DNA of 63,169 nucleotides from an uncultured Kangiella sp. (lineage in GTDB: Bacteria; Pseudomonadota; Gammaproteobacteria; Enterobacterales; Kangiellaceae): assembly GCA_950096615.1 (NCBI GenBank), contig CATNCP010000012.1, positions 1 to 63,169 on the forward strand, given 5' to 3'. The position numbers and the translations under genes are program-made. The notes beneath the pieces are model-generated. The model did not search any database. It was not told the DNA's origin and worked only from the letters and a program-made list of their open reading frames with translations. Positions within the stretch are counted from its first letter, which is position 1, and every line of letters begins with the position of its first letter. Positions 1 to 63,169 of this stretch are shown here, piece after piece.

Positions 1-148
1 GCTTCCAGTCGCATTGTGACGCGAAAAACGCGTTGCCCGCGATTTGGTCGGCGCTCGCGCCTTGAGGCCCGGGAACCGGATAGCCCTGACTTTCGCCTGC
101 AGGCTCGGGATCGACTCCTTTGAAAAACTTACTGTAGTTAAACGTCAT
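1..148 (-). CDS. Partial hypothetical protein, N-terminal 49 residues
   Basis: An open frame enters from the left edge on the minus strand and begins at an ATG at 146-148. A good Shine-Dalgarno (AGAAGGAAT) lies just upstream of this ATG. The visible N-terminus starts MTFNYSKFFKGVDPEPAGES, is Gly/Pro-rich, and has neither a signal peptide nor a membrane segment. The frame has no stop up to the window edge, so the gene continues outside. I do not recognise the family. Plus-strand frames across the same bases have no ribosome binding site and are taken as shadows. The 248 bases between this start and the next gene hold only the hairpin listed separately and, presumably, this gene's promoter. Confidence 0.55.
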   Translation of the reverse strand, partial: MTFNYSKFFKGVDPEPAGESQGYPVPGPQGASADQIAGNAFFASQCDWK

Positions 149-343
149 TCGATGATTCCTTCTATGCTATATGGTGTTGATGATTATTATTTTGCTAGCT
201 TTAGAAGGGTGCGTGGATCGTTTTCTGCATCCCTTCAGAAAACTAGATTTTTTGAGTATAGCAACAGAAAAGTAAGATAAACAAAGAGTAATTCACTGTT
301 CGGATTAGTCTAATGCAGAAGGGTATTAAATCGGGTGTTTTAG

Positions 344-377
344 CCACCAATTAAAGCGTATAAGCCTTAATTGGTGG
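344..377. terminator. Hairpin downstream of the lipoprotein gene, weak terminator candidate
   Basis: A perfect 11-bp inverted repeat (CCACCAATTAA / TTAATTGGTGG) surrounds a 12-nt spacer, 20 bases past the stop of the minus-strand lipoprotein gene. The stem is flanked by TTTTA on the left and GGTTTTAG on the right, so neither side carries a long U-run. It could be a weak bidirectional terminator or an RNA 3'-end stabiliser. Confidence 0.4.
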
Positions 378-396
378 TGGTTTTAGCGAATAAAAG

Positions 397-876
397 CTAT
401 TGACAGCTTTCCTTATGAACCATGCCAATTAGCTCAGAGGGAATAAGCATGTCGACGTCGTCGCCTTCTTCAGGAGCGCGCATGTCATATTCGCCTTTAA
501 CTTCAAACAGGAGCTTTTGTTTGGCTTCGTCTTTGAGCGCGAGGTAGGTCGCTTCGAGTTCGTAGTAGTTGCCTTCTTGCGCGACGGGGTAGGTTTGGTT
601 GTTGCTACAGTCGGTGAAGGTGGCTTTGTCGGTATCGTAAACGTACAAGCCTTTTTTGATTTCGGTCGTTTCAACCATTTCTTCTTCAGCTTCTGGCTGA
701 GTCTCGGTTGTATCAGAGTCTTCAGAGCTGACATCTTCATCAGTCTGAGTTTGCTCTTGCTGTTCGCTTTCTGCGGGCGGTTGTTGTTGCGGCTTTGGGT
801 CTTCAGAGCAGCCGTACAGTGCGCCCAGCGCTAGAATCGTAATCAGACTTTTAGATAGTGTTTGAGAAATTGCCAT
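397..876 (-). CDS. Predicted lipoprotein with acidic low-complexity linker
   Basis: This 159-aa protein has a type II signal sequence. A hydrophobic stretch (ITILALGAL) is followed by the lipobox LYGC with Cys23 as the probable lipidated residue, so it should be membrane-anchored. Residues about 24-70 are almost entirely Glu, Gln, Asp, Ser and Thr and form a disordered linker. The C-terminal 90 residues form a small folded domain with two Cys and many aromatics. No family is recognised. It lies 13 bases downstream of the isoaspartyl peptidase gene on the same strand and is probably cotranscribed with it. The ribosome binding site is poor, which fits translational coupling. Confidence 0.75.
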   Translation of the reverse strand: MAISQTLSKSLITILALGALYGCSEDPKPQQQPPAESEQQEQTQTDEDVSSEDSDTTETQPEAEEEMVETTEIKKGLYVYDTDKATFTDCSNNQTYPVAQEGNYYELEATYLALKDEAKQKLLFEVKGEYDMRAPEEGDDVDMLIPSELIGMVHKESCQ

Positions 877-889
877 GGTGAATTGCTCT

Positions 890-1906
890 TTATTCGCCTT
901 TGTAAATTTTGATTGCCTGTTGGCCGTTGCTGGTTTTCCAGCCGTGGTACATGCCTTCGGTGTTGAAACTTGCCATGATGTTGGCGCCTGCGTCTAAGCC
1001 GATAACGCCACCGTCACCGCCCATCTCGACCAGTTTGTCATGAATCACTTCGTTGGCAGACTGTTGAATGCCTTGGCGCTTGTATTTCACGCGTGCGCAA
1101 ATGTCGTAGGTCACGGCAGCACGGATAAAGTATTCGCCGTGGCCTGTGGCGGACACACCGCAGCTTTTGTCGGCGTAAGTCCCTGCACCGATTACTGGCG
1201 AATCACCAATACGGCCGTAGCGTTTGTTGGTCATGCCGCCTGTGGATGTTGCTGCTGCGATGTTGCCGTCTTTGTCGAGGGCCACTGCGCCAACTGTGCC
1301 AAATTTTGAATTTTTGGCTTCGTCTTCAGAAAGCTCAGGCTTTTCTGGCGTATGTTTTAGGACTTTTTCTAGCTGGTCCCAGCGGCGCTGAGTGAAGAAA
1401 TATTGTGTGTCGACCAGTTCAAAGCCTTGTTCTTTGGCAAATTCTTCCGCACCTTCGCGCGCCATCATGACGTGAACCGAGTCTGTGCGAACGGTGTCCG
1501 CTAATAAAATTGGGTTTTTGATATGGCTGACGCCCGCGATAGCGCCTGCTGATAGGTCCTTGCTGTACATAATTGAGGCATCCAGTTCGTTAACGCCTTC
1601 GTGGGTAAATACGGCGCCTTTACCTGCGTTAAACAGCGGAGAGTCTTCCATGATAACGATGGATGCTTTAACGGCTTCGATGCTGCTGCCGCCTTGTTCT
1701 AGGACTTTGTATCCGGCAGCCAGCGCTTCATCCAGCTTTTCACGATACGCCTTTTCAGCTTCATCCGTCATGTTCTTTTTAAGGATAGTGCCTGCGCCAC
1801 CGTGGATAACCAACCCGTAAGGGCGTTCGGGTTTGGTCATGGCAGAGCTGTTGAAACTGATCGAGAACAGAGCGGTTAACGCTAGTGCCTTTAGTAATTT
1901 GGTCAT
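890..1906 (-). CDS. Isoaspartyl peptidase / type-III L-asparaginase (Ntn hydrolase)
   Basis: This 338-aa protein has a Sec signal peptide (about residues 1-22, ending SSA), so it acts in the periplasm. It opens with the family hallmark GLVIHGGAGT and carries NAGKGAVFTHEGVNELDASIM. The autocleavage site is SKFGTVGAVALD. By family knowledge the precursor cuts before Thr204, which becomes the N-terminal nucleophile, giving alpha and beta subunits. The beta subunit shows GGMTNKRYGRIGDSPVIGAG, matching the substrate loop. The enzyme removes beta-aspartyl residues from damaged peptides and hydrolyses asparagine. It is the first gene of a two-gene minus-strand unit with the lipoprotein. The cytoplasmic E. 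coli homologue IaaA lacks a signal peptide, so export here is a difference. Confidence 0.9.
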   Translation of the reverse strand: MTKLLKALALTALFSISFNSSAMTKPERPYGLVIHGGAGTILKKNMTDEAEKAYREKLDEALAAGYKVLEQGGSSIEAVKASIVIMEDSPLFNAGKGAVFTHEGVNELDASIMYSKDLSAGAIAGVSHIKNPILLADTVRTDSVHVMMAREGAEEFAKEQGFELVDTQYFFTQRRWDQLEKVLKHTPEKPELSEDEAKNSKFGTVGAVALDKDGNIAAATSTGGMTNKRYGRIGDSPVIGAGTYADKSCGVSATGHGEYFIRAAVTYDICARVKYKRQGIQQSANEVIHDKLVEMGGDGGVIGLDAGANIMASFNTEGMYHGWKTSNGQQAIKIYKGE

Positions 1907-2029
1907 ATTTGTGTTTAAGCCATTTTTCTTATTGAAGTTCTAACGTTCTATCACATGGCACGCGAGTTGTTAACTCTGATCTGTGATGGCTGACAAAATT
2001 GGAGTAAATTACGCTTGCTTTTAATGCGC

Positions 2030-2046
2030 ATGAGAATTATTCTCAT
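2030..2046 (+). promoter_or_regulatory. Fur box (ferric uptake regulator operator)
   Basis: ATGAGAATTATTCTCAT is a perfect palindrome with 8-bp arms around one central base. It matches the core of the classical Fur consensus (AATGATAATCATTATCATT type). It ends 14 bases before the ATG of the small gene at 2061, so Fur-Fe(II) bound here would block its promoter. It also lies about 125 bases upstream of the divergent peptidase gene. Confidence 0.8.
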
Positions 2047-2060
2047 TTGAAGGTTTGGCA

Positions 2061-2351
2061 ATGCTGTTTTATAACAATACGATTATCGAAGGAGAAAGCA
2101 GGGTGATTCATTACATGGTGAATGCGTGGCTGGATAAACGTCAGCCGCACTTGGAATTAGTGGAACAAAATAGCGGGCAGGTGGTTCGTCGGTGGCAAGG
2201 GCGCCGCTTACAGGAGCTGTTTAACTCTGGACTGATTAGTTACCAAGAGTTGCAAACAAGCAGTCAGACGCAACTAAAGAAGCTAGTGAAAGCCTTGATT
2301 CTGGAGGTGACCTGCGAAGAGTTGTGCGGGCGCTGCTTGTATCAAAGCTGA
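2061..2351 (+). CDS. Small Fur-controlled protein with C-terminal Cys cluster, unknown function
   Basis: This 96-aa protein starts at the ATG at 2061. The SD GAAGG lies 7 bases upstream, which makes this start better than the in-frame TTG at 2055. The protein is soluble and basic to neutral, with a central RRWQGRRLQEL helix and a C-terminal TCEELCGRCLY cluster (C-x3-C-x2-C). Such a cluster could bind iron or an Fe-S cluster. The Fur box immediately upstream indicates induction under iron limitation. No family is recognised. It is too short for a bacterioferritin-associated ferredoxin of canonical spacing, and it has no signal peptide. A role in iron-starvation response is inferred only from the operator. 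Confidence 0.65.
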   Translation: MLFYNNTIIEGESRVIHYMVNAWLDKRQPHLELVEQNSGQVVRRWQGRRLQELFNSGLISYQELQTSSQTQLKKLVKALILEVTCEELCGRCLYQS

Positions 2352-2401
2352 TTTTGTAAGAGGTCAATTTGTAAGAACTCAATTTATAAAAGCTCAGTAA
2401 A

Positions 2402-3052
2402 TTAATCGTCTTTTGATTGCTCAAGCTCGCCTACGAAGGGTGCATCGGCTTGTGCGAGATTAGCCCGATTAACCAAGTGACAAAATAGCTCAGCCGTTTT
2501 CGTCGCATCATAGAGTGCTGAGTGGGCTTCTTTCTGGCTAAAGGTAATTTCCGCACGTTTACACGCTTGAGCTAGAACCGTATGGCCGAGCATTAAAGCG
2601 GACAAGGATGCGGTATCAAAACTAGTAAAAGGGTGGAATGGATTGCGCTTAATATTGGCACGTTCGGCCGCTGCGTTTAAAAAGCTTTGGTCGAACCAAG
2701 CGTTGTGGCCGACGAGAACACAGCGGTTACACTCGGCATCTTTTTGCTCATTGCGGAGACTTTTAAAGATGGACTTTAGGGCTTCATCCTCGCTAACGGC
2801 ATTGCGTAACGGGTTATCAGGATCGATACCCGTAAACTCTAATGCACGTTGCTCAATGTTTGCTCCTTCAAATGGCTCAACGTTGAAGTGGTAGCTGTTG
2901 TTCACTTCAAGCAGTCCTTCGTCGTTATAGCGAGTGGTTACGGCGGCGATTTCGAGCAAAGCATCTGTTTGCGCGTTAAAGCCACCCGTTTCAACATCTA
3001 CAACCACTGGATAAAAGCCTCGAAATCGATTGTTCAGGGGCAAGTTAAGCAT
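2402..3052 (-). CDS. rnt: Ribonuclease T
   Basis: This 216-aa DEDDh-family 3'-5' exoribonuclease trims the 3' ends of tRNAs and other stable RNAs. The first exonuclease motif is [10 protein letters not shown] (Asp19, Glu21), the second is [13 protein letters not shown], and the third is [14 protein letters not shown] with the catalytic His and Asp. Length and N-terminus ([20 protein letters not shown]) match RNase T rather than the epsilon subunit of DNA polymerase III. It lies 23 bases downstream of pyrC on the same strand and is likely cotranscribed with it. Confidence 0.93.
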
Positions 3053-3075
3053 TTAAAGTCCTTAAGCCTGGCGGG

Positions 3076-4116
3076 CTATTGATCAGCTTTAAGCTTCCAC
3101 TGAAGCATTTCGTCAGCGCAGAAAGGCACGAGCTTATCATTACCAAGACATAGGTGCTTTGGAACTTTCCACTCATCTTTAACTAAAGTGATTTGCGTTT
3201 GATTTCGAGGTAAGCCATAGAAGTCTGGGCCATGGAAACTGGCGAAACCTTCTAAACGGTCGAGTTTACCCATCATCTCAAACGCTTCCGCGTAAAGTTC
3301 AATCGCTGCATAAGCGGTGTAAACACCTGCACAACCGCAAGCTGCTTCTTTTTTGCTCTTAGCGTGAGGCGCGCTGTCTGTGCCCAAGAAGAATTTCGGT
3401 GAGCCAGAAGTTGCCGCGACAAGCAGTGCCGCCTGATGTTCTTGGCGCTTAAGAATTGGTAAGCAGTACAAGTGTGGGCGAATACCGCCAACCAGCATGT
3501 CATTACGGTTTAGTAACAAGTGGTGCGCTGTAATCGTCGCTGCGACATTCGGACCTTGTTCGTTAACAAAATCAACCGCGTCTTTGGTCGTGATGTGCTC
3601 TAGCACCACTTTTAAGTCGGTGAACTTCTCGACCACAGGGCGAAGTTTAGTGTCGATAAAGACTTTTTCACGGTCGAAAATGTCGATGTCGGCATCAGTC
3701 ACTTCACCGTGAATCAAAAGCGGCATGCCTAATTCAGCCATCTTCTCGAACACTGGGTAAGCGTTTTCGATGTCCGTTAGGCCCGAGTCAGAGTTTGTGG
3801 TTGCGCCAGCTGGATACAGCTTACAAGCCTTAACAAAGCCACTTTCGACTGCAGCTTTGATATCTTCGGGACTGGTATTGTCCGTCAAATACAAAGTCAT
3901 CAGGGGCTCAAAGTCCATGCTTTCCGTGGTGTGACGAAGAATAGCCTGACGATAATCATCAGCTTGTTCGACATTTGTGACCGGCGGTACTAGGTTTGGC
4001 ATGACGATAGCGCGAGCAAATTGCTTAGCGGCGTCTTTGACTGTGTGCTGCAAGGAAGCGCCAGAACGAAGGTGAATGTGCCAGTCGTCTGGACGGGTAA
4101 TAGTCAATGTTTGCAT
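3076..4116 (-). CDS. pyrC: Dihydroorotase
   Basis: This is a 346-aa class II dihydroorotase, which reversibly cyclises N-carbamoyl-aspartate to dihydroorotate in pyrimidine synthesis. The binuclear zinc site is visible: the HxH motif in [11 protein letters not shown] (His13, His15), the carboxylated lysine in [16 protein letters not shown], later His residues in LIHGEV and LEHITT, and the Asp in [10 protein letters not shown] chose the ATG at 4116, preceded by AGAGACC. The frame stays open 21 codons further, but that extension is unconserved in style. It heads a minus-strand pair with rnt. Confidence 0.95.
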
Positions 4117-4315
4117 AATGGTCTCTGCTGTGGCCTTTTGCGGCTGCAACCTCAGAAATCGAGGCGTTGGTATCGGCAATTCCGTGTTTGGAGTTAGCGC
4201 GGGTTTACCTGATACGCTTAATTGTGTTTAATGGCGCGGTATTATACGCAAGTCCTAGCAGTAACTAAACCCTGTAACTGTAAGAGGCTGTAACCAAAAA
4301 ATGTCGGGAGGCTCC

Positions 4316-4708
4316 ATGAGATTATTACATACCATGCTGCGTGTTGGTGATTTAGACAAATCCATTCAATTCTATAGCGATATTATGGGGATGGAGCTTC
4401 TTCGTAAGCATGATTATGAATCCGGTCGTTTTACCTTGGCCTTTTTAGGCTACGGCGAAGAAAAAGATAATACTGTATTAGAGCTGACCCATAACTGGGA
4501 TACCGACAGTTACGAGAAAGGCGAAGGCTTTGGCCATATCGCGATTGCAGTGGACGATGTTTACGCTGCTTGTGAAAAAATTCGAGAAGCGGGTGGCACC
4601 ATTGTGCGTGAGCCTGGCCCGATGAAACACGGCACTACCGTTTTAGCCTTCGTCGAAGATCCTGATGGTTATAAGATTGAGTTGCTAGAAGATCGTCATA
4701 ACGCCTAA
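4316..4708 (+). CDS. gloA: Lactoylglutathione lyase (glyoxalase I)
   Basis: This 130-aa enzyme converts the methylglyoxal-glutathione hemithioacetal to S-lactoylglutathione. With the ATG at 4316 (SD GGGAGG, 5-base spacing) the metal ligands fall at His5, Glu56, His74 and Glu122. These are the same positions as in the nickel-dependent E. coli GloA, which also confirms the start over the in-frame ATG at 4301. The length and the absence of the eukaryotic insertions indicate the bacterial Ni/Co class. A single-domain VOC protein like this works as a dimer. Confidence 0.95.
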   Translation: MRLLHTMLRVGDLDKSIQFYSDIMGMELLRKHDYESGRFTLAFLGYGEEKDNTVLELTHNWDTDSYEKGEGFGHIAIAVDDVYAACEKIREAGGTIVREPGPMKHGTTVLAFVEDPDGYKIELLEDRHNA

Positions 4709-4752
4709 TAGATTCAACATGTTTTATTGAAAGCCAATGAAAAGAGAAGATC

Positions 4753-5160
4753 ATGAGTGAAGAGCAAACCGTAAGTAAAGTTAACATGCCAAAAGGCGTG
4801 AAAAATGTTTTATTGATCAATGTGGTCATCATTGCCATAGCGGCGTGGGCGCTGTTTAACATGTACACCGAAACAGGCGCGGAGATTTTAATTGCCTTCG
4901 CGACTTGGTCGCTGCTTGGTACCTTGGTTTTTTGTGAAATCGTTTTGTTGAGCAAAATGCGTAAAGCATGGGGTATGTTGAGAGCCTTGATTTATACTAT
5001 TGCTTTGTTGCAAGCATTAACCACGATGGTGTTAACTAAAGACTTCTTGTCACTGTGGGGCGTTTTGGCGTTCTTTGGCTCATTATTTGTGGTGATATAC
5101 TTAATTGGTTTGCGTGGCTATTTGAACAGCGACGGCTTTAAGCAGTGGTTTGGGGATTAA
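4753..5160 (+). CDS. Small inner-membrane protein, unknown
   Basis: This 135-aa protein has about four predicted membrane helices (roughly residues 18-37, 44-66, 76-95 and 100-121) and a short charged N-terminus. It is preceded by GAGAAG at good spacing. No recognised motif or family. It follows gloA by 44 bases and could be cotranscribed with it. Confidence 0.7.
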   Translation: MSEEQTVSKVNMPKGVKNVLLINVVIIAIAAWALFNMYTETGAEILIAFATWSLLGTLVFCEIVLLSKMRKAWGMLRALIYTIALLQALTTMVLTKDFLSLWGVLAFFGSLFVVIYLIGLRGYLNSDGFKQWFGD

Positions 5161-5198
5161 AGTAATAACCACATCGTTTTTAAGTAGAGGGATTTAGT

Positions 5199-5987
5199 AT
5201 GAATAAGGCAATCACAATACTCATAGCGATAGTAGTGGGTTTAATTATAGGTTTATTACTTAGTTATGGTTTTACTTTTGTCGTTGAGCATCACGAACAA
5301 TTTAGAAATTTCAGTTTAGCCATATTTGGTTTAGTAAGTGTAGTTTTGTTTGCTTGGAGATCATCGTCTTTGTATCAAACAGCAAAACAGGATGGAAAAA
5401 AAGTTGATCTACAAATTAAATCTAGTGATCAAGAGAGTTTTAACTCAGCCTTAAATTTACTTGCTAAAGATAGTCTAACTTTAAAGGTTGGAGGGGTTTT
5501 CGCACTAGAAAAGCTAGCAATAGATAACTCTGAGTACGCTAAAATGGTAACAGACATACTATCAAATCACTTTAATAGTAATATTAATGATGGTTGGTCA
5601 AAGGATTTGAAAGCTGTAGTTGAAGCTTTATCTGTAATTTCTGGTCATTATTATCAGATGTACACTTCTGGAGGTATAACATGGAGTGTAGTTGTTGACC
5701 TATCAGATAATGACTTTCTTAATTACTTTTTTGAAGATACAGAGTTTATCAACTTTGATTTCAGCAGAGCGAACTTACAACAGTTTGAGTTTAAGGGGTG
5801 TTCGTTTACTTGTTGTAAGTTTGATGAAGCTCTAGTTAATAAAGAATGTTTCGAGCAGCTTTGTACAGTTGATGAAATCACAAAAAGCTCATTACCAAAA
5901 GATATTGTTGATACTTTAAATAAAAATGAGGACCCTATGGAAGATGAGTTTAAAAAAAAGGATTACAAAAACTTATCAAACCCTTAG
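5199..5987 (+). CDS. Membrane-anchored pentapeptide-repeat-like protein
   Basis: This 262-aa protein has two N-terminal membrane helices (about 5-28 and 38-54) followed by a cytosolic helical segment, SLTLKVGGVFALEKLAIDN. That segment resembles the 'LRLGAIYALERIA' block often found before pentapeptide repeats. Near residues 168-208 there is a short run of repeats (NDFLNYFFEDTEFINFDFSRANLQQFEFKGCSF). Function is unknown; related proteins are scattered accessory genes. The gene is distinctly more AT-rich than gloA and cydA on either side, which suggests acquisition by transfer. SD AGAGGGAT precedes the ATG. Confidence 0.65.
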   Translation: MNKAITILIAIVVGLIIGLLLSYGFTFVVEHHEQFRNFSLAIFGLVSVVLFAWRSSSLYQTAKQDGKKVDLQIKSSDQESFNSALNLLAKDSLTLKVGGVFALEKLAIDNSEYAKMVTDILSNHFNSNINDGWSKDLKAVVEALSVISGHYYQMYTSGGITWSVVVDLSDNDFLNYFFEDTEFINFDFSRANLQQFEFKGCSFTCCKFDEALVNKECFEQLCTVDEITKSSLPKDIVDTLNKNEDPMEDEFKKKDYKNLSNP

Positions 5988-6166
5988 TTCTCCATACTAA
6001 ATATCCTGCGAATTCTTCTTGATAAAAGGCCCGACCACGCTAGTATAAAGACACACCATTCGTAATGGTTTTGTCATGAACTCTTAATACTTTGTTATGC
6101 AGTGGCTGTGACTATCCTTTACAGCGCTTAATAACATAGAGTCGCCTGTGATTAAGGAGGTAATCG

Positions 6167-7606
6167 ATGGAGTTCCTCGATCCTGTACTCCTCGCGAGGA
6201 TACAGTTTGCGTTTACAATTGCGTTTCATATCGTCTTTCCCGGCCTGTCCATTGGTCTCGCTGCATATCTTGCTGTTCTTGAAGCCCTCTGGCTTAAAAC
6301 CAATAAGAAAATTTATCTTACTGCCTTCAAGTATTGGCTAAAAATCTTCTCGATTATTTTTGGTATGGGCGTGGTTTCTGGCGTCGTCATGAGTTATCAA
6401 ATCGGCACCAACTGGAGTGTGTTTTCAGACAAAACTGGCCCGATTCTAGGCCCTTTGATGGGGTATGAAGTGTTATCTGCCTTTTTCTTGGAGGCGGGTT
6501 TCTTGGGCGTGATGTTGTTTGGTATGGATAAAGTGGGTAAAAAGCTTCACTTTTTTGCCACCCTGATGGTTTCAATCGGTACCTTGATGTCAGCTTTCTG
6601 GATTTTAAGTGTGAACAGCTGGATGCAAACGCCTACAGGCTACGCTTACAACGAAGTCGGGCAGTTTATTGCGGAAGATTGGTTCGAGGTCGTATTTAAT
6701 CCGTCCTTCCCTTATCGCTTAGCTCACATGACGACAGCGGCTTTCTTAAGCACGGCATTCCTAGTCGGTGGTGTGGCTGCATGGCATCTGCTGAAAGAGC
6801 GCAAAGAAAAGGTCAAGAACGAAACCGCACGACTGATGTTTTCCATGGCAATGTGGATGGCGGCGATTGTCGCACCGATACAGTTATTTATCGGTGACTT
6901 GCATGGTCTTAACACGCTAGAGCATCAGCCCGCAAAAGTCGCTGCGATGGAAGGTAACTATGAAACGCAAAATGGCGCGCCGCTGATTCTATTCGGCATT
7001 CCGAATGACGAAGAAGAGCGAGTGGATTACGCGATTGAGATTCCTAAAATGGCGAGCTTTATTTTAACTCATGACATGGATGGCGAGCTGGTGGGGCTTG
7101 ATCAGTTTGCTAAAGAAGACCGCCCCAATACTAAGTGGGTCTTCTACAGCTTCCGCCTCATGGTAGCTATTGGCATGGGCATGATCGCCATCGGTTTATT
7201 CAGTCTGTTTTTACGCTGGCGAAACAAACTTTATGACAATCGCTTCTTACTCAAAACGGCGGTGTGGTTCGCGCCATCGGGCGTAGTCGCCACCATCGCT
7301 GGTTGGATTGTGACTGAGGTCGGTCGTCAGCCCTACACGGTTTATGGCTTACTCAGAACCTACGATTCACACTCACCGCTAGATGCGCCAGCGGTTGCAG
7401 CATCGCTCGCAATCTTTGTGATTGTTTACATACTGGTGTTTGGAGCTGGTATTGTTTACACCTTACGTTTGATGAGGGTTCGTCCCGGTGAGCGGGGTGA
7501 GTTATCGGATGAAGAAAGCAAAGTTCAGTCAGCCGTTACCTTGTCAAATCGCTTACCTCATGAGGCAAGCGATGAAAAGGGTAGCGATGAGGAGGATAAA
7601 TCATGA
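6167..7606 (+). CDS. cydA: Cytochrome bd-type quinol oxidase subunit I (cyanide-insensitive type)
   Basis: This 479-aa multi-pass protein binds the haems b558, b595 and d and oxidises ubiquinol. The N-terminal LARIQFAFTIAFHIVFPGLS carries His21, the conserved axial ligand near the start of CydA. A later conserved segment is GWIVTEVGRQPYTVYGLLRT, with Tyr where many homologues have Trp. The length and the short quinol loop fit the CioA branch rather than E. coli CydA, which has a long Q-loop. SD AAGGAGGT sits 6 bases before the ATG. The stop overlaps the start of cydB (ATGA), a tightly coupled operon. The symbol cioA would be equally apt. Confidence 0.93.
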   Translation: MEFLDPVLLARIQFAFTIAFHIVFPGLSIGLAAYLAVLEALWLKTNKKIYLTAFKYWLKIFSIIFGMGVVSGVVMSYQIGTNWSVFSDKTGPILGPLMGYEVLSAFFLEAGFLGVMLFGMDKVGKKLHFFATLMVSIGTLMSAFWILSVNSWMQTPTGYAYNEVGQFIAEDWFEVVFNPSFPYRLAHMTTAAFLSTAFLVGGVAAWHLLKERKEKVKNETARLMFSMAMWMAAIVAPIQLFIGDLHGLNTLEHQPAKVAAMEGNYETQNGAPLILFGIPNDEEERVDYAIEIPKMASFILTHDMDGELVGLDQFAKEDRPNTKWVFYSFRLMVAIGMGMIAIGLFSLFLRWRNKLYDNRFLLKTAVWFAPSGVVATIAGWIVTEVGRQPYTVYGLLRTYDSHSPLDAPAVAASLAIFVIVYILVFGAGIVYTLRLMRVRPGERGELSDEESKVQSAVTLSNRLPHEASDEKGSDEEDKS

Positions 7607-8604
7607 TTGATTATGCATTGATTTGGGCCGGCTTGATTGCGTTTGCCGTGCTGGCCTACATTATCCTTGATGGTTTCGATCTCGGTATTGGCATTATGTT
7701 TCCCTTCATTAAAAAGAAGGAAGATAAAGAAACTGCGATGAATACCATCGCTCCAATTTGGGACGGTAACGAAACCTGGCTGGTGCTCGGTGGTGGCGGT
7801 TTATTTGCCGTCTTTCCACTGGCTTATGCCATTATTTTGCCCGCGCTTTATATGCCGATTATTTTGATGCTGTTAGGTCTAATCTTCCGCGGCGTGGCTT
7901 TCGAGTTTCACTGGCGCGCCCGTAAATCGCAGCATTTGTGGGATAAAGGTTTTGCCATTGGCTCGCTAGTTGCAGCTTTATGCCAAGGTATTGCGCTAGG
8001 CGCGTTAGTACAAGGCATTACGGTCGAAAACCGAGCTTATGCTGGCGGCTGGTGGGATTGGCTGACGCCGTTTAGTATCACCACAGGTATTGCGCTGGTT
8101 GTTGGCTACGTATTGCTGGGTTCGACTTGGCTTAATATGAAAACGACAGGCAGCTTACAAAAGCAGTCTCGTGGCATCGCTAAAATAGCGGGAATCGCGA
8201 CGTTTGGTTTTATTGGCCTGATCAGTTTGTGGATGATTTTCATCGAGCAGCAGTACCTACACCGTTGGTTTGATGCGCCCAATATTTATTACTTATTTGT
8301 AGTGCCTGTATTGGTGTTCATCGTCGGCGTGAGTTTGTTTATTACGCTTAAAAGAGAGCGCGACGTTAGCCCATTTTTGTTATCCATATCGTTATTCTTG
8401 CTGAGTTATATTGGCCTAGCGATTAGCCTTTTCCCGAACCTGGTGCCGCCGTCGGTCAGTATATGGGATGCCGCAGCCCCAGACTCTAGTTTGAAATTCC
8501 TACTCGTTGGTTCAGCATTCTTGTTGCCGATTATTCTAGCTTACACCACTTATGCATACTGGGTATTTAGAGGCAAAGTTAAAGAAGGCGAGGCATATCA
8601 TTAA
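7603..8604 (+). CDS. cydB: Cytochrome bd-type quinol oxidase subunit II
   Basis: This 333-aa multi-helix partner of subunit I has the family opening (LAYIILDGFDLGIGIMFPF), the block PIWDGNETWLVLGGGGLFAVFP and the segment FRGVAFEFHWRARK. It forms the heterodimeric terminal oxidase that reduces oxygen to water without pumping protons. Start and stop overlap the neighbours (ATGA with cydA, TAATG with the small downstream gene), so all three are translationally coupled. Confidence 0.95.
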   Translation: MIDYALIWAGLIAFAVLAYIILDGFDLGIGIMFPFIKKKEDKETAMNTIAPIWDGNETWLVLGGGGLFAVFPLAYAIILPALYMPIILMLLGLIFRGVAFEFHWRARKSQHLWDKGFAIGSLVAALCQGIALGALVQGITVENRAYAGGWWDWLTPFSITTGIALVVGYVLLGSTWLNMKTTGSLQKQSRGIAKIAGIATFGFIGLISLWMIFIEQQYLHRWFDAPNIYYLFVVPVLVFIVGVSLFITLKRERDVSPFLLSISLFLLSYIGLAISLFPNLVPPSVSIWDAAAPDSSLKFLLVGSAFLLPIILAYTTYAYWVFRGKVKEGEAYH

Positions 8605-8762
8605 TGGTTAATGATAAAAACGACAAACAGAACGATGAGCTAGATGCAACTAACAAACCAGGGTGGAAGAAAGCGCTCTGGTTTGTTGGGCTCTGGTTAG
8701 GTGGCGTGTTAGCCTTGACCTGTATTGGTTTACTTATTCGATTAGTGTTGGGTCAGCACTAG
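8604..8762 (+). CDS. DUF2474-like small membrane subunit of the bd oxidase
   Basis: This 52-aa protein starts within the cydB stop (TAATG). It has a charged N-terminus (MVNDKNDKQNDELDATNKPG) and one membrane helix of the pattern WKKALWFVGLWLGGVLALTC followed by IGLLIRLVLG. The size, the Trp-rich helix start and the Arg near its end match DUF2474 proteins that follow cioAB. By analogy with CydX it probably stabilises the oxidase complex. It is easily missed because it is so short. Confidence 0.75.
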   Translation: MVNDKNDKQNDELDATNKPGWKKALWFVGLWLGGVLALTCIGLLIRLVLGQH

Positions 8763-8785
8763 GTTTTGTATGAAAAAGTTGTTAC

Positions 8786-8974
8786 ATGATTAATCAGCTA
8801 ATAGAACGAGATATTTCTTGCCCTTATTGCGGTGAGGTCATTACGATATTGATCGATGATTCAGTGCAGCATCAAGAGTATATTGAGGACTGCCAGGTCT
8901 GCTGTCGGCCAATTGAATTTGAAGTTTGGGCTAATGAAGGGGATATTAGTATTCAAATTAGTGCTGATCATTAA
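8786..8974 (+). CDS. CPXCG-motif cysteine-rich protein
   Basis: This 62-aa protein has CPYCG near the N-terminus (residues 12-16) and a second pair, CQVCC, about 20 residues later. This gives a zinc-ribbon-like fold with the pattern ISCPYCGE...DCQVCCRPIEF. It matches the small CPXCG-containing Cys-rich family, whose function is unknown. The SD is weak. It lies 23 bases after the DUF2474-like gene and may be read from the oxidase operon. Confidence 0.8.
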   Translation: MINQLIERDISCPYCGEVITILIDDSVQHQEYIEDCQVCCRPIEFEVWANEGDISIQISADH

Positions 8975-8982
8975 GAAATACT

Positions 8983-9375
8983 ATGTCTTCCCCAGTAAAT
9001 AACTTAGAAAAAGTCTTCGCAGTATTAAAGCCTAACCAAACTGTCGAGAAAGTGACAGTAACCCCTTCTATCTATCAAGAACTTGATGAAAACTTTAATA
9101 ACTTCAAAGGTCATCAGCTCGTTTCGATGTATGAGTTTTCAGAGGACTGGAGTTCTTGGGAGATTCATCCCAAAGGCGATGAAGTCGTTGTGCTACTTTC
9201 TGGGCGAATTACATTTGTATTGGATATTGATGGCGAGCATCAAGACGTAGAACTACGCGAGCAAGGTGACTATGTGGTTGTTCCCAAAAATACATGGCAT
9301 ACCGCTCGAACCGAAACATCGACTAAAGCTTTATTTATCACACCCGGCGAGGGAACTGAGAATAAAAGTGTTTAA
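8983..9375 (+). CDS. Cupin-domain protein
   Basis: This 130-aa protein is a single beta-barrel cupin. The first motif is SWEIHPKGDEVVVLLSG and the second is GDYVVVPKNTWHTA, with His and Glu residues at the metal-ligand positions. The substrate cannot be told from the sequence. It starts 8 bases after the CPXCG gene and is followed 12 bases later by the SnoaL-like gene, so these small genes appear to form one unit. Confidence 0.8.
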   Translation: MSSPVNNLEKVFAVLKPNQTVEKVTVTPSIYQELDENFNNFKGHQLVSMYEFSEDWSSWEIHPKGDEVVVLLSGRITFVLDIDGEHQDVELREQGDYVVVPKNTWHTARTETSTKALFITPGEGTENKSV

Positions 9376-9387
9376 TGAGGGTAGAGT

Positions 9388-9810
9388 ATGAAAAGTATTG
9401 TATTGTTAATTGGTTTGCTTATTTCCCCATTAAGCCAAGCTAACGAGTCTGAAACCCAAGTCGTTAAGAGTTTTGTGGAAGCTTATAATCAGCAGGATCT
9501 TGAGGGGATGTTAGATCTTACGACTTCTGATGTGAGTTGGATGAGTGTGGAGTCAAAAAAGCTTTCAATCATTACTGCGGGTAAAGAGCAGTTAAGCAAG
9601 GCAATTCAGGGTTTCTTTGCTAATGGTAACCATGGGCGATCTGAAATACTCAGTATTCAGGGAAGTGGTGATTTTGTTCATACGGTCGAGAAAGCTATTT
9701 GGTCGTCAGAGGGTAAAGAGAAAAGCCAATGTAGCGTTGCAATCTACGAATTGAAAGAACAGAAAATACTCAATGTTTGGTATTACCCTGCACACCAGTG
9801 TACAGCGTAA
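9388..9810 (+). CDS. Exported SnoaL/NTF2-like protein
   Basis: This 140-aa protein has a signal peptide (residues 1-18, cleaved after SQA) followed by an NTF2-like fold. The fold signature is an opening helix (VVKSFVEAYNQQDLEGMLDLTTSDVSWM), a kink helix and a C-terminal beta-sheet ending VWYYPAHQC. Two Cys residues in the last third could form a disulfide in the periplasm. SD GAGG sits 7 bases before the ATG. The ligand or enzymatic role is unknown. Confidence 0.7.
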   Translation: MKSIVLLIGLLISPLSQANESETQVVKSFVEAYNQQDLEGMLDLTTSDVSWMSVESKKLSIITAGKEQLSKAIQGFFANGNHGRSEILSIQGSGDFVHTVEKAIWSSEGKEKSQCSVAIYELKEQKILNVWYYPAHQCTA

Positions 9811-9881
9811 GTTTTAGAGTTAATTTCCCGTGCTGGACAAGCGTTGTAAGTTAAGGCGTTAAATAAGTTAAGGGCTATAAA

Positions 9882-9902
9882 GGCCTAGATCTAATCTAGG
9901 CC
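9882..9902. terminator. Hairpin between convergent genes
   Basis: GGCCTAGAT and ATCTAGGCC form a perfect 9-bp stem with a 3-nt loop, between the convergent SnoaL-like gene and the VOC gene. There is no strong U-run on either side, so it may be a weak bidirectional terminator. Confidence 0.5.
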
Positions 9903-9919
9903 GTTACAGACTTATCTAA

Positions 9920-10420
9920 TTAATAAGCGCCTTCACTGTAAATCAATTCATAACTGTGACTGTAGATTTCTAGGATGTTACCGAACGGATCTTCCATATA
10001 AATCATGCGGTATGGTTTTTCTCCTGGATAATAGTATCTTGGTTTTTCCATGCGTTTTTTGCCGCCAGCTTCCACAATTTTTTCTGCCAGCTCTTCAACG
10101 TTGGGGTCTTGAACACAGAAGTGGAATATCCCTGTTTTCCAGTACTCAAAGTTATCCTCGGGATTTTCTTGGTTGTTGAACTCGAATAACTCAACGCCAA
10201 TTCGATCGCCAGTCGAGAGGTGGGCAATGTTGAAACTCCCCCAGCCTGGACCAAATACGTCAGTACACATTTCACCAATGGCACTCTTGTCTTCGGTAAT
10301 CTTGGTCGGCTCCATGATTTTATACCAGCCCAGTACTTCAGTATAAAATTTTACGGCGGCCTCTAAGTCAGGTACTGAGATACCGATGTGAGAAAATGTT
10401 CTAGGGTATACAGAGTTCAT
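9920..10420 (-). CDS. VOC (glyoxalase/dioxygenase) superfamily protein
   Basis: This 166-aa protein holds paired beta-alpha-beta-beta-beta modules. The first is FSHIGISVPDLEAAVKFYTE, and the second runs from GIFHFCVQDPNVEELAEKI to MIYMEDPFGNILEIYSHS. Metal-ligand positions appear as His in FSHIG, Glu in VELFEF, His in IFHF and Glu in ILEIY. It is not glyoxalase I: the spacing differs, and it is divergent from a LysR gene. The substrate is unknown. SD GAGGAG precedes the ATG. Confidence 0.8.
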   Translation of the reverse strand: MNSVYPRTFSHIGISVPDLEAAVKFYTEVLGWYKIMEPTKITEDKSAIGEMCTDVFGPGWGSFNIAHLSTGDRIGVELFEFNNQENPEDNFEYWKTGIFHFCVQDPNVEELAEKIVEAGGKKRMEKPRYYYPGEKPYRMIYMEDPFGNILEIYSHSYELIYSEGAY

Positions 10421-10530
10421 AATTACTCCTCATGTCTTTAATGTGAGGCTAGTTTACGCCGCACAAGCAATCATGTTAAATTATGATTTGTCATTGAAAT
10501 AATAATTTTTCGTTATGATTGTGGTCTATT
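10421..10530. promoter_or_regulatory. Divergent promoter region with repeated TTATGATT boxes
   Basis: This is the intergenic region between the VOC gene (minus) and its LysR neighbour (plus). TTATGATT occurs at 10481-10488, 10513-10520 and 10529-10536, spaced 32 and 16 bases apart. The last copy covers the LysR start codon. AATCAT at 10469-10474 makes an inverted pair with the first copy. The layout fits LysR binding and autoregulation, but this is inferred from context. Confidence 0.45.
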
Positions 10531-11406
10531 ATGATTAATATGGTGTGGCTTAAGACATTTTGTGTTTTAGCTGATGAAAAACATTTCACTAAAACGGCTG
10601 AGCGTTTGCACATGACGCAGTCTGGTGTCAGCCAGCATGTGAAAAAGCTTGAGGAAGCTCTTAATTCAGAGCTGTTACTCCGAGAGGGTAAAGGTTTCAC
10701 TTTGACAGAAAGCGGACAGTTATTGTTAGAGGAGGCTGAAGAGCTACTTGAAAAGCTTGATGGGATAGAACTGAAGATAAAGTCTGATCCGGAGTTCGCA
10801 GGTCAAGTGCGGTTAATGTCGCCGGGCAGTGTCGGGACTTTACTTTACCCTGAGCTATTGTGTTTGCAGCAAAGCCACCCTGAGTTGGTATTTGATTACC
10901 GGTTTGCGCCGAACGATGACATTCAGCAGGCTTTGATTGAGGATAAGATTGATATTGGTTTGGCAACAATACCCATAGACACTGAGTGGGTTGTTTCCAA
11001 GCAGGTTGCAAGCGAGCCGCTGCTGTTAGTCACTCCCAGTACGGCTCAACACGTTGATTGGAAAAGCTTGCAAGCTCTGGGGTTTATCAATCACCCTGAT
11101 GGTGAGCACCACGCTCGTCAGCTTTTGAGTAAAAACTTTCCTGAGTTTGAACATATCAGCCAGCTTAAGCAGTCAGGCCGTATTAACCAAATCCACTTGA
11201 TTCTAGAACCTGTGAGCAGGGGGCTTGGTTTTACAGTATTGCCCCAACATGCCGTTAAGGCATTTCAATCTCAAGACTTGATAACGGCATATGAACTAAG
11301 CACCCCTGTGAGTGAGGCGTTATACCTCTGTCAGAGACGTAACAAGGTGCTCCCTAACCGAATTAAGAACATTATCAGCGAAATTAATACGTTGTTATCT
11401 GCCTAG
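10531..11406 (+). CDS. LysR-family transcriptional regulator
   Basis: This 291-aa protein has an N-terminal winged helix-turn-helix (VWLKTFCVLADEKHFTKTAE, then RLHMTQSGVSQHVKKLEEAL) and a C-terminal periplasmic-binding-like effector domain from about residue 90. I took the ATG at 10531; the open frame extends to a TTG at 10519, and an ATG at 10540 is another option. It is divergent from the VOC gene and is probably its regulator. The stop lies 3 bases from the end of the convergent GFA-family gene. Confidence 0.88.
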   Translation: MINMVWLKTFCVLADEKHFTKTAERLHMTQSGVSQHVKKLEEALNSELLLREGKGFTLTESGQLLLEEAEELLEKLDGIELKIKSDPEFAGQVRLMSPGSVGTLLYPELLCLQQSHPELVFDYRFAPNDDIQQALIEDKIDIGLATIPIDTEWVVSKQVASEPLLLVTPSTAQHVDWKSLQALGFINHPDGEHHARQLLSKNFPEFEHISQLKQSGRINQIHLILEPVSRGLGFTVLPQHAVKAFQSQDLITAYELSTPVSEALYLCQRRNKVLPNRIKNIISEINTLLSA

Positions 11407-11409
11407 CAT

Positions 11410-11838
11410 TTACTCTTGGCTATAAGCCGCAAACACTTCTTCGCCGGTCATCATTTTGGTTTGGTTGGCGAAGTCATAATATCGAGGTTTTTCATCGATA
11501 AATATTTGGGTGGTGAATTCAGCGCTGTCTAAATTATCCAGGCTATCGAAAAGCCCTGCAGGCATGATATATTGATTTGCTTGTTTAAGTCGGTAGAAGA
11601 GGTGGGTGCCGCAGCCCGAGCAAAACCCACGTTCAGCCCATTCTGATGAATCAAAGGTTTTGATGTGTTCCTTTCCTTCAAAGCTAACGTTTGAACCGCA
11701 ATCTAGCGCTAACAGTGGCCCGCCGGACCATTTGCGACACATGGAGCAATGGCAAGAGTCGACGTGAGGCTTGGCTTCAGTAGCGTGTACACTGACTTTT
11801 TTGCACAGACATTGGGCATTAAGGCTGATGGTAGACAT
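11410..11838 (-). CDS. GFA-family zinc protein
   Basis: This 142-aa protein of the GFA fold (named after glutathione-dependent formaldehyde-activating enzyme) has all the expected zinc ligands: AQCLCKKV, SCHCSMCRKWSGG and GFCSGCGTHLFYRL. Most family members have no proven activity, so a formaldehyde role should not be assumed. A 12-bp palindrome (AAGGGATCCCTT, 11840-11851) overlaps its ribosome binding site and could be an operator or a translation-blocking element. Confidence 0.85.
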   Translation of the reverse strand: MSTISLNAQCLCKKVSVHATEAKPHVDSCHCSMCRKWSGGPLLALDCGSNVSFEGKEHIKTFDSSEWAERGFCSGCGTHLFYRLKQANQYIMPAGLFDSLDNLDSAEFTTQIFIDEKPRYYDFANQTKMMTGEEVFAAYSQE

Positions 11839-12090
11839 TAAGGGATCCCTTTAAAGAATTAATCATCTCTAAAAGTTACCTTACCCCCTTTAAAAAGCAA
11901 GAATATTTGCTGTGATCTCTTGCATATTTCACTAATTCCACCATAATCGACCACTTGTCTTAATTTTTTGTCAAAACCCCTGAAATACCGTTGGGTAGAG
12001 CGGATTTTGGCGATAAAATACGAATTAATTTAATCATTCATTGAATAATAGGCCATTCGTAGGGCTTATATTCGAACAGAGAGATTTGCA

Positions 12091-14022
12091 ATGCCTGTAA
12101 TTACTTTACCTGATGGAAGTCAACGCGAGTTTGATAAAGCCGTTTCTGTACACGATGTAGCGAACGATATTGGCCCTGGTTTAGCCAAAGCTGCTTTAGC
12201 TGGCAAGGTTGACGGCAAGCTCGTTGATACCAGTTATGTTATGGACTCTGATGCACAGCTGGCGATTATCACTGAGCGTGATGAAGACGGCTTAGAGATT
12301 ATCCGTCACTCGACTGCACACTTGTTAGCGCAAGCGGTTCAACGCCTTTTCGACAATGTTCAAGTAACCATTGGTCCTGTGATTGACCATGGCTTCTACT
12401 ATGACTTTGCGACAGAAAAGCCGTTTACCGAAGATGATCTTCGTGCCATCGAAAAAGAGATGGAGAAAATCTCAAAAGAAAACCTTCAGGTTGAACGTAC
12501 CGAAATGGAACGTGACGAAGCGGTTGCTTTCTTCCGTAACATGGGTGAAGAGTATAAGGCTGAGATTATTGAGTCGATCCCAAGCAATGAGGCGCTATCG
12601 TTATATCGCCAAGGTGACTTTATCGACTTATGTCGTGGCCCACATGTTCCTAGCACTTCAAAACTGAAAGCCTTTAAGTTAATGAAGGTTGCGGGTGCAT
12701 ATTGGCGTGGCGATTCCAATAACGAAATGTTGCAGCGTATTTACGGTACGGCTTGGACCAACAAGAAAGAATTAAAAGCTTACTTAAGACGTCTTGAGGA
12801 AGCGGAAAAGCGTGACCACCGTAAGATTGGTAAGGCTTTAGACCTGTTCCATTTACAAGAAGAAGCGCCAGGCATGATCTTCTGGCACGACAAGGGCTGG
12901 TCAATCTACAAAACACTTGAGCAGTACATTCGTGATCGCCTGAAAGAACACGATTATCAAGAAGTGAAGACGCCACAAATCGTCGATCGTAGCTTGTGGG
13001 AAAAGTCAGGTCACTGGGATAAGTTTGGCGACGATATGTTTACGCTTGAATCGGATCAGCGTGACTATGCGATTAAGCCAATGAACTGCCCGTGCCACGT
13101 ACAGATTTATAACTCAGGCTTAAAAAGCTACCGTGACTTACCGTTGCGTATGGCGGAATTTGGCTCATGTCACCGTAATGAGCCGTCGGGCGCTTTGCAC
13201 GGCATCATGCGTTTGCGTAATTTTGTTCAGGACGATGCACACATTTTCTGTACTGAAAACCAAATTCAGGAAGAAGTCTCGAAGTTTATCGAGATGTTGT
13301 ATGACGTTTATCGTGACTTCGGTTTTACCGACGTCATCGTGAAACTGTCAACTCGTCCAGAGCAGCGTGTCGGTTCGGATGAAGTATGGGATAAAGCGGA
13401 AGCGGCTCTTGCGGACGCTTTGAAGGCGAATAACATTGAATTCGAATACCAGCCAGGCGAAGGTGCCTTCTATGGGCCGAAGCTTGAGTTCACATTGAAG
13501 GACTGCTTAGAGCGTCATTGGCAGTGTGGTACGATTCAGGTCGACTTCTCGATGCCGGGGCGTTTGGGTGCGGAATTTGTCGCTGAAAGCGGCGAAAGAG
13601 AAGTTCCTGTGATGCTTCACCGAGCAATTTTGGGATCTTTGGAGCGTTTTATCGGTATTTTAATCGAAGAATACGCTGGAAAATTCCCTGCATGGTTAGC
13701 GCCAACACAGGCCGTAATCATGAATATTACCGATAAACAGGCCGATTTTTGCCAAAAAACAGTCGATTCCTTGAAAAATAAGGGATTTAGGGTAAATTCG
13801 GACTTGAGAAATGAGAAGATCGGCTTTAAAATTCGCGAGCAGACATTAGCACGTGTTCCGTTCTTACTTGTAGTCGGAGATCGTGAAGTTGAAAATGGTC
13901 AGGTTGCCGTCAGAACTCGAGAAGGTGAAGACCTAGGTAGCATGAGCATAGACGCCTTTGCTGAGTTGCTTGAAGCGGAAGTCGCTAAGCGAGCAAGAAA
14001 AACAGAAGCACAGGCCGAATAA
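12091..14022 (+). CDS. thrS: Threonyl-tRNA synthetase
   Basis: This 643-aa class II synthetase starts with a TGS domain (residues 1-61). The editing domain has the HxxxH pair His73/His77 ([13 protein letters not shown]) and CRGPH. The catalytic core shows [10 protein letters not shown] and [20 protein letters not shown] (motif 2), and the C-terminal part is the anticodon-binding domain. It charges tRNA-Thr and hydrolyses mischarged seryl-tRNA. It is the first gene of the classic thrS-infC-rpmI-rplT-pheST-ihfA cluster. The 252 bases upstream hold its promoter and 5' leader; I could not assign an operator there. Confidence 0.97.
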
Positions 14023-14058
14023 TTTGACTTAATTTTAACCAATTAGAGGATTAGACAC

Positions 14059-14592
14059 ATTAAAAAAGGTCAAAAGCGTGACGATAGACAGCGCATAAAT
14101 GAAAATATTCGAGCGAAAGAAGTTCGCTTAATTCAAGCCGACGGCGAAAATGTTGGCGTGGTAGATACAAGAGATGCCTTAGAGCAAGCTCAAGAAGCTA
14201 AGTTGGACTTAGTCGAAGTATCGCCAGATGCGAATCCTCCAGTCTGTAAAATTATGGACTTTGGTAAATACTTGTTTGAGCAGAAGAAAGCGAAAGCTGC
14301 TGCTAAAAAGAAACAGAAAGTTACCCAAGTTAAAGAAATCAAGTTTCGCCCAGGGACGGATATAGGGGACTATAAGGTAAAACTACGCAACCTTATACGT
14401 TTCTTGGAAGATGGGGACAAGACGAAGATCACTGTCCGCTTCCGTGGTCGTGAGATGGCGCACCAAGAACTCGGAATGGAGTTATTGAAGCGTGTCGAAA
14501 AAGACCTGGAAGAATACGGTTCAGTTGAGCAACGTCCATCAATGGAAGGTCGTCAAATGACGATGGTGATTGCCCCCAACAAAAAGAAGTAA
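14059..14592 (+). CDS. infC: Translation initiation factor IF-3 (AUU start)
   Basis: This 177-aa protein begins with ATT at 14059-14061, preceded by SD AGAGGA. The frame opens [20 protein letters not shown], which aligns with the IF-3 N-terminus (RINxxIRAxEVRLI). The next ATG-like codon would remove that part. The N-domain, a lysine-rich linker ([12 protein letters not shown]) and the C-domain ([32 protein letters not shown]) follow. By family knowledge the AUU start lets IF-3 repress its own translation. IF-3 binds the 30S subunit and checks start codons. Confidence 0.95.
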
Positions 14593-14599
14593 TTGAGCT

Positions 14600-14716
14600 T
14601 TCAGTTCTACCTCAGGGTTTTTCCTTAGGTCTGAACCGAATAGAAGTTCGTAAGGCGCTTACTTTACTTCAAAAGGTTGGATAAATCGGCTTAACGGCTG
14701 GCTTATCCGTTTTATT
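14600..14716 (+). promoter_or_regulatory. Candidate L20-responsive leader of rpmI-rplT
   Basis: The 207-base infC-rpmI gap holds two strong hairpins. At 14600-14635, TTCAG and ACCT..AGG arms pair with CCT..AGGT and CTGAA around a short U-rich loop. At 14679-14708, GGATAA pairs with TTATCC and is followed by GTTTTATT, which could act as an attenuator. In other gammaproteobacteria ribosomal protein L20 binds this leader to repress rpmI-rplT. That it does so here is inferred from position and structure. Confidence 0.5.
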
Positions 14717-14799
14717 AACTCATCATGAGCTCCAGACGACTGCCGGCATAATTTTGCTTAAGCAGTGGCCATGACAGTAATCAATGCGAGTATATTACT

Positions 14800-14997
14800 A
14801 TGCCAAAGATGAAAACTGACCGCGGTGCTTCGAAGCGTTTCAAAAAAACTGCTTCGGGTCGTTATAAGCACAAACAATCACACTTGCGTCACATTTTGAC
14901 CAAGAAATCCACTAAGCGTAAGCGTCATTTGCGCCACGGCAAGCTAGTTGATGCCGCGGATACAAAGCAAATCGATCGTATGCTTCCTAACGGATAA
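14800..14997 (+). CDS. rpmI: 50S ribosomal protein L35
   Basis: This 65-aa, very basic protein opens [20 protein letters not shown] and has the conserved [18 protein letters not shown] block. It is a normal-length L35. It lies 17 bases upstream of rplT, the conserved pair. Confidence 0.97.
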
Positions 14998-15014
14998 TTG
15001 GTGAGGATTAAGAG

Positions 15015-15374
15015 ATGGCAAGAGTAAAACGCGGCGTGACAGCTCACGCACGTCACAAAAAAGTTTTAAAGCAGGCAAAAGGTTATTACGGTGCACGTAG
15101 TCGTGTTTATCGTGTAGCTAAACAAGCTGTAATTAAAGCGGGTCAATATGCATATCGTGACCGTCGCCAACGCAAACGTCAGTTCCGTTCATTGTGGATT
15201 GCACGTATCAACGCTGAAGCACGTACACACGGTTTGTCTTATAGCCGTTTTATCAATGGTTTGAAGAAATCAAACATTGAAGTTGATCGTAAGATGCTAG
15301 CAGAATTGGCAGTTTTTGATAAAGTAGCTTTTGCTGCTTTTGCAGAGCAAGCTAAATCTGTCCTAGACGCTTAA
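15015..15374 (+). CDS. rplT: 50S ribosomal protein L20
   Basis: This 119-aa basic protein opens [20 protein letters not shown] and carries the conserved [16 protein letters not shown] and [20 protein letters not shown]. It binds 23S rRNA and is needed for early 50S assembly. By family knowledge it also represses its own operon through the upstream leader. SD GAGG precedes the ATG. Confidence 0.97.
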
Positions 15375-15387
15375 TCTAAGCACTCTG

Positions 15388-15507
15388 TTCTTTAATTTGA
15401 TACTGAATTAAAGAATAGCATTTGTTATCGTGGCTCGACTTAGAACTCCGATAACAAGCGATTAAAGTCTTAAAAGGAAGGGCAGAAATGCTCTTCCTTT
15501 TTTTTTG
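15388..15507 (+). terminator. Three-hairpin pheST leader ending in an intrinsic terminator
   Basis: Between rplT and pheS lie a 10-bp stem (TTCTTTAATT/AATTAAAGAA, 15388-15415), a 7-bp stem (GTTATCG/CGATAAC, 15424-15455) and a strong terminator. The terminator stem (AAGGAAGgGC / GCtCTTCCTT, 15474-15500) is followed by an unbroken T-run. It may end the rplT transcript or attenuate pheST. In E. coli pheST is attenuated through a Phe-rich leader peptide; I see no clear Phe-rich leader peptide here. Confidence 0.75.
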
Positions 15508-15589
15508 CCAAGTTATTTATTGGGTTAAAACTAAGACAATAACGTGAGCAAACCAGAAGGTTCTACGACTAAAATACGACAAACTATGA

Positions 15590-16615
<1,026 letters not shown>

Positions 16616-16797
16616 GTAGCTACTTATGCTTGATATTGCATTGTTAAAACGTTTCTCAGCTGCCTTGATTACGAAGAGGGTAACCGTCGTTGCTTCGAAA
16701 TCGTTTTGCCTCGCACTATCAGCGCCAGTAACGCTACTTGGTAGTTTGGAAAAGAATTTTTATAGCCATAATGTTTGGCTAAAACTGGATAAATGCT

Positions 16798-19182
16798 ATG
16801 AAATTTAGTGAACAGTGGTTACGTGAGTGGGTAAACCCTGAAATTTCCACTCAAGAATTAGTCGATAAATTGACCATGGCTGGCCTTGAAGTTGATGGCT
16901 TTGAATATTTAGGTGATAGCTTCTCTGGCGTAGTAGTCGGTGAAATTGTTGCCGCTGAGCAACATCCTGATGCGGACAAATTACAGGTTTGTACGATCAA
17001 TGTGGGCGATGCCAGCGATGAAGAGTTACAAATCATCTGCGGTGCGCCAAACGCACGCAAGGGCATTAAAGTTGCGGTAGCGATGATTGGTGCTGTGTTG
17101 CCAGGTGACTTCAAAATTAAGAAAGCCAAACTTCGTGGCGTTCATTCCTTCGGTATGCTGTGTTCGGAAACTGAGCTGAATATCGGTGAAGGCAGCGACG
17201 GCATTGTTGAGCTACGGTTAGACGCGCCTCTAGGGCAAGATTTAAAACAATACTTTAATCTTGATGATCATGTTATTGATGTTGACTTAACACCGAACCG
17301 TGGCGACTGCTTAGGTCTTCGTGGTATCGCGCGTGAAGTTGGCGTGTTGACTCAAGAAGACGTTAACTTTGTTGAGCCAAAAGCAGTAGCTAGCGAAGTC
17401 AGCGATAAGTTAGATGTTAAATTAAGTGCACCGCAAGCGTGCCCTCGCTACTTAGGTCGTGTGATTAAAGGTATTAACCCTAAAGCGACAACACCGCAGT
17501 GGATGGTACAGCGTATCGAGCGCTCTGGTGTGCGTTCTATTGACCCAGTAGTAGACGTGACGAATTACGTCTTACTGGAGATGGGACACCCGATGCATGC
17601 GTTTGATTTAGCCAAAATCGATGGTGCGATTGATGTTCGCATGGCGAAGAAAGACGAGAAGCTAACACTTCTTGATGGACAAGAGGTTGAGCTGACCGAA
17701 GATACTCTAATGATTGCTGATAACTCTAAACCACTTGCGATTGCTGGTGTGATGGGCGGTGAGCATTCTGGCGTTAACCCTGACACTAACGATATTTTCT
17801 TAGAAAGCGCGTATTTCGATGCGATTGCTGTAGCAGGCAAGGCGCGCCAATATGGCTTGCATACTGATGCGTCGCATCGCTATGAGCGTGGCGTTGATTA
17901 TGAACTGCAAAGAACGGCGATGGAGCGAGCGACGGAATTGTTGCTTGAGATCGTCGGTGGCCAGCCGGGCGCAATTATTGAAGCGATTGATCAATCAGCT
18001 ATGCCGGAGAAGCGTCACTTAACGCTTCGTCGTGAGCGTATTGAACGTGTTGTTGGCGTAGCGTTCGACGATGCGCAGGTTGAAGATATATTGACCCGCC
18101 TAGGCTTAGGGCTAACACCAAATAACCAAGGTTGGGACGTTTCTGTACCGAGTTTCCGCTTCGATATTGATAACGAAGAAAGCCTCATTGAAGAATTAGT
18201 CCGTGTTTATGGTTATAACAACTTACCAATCCGTAAGCCTCAGGGCGAAATGGCGATGTTCATGCAGAATGAAAGTCGCGTCTTTAAAGACTTGCTGCGT
18301 GACGTATTGGTGACTCGTGGCTATCAAGAAGCGATTACTTATAGTTTTGTTGAGCCTAAGTTGCAGGCTGTTTTAGAGCCTACGATGAAGCCTTTACCGT
18401 TGATGAACCCGATTTCGAGCGAGATGGGTGTTATGCGTACGAACTTGCTGCCAGGTTTGGTACAAGCGGCGCAATTCAATGTCAATCGCCAGCAAAGTCG
18501 TATTCGTTTCTTCGAGATGGGGTTACGCTTTGAAACGAACTCAGACGACGCTGAGCTAAGACAAATTCCAACGTTAGCGGGTATTGTCGGAGGACGTCGC
18601 TTTATTGAGTCGTGGGACGGTGATGCGCGTAAAGTGGATTTCTATGATGTTAAAGGTGATATAGAAGCATTATTGAAGGTAACAAAGCATCGTTTTGACT
18701 TTGTGCCATCGGAGAAAAGCATTGTTCATCCTGGCCAGTCTGCGGATATCAAGTTTGACGGTAAGGCGGTTGGGTATATCGGTAAACTGCATCCAGAAAT
18801 TCAACAAAAAGTTGACTTGGATATGGATGCCTTTGTATTTGAGATTGATTTAGATGCTTTATCCGAACGAGAATTACCAAAATTTGCCCCATTAATGAAA
18901 TTCCCGTCGATTCGACGTGATCTTGCTGTGATCGTTGACGAAACCGTAAAAGGTGGGGAATTAATTGATTTTATTGTAAAAATTGGTGGTAATTTACTGA
19001 CAGATGCCTTTATTTTTGATATATACAAAGGTGAGCATCTTGAGCAAGGAAAGAAAAGTGTTGCTTTGGGTATGACACTACGTCATCCAGAGAAAACTTT
19101 AGAAGATGCGGAAATTAATTCTGTTGTAGATAAAGTGGTTTCCGGTTTGGCAGAAGAGTATAAAGCCGTTCTTAGGAATTAG
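16798..19182 (+). CDS. pheT: Phenylalanyl-tRNA synthetase beta subunit
   Basis: This 794-aa subunit has an N-terminal OB-fold tRNA-binding domain (FSGVVVGEIVAAEQHPDADKL), the B3/B4 editing domain, the B5 domain (CPRYLGRVIKG, DVTNYVLLEMGHPMHAFD), a catalytic-like core and a C-terminal FDX-ACB anticodon-binding domain. Its editing site removes tyrosine wrongly attached to tRNA-Phe. A 182-base gap separates it from pheS, much longer than in E. coli. Confidence 0.97.
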   Translation: MKFSEQWLREWVNPEISTQELVDKLTMAGLEVDGFEYLGDSFSGVVVGEIVAAEQHPDADKLQVCTINVGDASDEELQIICGAPNARKGIKVAVAMIGAVLPGDFKIKKAKLRGVHSFGMLCSETELNIGEGSDGIVELRLDAPLGQDLKQYFNLDDHVIDVDLTPNRGDCLGLRGIAREVGVLTQEDVNFVEPKAVASEVSDKLDVKLSAPQACPRYLGRVIKGINPKATTPQWMVQRIERSGVRSIDPVVDVTNYVLLEMGHPMHAFDLAKIDGAIDVRMAKKDEKLTLLDGQEVELTEDTLMIADNSKPLAIAGVMGGEHSGVNPDTNDIFLESAYFDAIAVAGKARQYGLHTDASHRYERGVDYELQRTAMERATELLLEIVGGQPGAIIEAIDQSAMPEKRHLTLRRERIERVVGVAFDDAQVEDILTRLGLGLTPNNQGWDVSVPSFRFDIDNEESLIEELVRVYGYNNLPIRKPQGEMAMFMQNESRVFKDLLRDVLVTRGYQEAITYSFVEPKLQAVLEPTMKPLPLMNPISSEMGVMRTNLLPGLVQAAQFNVNRQQSRIRFFEMGLRFETNSDDAELRQIPTLAGIVGGRRFIESWDGDARKVDFYDVKGDIEALLKVTKHRFDFVPSEKSIVHPGQSADIKFDGKAVGYIGKLHPEIQQKVDLDMDAFVFEIDLDALSERELPKFAPLMKFPSIRRDLAVIVDETVKGGELIDFIVKIGGNLLTDAFIFDIYKGEHLEQGKKSVALGMTLRHPEKTLEDAEINSVVDKVVSGLAEEYKAVLRN

Positions 19183-19250
19183 CGTTCCTAAGCGGCATTT
19201 GAACTAAACCAGAAAACCAGAATCTACAAGTGAGATAGCGGAGATTGATT

Positions 19251-19550
19251 ATGGCACTAACAAAAGCGGACATGGCAGAACGTTTGTATGAAGAGCTAGG
19301 CTTGAATAAGCGTGAGTCAAAAGAAATTGTAGAAGCTTTTTTTGAGCAAATCCGCGATTCCTTAGAGCAGGGGTATAATGTCAAGCTCTCTGGCTTCGGT
19401 AATTTTGAGTTGCGTGATAAAGCGCAGCGTCCTGGTCGTAACCCGAAAACGGGGGAAGAAGTTCCGATCAGCGCGCGACGTGTTGTCACGTTTAAACCTG
19501 GGCAAAAACTTAGAGGGAAAGTAGCCGATTATGTTGGAACCGAGCAATAA
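19251..19550 (+). CDS. ihfA: Integration host factor alpha subunit
   Basis: This 99-aa DNA-bending protein starts [20 protein letters not shown] and carries the beta-arm segment [20 protein letters not shown], then the tip [16 protein letters not shown]. It pairs with IhfB to bend DNA. I chose the ATG at 19251 (SD GGAGA) over an upstream in-frame ATG because the N-terminus then matches the family exactly. Its last 20 bases overlap the MerR-like gene. Confidence 0.95.
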
Positions 19551-19881
19551 TAACGAACTACCAGCAATTCCAGGCAAGCGGTACTTTACGATTGGTGAAG
19601 TGAGTGACTTATGTGCGGTAAAGCCGCACGTATTGCGTTATTGGGAACAAGAGTTTGATCAGCTTGATCCTGTAAGACGTGGTAATCGCCGCTACTATCA
19701 ACGAGAAGACGTCCTAATTGTGCGTCAAATACGTTCTTTACTGTATGAGCATGGTTATACCATAGGCGGCGCTCGTCAGTGCTTAGAAGAGGGCGGAGAC
19801 GTTGATTCACCCGTTGAAAAGGCTCAGATCGATGAAATTATCGAAGAGCTAGAAAAAATCAAACGATTCCTATCAATCTAA
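19531..19881 (+). CDS. MerR-family regulator downstream of ihfA
   Basis: This 116-aa protein has the MerR DNA-binding domain ([20 protein letters not shown], then [20 protein letters not shown]) and a short C-terminal helix ([16 protein letters not shown]) for dimerisation. It lacks a metal or drug-binding domain. A MerR-like gene in this place is common in gammaproteobacteria. The targets are unknown. It overlaps ihfA by 20 bases, so it is coupled to it. Confidence 0.92.
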
Positions 19882-19921
19882 TCACTAAATCTCGGTGATA
19901 TTTTAATATTGTAATTTCTCA

Positions 19922-19949
19922 GGAAAACGGTACTATGTCGCCGTTTTCC
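19922..19949 (+). terminator. Hairpin at the end of the thrS-ihfA operon
   Basis: GGAAAACGG and CCGTTTTCC form a perfect 9-bp stem around a 10-nt loop, 41 bases after the MerR-like stop and 21 bases before tRNA-Pro. The only T-run is inside the 3' arm, so termination strength is uncertain. Confidence 0.6.
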
Positions 19950-19969
19950 AAACATATCCTTTCTTTTGT

Positions 19970-20046
19970 CGGAGCGTGGCGCAGCTTGGTAGCGCACTTG
20001 CATGGGGTGCAAGGGGTCGGAGGTTCAAATCCTCTCGCTCCGACCA
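19970..20046 (+). tRNA. tRNA-Pro (anticodon GGG)
   Basis: This is a 77-nt cloverleaf with the CCA end encoded. The acceptor stem is CGGAGCG/CGCTCCG, the D-arm is in GGCGCAGCTTGGTAGCGC, and the anticodon stem CTTGC/GCAAG holds the loop ATGGGGT. The T-arm is GGAGGTTCAAATCCTC. It is single and intact. The AT-rich block that follows it suggests a former integration site. Confidence 0.97.
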
Positions 20047-20201
20047 ATCAAATCAAAGGCTTACTGTGTGGCAGAGCGCCTTGCAACTGAGTTTTCTGCT
20101 CTGCGTACCACCTGGCGTACCACGCGCTTTGCTATTTTCATAAAATTGATAGTTATGATTTTTTTGTAGATAGTTGTGCCAAATAAATAATTCTTAAGAA
20201 A

Positions 20202-21014
20202 ATGAAAAAAAATATATGCTTAAGCAATGGATGCGATAATGAAATAACCCCCGCGTCAAGTTCGCTCTTATGCAGTAAATGTGAAATTAACAAGTCGCAA
20301 ACAAATAAAATTGCAATTGTTATATCTATTATTGGATTAATGGTTATCCTGTTTGTAATTCATATTGCTAACAGCGAAGAACCATTTTTTTCAAGCTTAG
20401 GTGGTTTTATTGGTGGGGTTGCAAGTCCTTTAGTGGCCTTAGCGGGCGTGATTTTATTATATGACACCTTAACATTGCAGCGAAAAGAACTAAAAGAAGC
20501 TCGTGAGCAGTTTAGAAAGTCGTCAGCTGCCCTCGAGAAACAGACTGATTTTAATAAGTATAGTTTAGAATGCAAAGAGCTTTACCTAAACTTTAAACCG
20601 TACTTTAATGAAACGCTCAGTTTTATGAAGGACTTCCCTAAAATTCGTATTCATAAAAATGACGTACGATTCGATAATAGTAGTAAAGAACTGAGCTTTA
20701 ATGAGTTTGTTAAAATAGGGTTTATTGAAGAAGTTCCACCAGGCGTGATTACCTATTATAGAAATAAGTACAAGGTGTTTTATGTGGAGCTAGCGAAACG
20801 ATTAATAATGCTTTCGAAATATAATAGTTATTATAAAGATATTACTAAACCTGAGCATCTAGATTTAACTTATGAAGAACATCCTGAAATAAAGGCTAAA
20901 TGTGTGGAGTTGTTCTTTTATGCGTATTCTGCAGCCCAGCTTGGGTTTATTGATAGTGAGACTTTAAGAAGCTTTCAAATCTCTGACTTGACAGAAGAAG
21001 CCCTCCAATCGTAG
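20202..21014 (+). CDS. Putative abortive-infection (PutAbiC-like) membrane protein
   Basis: This 270-aa protein starts with a Cys4 ribbon (Cys6, Cys11, Cys24, Cys27), then has two membrane helices (about 35-56 and 70-92). A helical stem (LYDTLTLQRKELKEAREQFR, then KSSAALEKQ) and a helical cytosolic domain follow. The 'GGFIGGVASPLVALAGVILLY' plus 'LQRKELKEAREQ' layout is the hallmark of putative phage abortive-infection proteins. The resemblance is by eye and the function unproven. The gene is AT-rich with a weak SD. Its neighbourhood of tRNA-Pro and a capsid-gene remnant suggests a phage or defence island. The zinc-ribbon head is an unusual addition. Confidence 0.6.
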   Translation: MKKNICLSNGCDNEITPASSSLLCSKCEINKSQTNKIAIVISIIGLMVILFVIHIANSEEPFFSSLGGFIGGVASPLVALAGVILLYDTLTLQRKELKEAREQFRKSSAALEKQTDFNKYSLECKELYLNFKPYFNETLSFMKDFPKIRIHKNDVRFDNSSKELSFNEFVKIGFIEEVPPGVITYYRNKYKVFYVELAKRLIMLSKYNSYYKDITKPEHLDLTYEEHPEIKAKCVELFFYAYSAAQLGFIDSETLRSFQISDLTEEALQS

Positions 21015-21023
21015 GAGGGCTTC
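20997..21023 (+). terminator. Strong hairpin overlapping the end of the PutAbiC-like gene
   Basis: GAAGCCCTCC and GGAGGGCTTC form a perfect 10-bp stem around a 7-nt loop that contains the stop codon TAG. A modest T-rich tail (TTGTTGG) follows. It is probably an intrinsic terminator. Confidence 0.75.
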
Positions 21024-21168
21024 TTGTTGGTCTGCCTTGCAGTGTTACCACGCCAATAGTCACACCCTGAGCAACAAACCGTGAGCTCTAAGCAGGAGCG
21101 TGCTCGCTCAGTAATGCACAGGAAGCCGATAGCAACGACGAAGGGGGCTCCCGTGCATATTCTCTTTA

Positions 21169-21504
21169 CTACGGCGCTAATGTACTGATACAGAAGCTCT
21201 CCGGGTGTCGGATTTGAATATCTGTATCAAGGATAGCTCGAATTGATACTGCACCTTTTCCGAAGTTTGCACCGTATGGGTCGGCCATCAGCTCCAAGCC
21301 GCCCCAAGTCCCGACAATCAGATCTCGCCAGTTACCCAGTAAGATTGTTCCGGCCGGCATATTAGCAGTGTAATGAGCCGCTAAGTTGTTCATTCGGCCG
21401 ACGCCTGGCTCTTTACCACCTTCCCATAAGAATTGGGCGCTTTCATTCGACTTCTCAATCGCTTTCATATTTATCGCATTGGCCCTGTTGCAGAAGTATT
21501 GGAA
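21169..21504 (-). pseudogene. HK97-type phage major capsid protein, C-terminal remnant
   Basis: The open frame from the in-frame TAA (21505-21507) to TAG at 21169 encodes about 111 residues. They match the C-terminus of HK97-family major capsid proteins: FQYFCNRANAINMKAIEKS, GNWRDLIVGTWGGLELMADP, and SIRAILDTDIQIRHPESFC. The N-terminal two thirds are missing, and no portal, protease or terminase gene is next to it. It is a decayed prophage gene. An ATG at 21468 opens a 99-codon stretch, but it lacks the rest of the family. Confidence 0.7.
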
Positions 21505-22393
21505 TTAATGCCTTCTAGGTTGGCGGATCTGGTCAGTCCAGTCGCCAAGACTAAGTATTAATAATTTCAATCAGTTATGCTTGTTAAGGTATGGAGATTC
21601 AGCGCTAAGCGCTATTTCTTGTTGCTTTTTTGAACAGTTGCAGTATTATGCAGCGCTACGGAAAGTAGAGCCTTAATCCTCGGACTGGATTCCTTTATTT
21701 TTCATGATTCTATTGTCTTTCTAATAATAAAATTGTTAAGCTTTGAGATATATCCTGTGTAAATAATGAGTAAACTATTCTCATATTTGCATTAATAGCT
21801 GTATAATATGCTGACATTAGCTATGTTTTGTTCAAAAAATAGACGAAACTAGTTGGTGAGTTAGATTTTTTGAGATTTGATTCTCGTCGAAAGTGTGGAG
21901 TGGTTCAAATTATAAAAGATTGTCAAATGTATATTTACCATCTTCTTGCACCGATGTTATGAGGATATACTCTGTTGTAAATACGAGTGTTGGTTTTACT
22001 TTAAATAATTATGATTTTAAAGCCTTCACAAGATTTTGATTTATATCGGTTTAGAATAAGGTTGTCAGGAAATGGAACAGGAAAGGGAAAGCAAAATTTA
22101 AAAGGTGTTAAATTTCCTGACAGTCGAGATGCTAGCTGACTTAAAAAGTAATTGCAATGCATCTTTTGAAAAGTGTGAATTGGCGCTCATTAGCAGGGTA
22201 AATTAGAGGGACTCTAAATCTTTGTGCTAATAGTGTTACCACTTAACCGTATTTCGATATAGAAACGCAACATGTCTTTTCACTGGGGATTAGTGTTGTG
22301 GCTGGGGTTGAGTTAGAACAACTCCTTTTATAAATGCAGAGCGCTGGTAGTCAGTGTCTTTGCTTTAGCATTTATTAGGTTGGGTAGACTTTA
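21505..22393 (+). other. 889-bp non-coding leader region of the giant gene, with inverted repeats
   Basis: No gene is seen here. The stretch is AT-rich and contains a possible -10 box (TATAAT, 21802-21807). It has a perfect 11-bp inverted repeat, TGTCAGGAAAT (22063-22073) / ATTTCCTGACA (22112-22122), 38 bases apart. A nested stem-loop follows: ATTAGCA (22189-22195) with TGCTAAT (22225-22231), enclosing TTAGAG/CTCTAA (22203-22217). These structures could control the 16.6-kb gene downstream. I found no clear riboswitch match. Confidence 0.5.
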
Positions 22394-25300
22394 ATGAAAA
22401 TTTTTGGCAAAAGCACGATGCTTTCTAGAACTGTCACTGGTTCAGTTAAAAGGATTGCTTCCGTTTTCTTTGCGGCTTCGGCTCTTTTAATTTCAAACTC
22501 TGTCATGGCGGTCGATTATCCTTCGACCATCGATAATACCGTTAATGTGACATTACCGGCTGGTGTTATTGATAACAATACAGCAAATAATACAAATGGT
22601 GGATGTACAGTTGCAGACCCAACCGCAGCAGCTTGTGCCACTGATTCAAATGCGCTGAATGTTGTCACCCCAGAGCCTACAAAAGCTTTTTCTCCTACCC
22701 AAGTTGATTTTGGCAGCAACTCTACCCTAACCATTACGCTGACCAACACCAACGACTTTGATGCTACTTTACAATCAGATTTTGTTGACTCTCTGCCGAC
22801 AGATTTGACACTAACAACACCAGCTAATGCTTCAACAACCTGTACTGGAACGCTAGTTGCCATTGATGGCGATATTGATATTGCGCTTTTACAAGGTGCA
22901 ACGATTCCGGCGAATGGTTCTTGTACTATCACCGCTGACGTAACCAGTGGCTTTGCTGGTGATTACACTAACCAACTTCCAGCAGGCTCTCTTGATACAG
23001 GTATGGGCGTTAGTGCAGCTGCATCCGCTGACTTAACCATCGGCCCACAGGCTCTTATAGCTATTAGTGACGTCAGCCAAGTCGAGACTGATGCAGGTAC
23101 TACGACCTTTACTTACACCGTCAGTATTACCAACGGTGTGACGACCAATGCCGATGTAACATTTGATTACTTTACGACTGATGGCACAGCCCAGGCTGGC
23201 TCTGACTATGTTGCTATCGCCGATGGTTCAATTTCTGGAACCATTCCTGCAGGTGATGCCAGCACTACCATTACGACGACTATTAATGGTGACACTGTTG
23301 TTGAGCCTGATGAAACCTTTACAGTTACTTTAAGCAATATCTCTCCAAATGCAGTTGCTTCAGACGGTGTGGCGGACTCAACCATCGAGAATGATGATGC
23401 TGCAAGTGTGTCGGTTGCAGATGTCACTGTTAACGAAGGTGACGGTACTGCGACAATCAATGTGACTTTGACGGGGGATACATCTGCAGGCTTTGATGTT
23501 GACTTTGCAACTGCCGACGGCACCGCAACAGCCGGTCCACTAGCGGATTATCTTGCTAACTCAGGTACTTTAAGCTTTGCTGGTACTGATGGTGAAGTAC
23601 AAAGTATCACGGTCACTATTAACGATGACTTCGCTATTGAGGGTGATGAAACTTTCGATGTGAACTTGTCTAATATTACAGGCGGCCTTGCGACGATTAA
23701 TGACGGTACTGGCGTCGTTACCATTGAAGATAATGACTCTGTGGTATTAATTGAGTTTGATGCTGCTGCTGATAGCGCTGACGAATCAATCACTGATGAG
23801 CCGCGCTTGAGAATCCTTGGCTTCTTGCCGAACGATACGAATATAAATGTTAACGTTACAGGTGGCACGGCTACAGGTTCTGGAACGGATTACACCAATG
23901 TTGTTACGGTAACCATTCCTGCCGGAACTTATGATGGTGGCGCTGGTACATCAGTGCCGATTAATTTAACGGTGGTTGACGACAATATTCTTGAAGGTGA
24001 TGAAACCATCAACTTCGAATTGTCTAGCGTTAACCCTCGTTTAGTGTTGGGTGATGCAGACTTAGATAGTAATACCCAATCGACGAACACTTACACCATT
24101 CAAGATAATGATCCGATCACGGTCACGGTAGCGGCTAATGATGCAGCGGCAGCTGAACCTGCTGATAATGGCCAGTTCACGGTTACTTTAAGCAACCCTA
24201 ATTCAGTTGATACGACGGTTACTTACAGCATCGCAGGTACTGCAACGCCAACCAATGATTACACGCCTTTAACGGGCACAGTAACAATCCCAGCTGGCGA
24301 CACAACGGCAACGATCGACGTCACTGTGGCGGATGACACCATTGTTGAAGGTGATGAAACGGTTGTTATCACGTTAGATACAACGACCGACGGTACGATT
24401 GACGCGGGTAACGACGAAGCAACAGTAACCATCGCCGATAATGATAATGCTCAGTTAGAAGTATTACCGACAAGTGTTGTAGAAGGTGATGCTGGAACGA
24501 CAATACTGATTTATACCGTACAGTTTGCTAACGCTGTGACTACAGCTGCTGATGTCACTTTTGACTTCGCAACGTCTGATGGTACTGCAACAACAGCAGA
24601 TAATGATTATGTGGCTTTAACAGGTAGCGGAACCATTACTGCTGGTGATACCAGCACCACGGTTTCTGTAACAGTGAACGGTGATTTGACGGTTGAGGCT
24701 GACGAAACAGTCGCACTGACTATCTCTAACCCTTCAAGTAACGCAACTATCACAACGGCTAGTGCAAACGGCACTATCAACAATGATGATGCGGCTGAAG
24801 TAACTATTGTTGCTAATACAGATACTGCAGAAGGCAGTGGTATTGCCGGACAGTTTACGGTTAGTCTAAGCAGTCCGTCAGACACTGATACAGTAGTTGA
24901 TATTGTTGTTGGCGGTACGGCGACCTCAGGTTCTGACTATGCAGCTTTAGCGACGAGTGTGACGATTCCTGCGAACACGACTTCTGTTAACTTGGACGTC
25001 TTAGCGATTGATGACTCACTGCTAGAGCCAACAGAGACAGTCATCGTTACTTTAGATACTGTGACCAGCGGTAACGCAACTATCGGTACACCGGACAATG
25101 CGACGGTCAATATCACTGATAACGATGCAGCAAGCATTGCCATTGATGATGTAACCGTTGATGAAGCGGGTGGCAACGCAGTCTTCACGGTAACGCTAAC
25201 AGGCAACGTTCAAGGTGGTTTTACTGTTGACGCTGCAACTGCTGATGATACCGCAGCTGCGGGTAGCGACTATACGTCGACAACAGACACTTTAACTTTT

Positions 25301-28300
25301 GCAGGTAATAATGGCGAAACACAAACCTTCACAGTGCCAATCACTGATGATGGTATCGCTGAAGCGACAGAAACATTCTTCGCAAACTTATCAAACATTT
25401 CAAATGGTCTTGTCACTATTGCCGATGCACAAGGCGTGGGCTCGATTACTGACAATGACAACGCAAGTTTAGCGATTGATAATATCGCGGTAAATGAAGG
25501 TGATGGCACGGCAACCTTTACCGTCACCCTGACCGGTGATGTTCAAGGCGGTGTTTCCGTAGACTATGCAACAGCAGATAACACAGCTTTAGCTGGAAGT
25601 GATTACACGGCGGCAACGGGCACTTTAAATTTCAGTGGCACAGATGGTGAACAACAAACCATAGTCGTTAGTGTTACCGATGATGCTTTACTAGAAAATT
25701 CTGAAAGTTATTTTGTCAACTTATCAAACGTCGGCAATGCGGTGGTAACTTTAGCCGACGATCAAGGCATTGGCATTATTAACGATAATGATAACGCGAG
25801 CTTAGCGATTGATGATGTCACGGTTAATGAAGGCGACGGTACAGCAACCTTTACCGTAACGTTAACTGGTGATGTACAAGGCGGCGTGTCGGTCGACTTT
25901 GCAACTGCTAATGATACAGCGGAAGCGGGTAGCGATTACACAGCGAACTCTGGCACCTTAAACTTCACCGGTAATGACGCTGAAACTCAAACAGTTACAG
26001 TGACTATTGCTGATGATGCGGTTGCTGAGCCGAGTGAAACCTATTTTGTTGATTTATCCAATGTATCGAATGCTGGCGTTACTTTAAGTGATGCGCAAGG
26101 TCTAGGTACGATCAATGATAACGACAATGCAACGCTTACCATTAACAATGTAACCATTGACGAAGATGCTGGAACAGCAACTTATACTGTGACGCTTGAT
26201 AATGCGGTACAGGGCGGCAGCGTTGTTAACTACACCTTTACCGATGGCACGGCAACCGGCGGCGTAGATTACGATAACACGCCAGGCAGTGTGACTTTTG
26301 CGGGCACCGCTGGTGAAACACAAACCTTTACCGTCGCTATCATTAACGATGGTGTTTATGAAGGTGATGAGACCTTTACGGTTAATCTTGATGCAGTAAA
26401 CCCAGTTATTAATGATAACGACTCTGCAACCACGATTATCGATGATGAAGTATTGGAAGTATCAGTAACAGCGAGTGTTGCTAATGCTTCAGAGCCAACG
26501 ACTAACGGCGAGTTCACGATTAGCCTGAATACGCCAAGTGCAACTGATATCACGGTTAACTTGAGCTATGCAGGTACAGCCGCAGATCCTGCGGACTACA
26601 GCTTAGCGGGCGCAGCGGGCACGACTACGGTTGTGATCCCTGCGGGTGATACCAGCGTTACCGTTGATGTAATTGTAAATGATGATGCGACTGTTGAACC
26701 AACGGAAACAGTTATCGCGACGATCGATAGCGTGAGCGAAGGTACGATTGTTGCTGCAACGGATACCGTTAACATTGCGGATAATGATGCAGCGGCAGTG
26801 ACGGTTGAAGACGTATCAGCGGACGAAGGCGCTGGTACAGTAACCTTTACTGTCACGCTGAATAATGATGTTGCTGGTGGCACTAACGTTGACTACAGCT
26901 TCACAGACGGCACAGCAACTGGCGGTGGTACGGATTACGATAGTACTGGCGGCACAGTTACATTCGCTGGTACGGCCGGTGAAACGCAAACTTTCACTGT
27001 GGCTTACACAGACGATAACGTAACGGAAGCTGATGAAACCTTTACGGTATCTTTAAACGCTGACAATCCTAACGTAACGGATACTGATACAGCTACCGGT
27101 ACGATTGAAGATAATGACGTACTGACCATTGATATGTCTGCGACTATTGCTGCAGCGTCTGAGCCAGGCACTGACGGTGAGTTCACGATTACATTAAGCA
27201 ATCCTAGCGATACAGACACCACGGTATTTGTTAATTACGCGGGTACGGCAACGGACCCTGATGATTACACATTAGTTGGTGCTGATGGTACTACAAGCGT
27301 GGTAATTCCTGCGGGCAGCACTAGCGCAACAGTTGCAGTTGATGTAGCCGATGATGCGCTGGTTGAAGGCAGCGAAACAGTTGAAGCGACAATTACGGCA
27401 GTTAGTAACGGCAATATTGGCACGGCAACTGACACAGTGACGATTGCTGATAATGATTCACGCGTAACAGTTGAAGACGTTAGCGTTAATGAAGCTGACG
27501 GCACTGCAACCTTTACGATCACATTAGAAGAAGCCATTGCTGGCGGCACTGACGTGAACTATAGCTTCACTGATGGCACAGCAACAGGCGGCGGTACAGA
27601 TTACGACAGCACAGGCGGAACAGTGACGTTCGCGGGTACCGCGGGTGAAACACAAACTTTCACTGTTGCGATTACCAACGATGCAGTTGTAGAAGGCGAC
27701 GAAACCTTTACGGTTAACCTTGATGCGGTTAACCCGAACGTTATCGATACGGACACGGCGACAGGTACGATTGTTGATGATGACGCCTTAACGGTTTCTG
27801 TGGTTGCTACAACGCCAACGGCTCAAGAGCCAGCGACTAATGGTGAGTTTACGGTTAGCCTAAGTACCACTAGCGCAACTGATACCACGGTAACTATTGC
27901 CTACTCAGGTACAGCAACCGACAGTTCAGATTACAACTTAACGGGCGCTTCAGGCACAACCACTGTTGTGATTCCTGCTGGCTCGACTGACGCCATCGTG
28001 ACCGTTGATGTGCTTGACGACAACATTGTTGAAGGTGATGAGACGGTTATCGCGACCATCACTGCAACTGACAACGGCACTATTAGTGGTGCGACTGACA
28101 CCGTGACCATCGAGTCAGAAGATACTGCTTCGGTAACGGTTGAAGATGTAACCGTAGCGGAAGATGGTGGCAGCGCAACCTTCAGAATTACGCTTAATGG
28201 CGAAGTTGATGGTGGCACAGACGTTACTTACAGCTTCACAGATGGCTCAGCGACCGGTGGCGGCACGGATTACGATAGCACGGGTAGTACGGTTAGCTTT

Positions 28301-31300
28301 ACCGGTAATGACGGTGAATTTATTGATATCACCGTACCGATTATTGATGACGCTATCGTTGAATTTGATGAAACCTTTACCATCAACTTATCGGCGAGCA
28401 ACCCTTTAGTCGATGCTACCGACGTTGCGACAGGTACTATTACCGACGATGACACTCCGCTTGTTACATCGATCACCGCTTCAGTGCCAAACGCTTCTGA
28501 GCCGGCGACTGATGGTGAGTTCACGATCAACTTAAGCGCAGAAAGCTCAACCGATACGGTTGTTACGATTGACTACACAGGCACAGCGGCTGATCCATCG
28601 GATTACAGCCTAACCGGTGCTGCGGGTACAACGACAGTAACTATTCCTGCGGGCGACACCTCGGCCACAGTGACGGTTGATGTGGCTAATGACAATGTTG
28701 CAGAGCCGAGTGAAACGGTTATTGCCACTATTACTAGTGTGAACAACGGTAATATCGGCACTGCTTCAGATACCGTAACGATTGCTGACGACGATAATGC
28801 ATCAGTAACGGTTGAAGATGTATCGGTTAACGAAGGTGCAGGCACTGCGACCTTTACCATTACTTTAGATAACGCAGTGGCTGGCGGTACCGATGTGAAC
28901 TACAGCTTCACAGACGGCACAGCGACTGGTGGCGGTACTGATTACGATGATACTGCGGGTACGGTTACTTTTGCGGGCATCGCAGGTGAAACACAAACCT
29001 TTACCGTTAATATTATTGATGACGGTTTGGTTGAAGGCGATGAAACCTTCACGGTCAACCTTGATGCGGTAAACCCTCAGGTCACGGATACCGACACGGC
29101 GACAGGTACTATTAACGATAACGATAACTTGCAAGTGTCAGTGATTGCTAGCGTGGCAACAGCCAGCGAACCAGCGACTGATGGTGAGTTCACGGTTAGT
29201 CTGAGCGCGCCAAGCGCGACGGATACGACGGTAACCTTGAGTTATGCGGGCACAGCAGCAGATCCAGCGGATTATGGCTTAACGGGAGCTAGCGGAACAA
29301 CAACCGTGGTGATCCTTGCGGGCGATACCACGGCGACCATTGCCGTTGAAGTGGCGGATGACAATATTGTCGAAGGTGACGAGACAGTTATCGCAACGAT
29401 TGATACGGTTTCAAACGGTACTATTGATAATGCCACTGATACTGTAACGATCACCGATAACGACAACGCGACGGTAACGGTAAACGACGTAACGATTGAT
29501 GAAGCGGGCGGTAATGCCATCTTCACAGTGACGTTGAATGGCGATGTTGCCGGTGGCGTGAGCTTCGATTACACCACGAATGATGGTTCAGCGACGGTTG
29601 CTGACGGTGACTACACGGCTGTGTCGGGCACTGAAACCTTCACGGGTACGGATGGTGAGACGATTACGATTAGCGTCCCAATCCTTAACGACGCGATTGT
29701 TGAAGGCGATGAAACCTTTACTTTAGATCTGAGCAACTTGAACAACGCAGGCGTAACCTTTGCCGATGATCAAGGGCAAGGCACGATCACGGATAACGAT
29801 AACGCCACAGTTGCGATTAACGACGTCACCGTGAACGAAGCGGATGGTACAGCGGACTTTACCGTGACCTTGACGGGTGATGTTCAAGGTGGCGTAAGCT
29901 TCGATTACACCACGAATGACGGTACAGCGACGGTTGCTGACGGTGACTACACGGCGACGTCTGGCAGCGATACCTTCACCGGTACCGATGGCGAGACGAT
30001 TACAATTAGTGTGCCGATTACCGACGACGCGATTGTTGAAGGCACTGAAAACTTCACGGTTGATTTAAGCAACTTGAATAACGGTAGCGTGACCTTTAGC
30101 GATGACCAAGGTCAGGGCACCATTACGGATAACGACAATGCGACGGTAGCGATTAATGACGTTACGATTGCAGAAGATGGTATGAACGCCATCTTCACAG
30201 TGACGTTAACGGGCGAAGTTCAAGGCGGCTTTACGCTGGACTACACCACGAATGACGGCAGCGCAGCGGCACCAGGTGATTACACCACAGACGCTGGCAC
30301 GTTAACCTTCGCGGGTACTCCGGGCGAGACACAAACTATTACTGTGCCAATCATCAACGATAACACGGTAGAAGGTAATGAAACCTTCACGGTTGACCTT
30401 AGCGCTTTAAGTAACGGTAGCGTGACGTTTGCGGATGACCAAGGTCTTGGCACCATTACGGATAACGACGCAGCGACGGTGTCGGTGAATGACGTCACTG
30501 TGAACGAAGCCGATGGTACGGCCGACTTTACCGTGACTTTAACCGGTGACGTTCAAGGCGGCGTAAGCTTCGACTACACCACGAATGATGGCAGCGCGAC
30601 AGCGGGCAGTGACTACACGGCGACGTCGGGCACTGATACGTTCGCGGGTACGGACGGTGAGACGATTGTTATCAGCGTTCCGATTACTGACGATGTGTTG
30701 GTTGAAGGTACCGAAGACTTCACGTTTGATTTAAGTAACCTAACGACTGGCGGCGTGACCTTTAGCGACGACCAGGGTCTGGGTACGATTGTTGACAATG
30801 ATGTGTCTTCTGTAACGGTTGAAGATGTGACGGTGGATGAAGATGCAGGTAATGCAACCTTCACTATTACTCTAAACGGTGCCGTGGCTGGTGGTACGGA
30901 TGTTACCTACAGCTTTAGCGATAACACAGCAACTGGCGGTGGTACGGATTACGATAGTACTGCAGGCTCGGTAACGTTCGCGGGCACAGACGGCGAAACG
31001 CAAACCTTCACGGTAGCCATTACTGATGATGCGATTGTTGAGGGTGACGAAACCTTTAATGTAGCGCTTACGGCATCGAACCCATTGGTTGATGATACTG
31101 ATGGTGCGATCGGCACCATTACTGATGACGATAACTTGGTTGTGTCAATTGCAGCGACAACTGCCGCAGCAGCTGAGGGCGGCGCGGATGGTGAATTTAC
31201 CGTAAGTCTAAATGCAGTTAGCACTACCGATACGACGATTACGATTGATTACGCTGGTACAGCTATTTCTCCTGATGATTACAACCTAACGGGCGCTTCG

Positions 31301-34300
31301 GGCACAACAACCGTGGTGATCCCAGCGGGTGCAACATCAGCAGTCGTTAATGTTGGCGTGGTGAACGACAACTTATTAGAAGGCGATGAAACCGTTGTTG
31401 CAACGATTACGACCGTCAGCAACGGTACCATTGGTACGGCGACTGACACAGTAACAATTGCAGACAACGATAACGCAAGCGTTACAGTTGAAGACGTCAC
31501 GGTAACAGAAGCGGCGGGTACAGCAACTTTCACCATTACTCTAAATGGTGCAGTAGCTGGCGGCACGGATGTGAACTACAGCTTCACTGACGGCACGGCG
31601 ACTGGCGGCAATACAGATTATGACAGTACGGCTGGTACTGTAACCTTCACGGGTACTGACGGTGAAACGCAAACCTTTACGGTAGCGATTACTGATGACG
31701 CGATTGTCGAAGGCGATGAAACCTTCACGGTTAACTTGGACGCAGTTAATGCACTAGTAACCGATACCGATACGGCTCTTGGCACGATCACCGATAACGA
31801 CAACGCGACGGTAACGGTAAACGACGTAACGATTGATGAAGCGGGCGGTAATGCTATCTTCACAGTGACGTTGAATGGCGATGTTGCCGGTGGCGTGAGC
31901 TTCGATTACACCACGAATGATGGTTCAGCGACGGTTGCTGACGGTGACTACACGGCTGTGTCGGGCACTGAAACCTTCACGGGTACGGATGGTGAGACGA
32001 TTACGATTAGCGTCCCAATCCTTAACGACGCGATTGTTGAAGGCGATGAAACCTTTACTTTAGATCTGAGCAACTTGAACAACGCAGGCGTAACCTTTGC
32101 CGATGATCAAGGGCAAGGCACGATCACGGATAACGATAACGCCACAGTTGCGATTAACGACGTCACCGTGAACGAAGCGGATGGTACAGCGGACTTTACC
32201 GTGACCTTGACGGGTGATGTTCAAGGTGGCGTAAGCTTCGATTACACCACGAATGACGGTACAGCGACGGTTGCTGACGGTGACTACACGGCGACGTCTG
32301 GCAGCGATACCTTCACCGGTACCGATGGCGAGACGATTACAATTAGTGTGCCGATTACCGACGACGCGATTGTTGAAGGCACTGAAAACTTCACGGTTGA
32401 TTTAAGCAACTTGAATAACGGTAGCGTGACCTTTAGCGATGACCAAGGTCAGGGCACCATTACGGATAACGACAATGCGACGGTAGCGATTAATGACGTT
32501 ACGATTGCAGAAGATGGTATGAACGCCATCTTCACAGTGACGTTAACGGGCGAAGTTCAAGGCGGCTTTACGCTGGACTACACCACGAATGACGGCAGCG
32601 CAGCGGCACCAGGTGATTACACCACAGACGCTGGCACGTTAACCTTCGCGGGTACTCCGGGCGAGACACAAACTATTACTGTGCCAATCATCAACGATAA
32701 CACGGTAGAAGGTAATGAAACCTTCACGGTTGACCTTAGCGCTTTAAGTAACGGTAGCGTGACGTTTGCGGATGACCAAGGTCTTGGCACCATTACGGAT
32801 AACGACGCAGCGACGGTGTCGGTGAATGACGTCACTGTGAACGAAGCCGATGGTACGGCCGACTTTACCGTGACTTTAACCGGTGACGTTCAAGGCGGCG
32901 TAAGCTTCGACTACACCACGAATGATGGCAGCGCGACAGCGGGCAGTGACTACACGGCGACGTCGGGCACTGATACGTTCGCGGGTACGGACGGTGAGAC
33001 GATTGTTATCAGCGTTCCGATTACTGACGATGTGTTGGTTGAAGGTACCGAAGACTTCACGTTTGATTTAAGTAACCTAACGACTGGCGGCGTGACCTTT
33101 AGCGACGACCAGGGTCTGGGTACGATCAACGATAACGATAACGCGGAAGTAACGGTGAATGATGTAACCGTTAATGAAAATGCGGGCACAGCAACCTTTA
33201 CGATTACTCTAGACAACGATGTTGTCGGTGGAACGGTCGTGAACTATAGCTTCACAGACGGTACAGCGACTGGCGGTGATGATTTTGATAACACTGCAGG
33301 TAGCGTGACCTTTACTGGTACAGCCGGTGAGACGCAAACGTTTGACGTGGCAATCACTGACGACACTATTGTCGAAGGTAGCGAAGACTTTACCGTCAAT
33401 ATTGATGCGGTGAATCCATTAGTTACCGATACTGACACAGGTCTAGGTACTATTACTGATAATGACAACCTAGAAGTATCGATTGTGGCGACGACTGCTG
33501 CAGCTTCTGAGCCTAATTCAAATGGCCAGTTTACGGTAAGCTTGAACACAACCAGTTCAACAGACACGACTGTCACTATTGGTTATACCGGTACTGCTAC
33601 TGACGGTAGCGATTACAACCTAAGCGGAGCATCCGGCACTACGACGGTTGTCATTCCTGCGGGAGCTACTACTGCGACTGTTGCTGTAGGAGTTATTGAT
33701 GACTTCATCACTGAAGGTGATGAAACGGTTATTGCGACTATTTCAGCGGTTAGTAACGGTACGATCGCAACAGCGACGGATACGGTAACGATTGCGGATA
33801 ACGACGCTGCTGCTGTGACTATCGAAGATGTTACTGTCGACGAAGATGCTGGCACGGCCACTTTCACTATCACACTAGATTCTGAAGTGGCTGGCGGCAC
33901 GGATGTGAACTACAGCTTCACTGACGGCACAGCAACTGGCGGTGGTACGGATTACGATAGCACCGCTGGTACCGTAACGTTCGCAGGAACAGCGAATGAA
34001 ACGCAGACATTCACGGTAGCGATTACCGATGATGCGCTGGTAGAAGGTAATGAAACCTTTACAGTGAACTTAGATGCAGTCAACCCATTAGTGACCGACA
34101 CCGATACTGCGACAGGTACCATTACTGATGATGACAATCTACAAGTATCTATCGCAGCAACAGTAGCCGCGGCTTCTGAGCCAGGTACTGACGGTGAGTT
34201 CACGGTGACGCTTAACAACGCAAGCGCAACTGACACCACGGTAACTATTGACTACACTGGTACTGCAACGGACGCTACTGACTACAACTTAACGGGTGCT

Positions 34301-37300
34301 GCTGGCACGACGACGGTTGTGATTCCAGCGGGCGACACCAGTGCGACGGTAGCGGTTGAAGTGATTGACGATACTATCGTTGAAGGAGACGAAACGGTTA
34401 TCGGTACTATCACTGCGGTATCGAACGGTAATATTAATAATGCCAGCGACACAGTAACGATTGCTGATGACGATAACTTAGTTGTTACTGTTGCAGCGTC
34501 TGATGCGACAGCAGCAGAGCCTGCGGACGATGGCGAGTTTACTTTCACGCTAAGCAACCCAAGCGCAACTGACACAACGATTACCTACACGGTAGCGGGT
34601 ACCGCAACGGCCGGTAATGATTACACCGCTTTAACTGGAACGGTAACGATTCTTGCGGGTGATACTACGGCAACTGTCTTAGTTGATACTACTGATGACA
34701 ATATCGTGGAGCCAAGCGAAACGGTAGAAATCACGATTGATACAGTGAGTAACGGTACGATTGGCGGCGCCAATACTGCGACAGTTACTATCGCTGATGA
34801 TGATACTGCAACGGTAGCGATTGATGATGTCACGGTTAACGAAGCTGACGGCAATGCCGTGTTCACAGTAACGCTAACCGGCGATGTTCAAGGCGGATTT
34901 ACGTTTGACTTCGCGACTGCGGATGGAACGGCGCTAGCGGGTAGCGACTATACAGCGACTAGCGGCACGGGAACCTTTAATGGCACCGATGGCGAAACGG
35001 TAACTATCACAGTACCGATTACTAACGATACTGTGGTTGAACCAAGTGAAGACTTCGTTGTTAACTTAACTAATCTAAGCAATGGTAGTGTGAGTTTCAC
35101 CGATGACCAAGGTCAAGCAACCATTACTGATAACGACGCATTGCAAGTTTCTATCGCAGCCACAGTAGCGGCGGCTTCTGAGCCTGCGACAGATGGTGAG
35201 TTCACGGTGACGTTGAGCACGACGAGTGCCACTGATACAACCGTAACCATTGATTACGCGGGTACTGCAACAGACGCTAGTGACTACAACCTAACGGGCG
35301 CTTCAGGCACGACGACAGTTGTGATTCCAGCAGGTAGCACGACAGCTGTTGTTACTGTTGATGTCCTTGATGATGCACTAGTAGAAGGTGATGAAACCGT
35401 TGATGCCACCATTACTGCAGTAAGCAACGGTACTATCGGTACTGCTAGCGACACGGTAACGATTGCTGACGACGATAGAAACCTTGATATTGCTCCAATC
35501 GATGAATCAACGCCTGAAAATACAGCGCACACCACAGCGCCTGCGGACTTATCGCCGGGCGATACTCCTGTAGGTGCTGTGACGTACACCATTACTGGCG
35601 GTGCGGATCAAGGCTTATTCACGATTGACCCAGCGACAGGCGAACTAACGCTAGGCGCTCAAGACTTTGAGAACCCAGCGGACGCTAATACGGACAACGT
35701 GTACGAAGTTCAAATTACAGCGACTGACTCAGCGGGTAATACTGCAACGGAAGACGCGACTGTAACGGTTACCAACGTAGCTGAGACCGCGAACTTGGAT
35801 ATGGCGCCGATTAACGAAAGCACAGCAGAGAACCAATCTCATACTACAGCTCCTGCAGATTTAACGCCTGGCGACGCACCGATTGGTACTGTGACTTACA
35901 CCATTACCGGTGGCGCAGATCAAGGCTTGTTCACGATTGACCCTGTTACTGGTGAGTTGACTATCGGACCTCAAGACTTTGAAAATCCTGTCGACGCTGA
36001 TACGGATAATGTCTACGAAGTCCAAATTACGGCGACGGATAGCGATGGAAATACTGCGGATGAATTAGCGACGGTAACTATTACCGACGTAGCTGAAACC
36101 GCGAACTTAGATATAGCGCCAATTAACGAAACGACGCCTGAGAACACGGCTCATACGACAGCGCCAGCGGACTTAACGCCGGGTGACGCTCCGATTGGTA
36201 CTGTGACTTACACCATTACCGGTGGCGCGGATCAAGGTTTATTCACGATTGATCCAGCGACGGGTGAGCTGACGCTAGGTGCTCAAGACTTTGAGAATCC
36301 AGCTGATGCGGACACCGACAACGTGTACGAAGTTCAAATCACGGCGACGGATAGTGACGGTAATACAGCGGTTGAATTAGCCACTGTTACAGTTGATAAC
36401 GTGACTGAAAACGCACCGACCGTTAATTCGCAAGTGACAAATGATGATACACCAGTGATTACGGGTACAGCGGATAGTGCTGATGACCTAACGGTTACTG
36501 TTAATGGTGTGACTTACACTGAAGGTGATGGCAACTTAGTGGACAATGGCGATGGTACTTGGACATTAACCATTCCAGCAGGAAATGAAATCCCTGACGG
36601 TACTTATGACGTCACTGCAACTACTACTGACGGCACTAACTCGCTAACTGATGCAACCACTAATGAGTTGGTCGTTGATACAGCGATTACAACGCCAACG
36701 GTAGATCCGTTAACCACGAATGATGATACGCCAGTGATTACGGGTACAGCGGATAGTGCTGATGACCTAACGGTTACTGTTAACGGTGTGACTTACACTG
36801 AAGGTGATGGCAACTTAGTTGACAATGGCGATGGCACTTGGACGTTAACGATTCCTGATGCCGACGCATTAGCTGATGGTACCTATGACGTTACTGCGAC
36901 AGTAACAGATGGCACTAACACAGCCGATGACGCCACCAATCAAGAGCTTACGGTTGATACGCAGATTACAACGCCAACGGTTGATCCTTTAACGACTACA
37001 GATGGTACGCCGGTAATTACCGGTACGGCAGATAGTGCTGATGATTTGACGGTTACTGTTAACGGTGTGACTTACACTGAAGGTGACGGCAACTTGGTCG
37101 ACAATGGTGATGGCACTTGGGCGTTAACAATCCCAGATGCGGATGTATTAACCGAAGGCACTTATGATGTGACAGCTAGCGTTGCTGATGATGCTGGTAA
37201 CTCAGCCGATGATGCAACCGCTGGCGAGTTGATTATCGAACAATCCGAGAAACCGCAACTTCGCTTGGTTAAAACGGTAAGCACGGATCAAGTACAGCTG

Positions 37301-38998
37301 GGTGACTTTGTAAGCTACACCATTACGGTAGAAAACGTTGGTACCGTTGATGTCACTGATATTCAAGTGATTGATTCACCGCCACTAGGCTTTGGTTATG
37401 TCGATAACAGTGGTGAAATTACTGACGTTAATGCTGGCAATGATGTGATAACACCTTATAAACCACTACAGTTTGAAGGTATTGATGTTGCTGAAGGCGA
37501 AACTGCTTCTATCAAGTACTTAATGCGAGTTGGCCCATCTGCGGTAGGTGCGGAACATGTGAACAGTGTGACGGCTTACTTCAATGGCGACAAAGTTAGT
37601 AACACAGCGACTGTGTCGGTATTCATGACGTCGGATCCTGACTTCGAGCAAGCGACTATCATGGGTAAAGTGTTTAACGACCGTGATGGCGACGGCTGGC
37701 AGGATGATGCAACGGCGACAGGTATTAGCGTCAGCGGTGGTATCGATGAATCTACATACATCGCAGACTCGACTACGGTTGACCGTGGCAACGGTCCACA
37801 GCCTGAAGCGGATGCAAGCGCTCCAATTAATCACGGTATTGAGCTAGGCACATTGCGTGGTCGTAACTCAGTGATGGATCCTGCCTCGAATCATACGATG
37901 GTTATTTCTCAGCTGATGAGTGAACCACGTTTCACCAACGACTTTGTCTTAACTACAGACGAAGGCACTAAGGTGATGATGGATGCCGAGGGTAATACGC
38001 GCGTTGAACACACTGGTGAAGTTGCTGATGATTTATCAGGTCAGAACCTGCGAGTTGAGCGTCACATTACACGCGTTGGCGATAGTTACCGAGTTGATTT
38101 TGTTATCAGTAACTACGGTATCTATGAGCGTGGTATTCCAGGTGTACGTATTGCGACGGTGGAAGGTTTAATTGTTGAAACCGATGCTTACGGTCGATTC
38201 CACTTGAATGCGCTAGATGTTGAAAATTACGCACGCGGTAAAAACTTCATCATGAAAGTTGACCCAGCGACGTTACCAGCAGGAAGTGTATTCACGACTG
38301 AGAACCCAAGAGTTCAACGTTTGACTCAAGGTATGTCGACACGCTTTGACTTTGGTATCAAGTTACCAGAACCCAAAGAGCCTGAGTTAGACAAGTCGAA
38401 CGCCATAGAAATCGAGTTGGGAACGGTATTATTCGATGATAACAGCATCGAAATTAAAGATAAGTACCGCTCAGCTTTAGATGATATCGCTACTAAAATT
38501 AACCAATCTAAAGGTGCGACTTTAACGATTAACGGCTATGGCGGTGGTATTCCTATCGCCCTAGACCGCGCTACGGCCTTGCGTGAAGCTATCCTCGAAA
38601 AGGTAAAAGCGAACGTTGCGCCTAACGTTAAAGTGAAAATTAATACGCATGCCGCTGAAATTGTTGATGGACGTGACTTTATTACTATTGGCGACAAGAT
38701 AGAAATCGGTCAGTTGTTCTTTGATACTGATGAATCAACAATTGGCGACAGTCAAAAAGTTGTACTAGAGACGATAGCTACATATTTAAATGAGAAGGGT
38801 GGCGGTGCTATCTGGGTGTCGGGTTATGCCGACATCAGAGGTAGCTCGGATTATAACTACCGCTTAGGTTTGAAGCGTGCAGATGCTGTGTACAGTGCAC
38901 TGAAGAAGTACTTAGGTGAAGAGTTGATTAAAAACGTAAGAATTGAGGTGGCTCCAGGCCAGTATCAAGCTTCAGCAGGAGGTGCTAGCCATGAGTAA
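22394..38998 (+). CDS. Giant secreted Calx-beta repeat protein with C-terminal OmpA-like domains
   Basis: This 5534-aa protein has a Sec signal peptide cleaved near SVMA|V (residue 39). In order it has an N-terminal DUF11/DUF7933-like domain (KAFSPTQVDFGSNSTLTITL) and about 37 Calx-beta or Calx-beta-like repeats of roughly 110 aa (about residues 225-4360), most ending in a DND or DDD. Then come three cadherin-like repeats (about 4363-4670), three Ig-like repeats (about 4673-4949), a DUF11-like domain (about 4954-5075) and an SdrD/Cna-B-like region (KVFNDRDGDGWQDD). Two OmpA-like modules end it. The second is complete (GYADIRGSSDYNYRLGLKRA); the first lacks the key Asp. The Asp-rich loops should bind calcium. 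No RTX/type I secretion signal is seen, so it may stay attached through the OmpA part, but the topology is open. Confidence 0.85.
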   Translation: MKIFGKSTMLSRTVTGSVKRIASVFFAASALLISNSVMAVDYPSTIDNTVNVTLPAGVIDNNTANNTNGGCTVADPTAAACATDSNALNVVTPEPTKAFSPTQVDFGSNSTLTITLTNTNDFDATLQSDFVDSLPTDLTLTTPANASTTCTGTLVAIDGDIDIALLQGATIPANGSCTITADVTSGFAGDYTNQLPAGSLDTGMGVSAAASADLTIGPQALIAISDVSQVETDAGTTTFTYTVSITNGVTTNADVTFDYFTTDGTAQAGSDYVAIADGSISGTIPAGDASTTITTTINGDTVVEPDETFTVTLSNISPNAVASDGVADSTIENDDAASVSVADVTVNEGDGTATINVTLTGDTSAGFDVDFATADGTATAGPLADYLANSGTLSFAGTDGEVQSITVTINDDFAIEGDETFDVNLSNITGGLATINDGTGVVTIEDNDSVVLIEFDAAADSADESITDEPRLRILGFLPNDTNINVNVTGGTATGSGTDYTNVVTVTIPAGTYDGGAGTSVPINLTVVDDNILEGDETINFELSSVNPRLVLGDADLDSNTQSTNTYTIQDNDPITVTVAANDAAAAEPADNGQFTVTLSNPNSVDTTVTYSIAGTATPTNDYTPLTGTVTIPAGDTTATIDVTVADDTIVEGDETVVITLDTTTDGTIDAGNDEATVTIADNDNAQLEVLPTSVVEGDAGTTILIYTVQFANAVTTAADVTFDFATSDGTATTADNDYVALTGSGTITAGDTSTTVSVTVNGDLTVEADETVALTISNPSSNATITTASANGTINNDDAAEVTIVANTDTAEGSGIAGQFTVSLSSPSDTDTVVDIVVGGTATSGSDYAALATSVTIPANTTSVNLDVLAIDDSLLEPTETVIVTLDTVTSGNATIGTPDNATVNITDNDAASIAIDDVTVDEAGGNAVFTVTLTGNVQGGFTVDAATADDTAAAGSDYTSTTDTLTFAGNNGETQTFTVPITDDGIAEATETFFANLSNISNGLVTIADAQGVGSITDNDNASLAIDNIAVNEGDGTATFTVTLTGDVQGGVSVDYATADNTALAGSDYTAATGTLNFSGTDGEQQTIVVSVTDDALLENSESYFVNLSNVGNAVVTLADDQGIGIINDNDNASLAIDDVTVNEGDGTATFTVTLTGDVQGGVSVDFATANDTAEAGSDYTANSGTLNFTGNDAETQTVTVTIADDAVAEPSETYFVDLSNVSNAGVTLSDAQGLGTINDNDNATLTINNVTIDEDAGTATYTVTLDNAVQGGSVVNYTFTDGTATGGVDYDNTPGSVTFAGTAGETQTFTVAIINDGVYEGDETFTVNLDAVNPVINDNDSATTIIDDEVLEVSVTASVANASEPTTNGEFTISLNTPSATDITVNLSYAGTAADPADYSLAGAAGTTTVVIPAGDTSVTVDVIVNDDATVEPTETVIATIDSVSEGTIVAATDTVNIADNDAAAVTVEDVSADEGAGTVTFTVTLNNDVAGGTNVDYSFTDGTATGGGTDYDSTGGTVTFAGTAGETQTFTVAYTDDNVTEADETFTVSLNADNPNVTDTDTATGTIEDNDVLTIDMSATIAAASEPGTDGEFTITLSNPSDTDTTVFVNYAGTATDPDDYTLVGADGTTSVVIPAGSTSATVAVDVADDALVEGSETVEATITAVSNGNIGTATDTVTIADNDSRVTVEDVSVNEADGTATFTITLEEAIAGGTDVNYSFTDGTATGGGTDYDSTGGTVTFAGTAGETQTFTVAITNDAVVEGDETFTVNLDAVNPNVIDTDTATGTIVDDDALTVSVVATTPTAQEPATNGEFTVSLSTTSATDTTVTIAYSGTATDSSDYNLTGASGTTTVVIPAGSTDAIVTVDVLDDNIVEGDETVIATITATDNGTISGATDTVTIESEDTASVTVEDVTVAEDGGSATFRITLNGEVDGGTDVTYSFTDGSATGGGTDYDSTGSTVSFTGNDGEFIDITVPIIDDAIVEFDETFTINLSASNPLVDATDVATGTITDDDTPLVTSITASVPNASEPATDGEFTINLSAESSTDTVVTIDYTGTAADPSDYSLTGAAGTTTVTIPAGDTSATVTVDVANDNVAEPSETVIATITSVNNGNIGTASDTVTIADDDNASVTVEDVSVNEGAGTATFTITLDNAVAGGTDVNYSFTDGTATGGGTDYDDTAGTVTFAGIAGETQTFTVNIIDDGLVEGDETFTVNLDAVNPQVTDTDTATGTINDNDNLQVSVIASVATASEPATDGEFTVSLSAPSATDTTVTLSYAGTAADPADYGLTGASGTTTVVILAGDTTATIAVEVADDNIVEGDETVIATIDTVSNGTIDNATDTVTITDNDNATVTVNDVTIDEAGGNAIFTVTLNGDVAGGVSFDYTTNDGSATVADGDYTAVSGTETFTGTDGETITISVPILNDAIVEGDETFTLDLSNLNNAGVTFADDQGQGTITDNDNATVAINDVTVNEADGTADFTVTLTGDVQGGVSFDYTTNDGTATVADGDYTATSGSDTFTGTDGETITISVPITDDAIVEGTENFTVDLSNLNNGSVTFSDDQGQGTITDNDNATVAINDVTIAEDGMNAIFTVTLTGEVQGGFTLDYTTNDGSAAAPGDYTTDAGTLTFAGTPGETQTITVPIINDNTVEGNETFTVDLSALSNGSVTFADDQGLGTITDNDAATVSVNDVTVNEADGTADFTVTLTGDVQGGVSFDYTTNDGSATAGSDYTATSGTDTFAGTDGETIVISVPITDDVLVEGTEDFTFDLSNLTTGGVTFSDDQGLGTIVDNDVSSVTVEDVTVDEDAGNATFTITLNGAVAGGTDVTYSFSDNTATGGGTDYDSTAGSVTFAGTDGETQTFTVAITDDAIVEGDETFNVALTASNPLVDDTDGAIGTITDDDNLVVSIAATTAAAAEGGADGEFTVSLNAVSTTDTTITIDYAGTAISPDDYNLTGASGTTTVVIPAGATSAVVNVGVVNDNLLEGDETVVATITTVSNGTIGTATDTVTIADNDNASVTVEDVTVTEAAGTATFTITLNGAVAGGTDVNYSFTDGTATGGNTDYDSTAGTVTFTGTDGETQTFTVAITDDAIVEGDETFTVNLDAVNALVTDTDTALGTITDNDNATVTVNDVTIDEAGGNAIFTVTLNGDVAGGVSFDYTTNDGSATVADGDYTAVSGTETFTGTDGETITISVPILNDAIVEGDETFTLDLSNLNNAGVTFADDQGQGTITDNDNATVAINDVTVNEADGTADFTVTLTGDVQGGVSFDYTTNDGTATVADGDYTATSGSDTFTGTDGETITISVPITDDAIVEGTENFTVDLSNLNNGSVTFSDDQGQGTITDNDNATVAINDVTIAEDGMNAIFTVTLTGEVQGGFTLDYTTNDGSAAAPGDYTTDAGTLTFAGTPGETQTITVPIINDNTVEGNETFTVDLSALSNGSVTFADDQGLGTITDNDAATVSVNDVTVNEADGTADFTVTLTGDVQGGVSFDYTTNDGSATAGSDYTATSGTDTFAGTDGETIVISVPITDDVLVEGTEDFTFDLSNLTTGGVTFSDDQGLGTINDNDNAEVTVNDVTVNENAGTATFTITLDNDVVGGTVVNYSFTDGTATGGDDFDNTAGSVTFTGTAGETQTFDVAITDDTIVEGSEDFTVNIDAVNPLVTDTDTGLGTITDNDNLEVSIVATTAAASEPNSNGQFTVSLNTTSSTDTTVTIGYTGTATDGSDYNLSGASGTTTVVIPAGATTATVAVGVIDDFITEGDETVIATISAVSNGTIATATDTVTIADNDAAAVTIEDVTVDEDAGTATFTITLDSEVAGGTDVNYSFTDGTATGGGTDYDSTAGTVTFAGTANETQTFTVAITDDALVEGNETFTVNLDAVNPLVTDTDTATGTITDDDNLQVSIAATVAAASEPGTDGEFTVTLNNASATDTTVTIDYTGTATDATDYNLTGAAGTTTVVIPAGDTSATVAVEVIDDTIVEGDETVIGTITAVSNGNINNASDTVTIADDDNLVVTVAASDATAAEPADDGEFTFTLSNPSATDTTITYTVAGTATAGNDYTALTGTVTILAGDTTATVLVDTTDDNIVEPSETVEITIDTVSNGTIGGANTATVTIADDDTATVAIDDVTVNEADGNAVFTVTLTGDVQGGFTFDFATADGTALAGSDYTATSGTGTFNGTDGETVTITVPITNDTVVEPSEDFVVNLTNLSNGSVSFTDDQGQATITDNDALQVSIAATVAAASEPATDGEFTVTLSTTSATDTTVTIDYAGTATDASDYNLTGASGTTTVVIPAGSTTAVVTVDVLDDALVEGDETVDATITAVSNGTIGTASDTVTIADDDRNLDIAPIDESTPENTAHTTAPADLSPGDTPVGAVTYTITGGADQGLFTIDPATGELTLGAQDFENPADANTDNVYEVQITATDSAGNTATEDATVTVTNVAETANLDMAPINESTAENQSHTTAPADLTPGDAPIGTVTYTITGGADQGLFTIDPVTGELTIGPQDFENPVDADTDNVYEVQITATDSDGNTADELATVTITDVAETANLDIAPINETTPENTAHTTAPADLTPGDAPIGTVTYTITGGADQGLFTIDPATGELTLGAQDFENPADADTDNVYEVQITATDSDGNTAVELATVTVDNVTENAPTVNSQVTNDDTPVITGTADSADDLTVTVNGVTYTEGDGNLVDNGDGTWTLTIPAGNEIPDGTYDVTATTTDGTNSLTDATTNELVVDTAITTPTVDPLTTNDDTPVITGTADSADDLTVTVNGVTYTEGDGNLVDNGDGTWTLTIPDADALADGTYDVTATVTDGTNTADDATNQELTVDTQITTPTVDPLTTTDGTPVITGTADSADDLTVTVNGVTYTEGDGNLVDNGDGTWALTIPDADVLTEGTYDVTASVADDAGNSADDATAGELIIEQSEKPQLRLVKTVSTDQVQLGDFVSYTITVENVGTVDVTDIQVIDSPPLGFGYVDNSGEITDVNAGNDVITPYKPLQFEGIDVAEGETASIKYLMRVGPSAVGAEHVNSVTAYFNGDKVSNTATVSVFMTSDPDFEQATIMGKVFNDRDGDGWQDDATATGISVSGGIDESTYIADSTTVDRGNGPQPEADASAPINHGIELGTLRGRNSVMDPASNHTMVISQLMSEPRFTNDFVLTTDEGTKVMMDAEGNTRVEHTGEVADDLSGQNLRVERHITRVGDSYRVDFVISNYGIYERGIPGVRIATVEGLIVETDAYGRFHLNALDVENYARGKNFIMKVDPATLPAGSVFTTENPRVQRLTQGMSTRFDFGIKLPEPKEPELDKSNAIEIELGTVLFDDNSIEIKDKYRSALDDIATKINQSKGATLTINGYGGGIPIALDRATALREAILEKVKANVAPNVKVKINTHAAEIVDGRDFITIGDKIEIGQLFFDTDESTIGDSQKVVLETIATYLNEKGGGAIWVSGYADIRGSSDYNYRLGLKRADAVYSALKKYLGEELIKNVRIEVAPGQYQASAGGASHE
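29447..30789 (+). repeat. 1343-bp intragenic duplication, copy 1
   Basis: This segment, encoding four Calx-beta repeats (residues about 2351-2799), recurs at 31784-33126 at a fixed offset of 2337 bp. By eye the two copies are practically identical at the nucleotide level, including third codon positions; one difference (C/T at 29518 and 31855) was noticed. The other repeats in the protein are diverged, so this is a recent tandem-type duplication or gene conversion. The offset equals 779 codons, so recombination between copies stays in frame. Confidence 0.9.
31784..33126 (+). repeat. 1343-bp intragenic duplication, copy 2
   Basis: Second copy of the four-repeat block at 29447-30789 (residues about 3130-3578). 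Three non-duplicated repeats lie between the copies. Identity breaks sharply at both ends: A versus C before the start, T versus C after GGGTACGAT. Confidence 0.9.
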
Positions 38999-41900
38999 GC
39001 TAATGCTAAAAAATGTGGCGCAGCCGCTATTAAGTTTTGGTTTAGGAGCAATCTTATTCAGCCTAGCGCCTGAAGCGTTCAGTGCTGAGCCTAATAAACC
39101 CACGAAAGAGTACAGCTGTGAAAACTCTGAATGTAAGACTGAAGAAGGTTTGATTTTCAGGGTTAAGAGTAAAGGTGAATCGACAGCGACAGCAGTTAAA
39201 GAATCCGAAATGGATAAAGACCGCCGCGTCGATGTTGATTATCGTGGTATTTATACCTACGACGAAGCTGGCTTTAGGCCAGACCAAAAGCGCGCAGATG
39301 TAGCTGGGAAAATGTTAGTTCAACTTCCAAACGGCGGCATCATGTGGGCAACGGAAGACCCAGCCTTAACGCCACCATCATTAGGCGTTAGCGGTGCTTC
39401 GGTAGTGGCATTTGAAGATGGCAAAGTTGTAGAGCCTGTTAACTTTAGTTATTACTCAAATTATGCGGCTTTCATTGACCGTTTAGAACTCACGGTTTTC
39501 GATGCTAACGATACTGATTTAGTCACGCCATTGGCTACTGAGTCATTAGAAGTAACTAACAATGGTCGTTACGCGTGGGATGGTGAGTTAACTTTGGATC
39601 GTCCTTTAGTTCAAGGTGACCGATTGATTTACGTTCTTCGTGCGTATGACAAAGAAGGGCGCATGGATGAAACGGCGGCAAAAGGCTTACTGCTGGTTTC
39701 TCCTGAAGAAAAGAAAAACAATATTGCCCAGTTTGCTGACCAAGTTCGTCGAGGCGAGTCCGAAGAAGAGATTTCTGATCAGCAGCTAACGAATCAGCTG
39801 ATTGAAAGCCAAACCTTTGGTCAAAATAATCTGCGTCAGCAAAATATACCGATTTACGGTTCACGCGTTCGAATCTTCGGTCAGGATATTCCTGAAAACC
39901 AACCATTAACGATTAATGGCGATATTATCCCTGTGGATTTAGAGCGTCGTTTCGTTGCTGAATATTTATTACCGGTAGGCCAGCATAACTTTAATGTGGT
40001 TATCGGTAATGATGAAGCCGAGCAAATCGTTAATGAAATGACGGTTGATGTGACTGGTGAGCATATGTTCATGGTCGCGTTAGCAGACTTAACCGCCTCT
40101 AAGAACTCTGTGTCAGACAGTATTCAAGCAGTAGACGAGGGCGATAAGTTCCAAGACGACTTCTTAATGGAAGGGCGTTTAGCATTTTACTTAAAAGGTA
40201 AAATCAAAGGTAAATATTTAATAACGGCACAGGCTGATACCCAAGAGCGTGAGTTAGACGAAATGTTTGATGGCTTCTTGGATAAAGATCCGCAGGATAT
40301 TTTCCGTCGATTAGACCCTGATCGTTATTACCCAGTGTATGGCGATGATTCCACGACTTATCGTGACGTCGATACCCAAGGCCGTTTCTACGTTCGTGTT
40401 GATTGGGACAAGAGCCAAGCCTTATGGGGTAACTTCAATACCGGTATAACCGGCAATGAATTCGCCCAGTATTCGCGCTCGCTTTATGGTGCAGCGATTA
40501 ACTGGCGTTCGCTGGATACGACTGAGCTCGGCGAAGCGAAAACCCAAGTCAAAGCATTCGCTTCTGAAGCGCAGACGGCATTAGGGCACGTAGAGTTCCT
40601 AGGAACTGGCGGTAGCTTGTATTACTTGAAGCATACAGACATTCTGCCTGGCTCTGACAAGATTACCTTAGAAGTTCGCGATAGCACTACCGGCCGCGTC
40701 GAAACGCGTGTCGACTTACAGCGTGGCGCAGATTATGAAATCGACGAGTTACAAGGTCGTATTATTCTAACTACGCCGTTGTCGCAAATTTCGCGTCGTA
40801 ATCTAGACACGATTATTCGTGATCAGCCTTTAGATGGTTTTGATAACGTCTTGTTAGTGGATTACGAATACCGTCCATCAGGTTTTGAGCCAGATAGCAC
40901 CACATTAGGTGGTCGAGCAAAAGTTTGGCTGGGCGAGCATGTGGCTGTCGGCGGTACTTTTGTTGATGAAAACCGCTCTGGTGACGATTACCAGTTAGCG
41001 GGCGTAGACGTGACGTTGCAAGCTGGACGCGGCACCTATCTTAAAGTTGAGTCAGCCGACTCGGAAGCGAATCAGGCTGCAACCTTCTTCTCGGATAACG
41101 GTGGTTTCACCTTTGATGAAGTCGTGCCCGACCCGACAGAAGAAGTGACCGATAAGAATGGCGGCGCTTACTCCATCGAAGCTCGTGCTAACTTTAAAGA
41201 GTTAGGCTGGTCAGAGCATGAATGGAAAGCTGGCGCATGGCACCGTGAAACTGATGCAGGCTTCTCGGTCGCTCGTCGTACTCTGAACGAGGAAACTACT
41301 GAGACAGGCGCAGAGGTAAACGGCTACTTTACAGACACAGTTTCGATAACCACTCGTGCCAGTAACTATGAACGTGGTGCAGACAACAGCTTGCGTCAGG
41401 CGCAAATTGGCGTGAACTATCAAATCACACCAAAGATTGATATCACCACAGAGCTACGCCAGTTAGAAGAAACGATTCTGGGCGTAGAAACGTCGGCGAC
41501 GTTGGCTGCACTACAATATAACCAGCGTATCGGTGAAACGTGGGATGTCTACGGTATTGGCCAGTTTACGCTAGAAAACGATGGCGGTGACTACGACAAT
41601 AACGATTTGTTTACCCTTGGTACGCGCTATTTATTCGGCGATCGTTCTTCAATCGGTGCTGAATATACAACAGGCCACCGTGGTGATGCAGCGAGCTTAA
41701 CTGCGGAATACCAGATCAATAACGAGCACCAAGTGTATGGTCGTTACACCTATTCGACGGATACCACGCAAAACGTGTTTGGCTCACAAATCAACGACGG
41801 TATCGTGTTAGGGCAAAAACTTCGCCTATCGAACCAAGTAACGATTTATAACGAAAGCCAACACTTCAAGGCGCCACAAGAATCAGGCATCGTGCATACG

Positions 41901-42707
41901 TTCGGTATGGACTACTACCCATCGCAAGGCTGGACCATTGGTTTCAACCTGCAAGACGGTAATCTTGATGCGCTTTCTGGGCCAGTAGACCGCCAGGCAG
42001 CGACGATTAGCGGTGGCTACCGCTCGAAAGACGCTGACTGGAGCTCGAAAATTGAATACCGCGAAGACAGCGGGGCAGAAGAGCGTGAGCAATGGTTAAC
42101 AACCAACCGCTTAACCTATCGCTTAACCGAAGACTGGCGTTTAGCTGCGCGTATTAACTACGCCGACACCGAAGACCTTATCGACCCTGCGCAAAACGCC
42201 AAGTTCGTAGAAGGTAACTTAGGTTTCGCCTACCGACCAATAGACAACACTCGTTGGGCATTGTTAGGTAAATATACTTACTTATATGACCTAAGAACGT
42301 TAGCGCAAGTCACTACAGGCGCGGACCAAAAGTCAGATATCTACTCATTTGAAGGTATCTACAGCTTTAACCCACGTTGGAAAGTGGCCGCCAAAGTCGC
42401 ACATCGCCGTGGTCAAGTCCGTGAAAATCGTGGCTCAGGCGCATGGTTCAAAAGTACCGCGAACCTATACGCAGCCCAAACTCGCTACCACATTATTAGC
42501 GAATGGGACGCGTTACTCGAGTACCGCTGGTTAGAACTTGAAGAAAGCCAAGACGAACGTGAAGGTTGGTTAGCTGGTGCGGATTACCACATCAGCAACA
42601 ACTTCAAAATCGGTGTTGGCTACAACTTCACCGAGTTCAGCGACAACTTAGCTAACCTAGACTTCAACTACGAAGGCTGGTTTATTAACTTCGTGGGTAA
42701 ATATTAA
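38991..42707 (+). CDS. Large predicted outer-membrane beta-barrel partner of the giant protein
   Basis: This 1238-aa protein has a signal peptide (about residues 1-31, ending AFSA). The ATG at 38991 has SD AGGAGG 8 bases upstream and overlaps the giant gene's last 8 bases. Residues about 30-330 form a periplasmic, beta-rich region with two Cys. Then comes a segment typical of a large OMP family (DPDRYYPVYGDDSTTYRDVD, WGNFNTGITGNEFAQYSRSL, YEIDELQGRIILTTPLSQIS). The C-terminal half is long amphipathic beta strands ending in Tyr, as in outer-membrane barrels. The function is unknown. The overlap implies cotranslation with the giant protein, perhaps as its anchor or export pore. Confidence 0.75.
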   Translation: MSKLMLKNVAQPLLSFGLGAILFSLAPEAFSAEPNKPTKEYSCENSECKTEEGLIFRVKSKGESTATAVKESEMDKDRRVDVDYRGIYTYDEAGFRPDQKRADVAGKMLVQLPNGGIMWATEDPALTPPSLGVSGASVVAFEDGKVVEPVNFSYYSNYAAFIDRLELTVFDANDTDLVTPLATESLEVTNNGRYAWDGELTLDRPLVQGDRLIYVLRAYDKEGRMDETAAKGLLLVSPEEKKNNIAQFADQVRRGESEEEISDQQLTNQLIESQTFGQNNLRQQNIPIYGSRVRIFGQDIPENQPLTINGDIIPVDLERRFVAEYLLPVGQHNFNVVIGNDEAEQIVNEMTVDVTGEHMFMVALADLTASKNSVSDSIQAVDEGDKFQDDFLMEGRLAFYLKGKIKGKYLITAQADTQERELDEMFDGFLDKDPQDIFRRLDPDRYYPVYGDDSTTYRDVDTQGRFYVRVDWDKSQALWGNFNTGITGNEFAQYSRSLYGAAINWRSLDTTELGEAKTQVKAFASEAQTALGHVEFLGTGGSLYYLKHTDILPGSDKITLEVRDSTTGRVETRVDLQRGADYEIDELQGRIILTTPLSQISRRNLDTIIRDQPLDGFDNVLLVDYEYRPSGFEPDSTTLGGRAKVWLGEHVAVGGTFVDENRSGDDYQLAGVDVTLQAGRGTYLKVESADSEANQAATFFSDNGGFTFDEVVPDPTEEVTDKNGGAYSIEARANFKELGWSEHEWKAGAWHRETDAGFSVARRTLNEETTETGAEVNGYFTDTVSITTRASNYERGADNSLRQAQIGVNYQITPKIDITTELRQLEETILGVETSATLAALQYNQRIGETWDVYGIGQFTLENDGGDYDNNDLFTLGTRYLFGDRSSIGAEYTTGHRGDAASLTAEYQINNEHQVYGRYTYSTDTTQNVFGSQINDGIVLGQKLRLSNQVTIYNESQHFKAPQESGIVHTFGMDYYPSQGWTIGFNLQDGNLDALSGPVDRQAATISGGYRSKDADWSSKIEYREDSGAEEREQWLTTNRLTYRLTEDWRLAARINYADTEDLIDPAQNAKFVEGNLGFAYRPIDNTRWALLGKYTYLYDLRTLAQVTTGADQKSDIYSFEGIYSFNPRWKVAAKVAHRRGQVRENRGSGAWFKSTANLYAAQTRYHIISEWDALLEYRWLELEESQDEREGWLAGADYHISNNFKIGVGYNFTEFSDNLANLDFNYEGWFINFVGKY

Positions 42708-42730
42708 ACAAACTGTACAAAACTTAGGTA

Positions 42731-42771
42731 GAAGCCCGAAAAAAGTGACATTTTTTTGAATAAAGGGCTTC
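42731..42771 (+). terminator. Stem-loop after the beta-barrel gene
   Basis: GAAGCCC and GGGCTTC (7 bp) enclose an inner A-tract/T-tract pair (AAAAAA...TTTTTT), 24 bases after the barrel gene stop. The structure is bidirectional in form and is a plausible terminator, but no U-run follows the outer stem. Confidence 0.5.
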
Positions 42772-42810
42772 CATCTAACCCATTGTTACGGTATTATTTC
42801 GCGCAAATCA

Positions 42811-42901
42811 GGAGAGGTGGCAGAGCGGCTGAATGCACTGGTCTTGAAAACCAGCAAGGGTTTGTAGCCCTTCGTGGGTTCAAATCCCACCCTCTCCGCC
42901 A
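42811..42901 (+). tRNA. tRNA-Ser (anticodon UGA)
   Basis: This is a 91-nt class II tRNA. The acceptor stem is GGAGAGG/CCTCTCC with GCCA end, the anticodon stem CTGGT/ACCAG holds loop CTTGAAA, and the long variable arm is AAGGGTTTGTAGCCCTT. The T-arm is GTGGGTTCAAATCCCAC. Its 3' end is the integration site of the genomic island to the right. Confidence 0.97.
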
Positions 42902-42906
42902 TATTG
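42874..42906 (+). other. attL, island left attachment site inside tRNA-Ser
   Basis: The first 21 bases (T-arm and start of the acceptor 3' strand) are identical to 61396-61416. After a 5-base segment (TCCGC) replaced by a single A in the right copy, CATATTG matches again. This copy keeps the tRNA functional. Confidence 0.75.
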
Positions 42907-42924
42907 TTTGGCGCTCAAGCCCAG

Positions 42925-42951
42925 AAAGCTCGCTACTTAGCGAGCTTTTTT
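42925..42951 (+). terminator. Intrinsic terminator after tRNA-Ser
   Basis: AAAGCTCGC and GCGAGCTTT form a 9-bp stem around TACTTA, followed by a T-run (TTT). It ends the tRNA-Ser transcript from inside the island's left end. Confidence 0.85.
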
Positions 42952-42965
42952 GCGTTTAGAGATAT

Positions 42966-42986
42966 AAAAAATGGGACATTATTGGG
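42966..42986 (+). promoter_or_regulatory. Left-end GGGACAT element, possible integrase arm site
   Basis: AAAAATGGGACATTATTGGG lies about 60 bases inside attL. The same pattern, AAAAATGGGACATCTTTGGG, occurs in the same orientation near the right end (61282-61301). Paired short repeats flanking the core are typical of integrase or excisionase arm-binding sites. Confidence 0.5.
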
Positions 42987-43069
42987 CCAAATCCGTAGTA
43001 TGTAGTCTAATCATTAAAACTTTGTAGTGTTAATTAAGAGCTGGATAATAAGCAAGTTGGAGATCTATT

Positions 43070-45151
43070 GTGAAATGGATAATCAAGGGAATCTTTGTAC
43101 TGGTAGTAACTTTTACCTCTATAGCGTGCTCTGTAAATAAATTAAGAAACCCAGCACTCAACGCTAAATACGACTACACATTAATTGAAGACATAGCTTC
43201 TGTAGAATTCAACAAGTTCACTTCAGAACAAAACAATTTCGTAGTTGAGCATTTCTATGATACTAGTGCAGCAAAACAATATTTAACTCTTATAGACCTA
43301 TACAAGGATTCGAATTCAGCTTGGCTACCTGAATTCGCTAATCAAAAAGCATATAGGTTAAATGTGGACCAAGATGGTCATAAATATCTTGAATCAGCAC
43401 TAGAGGATGACTTTTTAAGTAACGGTAACAAAGCATCTTGGAAAAAACTAATCACTGAGCAAGAGGTAAGCAGCTTCTTTGGTGAAACTATTTCACTATA
43501 TTCTATATCAATATTCGATGACTCATCTAACAAAATAATCTTTTTCGGTTCTAAGGCAGGTTCAGACTTTGACTTTATCTTTGAGTATTTGATTGGCGAA
43601 GGCCTTACAAAGGAAAATGTTTTTATCAAAGACAGCGATGGTATATCTCAAATAAAGTCAATGACAAATGACTTAGTATACTTTCTAGGTAATAAATCCG
43701 GAGGCGAACTCACTCCTAGAGGTTATTCAAGAACTCTAATGTTATGGGCAAGAGGCAAAGGTTCCACGCCTATTTTTACAATTCCCGATGGTGCTGAGTT
43801 CCCAATGATTTGGCGGTATTACAAAGATGGAAATCCTCATGTAGCTTTAAACTTCTATATTGAAGGGAAGGCATACATGTATTTTTCCCATTCGAAAACA
43901 GTTTCTAAATCTTCAAGCACCTATAAATACAACTTTTCTAATGAAAACGTTTTCTTGCCAAGGAATTATGACGGACAAAGGTGGTTAGCTAGAACAACTC
44001 TGGATGAGTTAATGTCCAACAAAGATTCTAATGAATTAGCGTATAATTTTTTAGAGAAACCTGATACATCTTTACAGTACAAAGCACACTACATCACTAA
44101 TGAAAGAATATACACCTATTTTTCTAATGATGGTGTTATAGAATTATATGCTCATGACCTAAAGACTCTGAAATTACTTAGCAAAAATCCTATTCTCACA
44201 TCAAGTAGTTTCGGAAGAATGAATCCTATAACAGATAGTTCTCATCCAGAAAAACTATTTATCAACATTGAGAGTTATGAAAACAACGGCTCACTAATAT
44301 ATATTAGTGACCATGACAACAGCTTCACCCCCGTTAGTTTGATTCAATCAGAGTTCGGGCAAAACAATGTTACGATAGAAAAGCTATCATCTAAGTCAGT
44401 TGATGGTGCTCAAATTCCATATTACCTTGTTTATATTGGCACAGAACGCCCTAAGAGATCGCTTACACTTGTTAAACCTTATGGAGGTTTTAACCAAAAA
44501 AATCTTCCTTTCTACACACCGGAAAACTTAGATTTTATTTTGCGAGGCGGAATTCTAGTCTATCCAGGCATTCGAGGCGGTGGCGAAAAAGGTAAAGCAT
44601 GGCATACAGATGGTACAGTTCTCAATAAAAAGAACTCCTTTTCTGACCTAAATTCAGTGATACTTGATTTATATAGTCGCTCCATTTCAAAACCTCAAAA
44701 CACACATTTAGCAGGAACTAGCAACGGCGGCCTAGTTATTATGGCTACCATTGCTCTTTATAATCCACCAATAGCTTCTGCTGTCGTCACAGTACCTATT
44801 GCTGATATGGTAAATTATACAGAAATAGGCAAAGGTGAAGTTTGGATTGATGAATATGGAGACCCATCCGTACAGGAGCACTATGACTATCTAAAATCAT
44901 ATACGCCGGTAGAAAGTAACTATGTCAGCTCTAACATTCCTCCAATATTAATATTCTTTTCAGATAAAGATGACAGGGTTTTACCCGTTCATTCAATAAG
45001 GCTCTTTAAAAAATTATCAGAAATGAGCAACAAAGTATTTATTTACCATAACGAAATTGGCGGCCATAATACTTACCAAACGAAAAGACAGCTTTTCAAA
45101 AATATATCAATACGAGATAACTTTATGAGGAAGGTTGGCCTGGAAAATTAG
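43070..45151 (+). CDS. S9-family (prolyl oligopeptidase-like) peptidase lipoprotein
   Basis: This 693-aa protein starts at GTG 43070 (SD GGAG, 8-base spacing). It has a lipoprotein signal (VTFTSIAC, Cys20), a beta-propeller-like N-terminal region and a C-terminal alpha/beta-hydrolase domain. The nucleophile motif is AGTSNGGLVIM (Ser about 552), the acid is in SDKDDRVLP, and the His is in EIGGHNTYQ. The block LRGGILVYPGIRGGGEKGKA matches S9A enzymes. It probably cleaves short proline-containing peptides in the periplasm or at the outer membrane. It is the first island gene after attL, is AT-rich, and is unusual cargo for an element. Confidence 0.85.
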   Translation: MKWIIKGIFVLVVTFTSIACSVNKLRNPALNAKYDYTLIEDIASVEFNKFTSEQNNFVVEHFYDTSAAKQYLTLIDLYKDSNSAWLPEFANQKAYRLNVDQDGHKYLESALEDDFLSNGNKASWKKLITEQEVSSFFGETISLYSISIFDDSSNKIIFFGSKAGSDFDFIFEYLIGEGLTKENVFIKDSDGISQIKSMTNDLVYFLGNKSGGELTPRGYSRTLMLWARGKGSTPIFTIPDGAEFPMIWRYYKDGNPHVALNFYIEGKAYMYFSHSKTVSKSSSTYKYNFSNENVFLPRNYDGQRWLARTTLDELMSNKDSNELAYNFLEKPDTSLQYKAHYITNERIYTYFSNDGVIELYAHDLKTLKLLSKNPILTSSSFGRMNPITDSSHPEKLFINIESYENNGSLIYISDHDNSFTPVSLIQSEFGQNNVTIEKLSSKSVDGAQIPYYLVYIGTERPKRSLTLVKPYGGFNQKNLPFYTPENLDFILRGGILVYPGIRGGGEKGKAWHTDGTVLNKKNSFSDLNSVILDLYSRSISKPQNTHLAGTSNGGLVIMATIALYNPPIASAVVTVPIADMVNYTEIGKGEVWIDEYGDPSVQEHYDYLKSYTPVESNYVSSNIPPILIFFSDKDDRVLPVHSIRLFKKLSEMSNKVFIYHNEIGGHNTYQTKRQLFKNISIRDNFMRKVGLEN

Positions 45152-45236
45152 GAGGGAGTACCTTCTAAAAGCTATTGAGTGGGGTGATAGGTTGGCTCTT
45201 ACTTTCCCCTCTATTTCAGTCAAGCGGATTTCTTCA

Positions 45237-45257
45237 AAGCCACCTCTAGGGTGGCTT
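45237..45257. terminator. Hairpin between convergent island genes
   Basis: AAGCCACC and GGTGGCTT form a perfect 8-bp stem with loop TCTAG between the S9 gene and the minus-strand gene at 45311. It lacks a clear U-run, so it is a candidate bidirectional terminator. Confidence 0.5.
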
Positions 45258-45310
45258 ATCTAAACCAAATACATTGTAATCTTCGTAGAGTGGTCAGAAC
45301 CATACGGTGT

Positions 45311-45856
45311 TTATTCGTCCATTTTGTTAACGAGCCCTATATAGAACTCTGAAATTTTACTGTACGCTGAATCAAGCTGTGCTTTTTCTTCTCGCACCCT
45401 TATAGTCCTCTTGGCACTTTCCAGTCCACGCAACACTTGCTTAAGGTGTGATATAGATTTGGTGATATCGGCCAATATTTCACGTGTATAGTAAAGACAA
45501 TCAAACTCCCAATCCTTCGAGTTACTGTCGAGCTGACTATCGGTGTAGTAGGGATAAGTCTTCCTCTTTTTTATGACCTTAGTAACTGGGTGGCCCATTA
45601 CAGCGACCTTCGAATTAATTATAAGTTTGGTAAGATAAAAATAGACTCTGCCTGCCGATTTCTTATATGAAAAACGAACATGAGAGTTGTAATGCCATTC
45701 TATTCCATCAACTCGTTTCATCGTACGTTCTTTACAAATCCTGATTAATTCACTTGCTTGTTCATCAACAATTTTCATTCCAAGCTGTTCGAGTTCTGCG
45801 ATTCGTTTTTGGACTGCATTAATACATGATGTTAGATTGTCAATTATTTTTGACAT
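45311..45856 (-). CDS. MobI-like mobilization protein candidate
   Basis: This 181-aa soluble protein has a helical N-terminus (NAVQKRIAELEQLGMKIVDE), a central basic, beta-like segment around GIEWHYNSHVRFSYKK and a C-terminal part, DWEFDCLYYTREILADITKS. That order resembles my recollection of MobI of SXT/R391-type elements. In SXT, MobI is encoded beside the rumBA (umuDC-like) genes with oriT between them. Here a umuDC cassette lies across a 660-bp repeat-rich gap, which is the main support. No detectable relaxase motif. It may equally be an unrelated unknown protein. Confidence 0.45.
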   Translation of the reverse strand: MSKIIDNLTSCINAVQKRIAELEQLGMKIVDEQASELIRICKERTMKRVDGIEWHYNSHVRFSYKKSAGRVYFYLTKLIINSKVAVMGHPVTKVIKKRKTYPYYTDSQLDSNSKDWEFDCLYYTREILADITKSISHLKQVLRGLESAKRTIRVREEKAQLDSAYSKISEFYIGLVNKMDE

Positions 45857-45950
45857 ATAAAAATATCCTCTTTTTCTCTATATATTACGTTTAGGAAAAC
45901 TTAATTTGTTGTTTCTAAATTAAGTTAAAAATTTGATTTCATTTCCTTAT

Positions 45951-45985
45951 TAATAGGGAAAATCATTTTAATAGGGAAAATCATT
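45951..45985 (+). repeat. Tandem 17-bp direct repeat
   Basis: TAATAGGGAAAATCATT occurs twice with an 18-bp period, with a third, slightly altered copy (TATAGGGAAATCATT) at 46221-46235. The period is not a helical multiple. It is a possible protein-binding iteron set upstream of the MobI-like gene. Confidence 0.7.
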
Positions 45986-46353
45986 CAAATTGGCTTTTTT
46001 GAACTGTGTTCACCCTAGAGGGATAAAACATTCTTGTTCAACCTTAGTATAGGAAAAGCAGGAACTAATCCGTGTAGTTGAAAGAAATTTATTCTTGCTA
46101 AAAAGAAGCTTTTAAGTGTTTGTCATAAATTTTCATTTGTTTTACCTAATTATATGTAAATGTTTTAGTTGCTTTCGATATTGCAGTTTGTCAGAAATTT
46201 TCGTAATCTTTCTCTAATTCTATAGGGAAATCATTTATAACCTTTCCGAGGTGTTATCGGTGTTTAATTAAAGAATTTTCTTATTATCGCCACTTTCAGT
46301 GCTGCTATAGGTAATGATCTGGGTCTAGAAACGTTTTTAGTGGTGGAGTATGT

Positions 46354-46413
46354 GTGTGGCAATTTGCCACACGTCTATGGGTATTCTTTAGGGTGTGTGG
46401 CAAATTGCCACAC
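46354..46413. promoter_or_regulatory. Paired 19-bp palindromes (GTGTGGCAAnTTGCCACAC)
   Basis: Two perfect palindromes with 9-bp arms and a single central base are found at 46354-46372 and 46395-46413. The central base is T in one and A in the other, so they are exact reverse complements. Their centres are 41 bases apart, close to four helical turns. They look like a cooperative operator for a dimeric regulator of the SRAP-umuDC cassette or of transfer. The binding protein is unknown. Confidence 0.75.
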
Positions 46414-46516
46414 GGATGAACCAGCAATATAAATATCATATTTCTGAAATTTCTCCCTGGTGATGGTAAGTTAAGATTACTTGACTGAGAGGCGCAAGAT
46501 TAGCGGGTAATTGAAT

Positions 46517-47182
46517 ATGTGTGGAGCTTTTAAAATATCAGATACGCCTAAGGTGGCTACATTGACGGAACTGTTTGGTCTACCTTCTCCTGATAGTAAA
46601 GGCTGGGCTAACTGCGGACAAACTATACAAATGATCCGTCAAGACCATGATAACTACAGTTTAAGCGACGCTATATGGTGGTTGTTACTTGAATCTAAAG
46701 AGGGTAATTTAAAGCCTCATAGTAAATACACATCATTTAACAGCCGTTGGAACCCTGGGAAGGGATTTTCGGCTTCATCGAAGAAGCCCTTTAGGGAGTC
46801 GCGCTGCATAATACCCGCAAATGGCTTTGTAGAGGGTATGAATAAAAAATATCACTATTTAGAGCCGTCTTCAGGGGTGCTTGCTTTTGGCGGCCTTTAT
46901 AAATCTTGGAAAACAGAGGTTGGTACTGTTTTTTCATGTTCTATAATAACAGTTCCTCCTCATCCTAAACTTAAAGGTATTCATGAAAAGGCAATGCCGT
47001 TGATGCTCCCTTTAAGTAATGCAGAACTACTGAAAATGTGGTTAGATCCCTATATGAATGAAGTAGAGCCGTTCATCGAGATCATGGAGCCTGTATTAAG
47101 AGAAGACTTCAACGTAACCCCTTTAAAACAGTGGCGTAGCTTTGAGTCTAGCGGAGAATCATTTAAAGTTTCGAGAGATTAA
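46517..47182 (+). CDS. SRAP-domain abasic-site DNA-protein crosslinker (YedK/HMCES type)
   Basis: This 221-aa protein has the defining N-terminus MCGAF. After Met removal Cys2 becomes the catalytic residue that links to abasic sites. The start is therefore ATG 46517, not the in-frame TTG six bases upstream. Other family residues are visible: the Asn in FNSRWNPG, the Glu in CIIPANGFVEG and the His in GIHEKAMPLML. It shields abasic sites in single-stranded DNA during replication. It lies 5 bases before umuD, an SOS-type DNA damage tolerance cassette. Confidence 0.88.
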   Translation: MCGAFKISDTPKVATLTELFGLPSPDSKGWANCGQTIQMIRQDHDNYSLSDAIWWLLLESKEGNLKPHSKYTSFNSRWNPGKGFSASSKKPFRESRCIIPANGFVEGMNKKYHYLEPSSGVLAFGGLYKSWKTEVGTVFSCSIITVPPHPKLKGIHEKAMPLMLPLSNAELLKMWLDPYMNEVEPFIEIMEPVLREDFNVTPLKQWRSFESSGESFKVSRD

Positions 47183-47187
47183 AACTA

Positions 47188-47613
47188 ATGAGTAAAGTTA
47201 CATTGTTAATGCCAAAATCCACACCAATGGAGCTGCCATTAGTAACTACCAAGGTGCCAGCGGGCTTTCCGTCTCCAGCTGAAGAGTACCTTGGTGATAG
47301 TTTAGACCTAAATAATTACCTGATTAAGAACCCCAGTACTACATTTTTTGCACGAGTCGAAGGTGATTCAATGGTAGGTAAAGGCATCATGGCTGGAGAT
47401 GTTTTAGTTATTGATAGAAGTCTAGAGCCCCGTCATGGGGATGTTGTAGTGGCAATCTTAAATGGGGAATTAACCGTAAAAACTTTGCATACTAAACACA
47501 ATGTAAAGCTTGTATCCGAAAACCCTGAATATCCTGATATCAGTATTAATGGAGACATGGAGTTGCGTGTTTGGGGGGTTGCGACCCATACAATCGGCCA
47601 CCTACGCTCATGA
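47188..47613 (+). CDS. umuD: UmuD-like self-cleaving protein
   Basis: This 141-aa S24-family protein keeps the cleavage site Ala25-Gly26 (VPAGFPSP), the nucleophile Ser61 (EGDSMVGKG) and Lys98 (LTVKTL). RecA stimulates self-cleavage to UmuD', which activates the polymerase. Its stop overlaps the start of umuC (ATGA). On mobile elements the homologues are called RumA, MucA or ImpA. Confidence 0.92.
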   Translation: MSKVTLLMPKSTPMELPLVTTKVPAGFPSPAEEYLGDSLDLNNYLIKNPSTTFFARVEGDSMVGKGIMAGDVLVIDRSLEPRHGDVVVAILNGELTVKTLHTKHNVKLVSENPEYPDISINGDMELRVWGVATHTIGHLRS

Positions 47614-48872
47614 GTCAGATCTTTGCCTTGTGCGATGTTAATAACTTTTATGTGTCTTGTGAAAGGGCTTTTAATCCTGCTTTAGAAAACAAGCCAGTGA
47701 TTGTATTAAGCAATAATGACGGCTGTGCAGTGGCTCGATCTAATGAAGTTAAAAGTCTTGGAATAAAAATGGGGGCTCCATTACATCAAATACAAGATTT
47801 AGTTAACCAACACCAGATACAGGTATTCTCTTCAAATTATCGCTTATACGGCGATATGTCTAATCGATTTATCTCAATTCTGGAGCAGTTTACAGACCAA
47901 GTTGAAGTATATTCAATAGATGAAGCTTTTTTAGGTTTTAGTGGTTTTCATCACCATAACCTTGGCAAACATACCAGAGAAATTGTAAAAACAGTCAAAC
48001 GTGGTTTAGGGCTTCCTATCTGTATCGGGGTGGCCCCTTCAAAAACACTAGCAAAAATTGCTAATCATTATGCAAAATCGCTAGCGGTGCCTGGTGGCGT
48101 ACTCGGCTTGTTCAGTGAATATAATATTGCTAATGCTCTTAAGAATTTACCAGTAACTGAAATCTGGGGGGTTGGTCGCCGACTTTCAGAGCGACTAAAT
48201 AGAATAGGAATAAAGACGGCCTTGCAACTTCGCGATGCTGACGAAAAAACTCTCCAACGCCAGTTTTCTGTAAATATGTCCAGAACGATATTAGAGCTGA
48301 GAGGACAATCTTGCATCCCCTTAGAAGAAGATATCAATAAGAGAAAGCAGATAGTATGTTCACGATCTTTTGCCAATAAAAGTGATGATTTTAATCTTTT
48401 GCGTCAAGCAACTTCATACCATGTGACTAGGGCATGCATAAAATTAAGGCAACAACAGTCCATGGCTAAGTCTCTTACTTTAGGTATTCGAACTAATCCA
48501 TTTAGTGAGCAAGATAGGCAGTATAGCAATTCTATATCGGTAGTTTTTCCTGAGGCTACAGATGATACAAGTACCATGCTCAAAGCTTCCTACCAAGCCT
48601 TACGGAAAATTTATCGAGACGGGTATCTATACAAAAAGGTTTCGGTGATGCTTGATGGATTAGTAGATGCCACCAGTCATCAAGCTGACTTATTCAATAG
48701 AACTCCTTCGAACCCTAAGCTTATGAACACTCTTGATAATATTAACCAATCTATGGGAAAGGGTACCTTACAGTTTGCTTCTGAGGGGTTTTCAAAGAGC
48801 TGGGTGATGAGAAGTGAACGTAGAAGCCCTGATTACACGACTAACTGGACTGAGCTGCCCAGCGTTAAATAG
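47610..48872 (+). CDS. umuC: UmuC-like Y-family DNA polymerase
   Basis: This 420-aa catalytic subunit of a Pol V-type translesion polymerase opens MSQIFALCDVNNFYVSCERA and has the catalytic SIDEAFLGF near residue 101, with the Asp-Glu pair. It contains the helix-hairpin-helix block (LPVTEIWGVGRRLSERL) and the C-terminal little-finger domain. I chose ATG 47610 because it restores the family N-terminus and overlaps the umuD stop. It is RumB/MucB-like by context. Confidence 0.93.
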   Translation: MSQIFALCDVNNFYVSCERAFNPALENKPVIVLSNNDGCAVARSNEVKSLGIKMGAPLHQIQDLVNQHQIQVFSSNYRLYGDMSNRFISILEQFTDQVEVYSIDEAFLGFSGFHHHNLGKHTREIVKTVKRGLGLPICIGVAPSKTLAKIANHYAKSLAVPGGVLGLFSEYNIANALKNLPVTEIWGVGRRLSERLNRIGIKTALQLRDADEKTLQRQFSVNMSRTILELRGQSCIPLEEDINKRKQIVCSRSFANKSDDFNLLRQATSYHVTRACIKLRQQQSMAKSLTLGIRTNPFSEQDRQYSNSISVVFPEATDDTSTMLKASYQALRKIYRDGYLYKKVSVMLDGLVDATSHQADLFNRTPSNPKLMNTLDNINQSMGKGTLQFASEGFSKSWVMRSERRSPDYTTNWTELPSVK

Positions 48873-49012
48873 TTTTATAAGAATAGTTATTGTAAATGGA
48901 TTCTCAAATAGTAGGTAATAAATTTGGAGTAAAAAGGAACCGGATCCTATTAGATAATATTCATTCAAAAAATCTCAATGGTCATTTATTGAACTGTTGC
49001 TATAATGGCGAT

Positions 49013-49348
49013 ATGAAAGATGACGCATTAATAATTCACGAAGCTTTCCATAAAGCATGTGATGAACTACAGCTCACAAAAGAAATCAGAGCATCTATCG
49101 CTGGCTTAGAAAAGCACTCTAATGAGAGTGAGGTTGTTAATAAACCGGAAGTTATTGCTGAGAGTCAGTGCTTGCTGTTGATTGAGCTCTATAAACGATT
49201 AAATATACTATCTTCAGGCAATGCTGACTTAATACAGCACTTGCTTAATACTCATAATACCCACCTTGATGCTACTCCGACTGATTTACTCCAGTCCCCC
49301 AAAGGTCTCAAACAGCTTGTAAACTACTACACATCTATAAGTCCCTAG
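49013..49348 (+). CDS. Xre/MbcA/ParS-type antitoxin-like protein
   Basis: This 111-aa protein has an N-terminal helical region (LIIHEAFHKACDELQLTKEI) and a C-terminal LLLIELYKRLNILSSGNADL, then PTDLLQSPKGLKQLVNYYTS, resembling the toxin-binding domain of Xre/MbcA/ParS (DUF2384) antitoxins. The open frame extends to an ATG at 48896, which would give 150 aa. I prefer 49013 because an extended -10 box (TGCTATAAT, 48998-49006) lies in the 39-codon extension. No RES-type toxin lies beside it, so it may be an orphan. Confidence 0.55.
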   Translation: MKDDALIIHEAFHKACDELQLTKEIRASIAGLEKHSNESEVVNKPEVIAESQCLLLIELYKRLNILSSGNADLIQHLLNTHNTHLDATPTDLLQSPKGLKQLVNYYTSISP

Positions 49349-49542
49349 CGCCTTATTTGGTAATTCAATACTATATCCAAAGAGTCCAGGCTCTTTCAAA
49401 GTATTTCTTAATCTACGGTTCAATGACCAATAATTAACCTCCCTAAGTGAAAGCAAAAGTAATTTGTTTTAAAACATGATCTTAAGTTGCCCATCAGTAA
49501 CCGCATGAGAAATTGGTTCTTTTTACCTCCTAGGAGAATCAA

Positions 49543-49857
49543 ATGACTCAGAATATCCATTTTCTAAACAAGCTAGACCTAGACAGAAGCCACACTAAAG
49601 TAGCGAAGCCTAAATATCCTGCAAAATTAATCCATAATGCAGCATTATTTTTATGCTTCAGCTTAAAGATCGAACCTAGCAACAATGAACTACCTGGCCC
49701 TATGGGGTATTTCTATGCAGAAGATAATCTAGCTGCGATCAAAACTTGGGTTTCTATATTCCTATTGTATGAAGTTAAAGGGTACACGTTCTCAGAATTA
49801 GAGATGTTAGACGACTTTATTAGCTTTCTTCAGCAACAAGGAGTGTTGACTTATTAA
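49543..49857 (+). CDS. Small unknown island protein
   Basis: This 104-aa protein has SD AGGAGA before the ATG. No signal peptide or motif. It has a Pro-rich middle (SNNELPGPMGYFYAEDNLAA) and helical ends. It could be a regulator or an accessory protein of the integration module. Flanking gaps of about 190 and 200 bases hold only the terminator listed below. Confidence 0.55.
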   Translation: MTQNIHFLNKLDLDRSHTKVAKPKYPAKLIHNAALFLCFSLKIEPSNNELPGPMGYFYAEDNLAAIKTWVSIFLLYEVKGYTFSELEMLDDFISFLQQQGVLTY

Positions 49858-49988
49858 TCTCTGTATCGATATGGCGGACTAAGTTCGAAACTACAAATTA
49901 TATTGAGTATTGATCTAACTAGTCATACAAAGCTTAACGCAATAATTAGTTAGCTAGAAATTACCGGTACACCAAAAAATATTTTTCT

Positions 49989-50018
49989 CTGCGGTTTCTC
50001 AGAAACTGCAGGTTTTTT
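49989..50018 (+). terminator. Intrinsic terminator before the excisionase gene
   Basis: CTGCGGTTTCT and AGAAACTGCAG form an 11-bp stem (one GU) with a very short loop, followed by GTTTTTT. It insulates the excisionase-integrase unit from upstream transcription. Confidence 0.8.
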
Positions 50019-50060
50019 CCCCATACTAAGTAGTAGGTAAAGAAATTAATAGGTACTGAA

Positions 50061-50258
50061 ATGAAAGATCAACATTGGGTGAGTGGTAAAAAACTCCATG
50101 AAATAGTAGGAATTACAGAAGATGCTGCAAAGAAAAAGCGGTATCAGGGGGTATGGCAAGAAAATCACCACTGGGTTAAGGGGCCAGACAACCGAATCTA
50201 TTACGAACTAATTAAAATTTACAACTGGATTAGTAATGGACGAAAAGAAGCTAGATAA
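50061..50258 (+). CDS. Excisionase-like (Xis) DNA-binding protein
   Basis: This 65-aa basic protein has a winged-helix-like pattern (WVSGKKLHEIVGITEDAAKK, then HHWVKGPDNRIYYELIKIYN) of the kind found in recombination directionality factors. It overlaps the integrase start by 23 bases. It is assigned mainly from position and size. Confidence 0.6.
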   Translation: MKDQHWVSGKKLHEIVGITEDAAKKKRYQGVWQENHHWVKGPDNRIYYELIKIYNWISNGRKEAR

Positions 50259-51447
50259 ATACATAAAAACAATACGCGGGGTTTCCAGACACGGTAACTC
50301 TTTGCGGCTGGACTTTTCTATTCAGGGAAAGAGGTATCGAAAGGCGATAAATATAAAACTCACTAAAAGCAATGTTGATTTTGTAAAGCGAAAGCTTGAG
50401 TCTATCAAATATGATATCGCTACTAATACTTTCGATATGGAGAAGTACTTTCCTTCCAAAAAGAACATTACAGATACTAAGACTTTCTTAGGTGTTATTG
50501 ATGAGTGGCTTGAGTTTAGAGAAAAGGAGCTAGATCCGAATACCTTGAGAGGGTACGAGAAAAATAGAAAGTTGATTAGTAAAACGGTAGGAGATATTCC
50601 TATTGAGCAAATAAATGAGGGTTGGCTATTAAAATGGAGGAAGGTCAAGCTAAGCGTTTATTCAAATAAATATATAAACAACATCTTCTCATTGGTCAGA
50701 GGCACCTTTAAGTTTGCTTTGATGGAAGGGTATATTGATTCGAACCCGCTGGTGAACATATCAAATCTTCCAATATCTAAGAAACAGCCCAAGCCTTTCA
50801 CCCGAGAAGAGATTGAAACGCTTGAAAATCACGTTACAGACAAAGAAAGTGAACAAAACTACGTACTTTTTAGCTGCTGGACAGGAATGAGAGGAGGTGA
50901 AGCTCTTGCTCTATCCTGGAGTGATATAGATTTCGATAAAGAAATTGTTTACGTAAATAGGTCAGTTGTTAATGGTGTCTATAAAAGGCCCAAAAACGGT
51001 AAAAGTCGAACAGTTGTGCTACTGAAGCCTGCTTTAGAGGCTTTGAAGCGTCAGTTGAGTATCACAAGTAAGAACCAGCCACAAGAGATATCTGTGTTAG
51101 AGCGTGACAACAAGACTTTTACAGACGAAAGGGTGAATATAATATTCACAAATAGTAATTCAGGCTTACCTTTCAGGGATATTAAGACTTTCGGGAAAGT
51201 ATTTTGGGATAACTTCTTAGAAGAATGCGGAGTCGAACACCGAGGTCCAAACCAATGCCGACATACATACGCATCGCAACTCATCACCACTGGCGAAATA
51301 CATTTAGAGCGGATTGCCCAACAAATGGGCACTTCAGTAAATATGCTAAATAAGCATTACGGTAAAATCATCGATGAAGATGCTAAGACAAAGAGTATAA
51401 AAGACTCAATGAATAGAGTGCTATTTGAATCCAATAAAGAAAAATAA
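50236..51447 (+). CDS. int: Tyrosine-family site-specific integrase
   Basis: This 403-aa integrase has an N-terminal arm-type DNA-binding region (about 1-70; DUF3596-like), a core-binding SAM-like domain (about 85-175) and a catalytic domain. Catalytic residues are Arg219 (TGMRGGEAL), Arg342 (NQCRHTYAS) and the nucleophile Tyr375 (NKHYGKI). The usual His before Arg342 is Asn339, and the GHS motif is GTS. It would recombine attL and attR. It sits in the middle of the island rather than at an end, which is unusual. Confidence 0.9.
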   Translation: MDEKKLDKYIKTIRGVSRHGNSLRLDFSIQGKRYRKAINIKLTKSNVDFVKRKLESIKYDIATNTFDMEKYFPSKKNITDTKTFLGVIDEWLEFREKELDPNTLRGYEKNRKLISKTVGDIPIEQINEGWLLKWRKVKLSVYSNKYINNIFSLVRGTFKFALMEGYIDSNPLVNISNLPISKKQPKPFTREEIETLENHVTDKESEQNYVLFSCWTGMRGGEALALSWSDIDFDKEIVYVNRSVVNGVYKRPKNGKSRTVVLLKPALEALKRQLSITSKNQPQEISVLERDNKTFTDERVNIIFTNSNSGLPFRDIKTFGKVFWDNFLEECGVEHRGPNQCRHTYASQLITTGEIHLERIAQQMGTSVNMLNKHYGKIIDEDAKTKSIKDSMNRVLFESNKEK

Positions 51448-51459
51448 CATTTCTTCTAA

Positions 51460-51487
51460 CTCTAGGGAGGAAAGTTAAGCCCTAGAG
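51460..51487 (+). terminator. Hairpin downstream of int
   Basis: CTCTAGGG and CCCTAGAG form a perfect 8-bp stem around a 12-nt loop, 12 bases after the integrase stop. A CCCTTCCTTA tail follows, so it is a weak terminator. Confidence 0.5.
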
Positions 51488-51629
51488 CCCTTCCTTATAC
51501 ATATTTGCATTGCTTCAAAAGTTGAACTGGTTCACTTTAAAATATAGTATTAGATTTGACCTGTTAAGGTTGCTTGGAGTTTGGACTAATTCCGACTAGG
51601 ACTATAAACATAAGAACTGGAATATCTAT

Positions 51630-54600
51630 TTGAATACTCAAGAAAGCACACAAGCCTCAAACTTCGGTTTTTTAAAAGAGCACGATGAGTTGTTCTTTCA
51701 GCTTGCTCATTCAGCTGAGCGTGTATTTTCAAGCGATCCGAACACTACGTTAATAAAACTCAGACAACTTGGCGAAGCTATAGCACAGCATATTGCTGCA
51801 GCATCAGGTATTGATTTGGGTGAAAAGCTAACACAAGTTGAGCTTCTTCAAAGAATTCATAGAGAAATACGGTTAGATCCAGTCGTTAGGGAGTTGTTCC
51901 ACACTTTACGGATTGAAGGAAACAAGGCCACGCATGAGTTTCAAACTCGACACAAAGACGCTTTAGATGGGCTTAAAATTGCACGTGAGTTGGCCGTTTG
52001 GTTCCATCGCTCGTTCGGACAAAGCGCCGCTAATTTTTCACCAGGTCGTTTCATTCCACCGAAAGATCCGAGCCATGACTTAAGGCGGTTACAATCACAA
52101 ATAGAATCCCTAAAGCACGATTTAGGTCATGCGAATGTTGAGCTGGAGTCAAGTCAGCAGCTAAATGAACTCATAGCAAAAGAGAAAGCTGAATATGAAT
52201 CTTTGGCAGTAGCTATGGATGAAGAGTCTAGGACTCTGGCAAAACAGGCCCAGCAGTTTGAGTTGGATTTGGAAGCGCAAAAGCTAGAGTACGAATCGAA
52301 AATAGAAAAACTTCAAAAACAAATATCAGCTAAAGAAGACTCTGCTCGACAGCAGCAAAAGCAAGAGGTTAGCCATAAAACCCAAACCGCCTCCCAAAGC
52401 TTGGTGCTGAACGAAGAACTGACCAGAATTATTATTGATACTCAGTTAGTCGAGGCAGGCTGGGAAGCCGACAGTCAAGAATTGACTTATGCTAACGGCA
52501 ATAGACCTGAAAAAGGCACGAATAAAGCGATTGCCGAATGGCCTACCGAGGGTGGCAGAGCAGATTACGTATTATTTGCTGGCTTAACCCCGATAGCCGT
52601 TGTTGAAGCTAAGAAAGAGAACACCAACGTCGCAGGAAAAATCAGACAGGCAGAAAGATACAGCAAAGGTATAAAAGTAGAGAAGCCCTTATTACCCGCT
52701 TGGGAGCTGGCAGGAAGAGGGCAGCCTTGGGACTGTGATGATTCCGAAACCTATAAAGTACCATTTGTTTATTCCAGCAACGGCAGACCATACGTTAAGC
52801 AGCTTGAAGAACAATGTGGCACTTGGTTTAGAGATATAAGAAAATCGAGTAATACCCGTAGGGCATTACAAAGCTTTCATACTCCTGAAGGTTTGCTCGA
52901 TAGACTAAGTCGTAGCAAAGCTAAAGCGGAGGAACAATTACGCAAAGAACCATTCAGCTACTTAGGATTAAGGGATTATCAGCAAAAAGCCATCCAAGCT
53001 ACAGAGATGGCTTTAGAACAGGGGGCTAATAGTGCCTTATTAGCAATGGCCACAGGAACCGGTAAAACTCGAACGATTATCGGCTTAATGTACCGCTTCC
53101 TAAAAGCTGAGCGCTTTAAGCGCATCTTATTTCTCGTTGATCGTTCTGCGCTTGGGCAACAGGCCGTCGATTCTTTCAATGAAGCTCCGCTCGAACAAAA
53201 CTTCCCATTATCCAAAATCTATAATGTCGCTGAATTAGGCGATATGGCCGTTGAAGCTGAAACTAAAATTCAGGTTGCAACGGTACAAGCCATGGTTCGA
53301 AGAACCTTTCTTTCCGATAACCCGCCTCCAGTAGACCAGTACGACTGTATTATTGTCGATGAAGCGCACCGTGGTTACACCCTCGACCAAGAAATGACGG
53401 ATGGCGAACTAGCAATTCGAGATCCTAACCAATACATTTCAAGCTATAGGCGCGTACTGGATTATTTTGACGCCTTTAGAATTGGCCTAACGGCCACACC
53501 CGCCAAGCACACCAGTGAAATCTTTGGCAAACCAGTTTATACCTATTCCTACCGTGAAGCGGTGGCTGATGATTGGTTGATCGACCACGAACCTCCGATA
53601 CGTTACGAAACTTTGCTCACCAAAAACGGAATTACTTTTGAGAAAGGCGCGGAAGTCAGTGTTATCAATACACAAACAGGTGCTGTCGAAACCTCTGAGC
53701 TTGAGGATGAAGTTAACTTTGAAGTGGAGTCTTTCAACCGCAAAGTCATCAACGAAAACTTTAATCGCGTGATTTGCCAACAGCTCGTTCAGGAACTGGA
53801 TCCCTTTGGTGATGAAAAAACCATGATTTTCTGTGCCACCGATCTTCATGCAGATATGGTTAAGAGGCTATTGGATGACGCTTTTAAAGATTTATACAAC
53901 GGTGAATATAATCAGCAAGCTGTAGCCAAAATAACGGGGCAAAGCGATAAAGTTGACCAGCTGATTAGTAAGTACAAAAACGAGCGTTACCCTAATATAG
54001 CAATTACCGTGGATTTATTAACCACGGGAATTGATGTTCCGCCAATTTGTAATCTAGTATTTTTGCGCCGAGTACGCTCAAGAATTTTATACGAACAAAT
54101 GATTGGCCGAGCCACTCGTCGTTGCGATGACATTGGTAAAACGGTGTTCAGAATTTACGATCCAGTCGATATCTACGCCGCGCTAGAGGAGGTAAACACC
54201 ATGAAACCTCTAGTGAAAAATCCGAATATCACGATCGAACAACTGGCCGAAGAAATCCGAAATCCAGAAAGCCTTGAAAAAGCGCTCAACAGCCCTGGAG
54301 ATATGGAAGGCGAAAGCCAAGCCGACGTGGTTCTTAGCCAGCTGAGCCAAAAGCTCATGCGTGTGCTGAGAAAGGCCGACAATAAAGCGGAATCTAATCC
54401 TAAACTTAAAGAAAAACTCGACGAACTCGAACAATCGTGGGGCGTAGAGCCGAAATACCTACATAAACACTTGCATGAGCTTGGCCCCAAAGAAGCCTCA
54501 AATTTCCTCAATCAACACCAAGCACTGTTAGAGCAAATCACCGAGGTCAAAAGCTATATTGGAAGCGAATACTTGCCGATCATTTCTGAACATGAAGATC

Positions 54601-55145
54601 GGATCGAAGAGCGCGCCCAAACCTATGGCCCACATAAACGCCCCGAGGACTATCTAGATAGCTTTAACAAATTTATTAAAGACCAAATTAACCAATCATC
54701 CGCATTAGCCGTGGTTGTGAACAAGCCTCGCGATTTAACCCGCGAACAGCTTAAAGAAGTGCGGTTATTGCTCGATAATAACGGTTATACCGAAGCTAAA
54801 TTGCAAAGCGCGATTCGTAACCAAACCAATAAGGACATTGCCGCCAGTATCATTGGTCACATCCGTCGCGCTGCCATCGGCGAACCTTTAATGCCGTTTG
54901 AGCAACGCGTTGCTAAGGCGATGGACAATATATATAGTAGCCACCAATGGACGCCTAACCAGCGAAAGTGGCTCGATAGACTGTCGAAACAACTGGTTTA
55001 CGAAGTGATTATCGACCGAGAGTTCGTCAATAACCGCTTCGGTGAGCAGGGCGGTGCTAAACGCTTTGATAAAGTCCTAGGTAACCAATTAGACACTGTT
55101 TTAGTTGAGCTTAACGAAGCCATGTGGCCTTCGAAAACGGCCTGA
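51630..55145 (+). CDS. hsdR: Type I restriction enzyme, restriction subunit HsdR
   Basis: This 1171-aa protein appears to start at TTG 51630, which gives a natural N-terminus (MNTQESTQASNFGF). An N-terminal DUF4145-like helical region and a coiled coil (about 160-240) precede the PD-(D/E)xK nuclease (RADYVLFAGLTPIAVVEAKK, about residue 310). The SF2 helicase motor follows: Walker A ATGTGKTRT (about 467), DEAH (IIVDEAHRGY, about 578) and QMIGRATRR. It translocates and cuts unmethylated DNA when bound to HsdM-HsdS. Confidence 0.92.
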   Translation: MNTQESTQASNFGFLKEHDELFFQLAHSAERVFSSDPNTTLIKLRQLGEAIAQHIAAASGIDLGEKLTQVELLQRIHREIRLDPVVRELFHTLRIEGNKATHEFQTRHKDALDGLKIARELAVWFHRSFGQSAANFSPGRFIPPKDPSHDLRRLQSQIESLKHDLGHANVELESSQQLNELIAKEKAEYESLAVAMDEESRTLAKQAQQFELDLEAQKLEYESKIEKLQKQISAKEDSARQQQKQEVSHKTQTASQSLVLNEELTRIIIDTQLVEAGWEADSQELTYANGNRPEKGTNKAIAEWPTEGGRADYVLFAGLTPIAVVEAKKENTNVAGKIRQAERYSKGIKVEKPLLPAWELAGRGQPWDCDDSETYKVPFVYSSNGRPYVKQLEEQCGTWFRDIRKSSNTRRALQSFHTPEGLLDRLSRSKAKAEEQLRKEPFSYLGLRDYQQKAIQATEMALEQGANSALLAMATGTGKTRTIIGLMYRFLKAERFKRILFLVDRSALGQQAVDSFNEAPLEQNFPLSKIYNVAELGDMAVEAETKIQVATVQAMVRRTFLSDNPPPVDQYDCIIVDEAHRGYTLDQEMTDGELAIRDPNQYISSYRRVLDYFDAFRIGLTATPAKHTSEIFGKPVYTYSYREAVADDWLIDHEPPIRYETLLTKNGITFEKGAEVSVINTQTGAVETSELEDEVNFEVESFNRKVINENFNRVICQQLVQELDPFGDEKTMIFCATDLHADMVKRLLDDAFKDLYNGEYNQQAVAKITGQSDKVDQLISKYKNERYPNIAITVDLLTTGIDVPPICNLVFLRRVRSRILYEQMIGRATRRCDDIGKTVFRIYDPVDIYAALEEVNTMKPLVKNPNITIEQLAEEIRNPESLEKALNSPGDMEGESQADVVLSQLSQKLMRVLRKADNKAESNPKLKEKLDELEQSWGVEPKYLHKHLHELGPKEASNFLNQHQALLEQITEVKSYIGSEYLPIISEHEDRIEERAQTYGPHKRPEDYLDSFNKFIKDQINQSSALAVVVNKPRDLTREQLKEVRLLLDNNGYTEAKLQSAIRNQTNKDIAASIIGHIRRAAIGEPLMPFEQRVAKAMDNIYSSHQWTPNQRKWLDRLSKQLVYEVIIDREFVNNRFGEQGGAKRFDKVLGNQLDTVLVELNEAMWPSKTA

Positions 55146-55229
55146 TTAATCAGCATGTTTTTTATTAATTAAACACCAAACTGCCTAAATAACCGAAAAA
55201 CTAAAAAGTTTATAAGAACCGAGATAACT

Positions 55230-56801
55230 ATGAATAATAATGATATCGTCCAAAAACTATGGAACCTGTGTGACGTGTTAAGGGATGACGGCATAAACTA
55301 CAGCGACTATGTCACCGAGCTAGTGATGTTGTTGTTTATTAAAATGGTTCACGAAAACACAGAAGCAGGCGTGCTAAAAAAACATCCGCTACCGGAAGGC
55401 TGTCGCTGGACGGATCTAAACAGCAAATCTGGCATTACCCTTTTAGACGATTACAAAAGAATCCTGCTAGGGCTATCCAGTGGTAAAGACGCTGAAGGTA
55501 ACCAAATTCACGATGATCCGCTCATTAGCGCGATTTACGACAGCGCACAAACGCGCCTAAGAGAACCGCGCCACCTCGAACAAATGATTCGAACGCTGGA
55601 TAAAATCGACTGGTTTAGCGCCCAGAAAGATGGCCTCGGCGACCTCTACGAAGGTTTAATCGAGAAAAACGCCACCGAAACCAAATCAGGCGCGGGCCAA
55701 TACTTCACGCCTCGCGCGCTTATTAACAGCATGGTGCGCTGTATCAAGCCTCAAGTTGGCGAAGTCATTCAAGACCCAGCGGCGGGAACAGCGGGCTTTT
55801 TAGTCTCGGCAGATCAATACATGCGCGATCAAACCGACGATTATTTCGATCTTTCTGCGAAACAAGCTAAGTTCCAGCGTACTAAAGCCTTTGTTGGCGT
55901 CGAGCTAGTGCCGAGAACGCGTCGTCTGGCGTTAATGAACTGTCTATTACACGGCATGGAAGGCGACGCAGAAGGTGTGGTCCATCTCGGTAACGCCCTT
56001 GGCGAAGTTGGTGCGAATCTCGCCAAAGCCGATATTATTCTGGCTAACCCGCCGTTCGGAACCAGTAAAGGCGGCGAAGCCAGTATTACGCGCGATGACT
56101 TAACCTACAAAACCAGCAACAAACAGCTCGCGTTCCTACAACATATTTACCGAAACCTAAAGCCTGGCGGTCGTGCTGCCGTGGTCTTGCCCGATAACGT
56201 ATTGTTTGAAGCGGGCGTCGGCACAGACGTACGCCGTGACTTAATGGATAAATGTAACCTACACACGATCCTGCGCCTCCCCACCGGGATTTTCTATGCC
56301 CAAGGCGTAAAAACGAACGTCCTGTTCTTCACCAAAGGCTCAGCCAAAGACAAGCACCAAAAAGAAAACTGCACCGAAAACGTCTGGGTCTATGACCTAA
56401 GAACCAATATGCCAAGCTTCGGAAAGCGTACGCCCTTTACCGAACAGCACCTAAAACCGTTTGAAGAGGTGTATGGCGAAAGCCCTAACGGCGACAGTGA
56501 CCGCAAGGAGGGCGAATACAGCTTCAACGTCGAAGACATCGAAGTTGATAAAACAATGGTTAAAGAAAACCAAGGCATCGAAGACAAGCTCGCCAAAAGC
56601 CGCTGGCGCTGTTTCAGCCGTGACTGGATTAACGAGACTAAAGGTGATTCCCTCGATATCAGCTGGCTAAAAGACAAAGACAGCATTGACGCCGCCGACC
56701 TGCCCGAACCCGACGTATTAGCACGCGAAGCCAAAGAAGAACTGCAAGCAGCGCTCAGTGAACTGGACGAATTGTTGGTAGCGTTGGAGGAAGTGAAGTA
56801 A
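55230..56801 (+). CDS. hsdM: Type I restriction-modification methyltransferase HsdM
   Basis: This 523-aa N6-adenine methyltransferase has an N-terminal helical domain (HsdM_N), an AdoMet site (IQDPAAGTAGFLVSADQYM, about residue 180) and the catalytic NPPFG (IILANPPFGTSKGG, about 274). It methylates the target for protection. Its stop overlaps the start of hsdS (TAATG), so the two are coupled. It follows hsdR by 84 bases. Confidence 0.95.
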   Translation: MNNNDIVQKLWNLCDVLRDDGINYSDYVTELVMLLFIKMVHENTEAGVLKKHPLPEGCRWTDLNSKSGITLLDDYKRILLGLSSGKDAEGNQIHDDPLISAIYDSAQTRLREPRHLEQMIRTLDKIDWFSAQKDGLGDLYEGLIEKNATETKSGAGQYFTPRALINSMVRCIKPQVGEVIQDPAAGTAGFLVSADQYMRDQTDDYFDLSAKQAKFQRTKAFVGVELVPRTRRLALMNCLLHGMEGDAEGVVHLGNALGEVGANLAKADIILANPPFGTSKGGEASITRDDLTYKTSNKQLAFLQHIYRNLKPGGRAAVVLPDNVLFEAGVGTDVRRDLMDKCNLHTILRLPTGIFYAQGVKTNVLFFTKGSAKDKHQKENCTENVWVYDLRTNMPSFGKRTPFTEQHLKPFEEVYGESPNGDSDRKEGEYSFNVEDIEVDKTMVKENQGIEDKLAKSRWRCFSRDWINETKGDSLDISWLKDKDSIDAADLPEPDVLAREAKEELQAALSELDELLVALEEVK

Positions 56802-58129
56802 TGGCAGTGGCTTTTCCAAAAGGTTGGATGGATGTAAATTTAGAGGAAGTGGTAGAAATCCTTGACTCGATGCGAGTCCCTGTCAATAACAAGGAACGGC
56901 AATCACGAATAGATGGCAAGTCAGCATCACAACTTTTTCCTTATTACGGGGCTACTGGAGAGGTTGGGAAAATTGACGGATACCTATTCAATGAAGATTT
57001 GGTTGCTTTAGGTGAGGATGGAGTTCCTTTTTACGATCATTTAAAAACTAAAGCATATTTACTATCTGGGAAAACATGGGTTAATAACCATGCTCATGTT
57101 TTAAAAGGTTGGCCAGATGGATTAAACAATAAAATTCTCCTTCACTATTTAAACCAGTTTGACTATCACGGCTATGTTAATGGGGGAACTAGGCTGAAGC
57201 TTACGCAAGCAAACATGCGGAAAATACCAGTTCCACTTCCCCCTCTAGCCGAACAAAAAGTCATCGCCGAGAAACTTGACACTCTGCTGGCACAGGTGGA
57301 AACCACCAAAGCCCGCCTCCAACGCATCCCCCAAATCCTAAAAACCTTCCGTCAATCCGTCCTCAACGCCGCCGTCAGCGGTAAATTGACCGAAGAGTGC
57401 GGAATTAGCCAACCTGCTGAAAGAATGTATAAAAACTTAGGTGATGTTGGTGTAATAGTAAAAACTGGTCCTTTTGGAAGCTCACTCCATAAAAGTGATT
57501 ACATTCCGAACGGTATTCCTGTTGTAAATCCTATGCACATCTCAGAAGGAAAAATTTTGCCCTCAAGATTAATGTCAATTTCTGAAAAAAAGTTTCACGA
57601 GCTTTCAAGTTGGCAATTAAAAAAAGGAGATGTAGTTGTTGGACGTCGAGGTGAGATGGGAAGAGCTGCACTTTACTGTGCGGGTGAAAAAATGCTTTGT
57701 GGTACTGGTTCAATGATATTACGTTCTCCAGCTAATGTCCTTCCGAAATACTTAGAGATCATTATAAGGTCACCAAAGGCTGTTGATTATTTTAACCGTG
57801 CATCTGTTGGATCAACGATGGTTAATCTTAATCAAAAAGTTATTAAAGCATTAGCTGTTTATTTTCCTGGTCTAGAAGAACAAACCCAGATCGTAAATCG
57901 TGTAGAAGAACTTTTCGCCTTTGCTGACAGTATTGAAGAAAAAGCTAATGCCGCATTAGCTCGCGTCAATAACCTCACTCAATCCATACTCGCTAAAGCA
58001 TTCAGAGGCGAACTAACCGAGCAATGGCGTAAAGACAACCCCGAACTTATCACCGGCAAAAACTCCGCCGAAGCCTTATTAGCAAAGATAAAAGCCGAAC
58101 GTGAAGCAATAAAAGCTACCAAAAAATAA
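56801..58129 (+). CDS. hsdS: Type I restriction-modification specificity subunit HsdS
   Basis: This 442-aa protein has two target-recognition domains (about 1-130 and 200-350) and two conserved helical regions: PLPPLAEQKVIAEKLDTLLA and EEQTQIVNRVEELFAFADSI. The repeat-like layout sets the spacer of the bipartite target. The target-recognition domains are visibly more AT-rich than the conserved segments, as expected of exchangeable cassettes. The recognition sequence cannot be told. Confidence 0.93.
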   Translation: MAVAFPKGWMDVNLEEVVEILDSMRVPVNNKERQSRIDGKSASQLFPYYGATGEVGKIDGYLFNEDLVALGEDGVPFYDHLKTKAYLLSGKTWVNNHAHVLKGWPDGLNNKILLHYLNQFDYHGYVNGGTRLKLTQANMRKIPVPLPPLAEQKVIAEKLDTLLAQVETTKARLQRIPQILKTFRQSVLNAAVSGKLTEECGISQPAERMYKNLGDVGVIVKTGPFGSSLHKSDYIPNGIPVVNPMHISEGKILPSRLMSISEKKFHELSSWQLKKGDVVVGRRGEMGRAALYCAGEKMLCGTGSMILRSPANVLPKYLEIIIRSPKAVDYFNRASVGSTMVNLNQKVIKALAVYFPGLEEQTQIVNRVEELFAFADSIEEKANAALARVNNLTQSILAKAFRGELTEQWRKDNPELITGKNSAEALLAKIKAEREAIKATKK

Positions 58130-58151
58130 CGAACAAGGAAAAATTATAAAA

Positions 58152-59927
58152 ATGAATAAGAAGAATACTCTGAGACGATGTGTATACGCGGTTTTGGGGG
58201 TATTATGTTTGGCATTTTCAGTTTATTGGGTTTATTCATACTTGATTAACGACGGTGAATTTATACCCTTTTCAATTGTTAGCATTATGCTGAGTGTTTT
58301 CTTTTTCAGAAGAAGTTATCTCGGAGATGGGTTTGATTATAGAGGGTACTTCTACTCTAGTTATTTTTCTACTGACCCTGAAGGAATTGCATCCAAAAAA
58401 GAGCTTTATTTGAGTTTGCCCTTTCGTATTCTAGTTGGTCTCATTGGTATGTTTTTTTTGATACTTTTAGGGAAATTAATTTCAATAATTGATAAAGACA
58501 CAGGTATAATTCCAGTTTTAATAGGTTTATCACTTTTAGCACCCATCGTTTTTATTTGTCTATATTTCTCAATTTTCAGGAAACAAAAAGCTCAAAAAAC
58601 TGAACTAAAACTTACGGGCAAACTTGGAATTATTGTTATTTACGGAATAGCCTTTCTCTTACTCAGTATTTTTCTATGGGCTGTTTTATCCTCTTTTGTA
58701 AACCTTGATGTTGTCATCATTATGGCTTTAACCCTGTCTATGTTGCTACTTATGTTCAAGGTCATAAAGGATAACTATAAGGTCTTCATCCATTCAAAAA
58801 AAGGGCACTTTTTCAAAGGGATCATAAAAGCATTTTTTTGCTGGGCACCATTGTTAGTGTTCTTATTACCCGGCATGTACCTGTCAAACTACATGAGTGA
58901 TTACTCAGCAAGAGTTGATAGCGAAATTATAGAGAAATTAAATAAAAAGCACCAAGGCTATGTATTCGACCCAGAAGAACTTGAGTGTGGTTGGGACCCG
59001 TTTTGTCACTTAAATCCATACAATAAAATTAAGAAAACAATAAATGCTCAGTATTTGAAACTTAATAGTAGGGAGAAATCAATTGAGGCTTACCAAGCAT
59101 CGAAAGGCTCATATAGTATAGTGTATGAAATATTAGGTCACATATTGAACCTTTTGCTGATCTTTACAGTTATCACTAGTTACCTTAAAACATTATCTCG
59201 ATTCGTTGTTTCAAGTAATACTGGGGTTATAGCTACATTAAAAGGTAAAACTGAAAGAAAGGGAGGGCTTTCTAAAGTATTGAGTCTTGGGAAAAGCTTT
59301 GACCTTAATGAAAATCATTTTGACTACAGCTGTTACTACATTAATCGCCTTTATGAGCCGGATAATGCGGTGCCCAATATTGTATTGCCTCAACCTTCAA
59401 AAGCTGTTTTCAGACGGTTGCTCTCTAATTCTTATGTATTTAATAAGATCGAGCTAGAAGAAATTGACCAGCCTATTCTGTTTACAGGGGAGGGTAGTGA
59501 GGAATTTGTTGTGTGGGAGCTGGAAGAAGGTCAGGAGGTGATCTTCGATTTTAAAAATCTGGTAGCAATGAGTCAGACAATTAACTTAAAGTCAGTATTT
59601 AGTTTTAAAGTTCCTACATTGGTACTCGGGAAATCAATTTTTTCGAGTGCCAAAGGTCCAGGAGTATTGATATTTAAAACTAAGGGGCTCGCTCATTGTT
59701 ATACGTCTACGCAAAGCGCAAGGAGTGTGCCGCTAAGAAGGGTTTTAGCATGGAGCCGTGATGTCGAATTTGATTTAATGTCGGACAAAAGCATTGCTAA
59801 CGTGTATTTTAGCTCAGTATATTTGAAGCCTACCAGTGGTCGAGGTATTTTAGTAGACTCTGATGTTAGTGGTAAAAAGTCTTCCGGTATTGTTTCTTAC
59901 ATTAAGGACTTTTTAATTCCAATTTAA
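58152..59927 (+). CDS. Unknown multi-pass membrane protein downstream of hsdS
   Basis: This 591-aa protein has about seven membrane helices in residues 10-245, a soluble loop with Cys pair (ELECGWDPFCHLNP, about 278-290) and another helix (about 325-350). Its C-terminal 230-residue beta-rich domain (GEGSEEFVVWELEEGQEVIF, then GVLIFKTKGLAH) loosely resembles AIM24-type domains. That resemblance is weak. It starts 22 bases after hsdS and is very AT-rich. Cargo of unknown function, possibly defence-related by position only. Confidence 0.75.
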   Translation: MNKKNTLRRCVYAVLGVLCLAFSVYWVYSYLINDGEFIPFSIVSIMLSVFFFRRSYLGDGFDYRGYFYSSYFSTDPEGIASKKELYLSLPFRILVGLIGMFFLILLGKLISIIDKDTGIIPVLIGLSLLAPIVFICLYFSIFRKQKAQKTELKLTGKLGIIVIYGIAFLLLSIFLWAVLSSFVNLDVVIIMALTLSMLLLMFKVIKDNYKVFIHSKKGHFFKGIIKAFFCWAPLLVFLLPGMYLSNYMSDYSARVDSEIIEKLNKKHQGYVFDPEELECGWDPFCHLNPYNKIKKTINAQYLKLNSREKSIEAYQASKGSYSIVYEILGHILNLLLIFTVITSYLKTLSRFVVSSNTGVIATLKGKTERKGGLSKVLSLGKSFDLNENHFDYSCYYINRLYEPDNAVPNIVLPQPSKAVFRRLLSNSYVFNKIELEEIDQPILFTGEGSEEFVVWELEEGQEVIFDFKNLVAMSQTINLKSVFSFKVPTLVLGKSIFSSAKGPGVLIFKTKGLAHCYTSTQSARSVPLRRVLAWSRDVEFDLMSDKSIANVYFSSVYLKPTSGRGILVDSDVSGKKSSGIVSYIKDFLIPI

Positions 59928-59974
59928 TCGCAAGTTGATTTGAATTATTAATTTGGCAAGGGAAGTGGTCTGTA

Positions 59975-60970
59975 ATGAGCTTGATTTTTCCTGATATTAC
60001 TCTATTCAATAAACTCTGTGGTTTGAAGGAGCCATACAAAGATTTTTCCGAGCTTACAGGAGGAGGGGTGTCGCCGAATACTTTAAAGAAAGTGATCTCT
60101 CCATCTCATACTGCCTCTCCTAGAACTTTTGTAAAACTTCAAAACTTTCGACAAGAAAATCGACAGATAAGTGAGTTATTTGATAATTACGCTAATTTTA
60201 TTCATCAATTAGGCCTTGACCCTGAAAATGGACGAAAGCCATTTTCTGTTACTTACTTTTCCCTGTATTTGGAATTAGCATTTTACTCCAAGTATGCTTC
60301 AAACTGTCTGTATCAATTAATAAAGCTAGATGTAGACCTATTTAAAGCTTGTGAGCTTAGTGACCACACACACTTTCAAAAGTCTATTCTTGAAAATAAA
60401 AGGCTATGTTCGGGGTTATTGAAGAGACTGGGATTCAACTTTGTTGCTCAGCACGATCGGCTGAGTGATAAGTGCTTAAGAAGTAATTTTCTAAGTGTAT
60501 CACTATACGCACTAGCTTCTTTCGATGTAGTACTCAAAAAGAGGTTGGAGATACCAAGTAATAAAATGGTATTCGGGGGACTGTTTGAATATTACAATCA
60601 GTTAAAAGATCAAAAATGCATATTCGAGGCTTACTGGGAGAATATTAAAGAAAATTTAAGCAATACATATAGCATTCCCCCTAGCTGGCATGCATTTTCT
60701 GAGTGGTATGCAGCAGAATTTGGTGGAGATAAAGAGGATAAACGAAAAAGTTTAATAAGGTATAGGAGAGGGAAAGGGCCCTCAAAGAAACGGCTCAAAG
60801 AAATCCTGAAGCTCATATTTAAAGATGAGCAAATCGTTCAATTATATGAGTGGCGTCACCTTTTGTGTGTTTATTTGGAAAACTTTAACCATCTATTAAG
60901 TTTTGATTTTTCTGAAATCACAGAAGAATATTTCGAGTATATTAAGTATCATAACTCCCACTACAATTAA
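59975..60970 (+). CDS. Unknown helical protein, possible regulator
   Basis: This 331-aa soluble, mostly helical protein has no known family. Its N-terminus (FSELTGGGVSPNTLKKVISP) is HTH-like, and residues 260-275 (RYRRGKGPSKKRLKEIL) form a basic helix-turn-like patch. Several Cys residues occur in the middle. It follows the membrane protein by 47 bases, so the two probably form one unit. SD GGGAAG is 10 bases upstream. The stop lies in the hairpin listed next. Confidence 0.7.
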   Translation: MSLIFPDITLFNKLCGLKEPYKDFSELTGGGVSPNTLKKVISPSHTASPRTFVKLQNFRQENRQISELFDNYANFIHQLGLDPENGRKPFSVTYFSLYLELAFYSKYASNCLYQLIKLDVDLFKACELSDHTHFQKSILENKRLCSGLLKRLGFNFVAQHDRLSDKCLRSNFLSVSLYALASFDVVLKKRLEIPSNKMVFGGLFEYYNQLKDQKCIFEAYWENIKENLSNTYSIPPSWHAFSEWYAAEFGGDKEDKRKSLIRYRRGKGPSKKRLKEILKLIFKDEQIVQLYEWRHLLCVYLENFNHLLSFDFSEITEEYFEYIKYHNSHYN

Positions 60971-60982
60971 TTGTAGTGGGAG
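60955..60982. terminator. 28-bp perfect palindrome between convergent genes
   Basis: CTCCCACTACAATT and AATTGTAGTGGGAG form a perfect 14-bp inverted repeat covering the last codons and stop of the plus gene and ending 7 bases before the stop of the minus gene at 60990. It is probably a bidirectional terminator or mRNA 3'-end structure. Confidence 0.75.
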
Positions 60983-60989
60983 TATATGG

Positions 60990-61118
60990 TTACTTTCTAT
61001 TAGGATTCATTTGCTTTCCTCTATTTCCTTGTGCTTTAGAGTAGGCCTTATTTGAGCCACTTGTACCCTTATTAGGGTTGGATTGGTTAGCTTTATGGTT
61101 AGCGTTTGCTTTTAACAT
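60990..61118 (-). CDS. 42-aa Asn/Lys-rich small protein
   Basis: This 42-aa protein opens MLKANANHKANQSNPNKGTS and ends QGNRGKQMNPNRK. It has an excellent SD (GAGGT) 7 bases upstream of its ATG. The repeated 'ANQ.NPN' and 'G..R' style resembles small, disordered proteins known in Vibrio and Shewanella. The frame continues further upstream through tRNA-like sequence, but that part has no start signal and looks random. Function is unknown. Confidence 0.65.
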   Translation of the reverse strand: MLKANANHKANQSNPNKGTSGSNKAYSKAQGNRGKQMNPNRK

Positions 61119-61280
61119 GTACTGTACCTCACTAGATTGAATGAGCGTTAAGATTAACTGACAGGGTTGTCCCGGGGTAGGGGCATACATTTTCAAAATG
61201 TTAGTTTTAATATTTCTGCGTTTGCTCATTAGATTCATTATACCGCTGCCCCAATTTCCAGTAAGGAAGTTAAACAATTT

Positions 61281-61305
61281 TAAAAATGGGACATCTTTGG
61301 GACAT
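61281..61305 (+). promoter_or_regulatory. Right-end GGGACAT elements, possible integrase arm sites
   Basis: AAAAATGGGACATCTTTGGG (61282-61301) repeats the left-end element with two mismatches, in the same orientation. A second TGGGACAT (61298-61305) follows directly. They lie about 90 bases inside attR. Confidence 0.5.
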
Positions 61306-61395
61306 CCCCAGGCTCTTTGTAACCCCTTGGAGGCCTTTAAGTTTCTTTTAAGTTGTTGATTTATAATATAACTCAATGAGTTGCTAACCAAAATG

Positions 61396-61424
61396 GTGGG
61401 TTCAAATCCCACCCTCACATATTG
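61396..61424 (+). other. attR, damaged copy of the tRNA-Ser 3' end
   Basis: The copy has 21 bases identical to tRNA-Ser 42874-42894, then A in place of TCCGC, then CATATTG as in the left copy. The lost bases are part of the acceptor stem, so this copy could not restore the tRNA upon excision. No tRNA 5' half is present. Confidence 0.75.
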
Positions 61425-61427
61425 AAG

Positions 61428-61453
61428 AAACCGGCTTAATTGCCGGTTTTTTT
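61428..61453 (+). terminator. Intrinsic terminator next to attR
   Basis: AAACCGGC and GCCGGTTT form an 8-bp stem with loop TTAATT, followed by a T-run. It is probably the original terminator of tRNA-Ser, now displaced by the island. Confidence 0.85.
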
Positions 61454-61599
61454 ATGCCTAGAATATTTATAATATTTTGAATTTATACCCTTTCAAAATT
61501 CGACTTTATAGTTTCTTTTCTTTATGTTGTAGCTAGGTTGTCACCAAGATTTTAAGTTCTTGGGATTTGATTTTTTAACGTCAATAATAAGAGAGCTCT

Positions 61600-62934
61600 A
61601 TGATTCAGCGGTTGGTTTTATTCTTTGGTGTCATTCTTAGTACGTTATTTTTTTCTCAGGCGTCTGCTGTGGCGGGGGATGCTGAGGGTGCAGTTAATCC
61701 GTGGCCGGAGGTTCGCAAGGAGCGAATCAATATGTTACTGCCTCGGGCGTTGGAGGCAGCGGAGGTTGATGCGTGGGTGATTTTGTGTCGTGAAAATAAT
61801 AATGATCCTTTGGCGGATCATGTTGGTTGTGAGAATGCGGGTGCTCCGGCGGCTTATGTGTTTTATCGTTTAAGCGATGAGAAAGGCGGTGGCGAGTTTT
61901 ATTCGCTGGTGTTTTCGCCTTCGAGCGAGGCTACGGCGCTTGCTGAGTTAGAGATTCATGACAAGGTTGTGTCGGTGTCGCGAGGTGAGTCTGCTCTTGA
62001 GTATGCGGCAGAGTTTATTCAGGAGCACGATTTTCAGCGTATTGCAGTGAACTCATCGGTGAATAATGCGCAAGCTGATGGTTTGAGTTATACCCAACGA
62101 TTAGCTCTAGAAAAGGTTTTAGGTGATAAGTTTGCGCAACGTCTAGTGTCTTCAGAAGAATTGGTATACGAGTGGTTAGCGATTAAGTTACCGCAGGAAG
62201 TGGATATTATGCGCGAGGCTGCTCGGTTGACTGCCGAGTGGCAAATCGAGGCATATAAACAGGTAGTTCCGGGTAAGACTACTGATGCTGATGCGGCGCG
62301 TTTTTTGAAAGCTAAGATGGCGGAACATGGCGTGACCGATGCTTGGGCGCCGGATCAAAATCCCAACGTGAACTCTGGCGCCGATCGTGGTCACTCGCAC
62401 GCGACTGGTAAAGTCATTATGCCGGGTGATGTGATTCAAACGGACTTTGGGATTAAGGTTCATGGTCGTTGGGTCAGCGACATTCAGCGTTTTGCTTATG
62501 TGTTAAAGCCGGGTGAAACAGAACCTCCAGAAGATATTCAGCATTATTGGGAAAGCGCTCGCGCTGGTGGACGTGCCGCTTTTGAGGCGATGAAACCAGG
62601 CGTTCGTGGAATTGATGTCGATGCGGCGCAAAGCGTATTGATGAAGCAGAAAGGCTCTGAACATGTAATGTGGAGTACGGGGCATCCTGTGGGTTATGTG
62701 GCGCATGATACTGGGCCAAACTTAGGAGGTTCAAGAGGTGCGACAGTAAGACCTGCTGCTCAGAAGTTACTTAAAGCTGGAATGGTATTCGCCTTCGATG
62801 GCTTTCATGCGTGGAAGCGTGATGATGGAACCACTAAGACGATTTCAGTGGAGGAGATGGCGGTGATTACTGAAGACGGTGCTGAATACCTGATACCACC
62901 TCAAGAAGAGCTGATTCTAATTCCAAGTGAATAA
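61600..62934 (+). CDS. Exported M24-family (Xaa-Pro-type) metallopeptidase
   Basis: This 444-aa protein has a signal peptide (about 1-22, ending ASA), so it acts in the periplasm. The creatinase-like N-terminal domain (about 40-200) precedes the pita-bread catalytic domain. Metal ligands visible are Asp in VIQTDFGIKV, Asp in WVSDIQRF, His in STGHPVGYVAHDTG and Glu in VEEMAVIT. The fourth ligand, usually Glu, is Asp in VFAFDGFHAW. It hydrolyses Xaa-Pro bonds by family knowledge, though the substrate here is unproven. SD GAGAG precedes the ATG. Confidence 0.88.
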   Translation: MIQRLVLFFGVILSTLFFSQASAVAGDAEGAVNPWPEVRKERINMLLPRALEAAEVDAWVILCRENNNDPLADHVGCENAGAPAAYVFYRLSDEKGGGEFYSLVFSPSSEATALAELEIHDKVVSVSRGESALEYAAEFIQEHDFQRIAVNSSVNNAQADGLSYTQRLALEKVLGDKFAQRLVSSEELVYEWLAIKLPQEVDIMREAARLTAEWQIEAYKQVVPGKTTDADAARFLKAKMAEHGVTDAWAPDQNPNVNSGADRGHSHATGKVIMPGDVIQTDFGIKVHGRWVSDIQRFAYVLKPGETEPPEDIQHYWESARAGGRAAFEAMKPGVRGIDVDAAQSVLMKQKGSEHVMWSTGHPVGYVAHDTGPNLGGSRGATVRPAAQKLLKAGMVFAFDGFHAWKRDDGTTKTISVEEMAVITEDGAEYLIPPQEELILIPSE

Positions 62935-62962
62935 CGCTTTTTATACTTTATCGTATCAGCAT

Positions 62963-62990
62963 AAAAAAGCCCGCTAATCGCGGGCTTTTT
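62963..62990. terminator. Bidirectional intrinsic terminator
   Basis: AAAAGCCCGC and GCGGGCTTTTT surround loop TAATC. A-run and T-run flank the stem, so it works for both the M24 gene (plus) and the convergent partial gene (minus). Confidence 0.92.
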
Positions 62991-63007
62991 AGTGGTTGCT
63001 TGTTTGC

Positions 63008-63169
63008 CTACTTTTTAAGTTCTAGCTGATAGGCGTGGCGCATTTTGTCGGCTTTTGCGCTTTTGGGCTTATCAGGCCAGCTCATATCGATTGAGTTTGT
63101 GCCTTTTTGTAGCACACCTTTGTCTACGAAGGCGTAGAAGGTGGTTGCTTGGTGTGGCTCAAACTTGGT
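63008..63169 (-). CDS. Partial hypothetical protein, C-terminal 53 residues
   Basis: The frame enters from the right edge and ends at TAG 63008-63010. The visible C-terminus (TKFEPHQATTFYAFVDKGVL, then QKGTNSIDMSWPDKPKSAKA) is basic and ends in LELKK. No family is recognised and the start lies outside the window. It is convergent with the M24 gene across the bidirectional terminator. Confidence 0.6.
   Translation of the reverse strand, partial: TKFEPHQATTFYAFVDKGVLQKGTNSIDMSWPDKPKSAKADKMRHAYQLELKK

Follow-up and report, generated by a model that had tools for sequence, protein, structure and literature searches.

An uncultured marine Kangiella sp. (assembly GCA_950096615.1, contig CATNCP010000012.1) encodes a 5534-residue repeat protein directly ahead of a predicted outer-membrane barrel protein. 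Both genes lie in the window, the stretch of 63,169 nucleotides that was analyzed as a whole. The locus raises the question whether the two proteins belong together and whether the barrel could export or display the giant, as a sequence-only reading had proposed. The pair was not described in the parts of the literature covered by our search, which include accessible portions of PMC7616799, PMC12153261, PMC10787603, PMC12282271, PMC3206015, PMC12617251 and PMC9210967, most subscription papers and preprints being outside its scope.

Architecture of the locus

The features of both genes are compiled in Table 1. The giant is a very acidic repeat protein with a net charge of -691 across residues 201-4365. 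The count of about 37 Calx-beta repeats given in the sequence-only reading was reproduced: a profile derived from the giant's own repeats yields 37 domains, each above 50 bits, and all 36 Pfam matches in the genome (E <= 0.001) lie within this ORF. C-terminal to these repeats, Pfam also recovered the cadherin-like (three stretches), Ig-like (Big_13, four stretches) and DUF11 (one match) modules named there, together with one OmpA domain (52.9 bits). The SdrD-like module was not recovered, SdrD_B being unmatched in the two scanned ends of the Kangiella giant (E <= 0.01); several relatives do show SdrD_B matches, in their giants or in fused chains. As for the two OmpA-like domains reported, the second is the only clear one and the first is degenerate (23.4 versus 8.9 bits with an OmpA profile made here). 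A DUF7933 domain at the N-terminus had been missed before.

Table 1. Features of the giant gene and the barrel gene (positions in the window).
Feature	Position	Strand	Basis or remark
Giant repeat protein, 5534 aa	22394..38998	+	ORF and Pfam domains
Sec-type signal peptide of the giant	22394..22510	+	Hydrophobic core, then VMA|VDY; sequence and hydropathy, cleavage site by eye
DUF7933, residues 95-216	22676..23041	+	Pfam, E 8.1e-29
37 Calx-beta domains, residues 222-4361	23057..35476	+	Repeat-derived profile; 36 by Pfam; acidic patterns
Three cadherin-like repeats	35480..36403	+	Pfam (3 stretches); spacing 312 nt
Big_13 Ig-like repeats	36416..37252	+	Three 279-nt copies; four Pfam stretches
DUF11 (CLIPPER), residues 4956-5075	37259..37618	+	Pfam, one match
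LINK module, residues 5087-5327	37652..38374	+	Conserved across barrel loci; 85-aa core 38111-38365
Degenerate OmpA-like stretch	38432..38542	+	OmpA profile made here; usual Asp absent
OmpA domain	38717..38947	+	Pfam and OmpA profile made here; peptidoglycan-binding-type Asp and Arg kept
Shine-Dalgarno AGGAGG of the barrel gene	38977..38982	+	Strong site, 8 nt before ATG
Barrel gene, 1238 aa	38991..42707	+	ORF, ATG at 38991; overlaps giant gene by 8 nt
Sec-type signal peptide of the barrel protein	38991..39086	+	AFSA|EPN; sequence and hydropathy, cleavage site by eye
Beta-rich, presumably periplasmic domain	39378..39728	+	Precedes barrel; best-modelled part, block pLDDT about 60-84
Predicted barrel region, about 855 aa	40140..42704	+	Family matches and beta-signal; left border approximate
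C-terminal beta-signal YEGWFINFVGKY	42669..42704	+	Pattern kept in family

The giant combines a repeat stalk of the fibrillar-adhesin type, made up of the Calx-beta, cadherin, Big_13 and DUF11 modules, with what its sequence suggests to be an envelope anchor of the same type, the C-terminal OmpA domain, which retains the two residues, Asp and Arg, by which OmpA binds peptidoglycan. No known adhesive domain was matched in the giant by Pfam, DUF7933 alone standing ahead of the stalk. Near the C-terminus lies a conserved module that we name LINK, the core of which has the consensus GVR..GL..TD..GR.H..NF..K.D...LP.G....NP..R.

The 8-nt overlap between the two genes (ATGAGTAA) and the strong Shine-Dalgarno site had been noted correctly. 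Both proteins have a signal-peptide-like start according to hydropathy. The same holds for nine of nine relative barrels and six of the seven relative giants tested, locus L105 holding the giant without a clear signal-like N-terminus.

The second protein is predicted to be an outer-membrane barrel. Its DUF2490 match in Pfam (33.1 bits, cut-off 29.8) provides weak family evidence. The beta-signal pattern is found at the C-terminus of all 34 aligned members of the barrel family, rows that were selected because they reach the end of the family profile. These members match 11 Pfam families at E up to 0.01, with OMP_b-brl in 11 of the 34 (best 1.6e-10). Among PDB sequences, the family profile matches the OmpT porin across a stretch of 63 positions (2e-4); searching them with the single protein gave two poor matches, both to unrelated proteins. 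The AlphaFold2 model, with nine closely related sequences as input, shows no barrel but is of too low confidence to decide the fold (mean pLDDT 34.5, pTM 0.28), so that the assignment rests on sequence evidence. An amphipathicity count at the strictest threshold gives 35 candidate strands in the barrel versus 14.8 +/- 2.8 in shuffles; since the part ahead of the barrel scores as well (10 in 345 residues), the count discriminates poorly and no strand number is claimed. Sequence kinship of the predicted barrel to known translocator families was not detected, and it would be much larger than the barrels of autotransporters.

Pairing of the giant and the barrel across genomes

Among 61 relatives, the giant C-terminus and the barrel are present in the same 13 genomes. 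The analysis was extended to two samples, 369 genomes from the class of the source and 398 from its phylum. Every genome with the LINK core also contains the barrel family (35/35 in the class sample, 27/27 in the phylum sample; exact test run), the LINK alignment being derived from barrel loci, with rows supplied by 11 of these 35 and three of these 27 genomes. Conversely, barrel matches above 250 bits occur in 31 of the 369 class genomes and 23 of the 398 phylum genomes. They represent 50 distinct genomes, 49 of which have LINK; in the remaining one the barrel lies on a 3.5-kb contig. Barrel-profile matches without the LINK core (1e-6) were found in 15 of 50 class genomes and 30 of 57 phylum genomes and are, with the exception of genome G273, weak and distant (<= 217.6 bits). 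Seven of those 44 weak-barrel genomes were inspected as loci (L086-L089, L091-L093), and with a broader profile each contains a LINK-like module, the weakest at 18 bits.

LINK and the barrel are co-located in 53 of 55 loci. Where one contig holds both, the barrel match follows LINK at a distance of 298-2793 bases, apart from one pair with reversed gene order. One orphan giant without a downstream barrel was found, in a genome that also holds a complete pair. The giant is thus paired with the barrel, as had been claimed for this locus; the refuting condition named with that claim, homologues that are often found separately, does not hold for close homologues. Given this co-occurrence in relatives and genome samples, we reject the view that the two genes are coincidental neighbours.

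Variation in architecture

In 21 of the 53 loci both parts are encoded on one ORF, and in 32 on two. The fused or split state changed at least three times on the tree, and fused chains reach up to 11,777 aa (G172). An open frame of 8155 aa is present in G007. In the fused ORFs L068 and L069 an internal signal-peptide-like stretch is seen by eye in the hydropathy, after the OmpA-like end and before the barrel, and these may be recent fusions or processed chains. L080, L127, L077 and L086 have no stretch of comparable hydrophobicity between the parts, and the stretches of similar hydropathy in L082, L083 and L085 are not signal-peptide-like, both judged by eye.

The OmpA part is found in the giant, in the barrel protein or in a third gene. 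With the OmpA profile made here it was not detected in L071, L106 and L108-L111, all of them split pairs, or in the fused L068, which argues against universal peptidoglycan anchoring. Frame length and repeat type differ among close relatives, Calx-beta, DUF11 and Big_9 repeats being swapped, while the C-terminus is constant. In two further giants scanned, also from Kangiella, the same C-terminus is combined with DUF11 or Big_9-type repeats. Calcium-type repeats are therefore rejected as a defining feature: the calcium-dependent fibre proposed earlier fits the present giant, with its Calx-beta repeats and negative charge, as a feature of the lineage and not of the whole family. Taken together, near-obligate pairing, fusions, a reversed gene order and the movable OmpA part make the giant and the barrel look like one functional unit.

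Comparison with known secretion and display systems

Type Va autotransporters carry a C-terminal barrel on the passenger chain, and in type Vb systems the barrel is encoded by a separate adjacent gene. The Kangiella pair resembles both in combining a putatively Sec-exported passenger with a predicted outer-membrane barrel. Hap and FhaC/FHA are examples given in the accessible part of PMC7616799. Unlike in type Va, passenger and barrel are two genes in Kangiella, although they form one chain in the fused relatives. The pair differs from both types in the size of its barrel region (about 855 aa), in an OmpA domain that in relatives often lies between passenger and barrel, and in a passenger that is a string of beads and not a beta-helix. 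The 12-stranded autotransporter barrel PF03797 was found neither in the whole genome (E <= 0.001) nor in the second protein (E up to 10), and a classic type Va system was rejected. Pfam matched none of the type Vb hallmarks (TPS domain, POTRA, ShlB) in the barrel protein (E up to 10) or in the N-terminal 1000 residues of the giant (E up to 0.01). An inverse autotransporter such as intimin or invasin, with an N-terminal barrel and a C-terminal passenger, does not fit either, as the barrel match is C-terminal to LINK in all 21 fused ORFs.

RTX/LapA-type adhesins and BapP are likewise large, with Calx-beta or Big repeats, and are type I secreted according to the available portions of PMC7616799 and PMC12153261; the latter also describes BapP as having a Sec-type signal and as proposed to be Ca-dependent. 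A signal peptide alone thus does not separate the giant from BapP. The Kangiella giant differs in its dedicated barrel gene and in the lack of an LssB-type exporter over cut-off: in a search for the LssB exporter family, the best genome match reached 312.9 bits (cut-off 693.1), and below-cut-off matches also occur in 14 of 14 control genomes. Type I secretion with an LssB exporter was rejected on this basis. The earlier statement that neither type I secretion genes nor a classic autotransporter end are present agrees with these LssB and PF03797 searches.

TonB-dependent receptors share the large outer-membrane barrel, and several homologues bear this name. Plug or receptor families were matched neither by the Kangiella barrel protein (E up to 10) nor among the 11 families of the 34 members (E up to 0.01), and membership was rejected. 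A further comparison is offered by B9T28_05395 of Acinetobacter silvestris, a Gram-negative fibrillar adhesin with a DUF11/CLIPPER and cadherin-like stalk ahead of an OmpA-like anchor, which is proposed to be a surface adhesin (PMC12617251, in part). Compared by description alone, it differs from our pair in that the accessible text mentions neither a barrel partner nor the LINK signature.

Proposed mechanism and alternative explanations

On balance, the evidence tips slightly towards a fibre that is displayed through or on its dedicated C-terminal barrel and often tied to peptidoglycan via OmpA, the two genes forming one surface-display machine. Giant and barrel protein would each cross the inner membrane via Sec with their own signal peptides. 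The barrel protein would insert into the outer membrane by means of its BAM-type C-terminal signal, with its beta-sandwich domains facing the periplasm. LINK would pair the giant with the barrel and the neighbouring OmpA domain would hold peptidoglycan, while the repeat fibre would be led outside, through or along the barrel, and be stiffened by calcium once exposed. As a Calx-beta domain measures about 4-5 nm, the fibre might be roughly 150 nm long or more. In effect, this would be a split autotransporter whose barrel matches no known translocator family.

It is rather unlikely, in our estimate, that the barrel is merely a partner or anchor to which the LINK/OmpA end docks together with peptidoglycan, the giant reaching the surface by another route, be it type II secretion or some pathway not yet known. 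The OmpA-anchored Gram-negative stalk adhesin described in PMC12617251 provides a precedent, and a long series of folded repeats that precedes a folded OmpA domain must have an exit, which the data here do not prove to be the barrel. However, if any anchor sufficed, it would be left unexplained why the giant is almost always paired, and repeatedly fused, with a large barrel, and the barrel is retained where OmpA is undetected. We regard it as improbable that the barrel functions as a nutrient receptor, or as a porin, with the giant as its capture or protective device. The product name 'TonB-dependent receptor' in L106, L108, L110 and L111 speaks for this, as do the genes downstream in L106 (a siderophore-interacting protein, exbB, exbD and a TonB-family gene), but exbB/exbD adjoin the barrel in only one of seven annotated plasmid regions (two more carry no annotation), and the missing plug and receptor matches argue against it.

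OmpA domains act in the periplasm, and signal peptides alone are no proof of surface exposure. Both points would suit a giant that is periplasmic as a whole, an envelope scaffold linking peptidoglycan and outer membrane. Frames of 5534, 8155 and 11,777 aa with adhesin-type repeats would nevertheless span many times the width of the periplasm, and variable repeats and length with a constant C-terminus are the pattern expected for exposed fibres, which makes such a scaffold very improbable.

Distribution and significance

The recurrence of the pair across many bacteria, sometimes fused, suggests a little-studied mode of displaying long fibres. As a tentative generalization, Proteobacteria may possess an undescribed export or display route in which single-chain barrels some 850 residues long, for which no kinship to known translocators was detected, are each dedicated to one giant multi-domain fibre recognised by its C-terminal signature. 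Fibre and barrel would be made either separately or joined in a single chain that can reach 11,777 residues, and either partner could bear a plug or anchor that binds peptidoglycan. If the barrel exports or displays the giant, this would be a widespread system serving proteins that rank among the largest in these cells, and the conserved pair, its defined signature and its natural fusions make it directly testable. Named plasmid records with relatives of the pair include those of Alpha-, Beta- and Gammaproteobacteria. The present record names of the barrel, 'TonB-dependent receptor', 'hypothetical protein', 'OmpA family protein' and similar, contrast with this wide occurrence.

The giant gene and its predicted barrel partner

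The window, contig C12 of a 2.57-Mb genome, carries the gene of the giant repeat protein, which overlaps the barrel gene in ATGAGTAA; AGGAGG stands 8 nt ahead of the barrel start.

Coordinates of features in the window
Feature	Position	Remark
Giant ORF	22394-38998	5534 aa
Repeated stretch, first copy	29447-30789	1343 nt
Repeated stretch, second copy	31784-33126	2337 nt on
Barrel gene	38991 (ATG)-42707	1238 aa
tRNA-Ser	42811-42901	directly after the barrel gene
Peptidase S9, SRAP, Y-family polymerase, phage-type integrase and type I restriction-modification genes	43070-56801	island-like

In the giant, a signal peptide is followed by DUF7933, 37 Calx-beta domains, cadherin-like and Big_13 repeats, DUF11, LINK (our name for a conserved C-terminal module), a degenerate OmpA domain and a good one. 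The roughly 37 Calx-beta repeats proposed by the sequence-only reading were recovered with a profile built from the repeats, and 36 by Pfam, whose 36 Calx-beta matches in the whole genome all lie within this gene; of the two OmpA-like domains proposed, one stands and the other is degenerate. Residues 201-4365 have a net charge of -691 and almost no Lys or Arg. Four loose acidic patterns were searched, three of which are each matched by 36 of the 37 Calx-beta domains and the fourth by 34. One stretch of the Calx-beta array recurs with 99.9% identity, which reflects either a duplication within the array in the very recent past or the assembly of a draft genome.

The second protein has a signal-like N-terminus by hydropathy and ends in YEGWFINFVGKY. 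A common beta-signal pattern was found at the C-terminus of 34/34 barrel members, rows picked because they reach the profile end. Pfam assigns DUF2490 to the window protein (33.1 bits, cut-off 29.8) and OMP_b-brl below threshold; the latter is matched by 11 of the 34 diverse members (best 1.6e-10), and Porin_4, YadA_anchor, OmpA_membrane and Toluene_X by one or two each (E up to 0.01). The conserved core is covered by no Pfam family, and NCBIfam gave no match above cut-off for the window protein. A PDB search with the family profile led to the OmpT porin (E 2e-4 over 63 positions). The prediction of an outer-membrane barrel is therefore well supported by sequence, through weak family matches and the beta-signal; AlphaFold2 with nine sequences did not produce a barrel (pLDDT 34.5) and reached moderate confidence only for the beta-rich part ahead of it.

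Co-occurrence of LINK and barrel

Among named records, close barrels are found in Kangiella (K. taiwanensis 95%, K. spongicola 89%), so that the window probably belongs to this genus. The barrel is present in 12 of 20 Kangiella genomes, the window's included, and in one further genome of the family; exactly these 13 of 61 relatives also have the C-terminus of the giant, in line with the earlier proposal of a giant coupled to a dedicated barrel. The open frame of the giant varies between 8155 aa (G007), 5382 aa (G005) and 2919 aa (G016), and, by Pfam in two relatives, 15 DUF11 (G016) or Big_9 with other Ig-like domains (G011) are found as against the 37 Calx-beta domains of the window. Both the C-terminal module and the barrel are retained throughout.

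Beyond the family, barrel profile A1 has matches in 50 of the 369 genomes sampled from the class, and the wider profile A3 in 57 of the 398 from the phylum, many of them distant. Among 72,556 plasmid records 25 match, 20 over at least 80% of the query; Alpha-, Beta- and Gammaproteobacteria are represented, and cyanobacteria match weakly. All nine of these 25 that were inspected have LINK and barrel in adjoining ORFs or one ORF. LINK was found in 53 of 55 barrel loci (49 once the six from Kangiella, L114-L118 and L120, are set aside; certain genomes supply two), 21 times in the same ORF and 32 times in a separate one; at L091 one ORF lies between the two. The loci lacking it are L033, on a 4.2-kb contig, and L101, on one of 5.5 kb.

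Since the broader LINK profile had been iterated on the same ORFs, the test was redone on whole genomes with a fixed alignment of the 85-aa core (A5), whose rows came partly from tested genomes (11/35 class, 3/27 phylum). All LINK-positive genomes are barrel-positive (class 35/35, phylum 27/27), and at 1e-6 the core occurs in none of the barrel-negative genomes (0/319 and 0/341). Fisher p values of 2e-37 and 2e-26 overstate the association, because the genomes are related; two barrel and up to 14 or 13 LINK candidates were scored per genome, so that single misses are possible. Above 250 bits, a threshold chosen after the data were seen, the barrel is accompanied by LINK in 30/31 class and 23/23 phylum genomes (49/50 distinct genomes), the exception being G273 with its barrel on a 3.5-kb contig. 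In two drafts, G098 and G395, LINK and barrel are on different contigs.

Several results speak against strict pairing. Apart from G273, 14 of the 50 class and 30 of the 57 phylum genomes have weak barrel matches without the LINK core; in all seven of these 44 that were inspected as loci (L086-L089, L091-L093), the broader profile detects a LINK-like module. Furthermore, G359 has an orphan giant with the full LINK signature (L121:10005-14000), beside uvrB-like and aminotransferase genes and with no barrel within 10 kb downstream, the side examined; a complete pair lies elsewhere in that genome.

Architectural variants and possible function

A barrel tree with 34 rows, 32 of them labelled, requires at least three changes of the fused or split state and five of the arrangement in five states. 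The window's closest rows, L105 and L066, are split like the window, and its group of eight rows also contains the single-chain L068, L069 and L080. The barrel is C-terminal to LINK in 21/21 fused ORFs; in G172 (L069, L070) one open frame runs to 11,777 aa and holds 27 DUF11 stretches (10,000 aa scanned), Big_9, OmpA and barrel. OmpA domains, one to three in number, belong to the barrel protein in 13 of the 34 rows; three rows (window, L066, L105) have them on the giant. In Vibrio campbellii and G508 two such domains make up a third gene, and none was detected with the OmpA profile in six split pairs. In G589 (L126:2982-17180) the order is reversed, the giant following directly after the barrel gene with LINK at its C-terminus. 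The barrel gene of G283 (L067:15799-19607) reads in two overlapping frames, by frameshift or sequencing error.

Given the natural fusions, the OmpA domains swapped across the gene boundary, the reversed order and the rarity of orphans, the most economical reading is that giant and barrel form one functional unit. By analogy to OmpA, the OmpA part would lie in the periplasm; as the length of the repeat part greatly exceeds the periplasm, the repeats would then be outside the cell, and the dedicated barrel would be the place where the segment next to LINK passes the membrane. We lean slightly towards display of the giant by or through the barrel. That the barrel merely anchors the giant appears rather unlikely.

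Such a pair would work like an autotransporter or two-partner system, yet belongs to neither, since the defining domains of both were sought with Pfam and not found. A classic autotransporter is discounted, with no PF03797 barrel match genome-wide. The absence of RTX, type I secretion and a classic autotransporter end, noted from the window, is extended to the whole genome for the PF03797 barrel and for an LssB-type exporter over its cut-off. In full-text literature searches neither the pair nor LINK was found described; the closest relative among the literature found is the OmpA-anchored CLIPPER adhesin of Acinetobacter (PMC12617251).

Though records carry the name TonB receptor, the barrel, judged by its domains, is not one. 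In Phyllobacterium sp. 628 (L106:11548-19126) the pair is followed by genes for a siderophore-interacting protein, exbB, exbD and a TonB-family gene, neighbours that could be chance or a hint at an energised barrel. In several Kangiella relatives the ORFs adjoining the barrel vary, as judged by eye.
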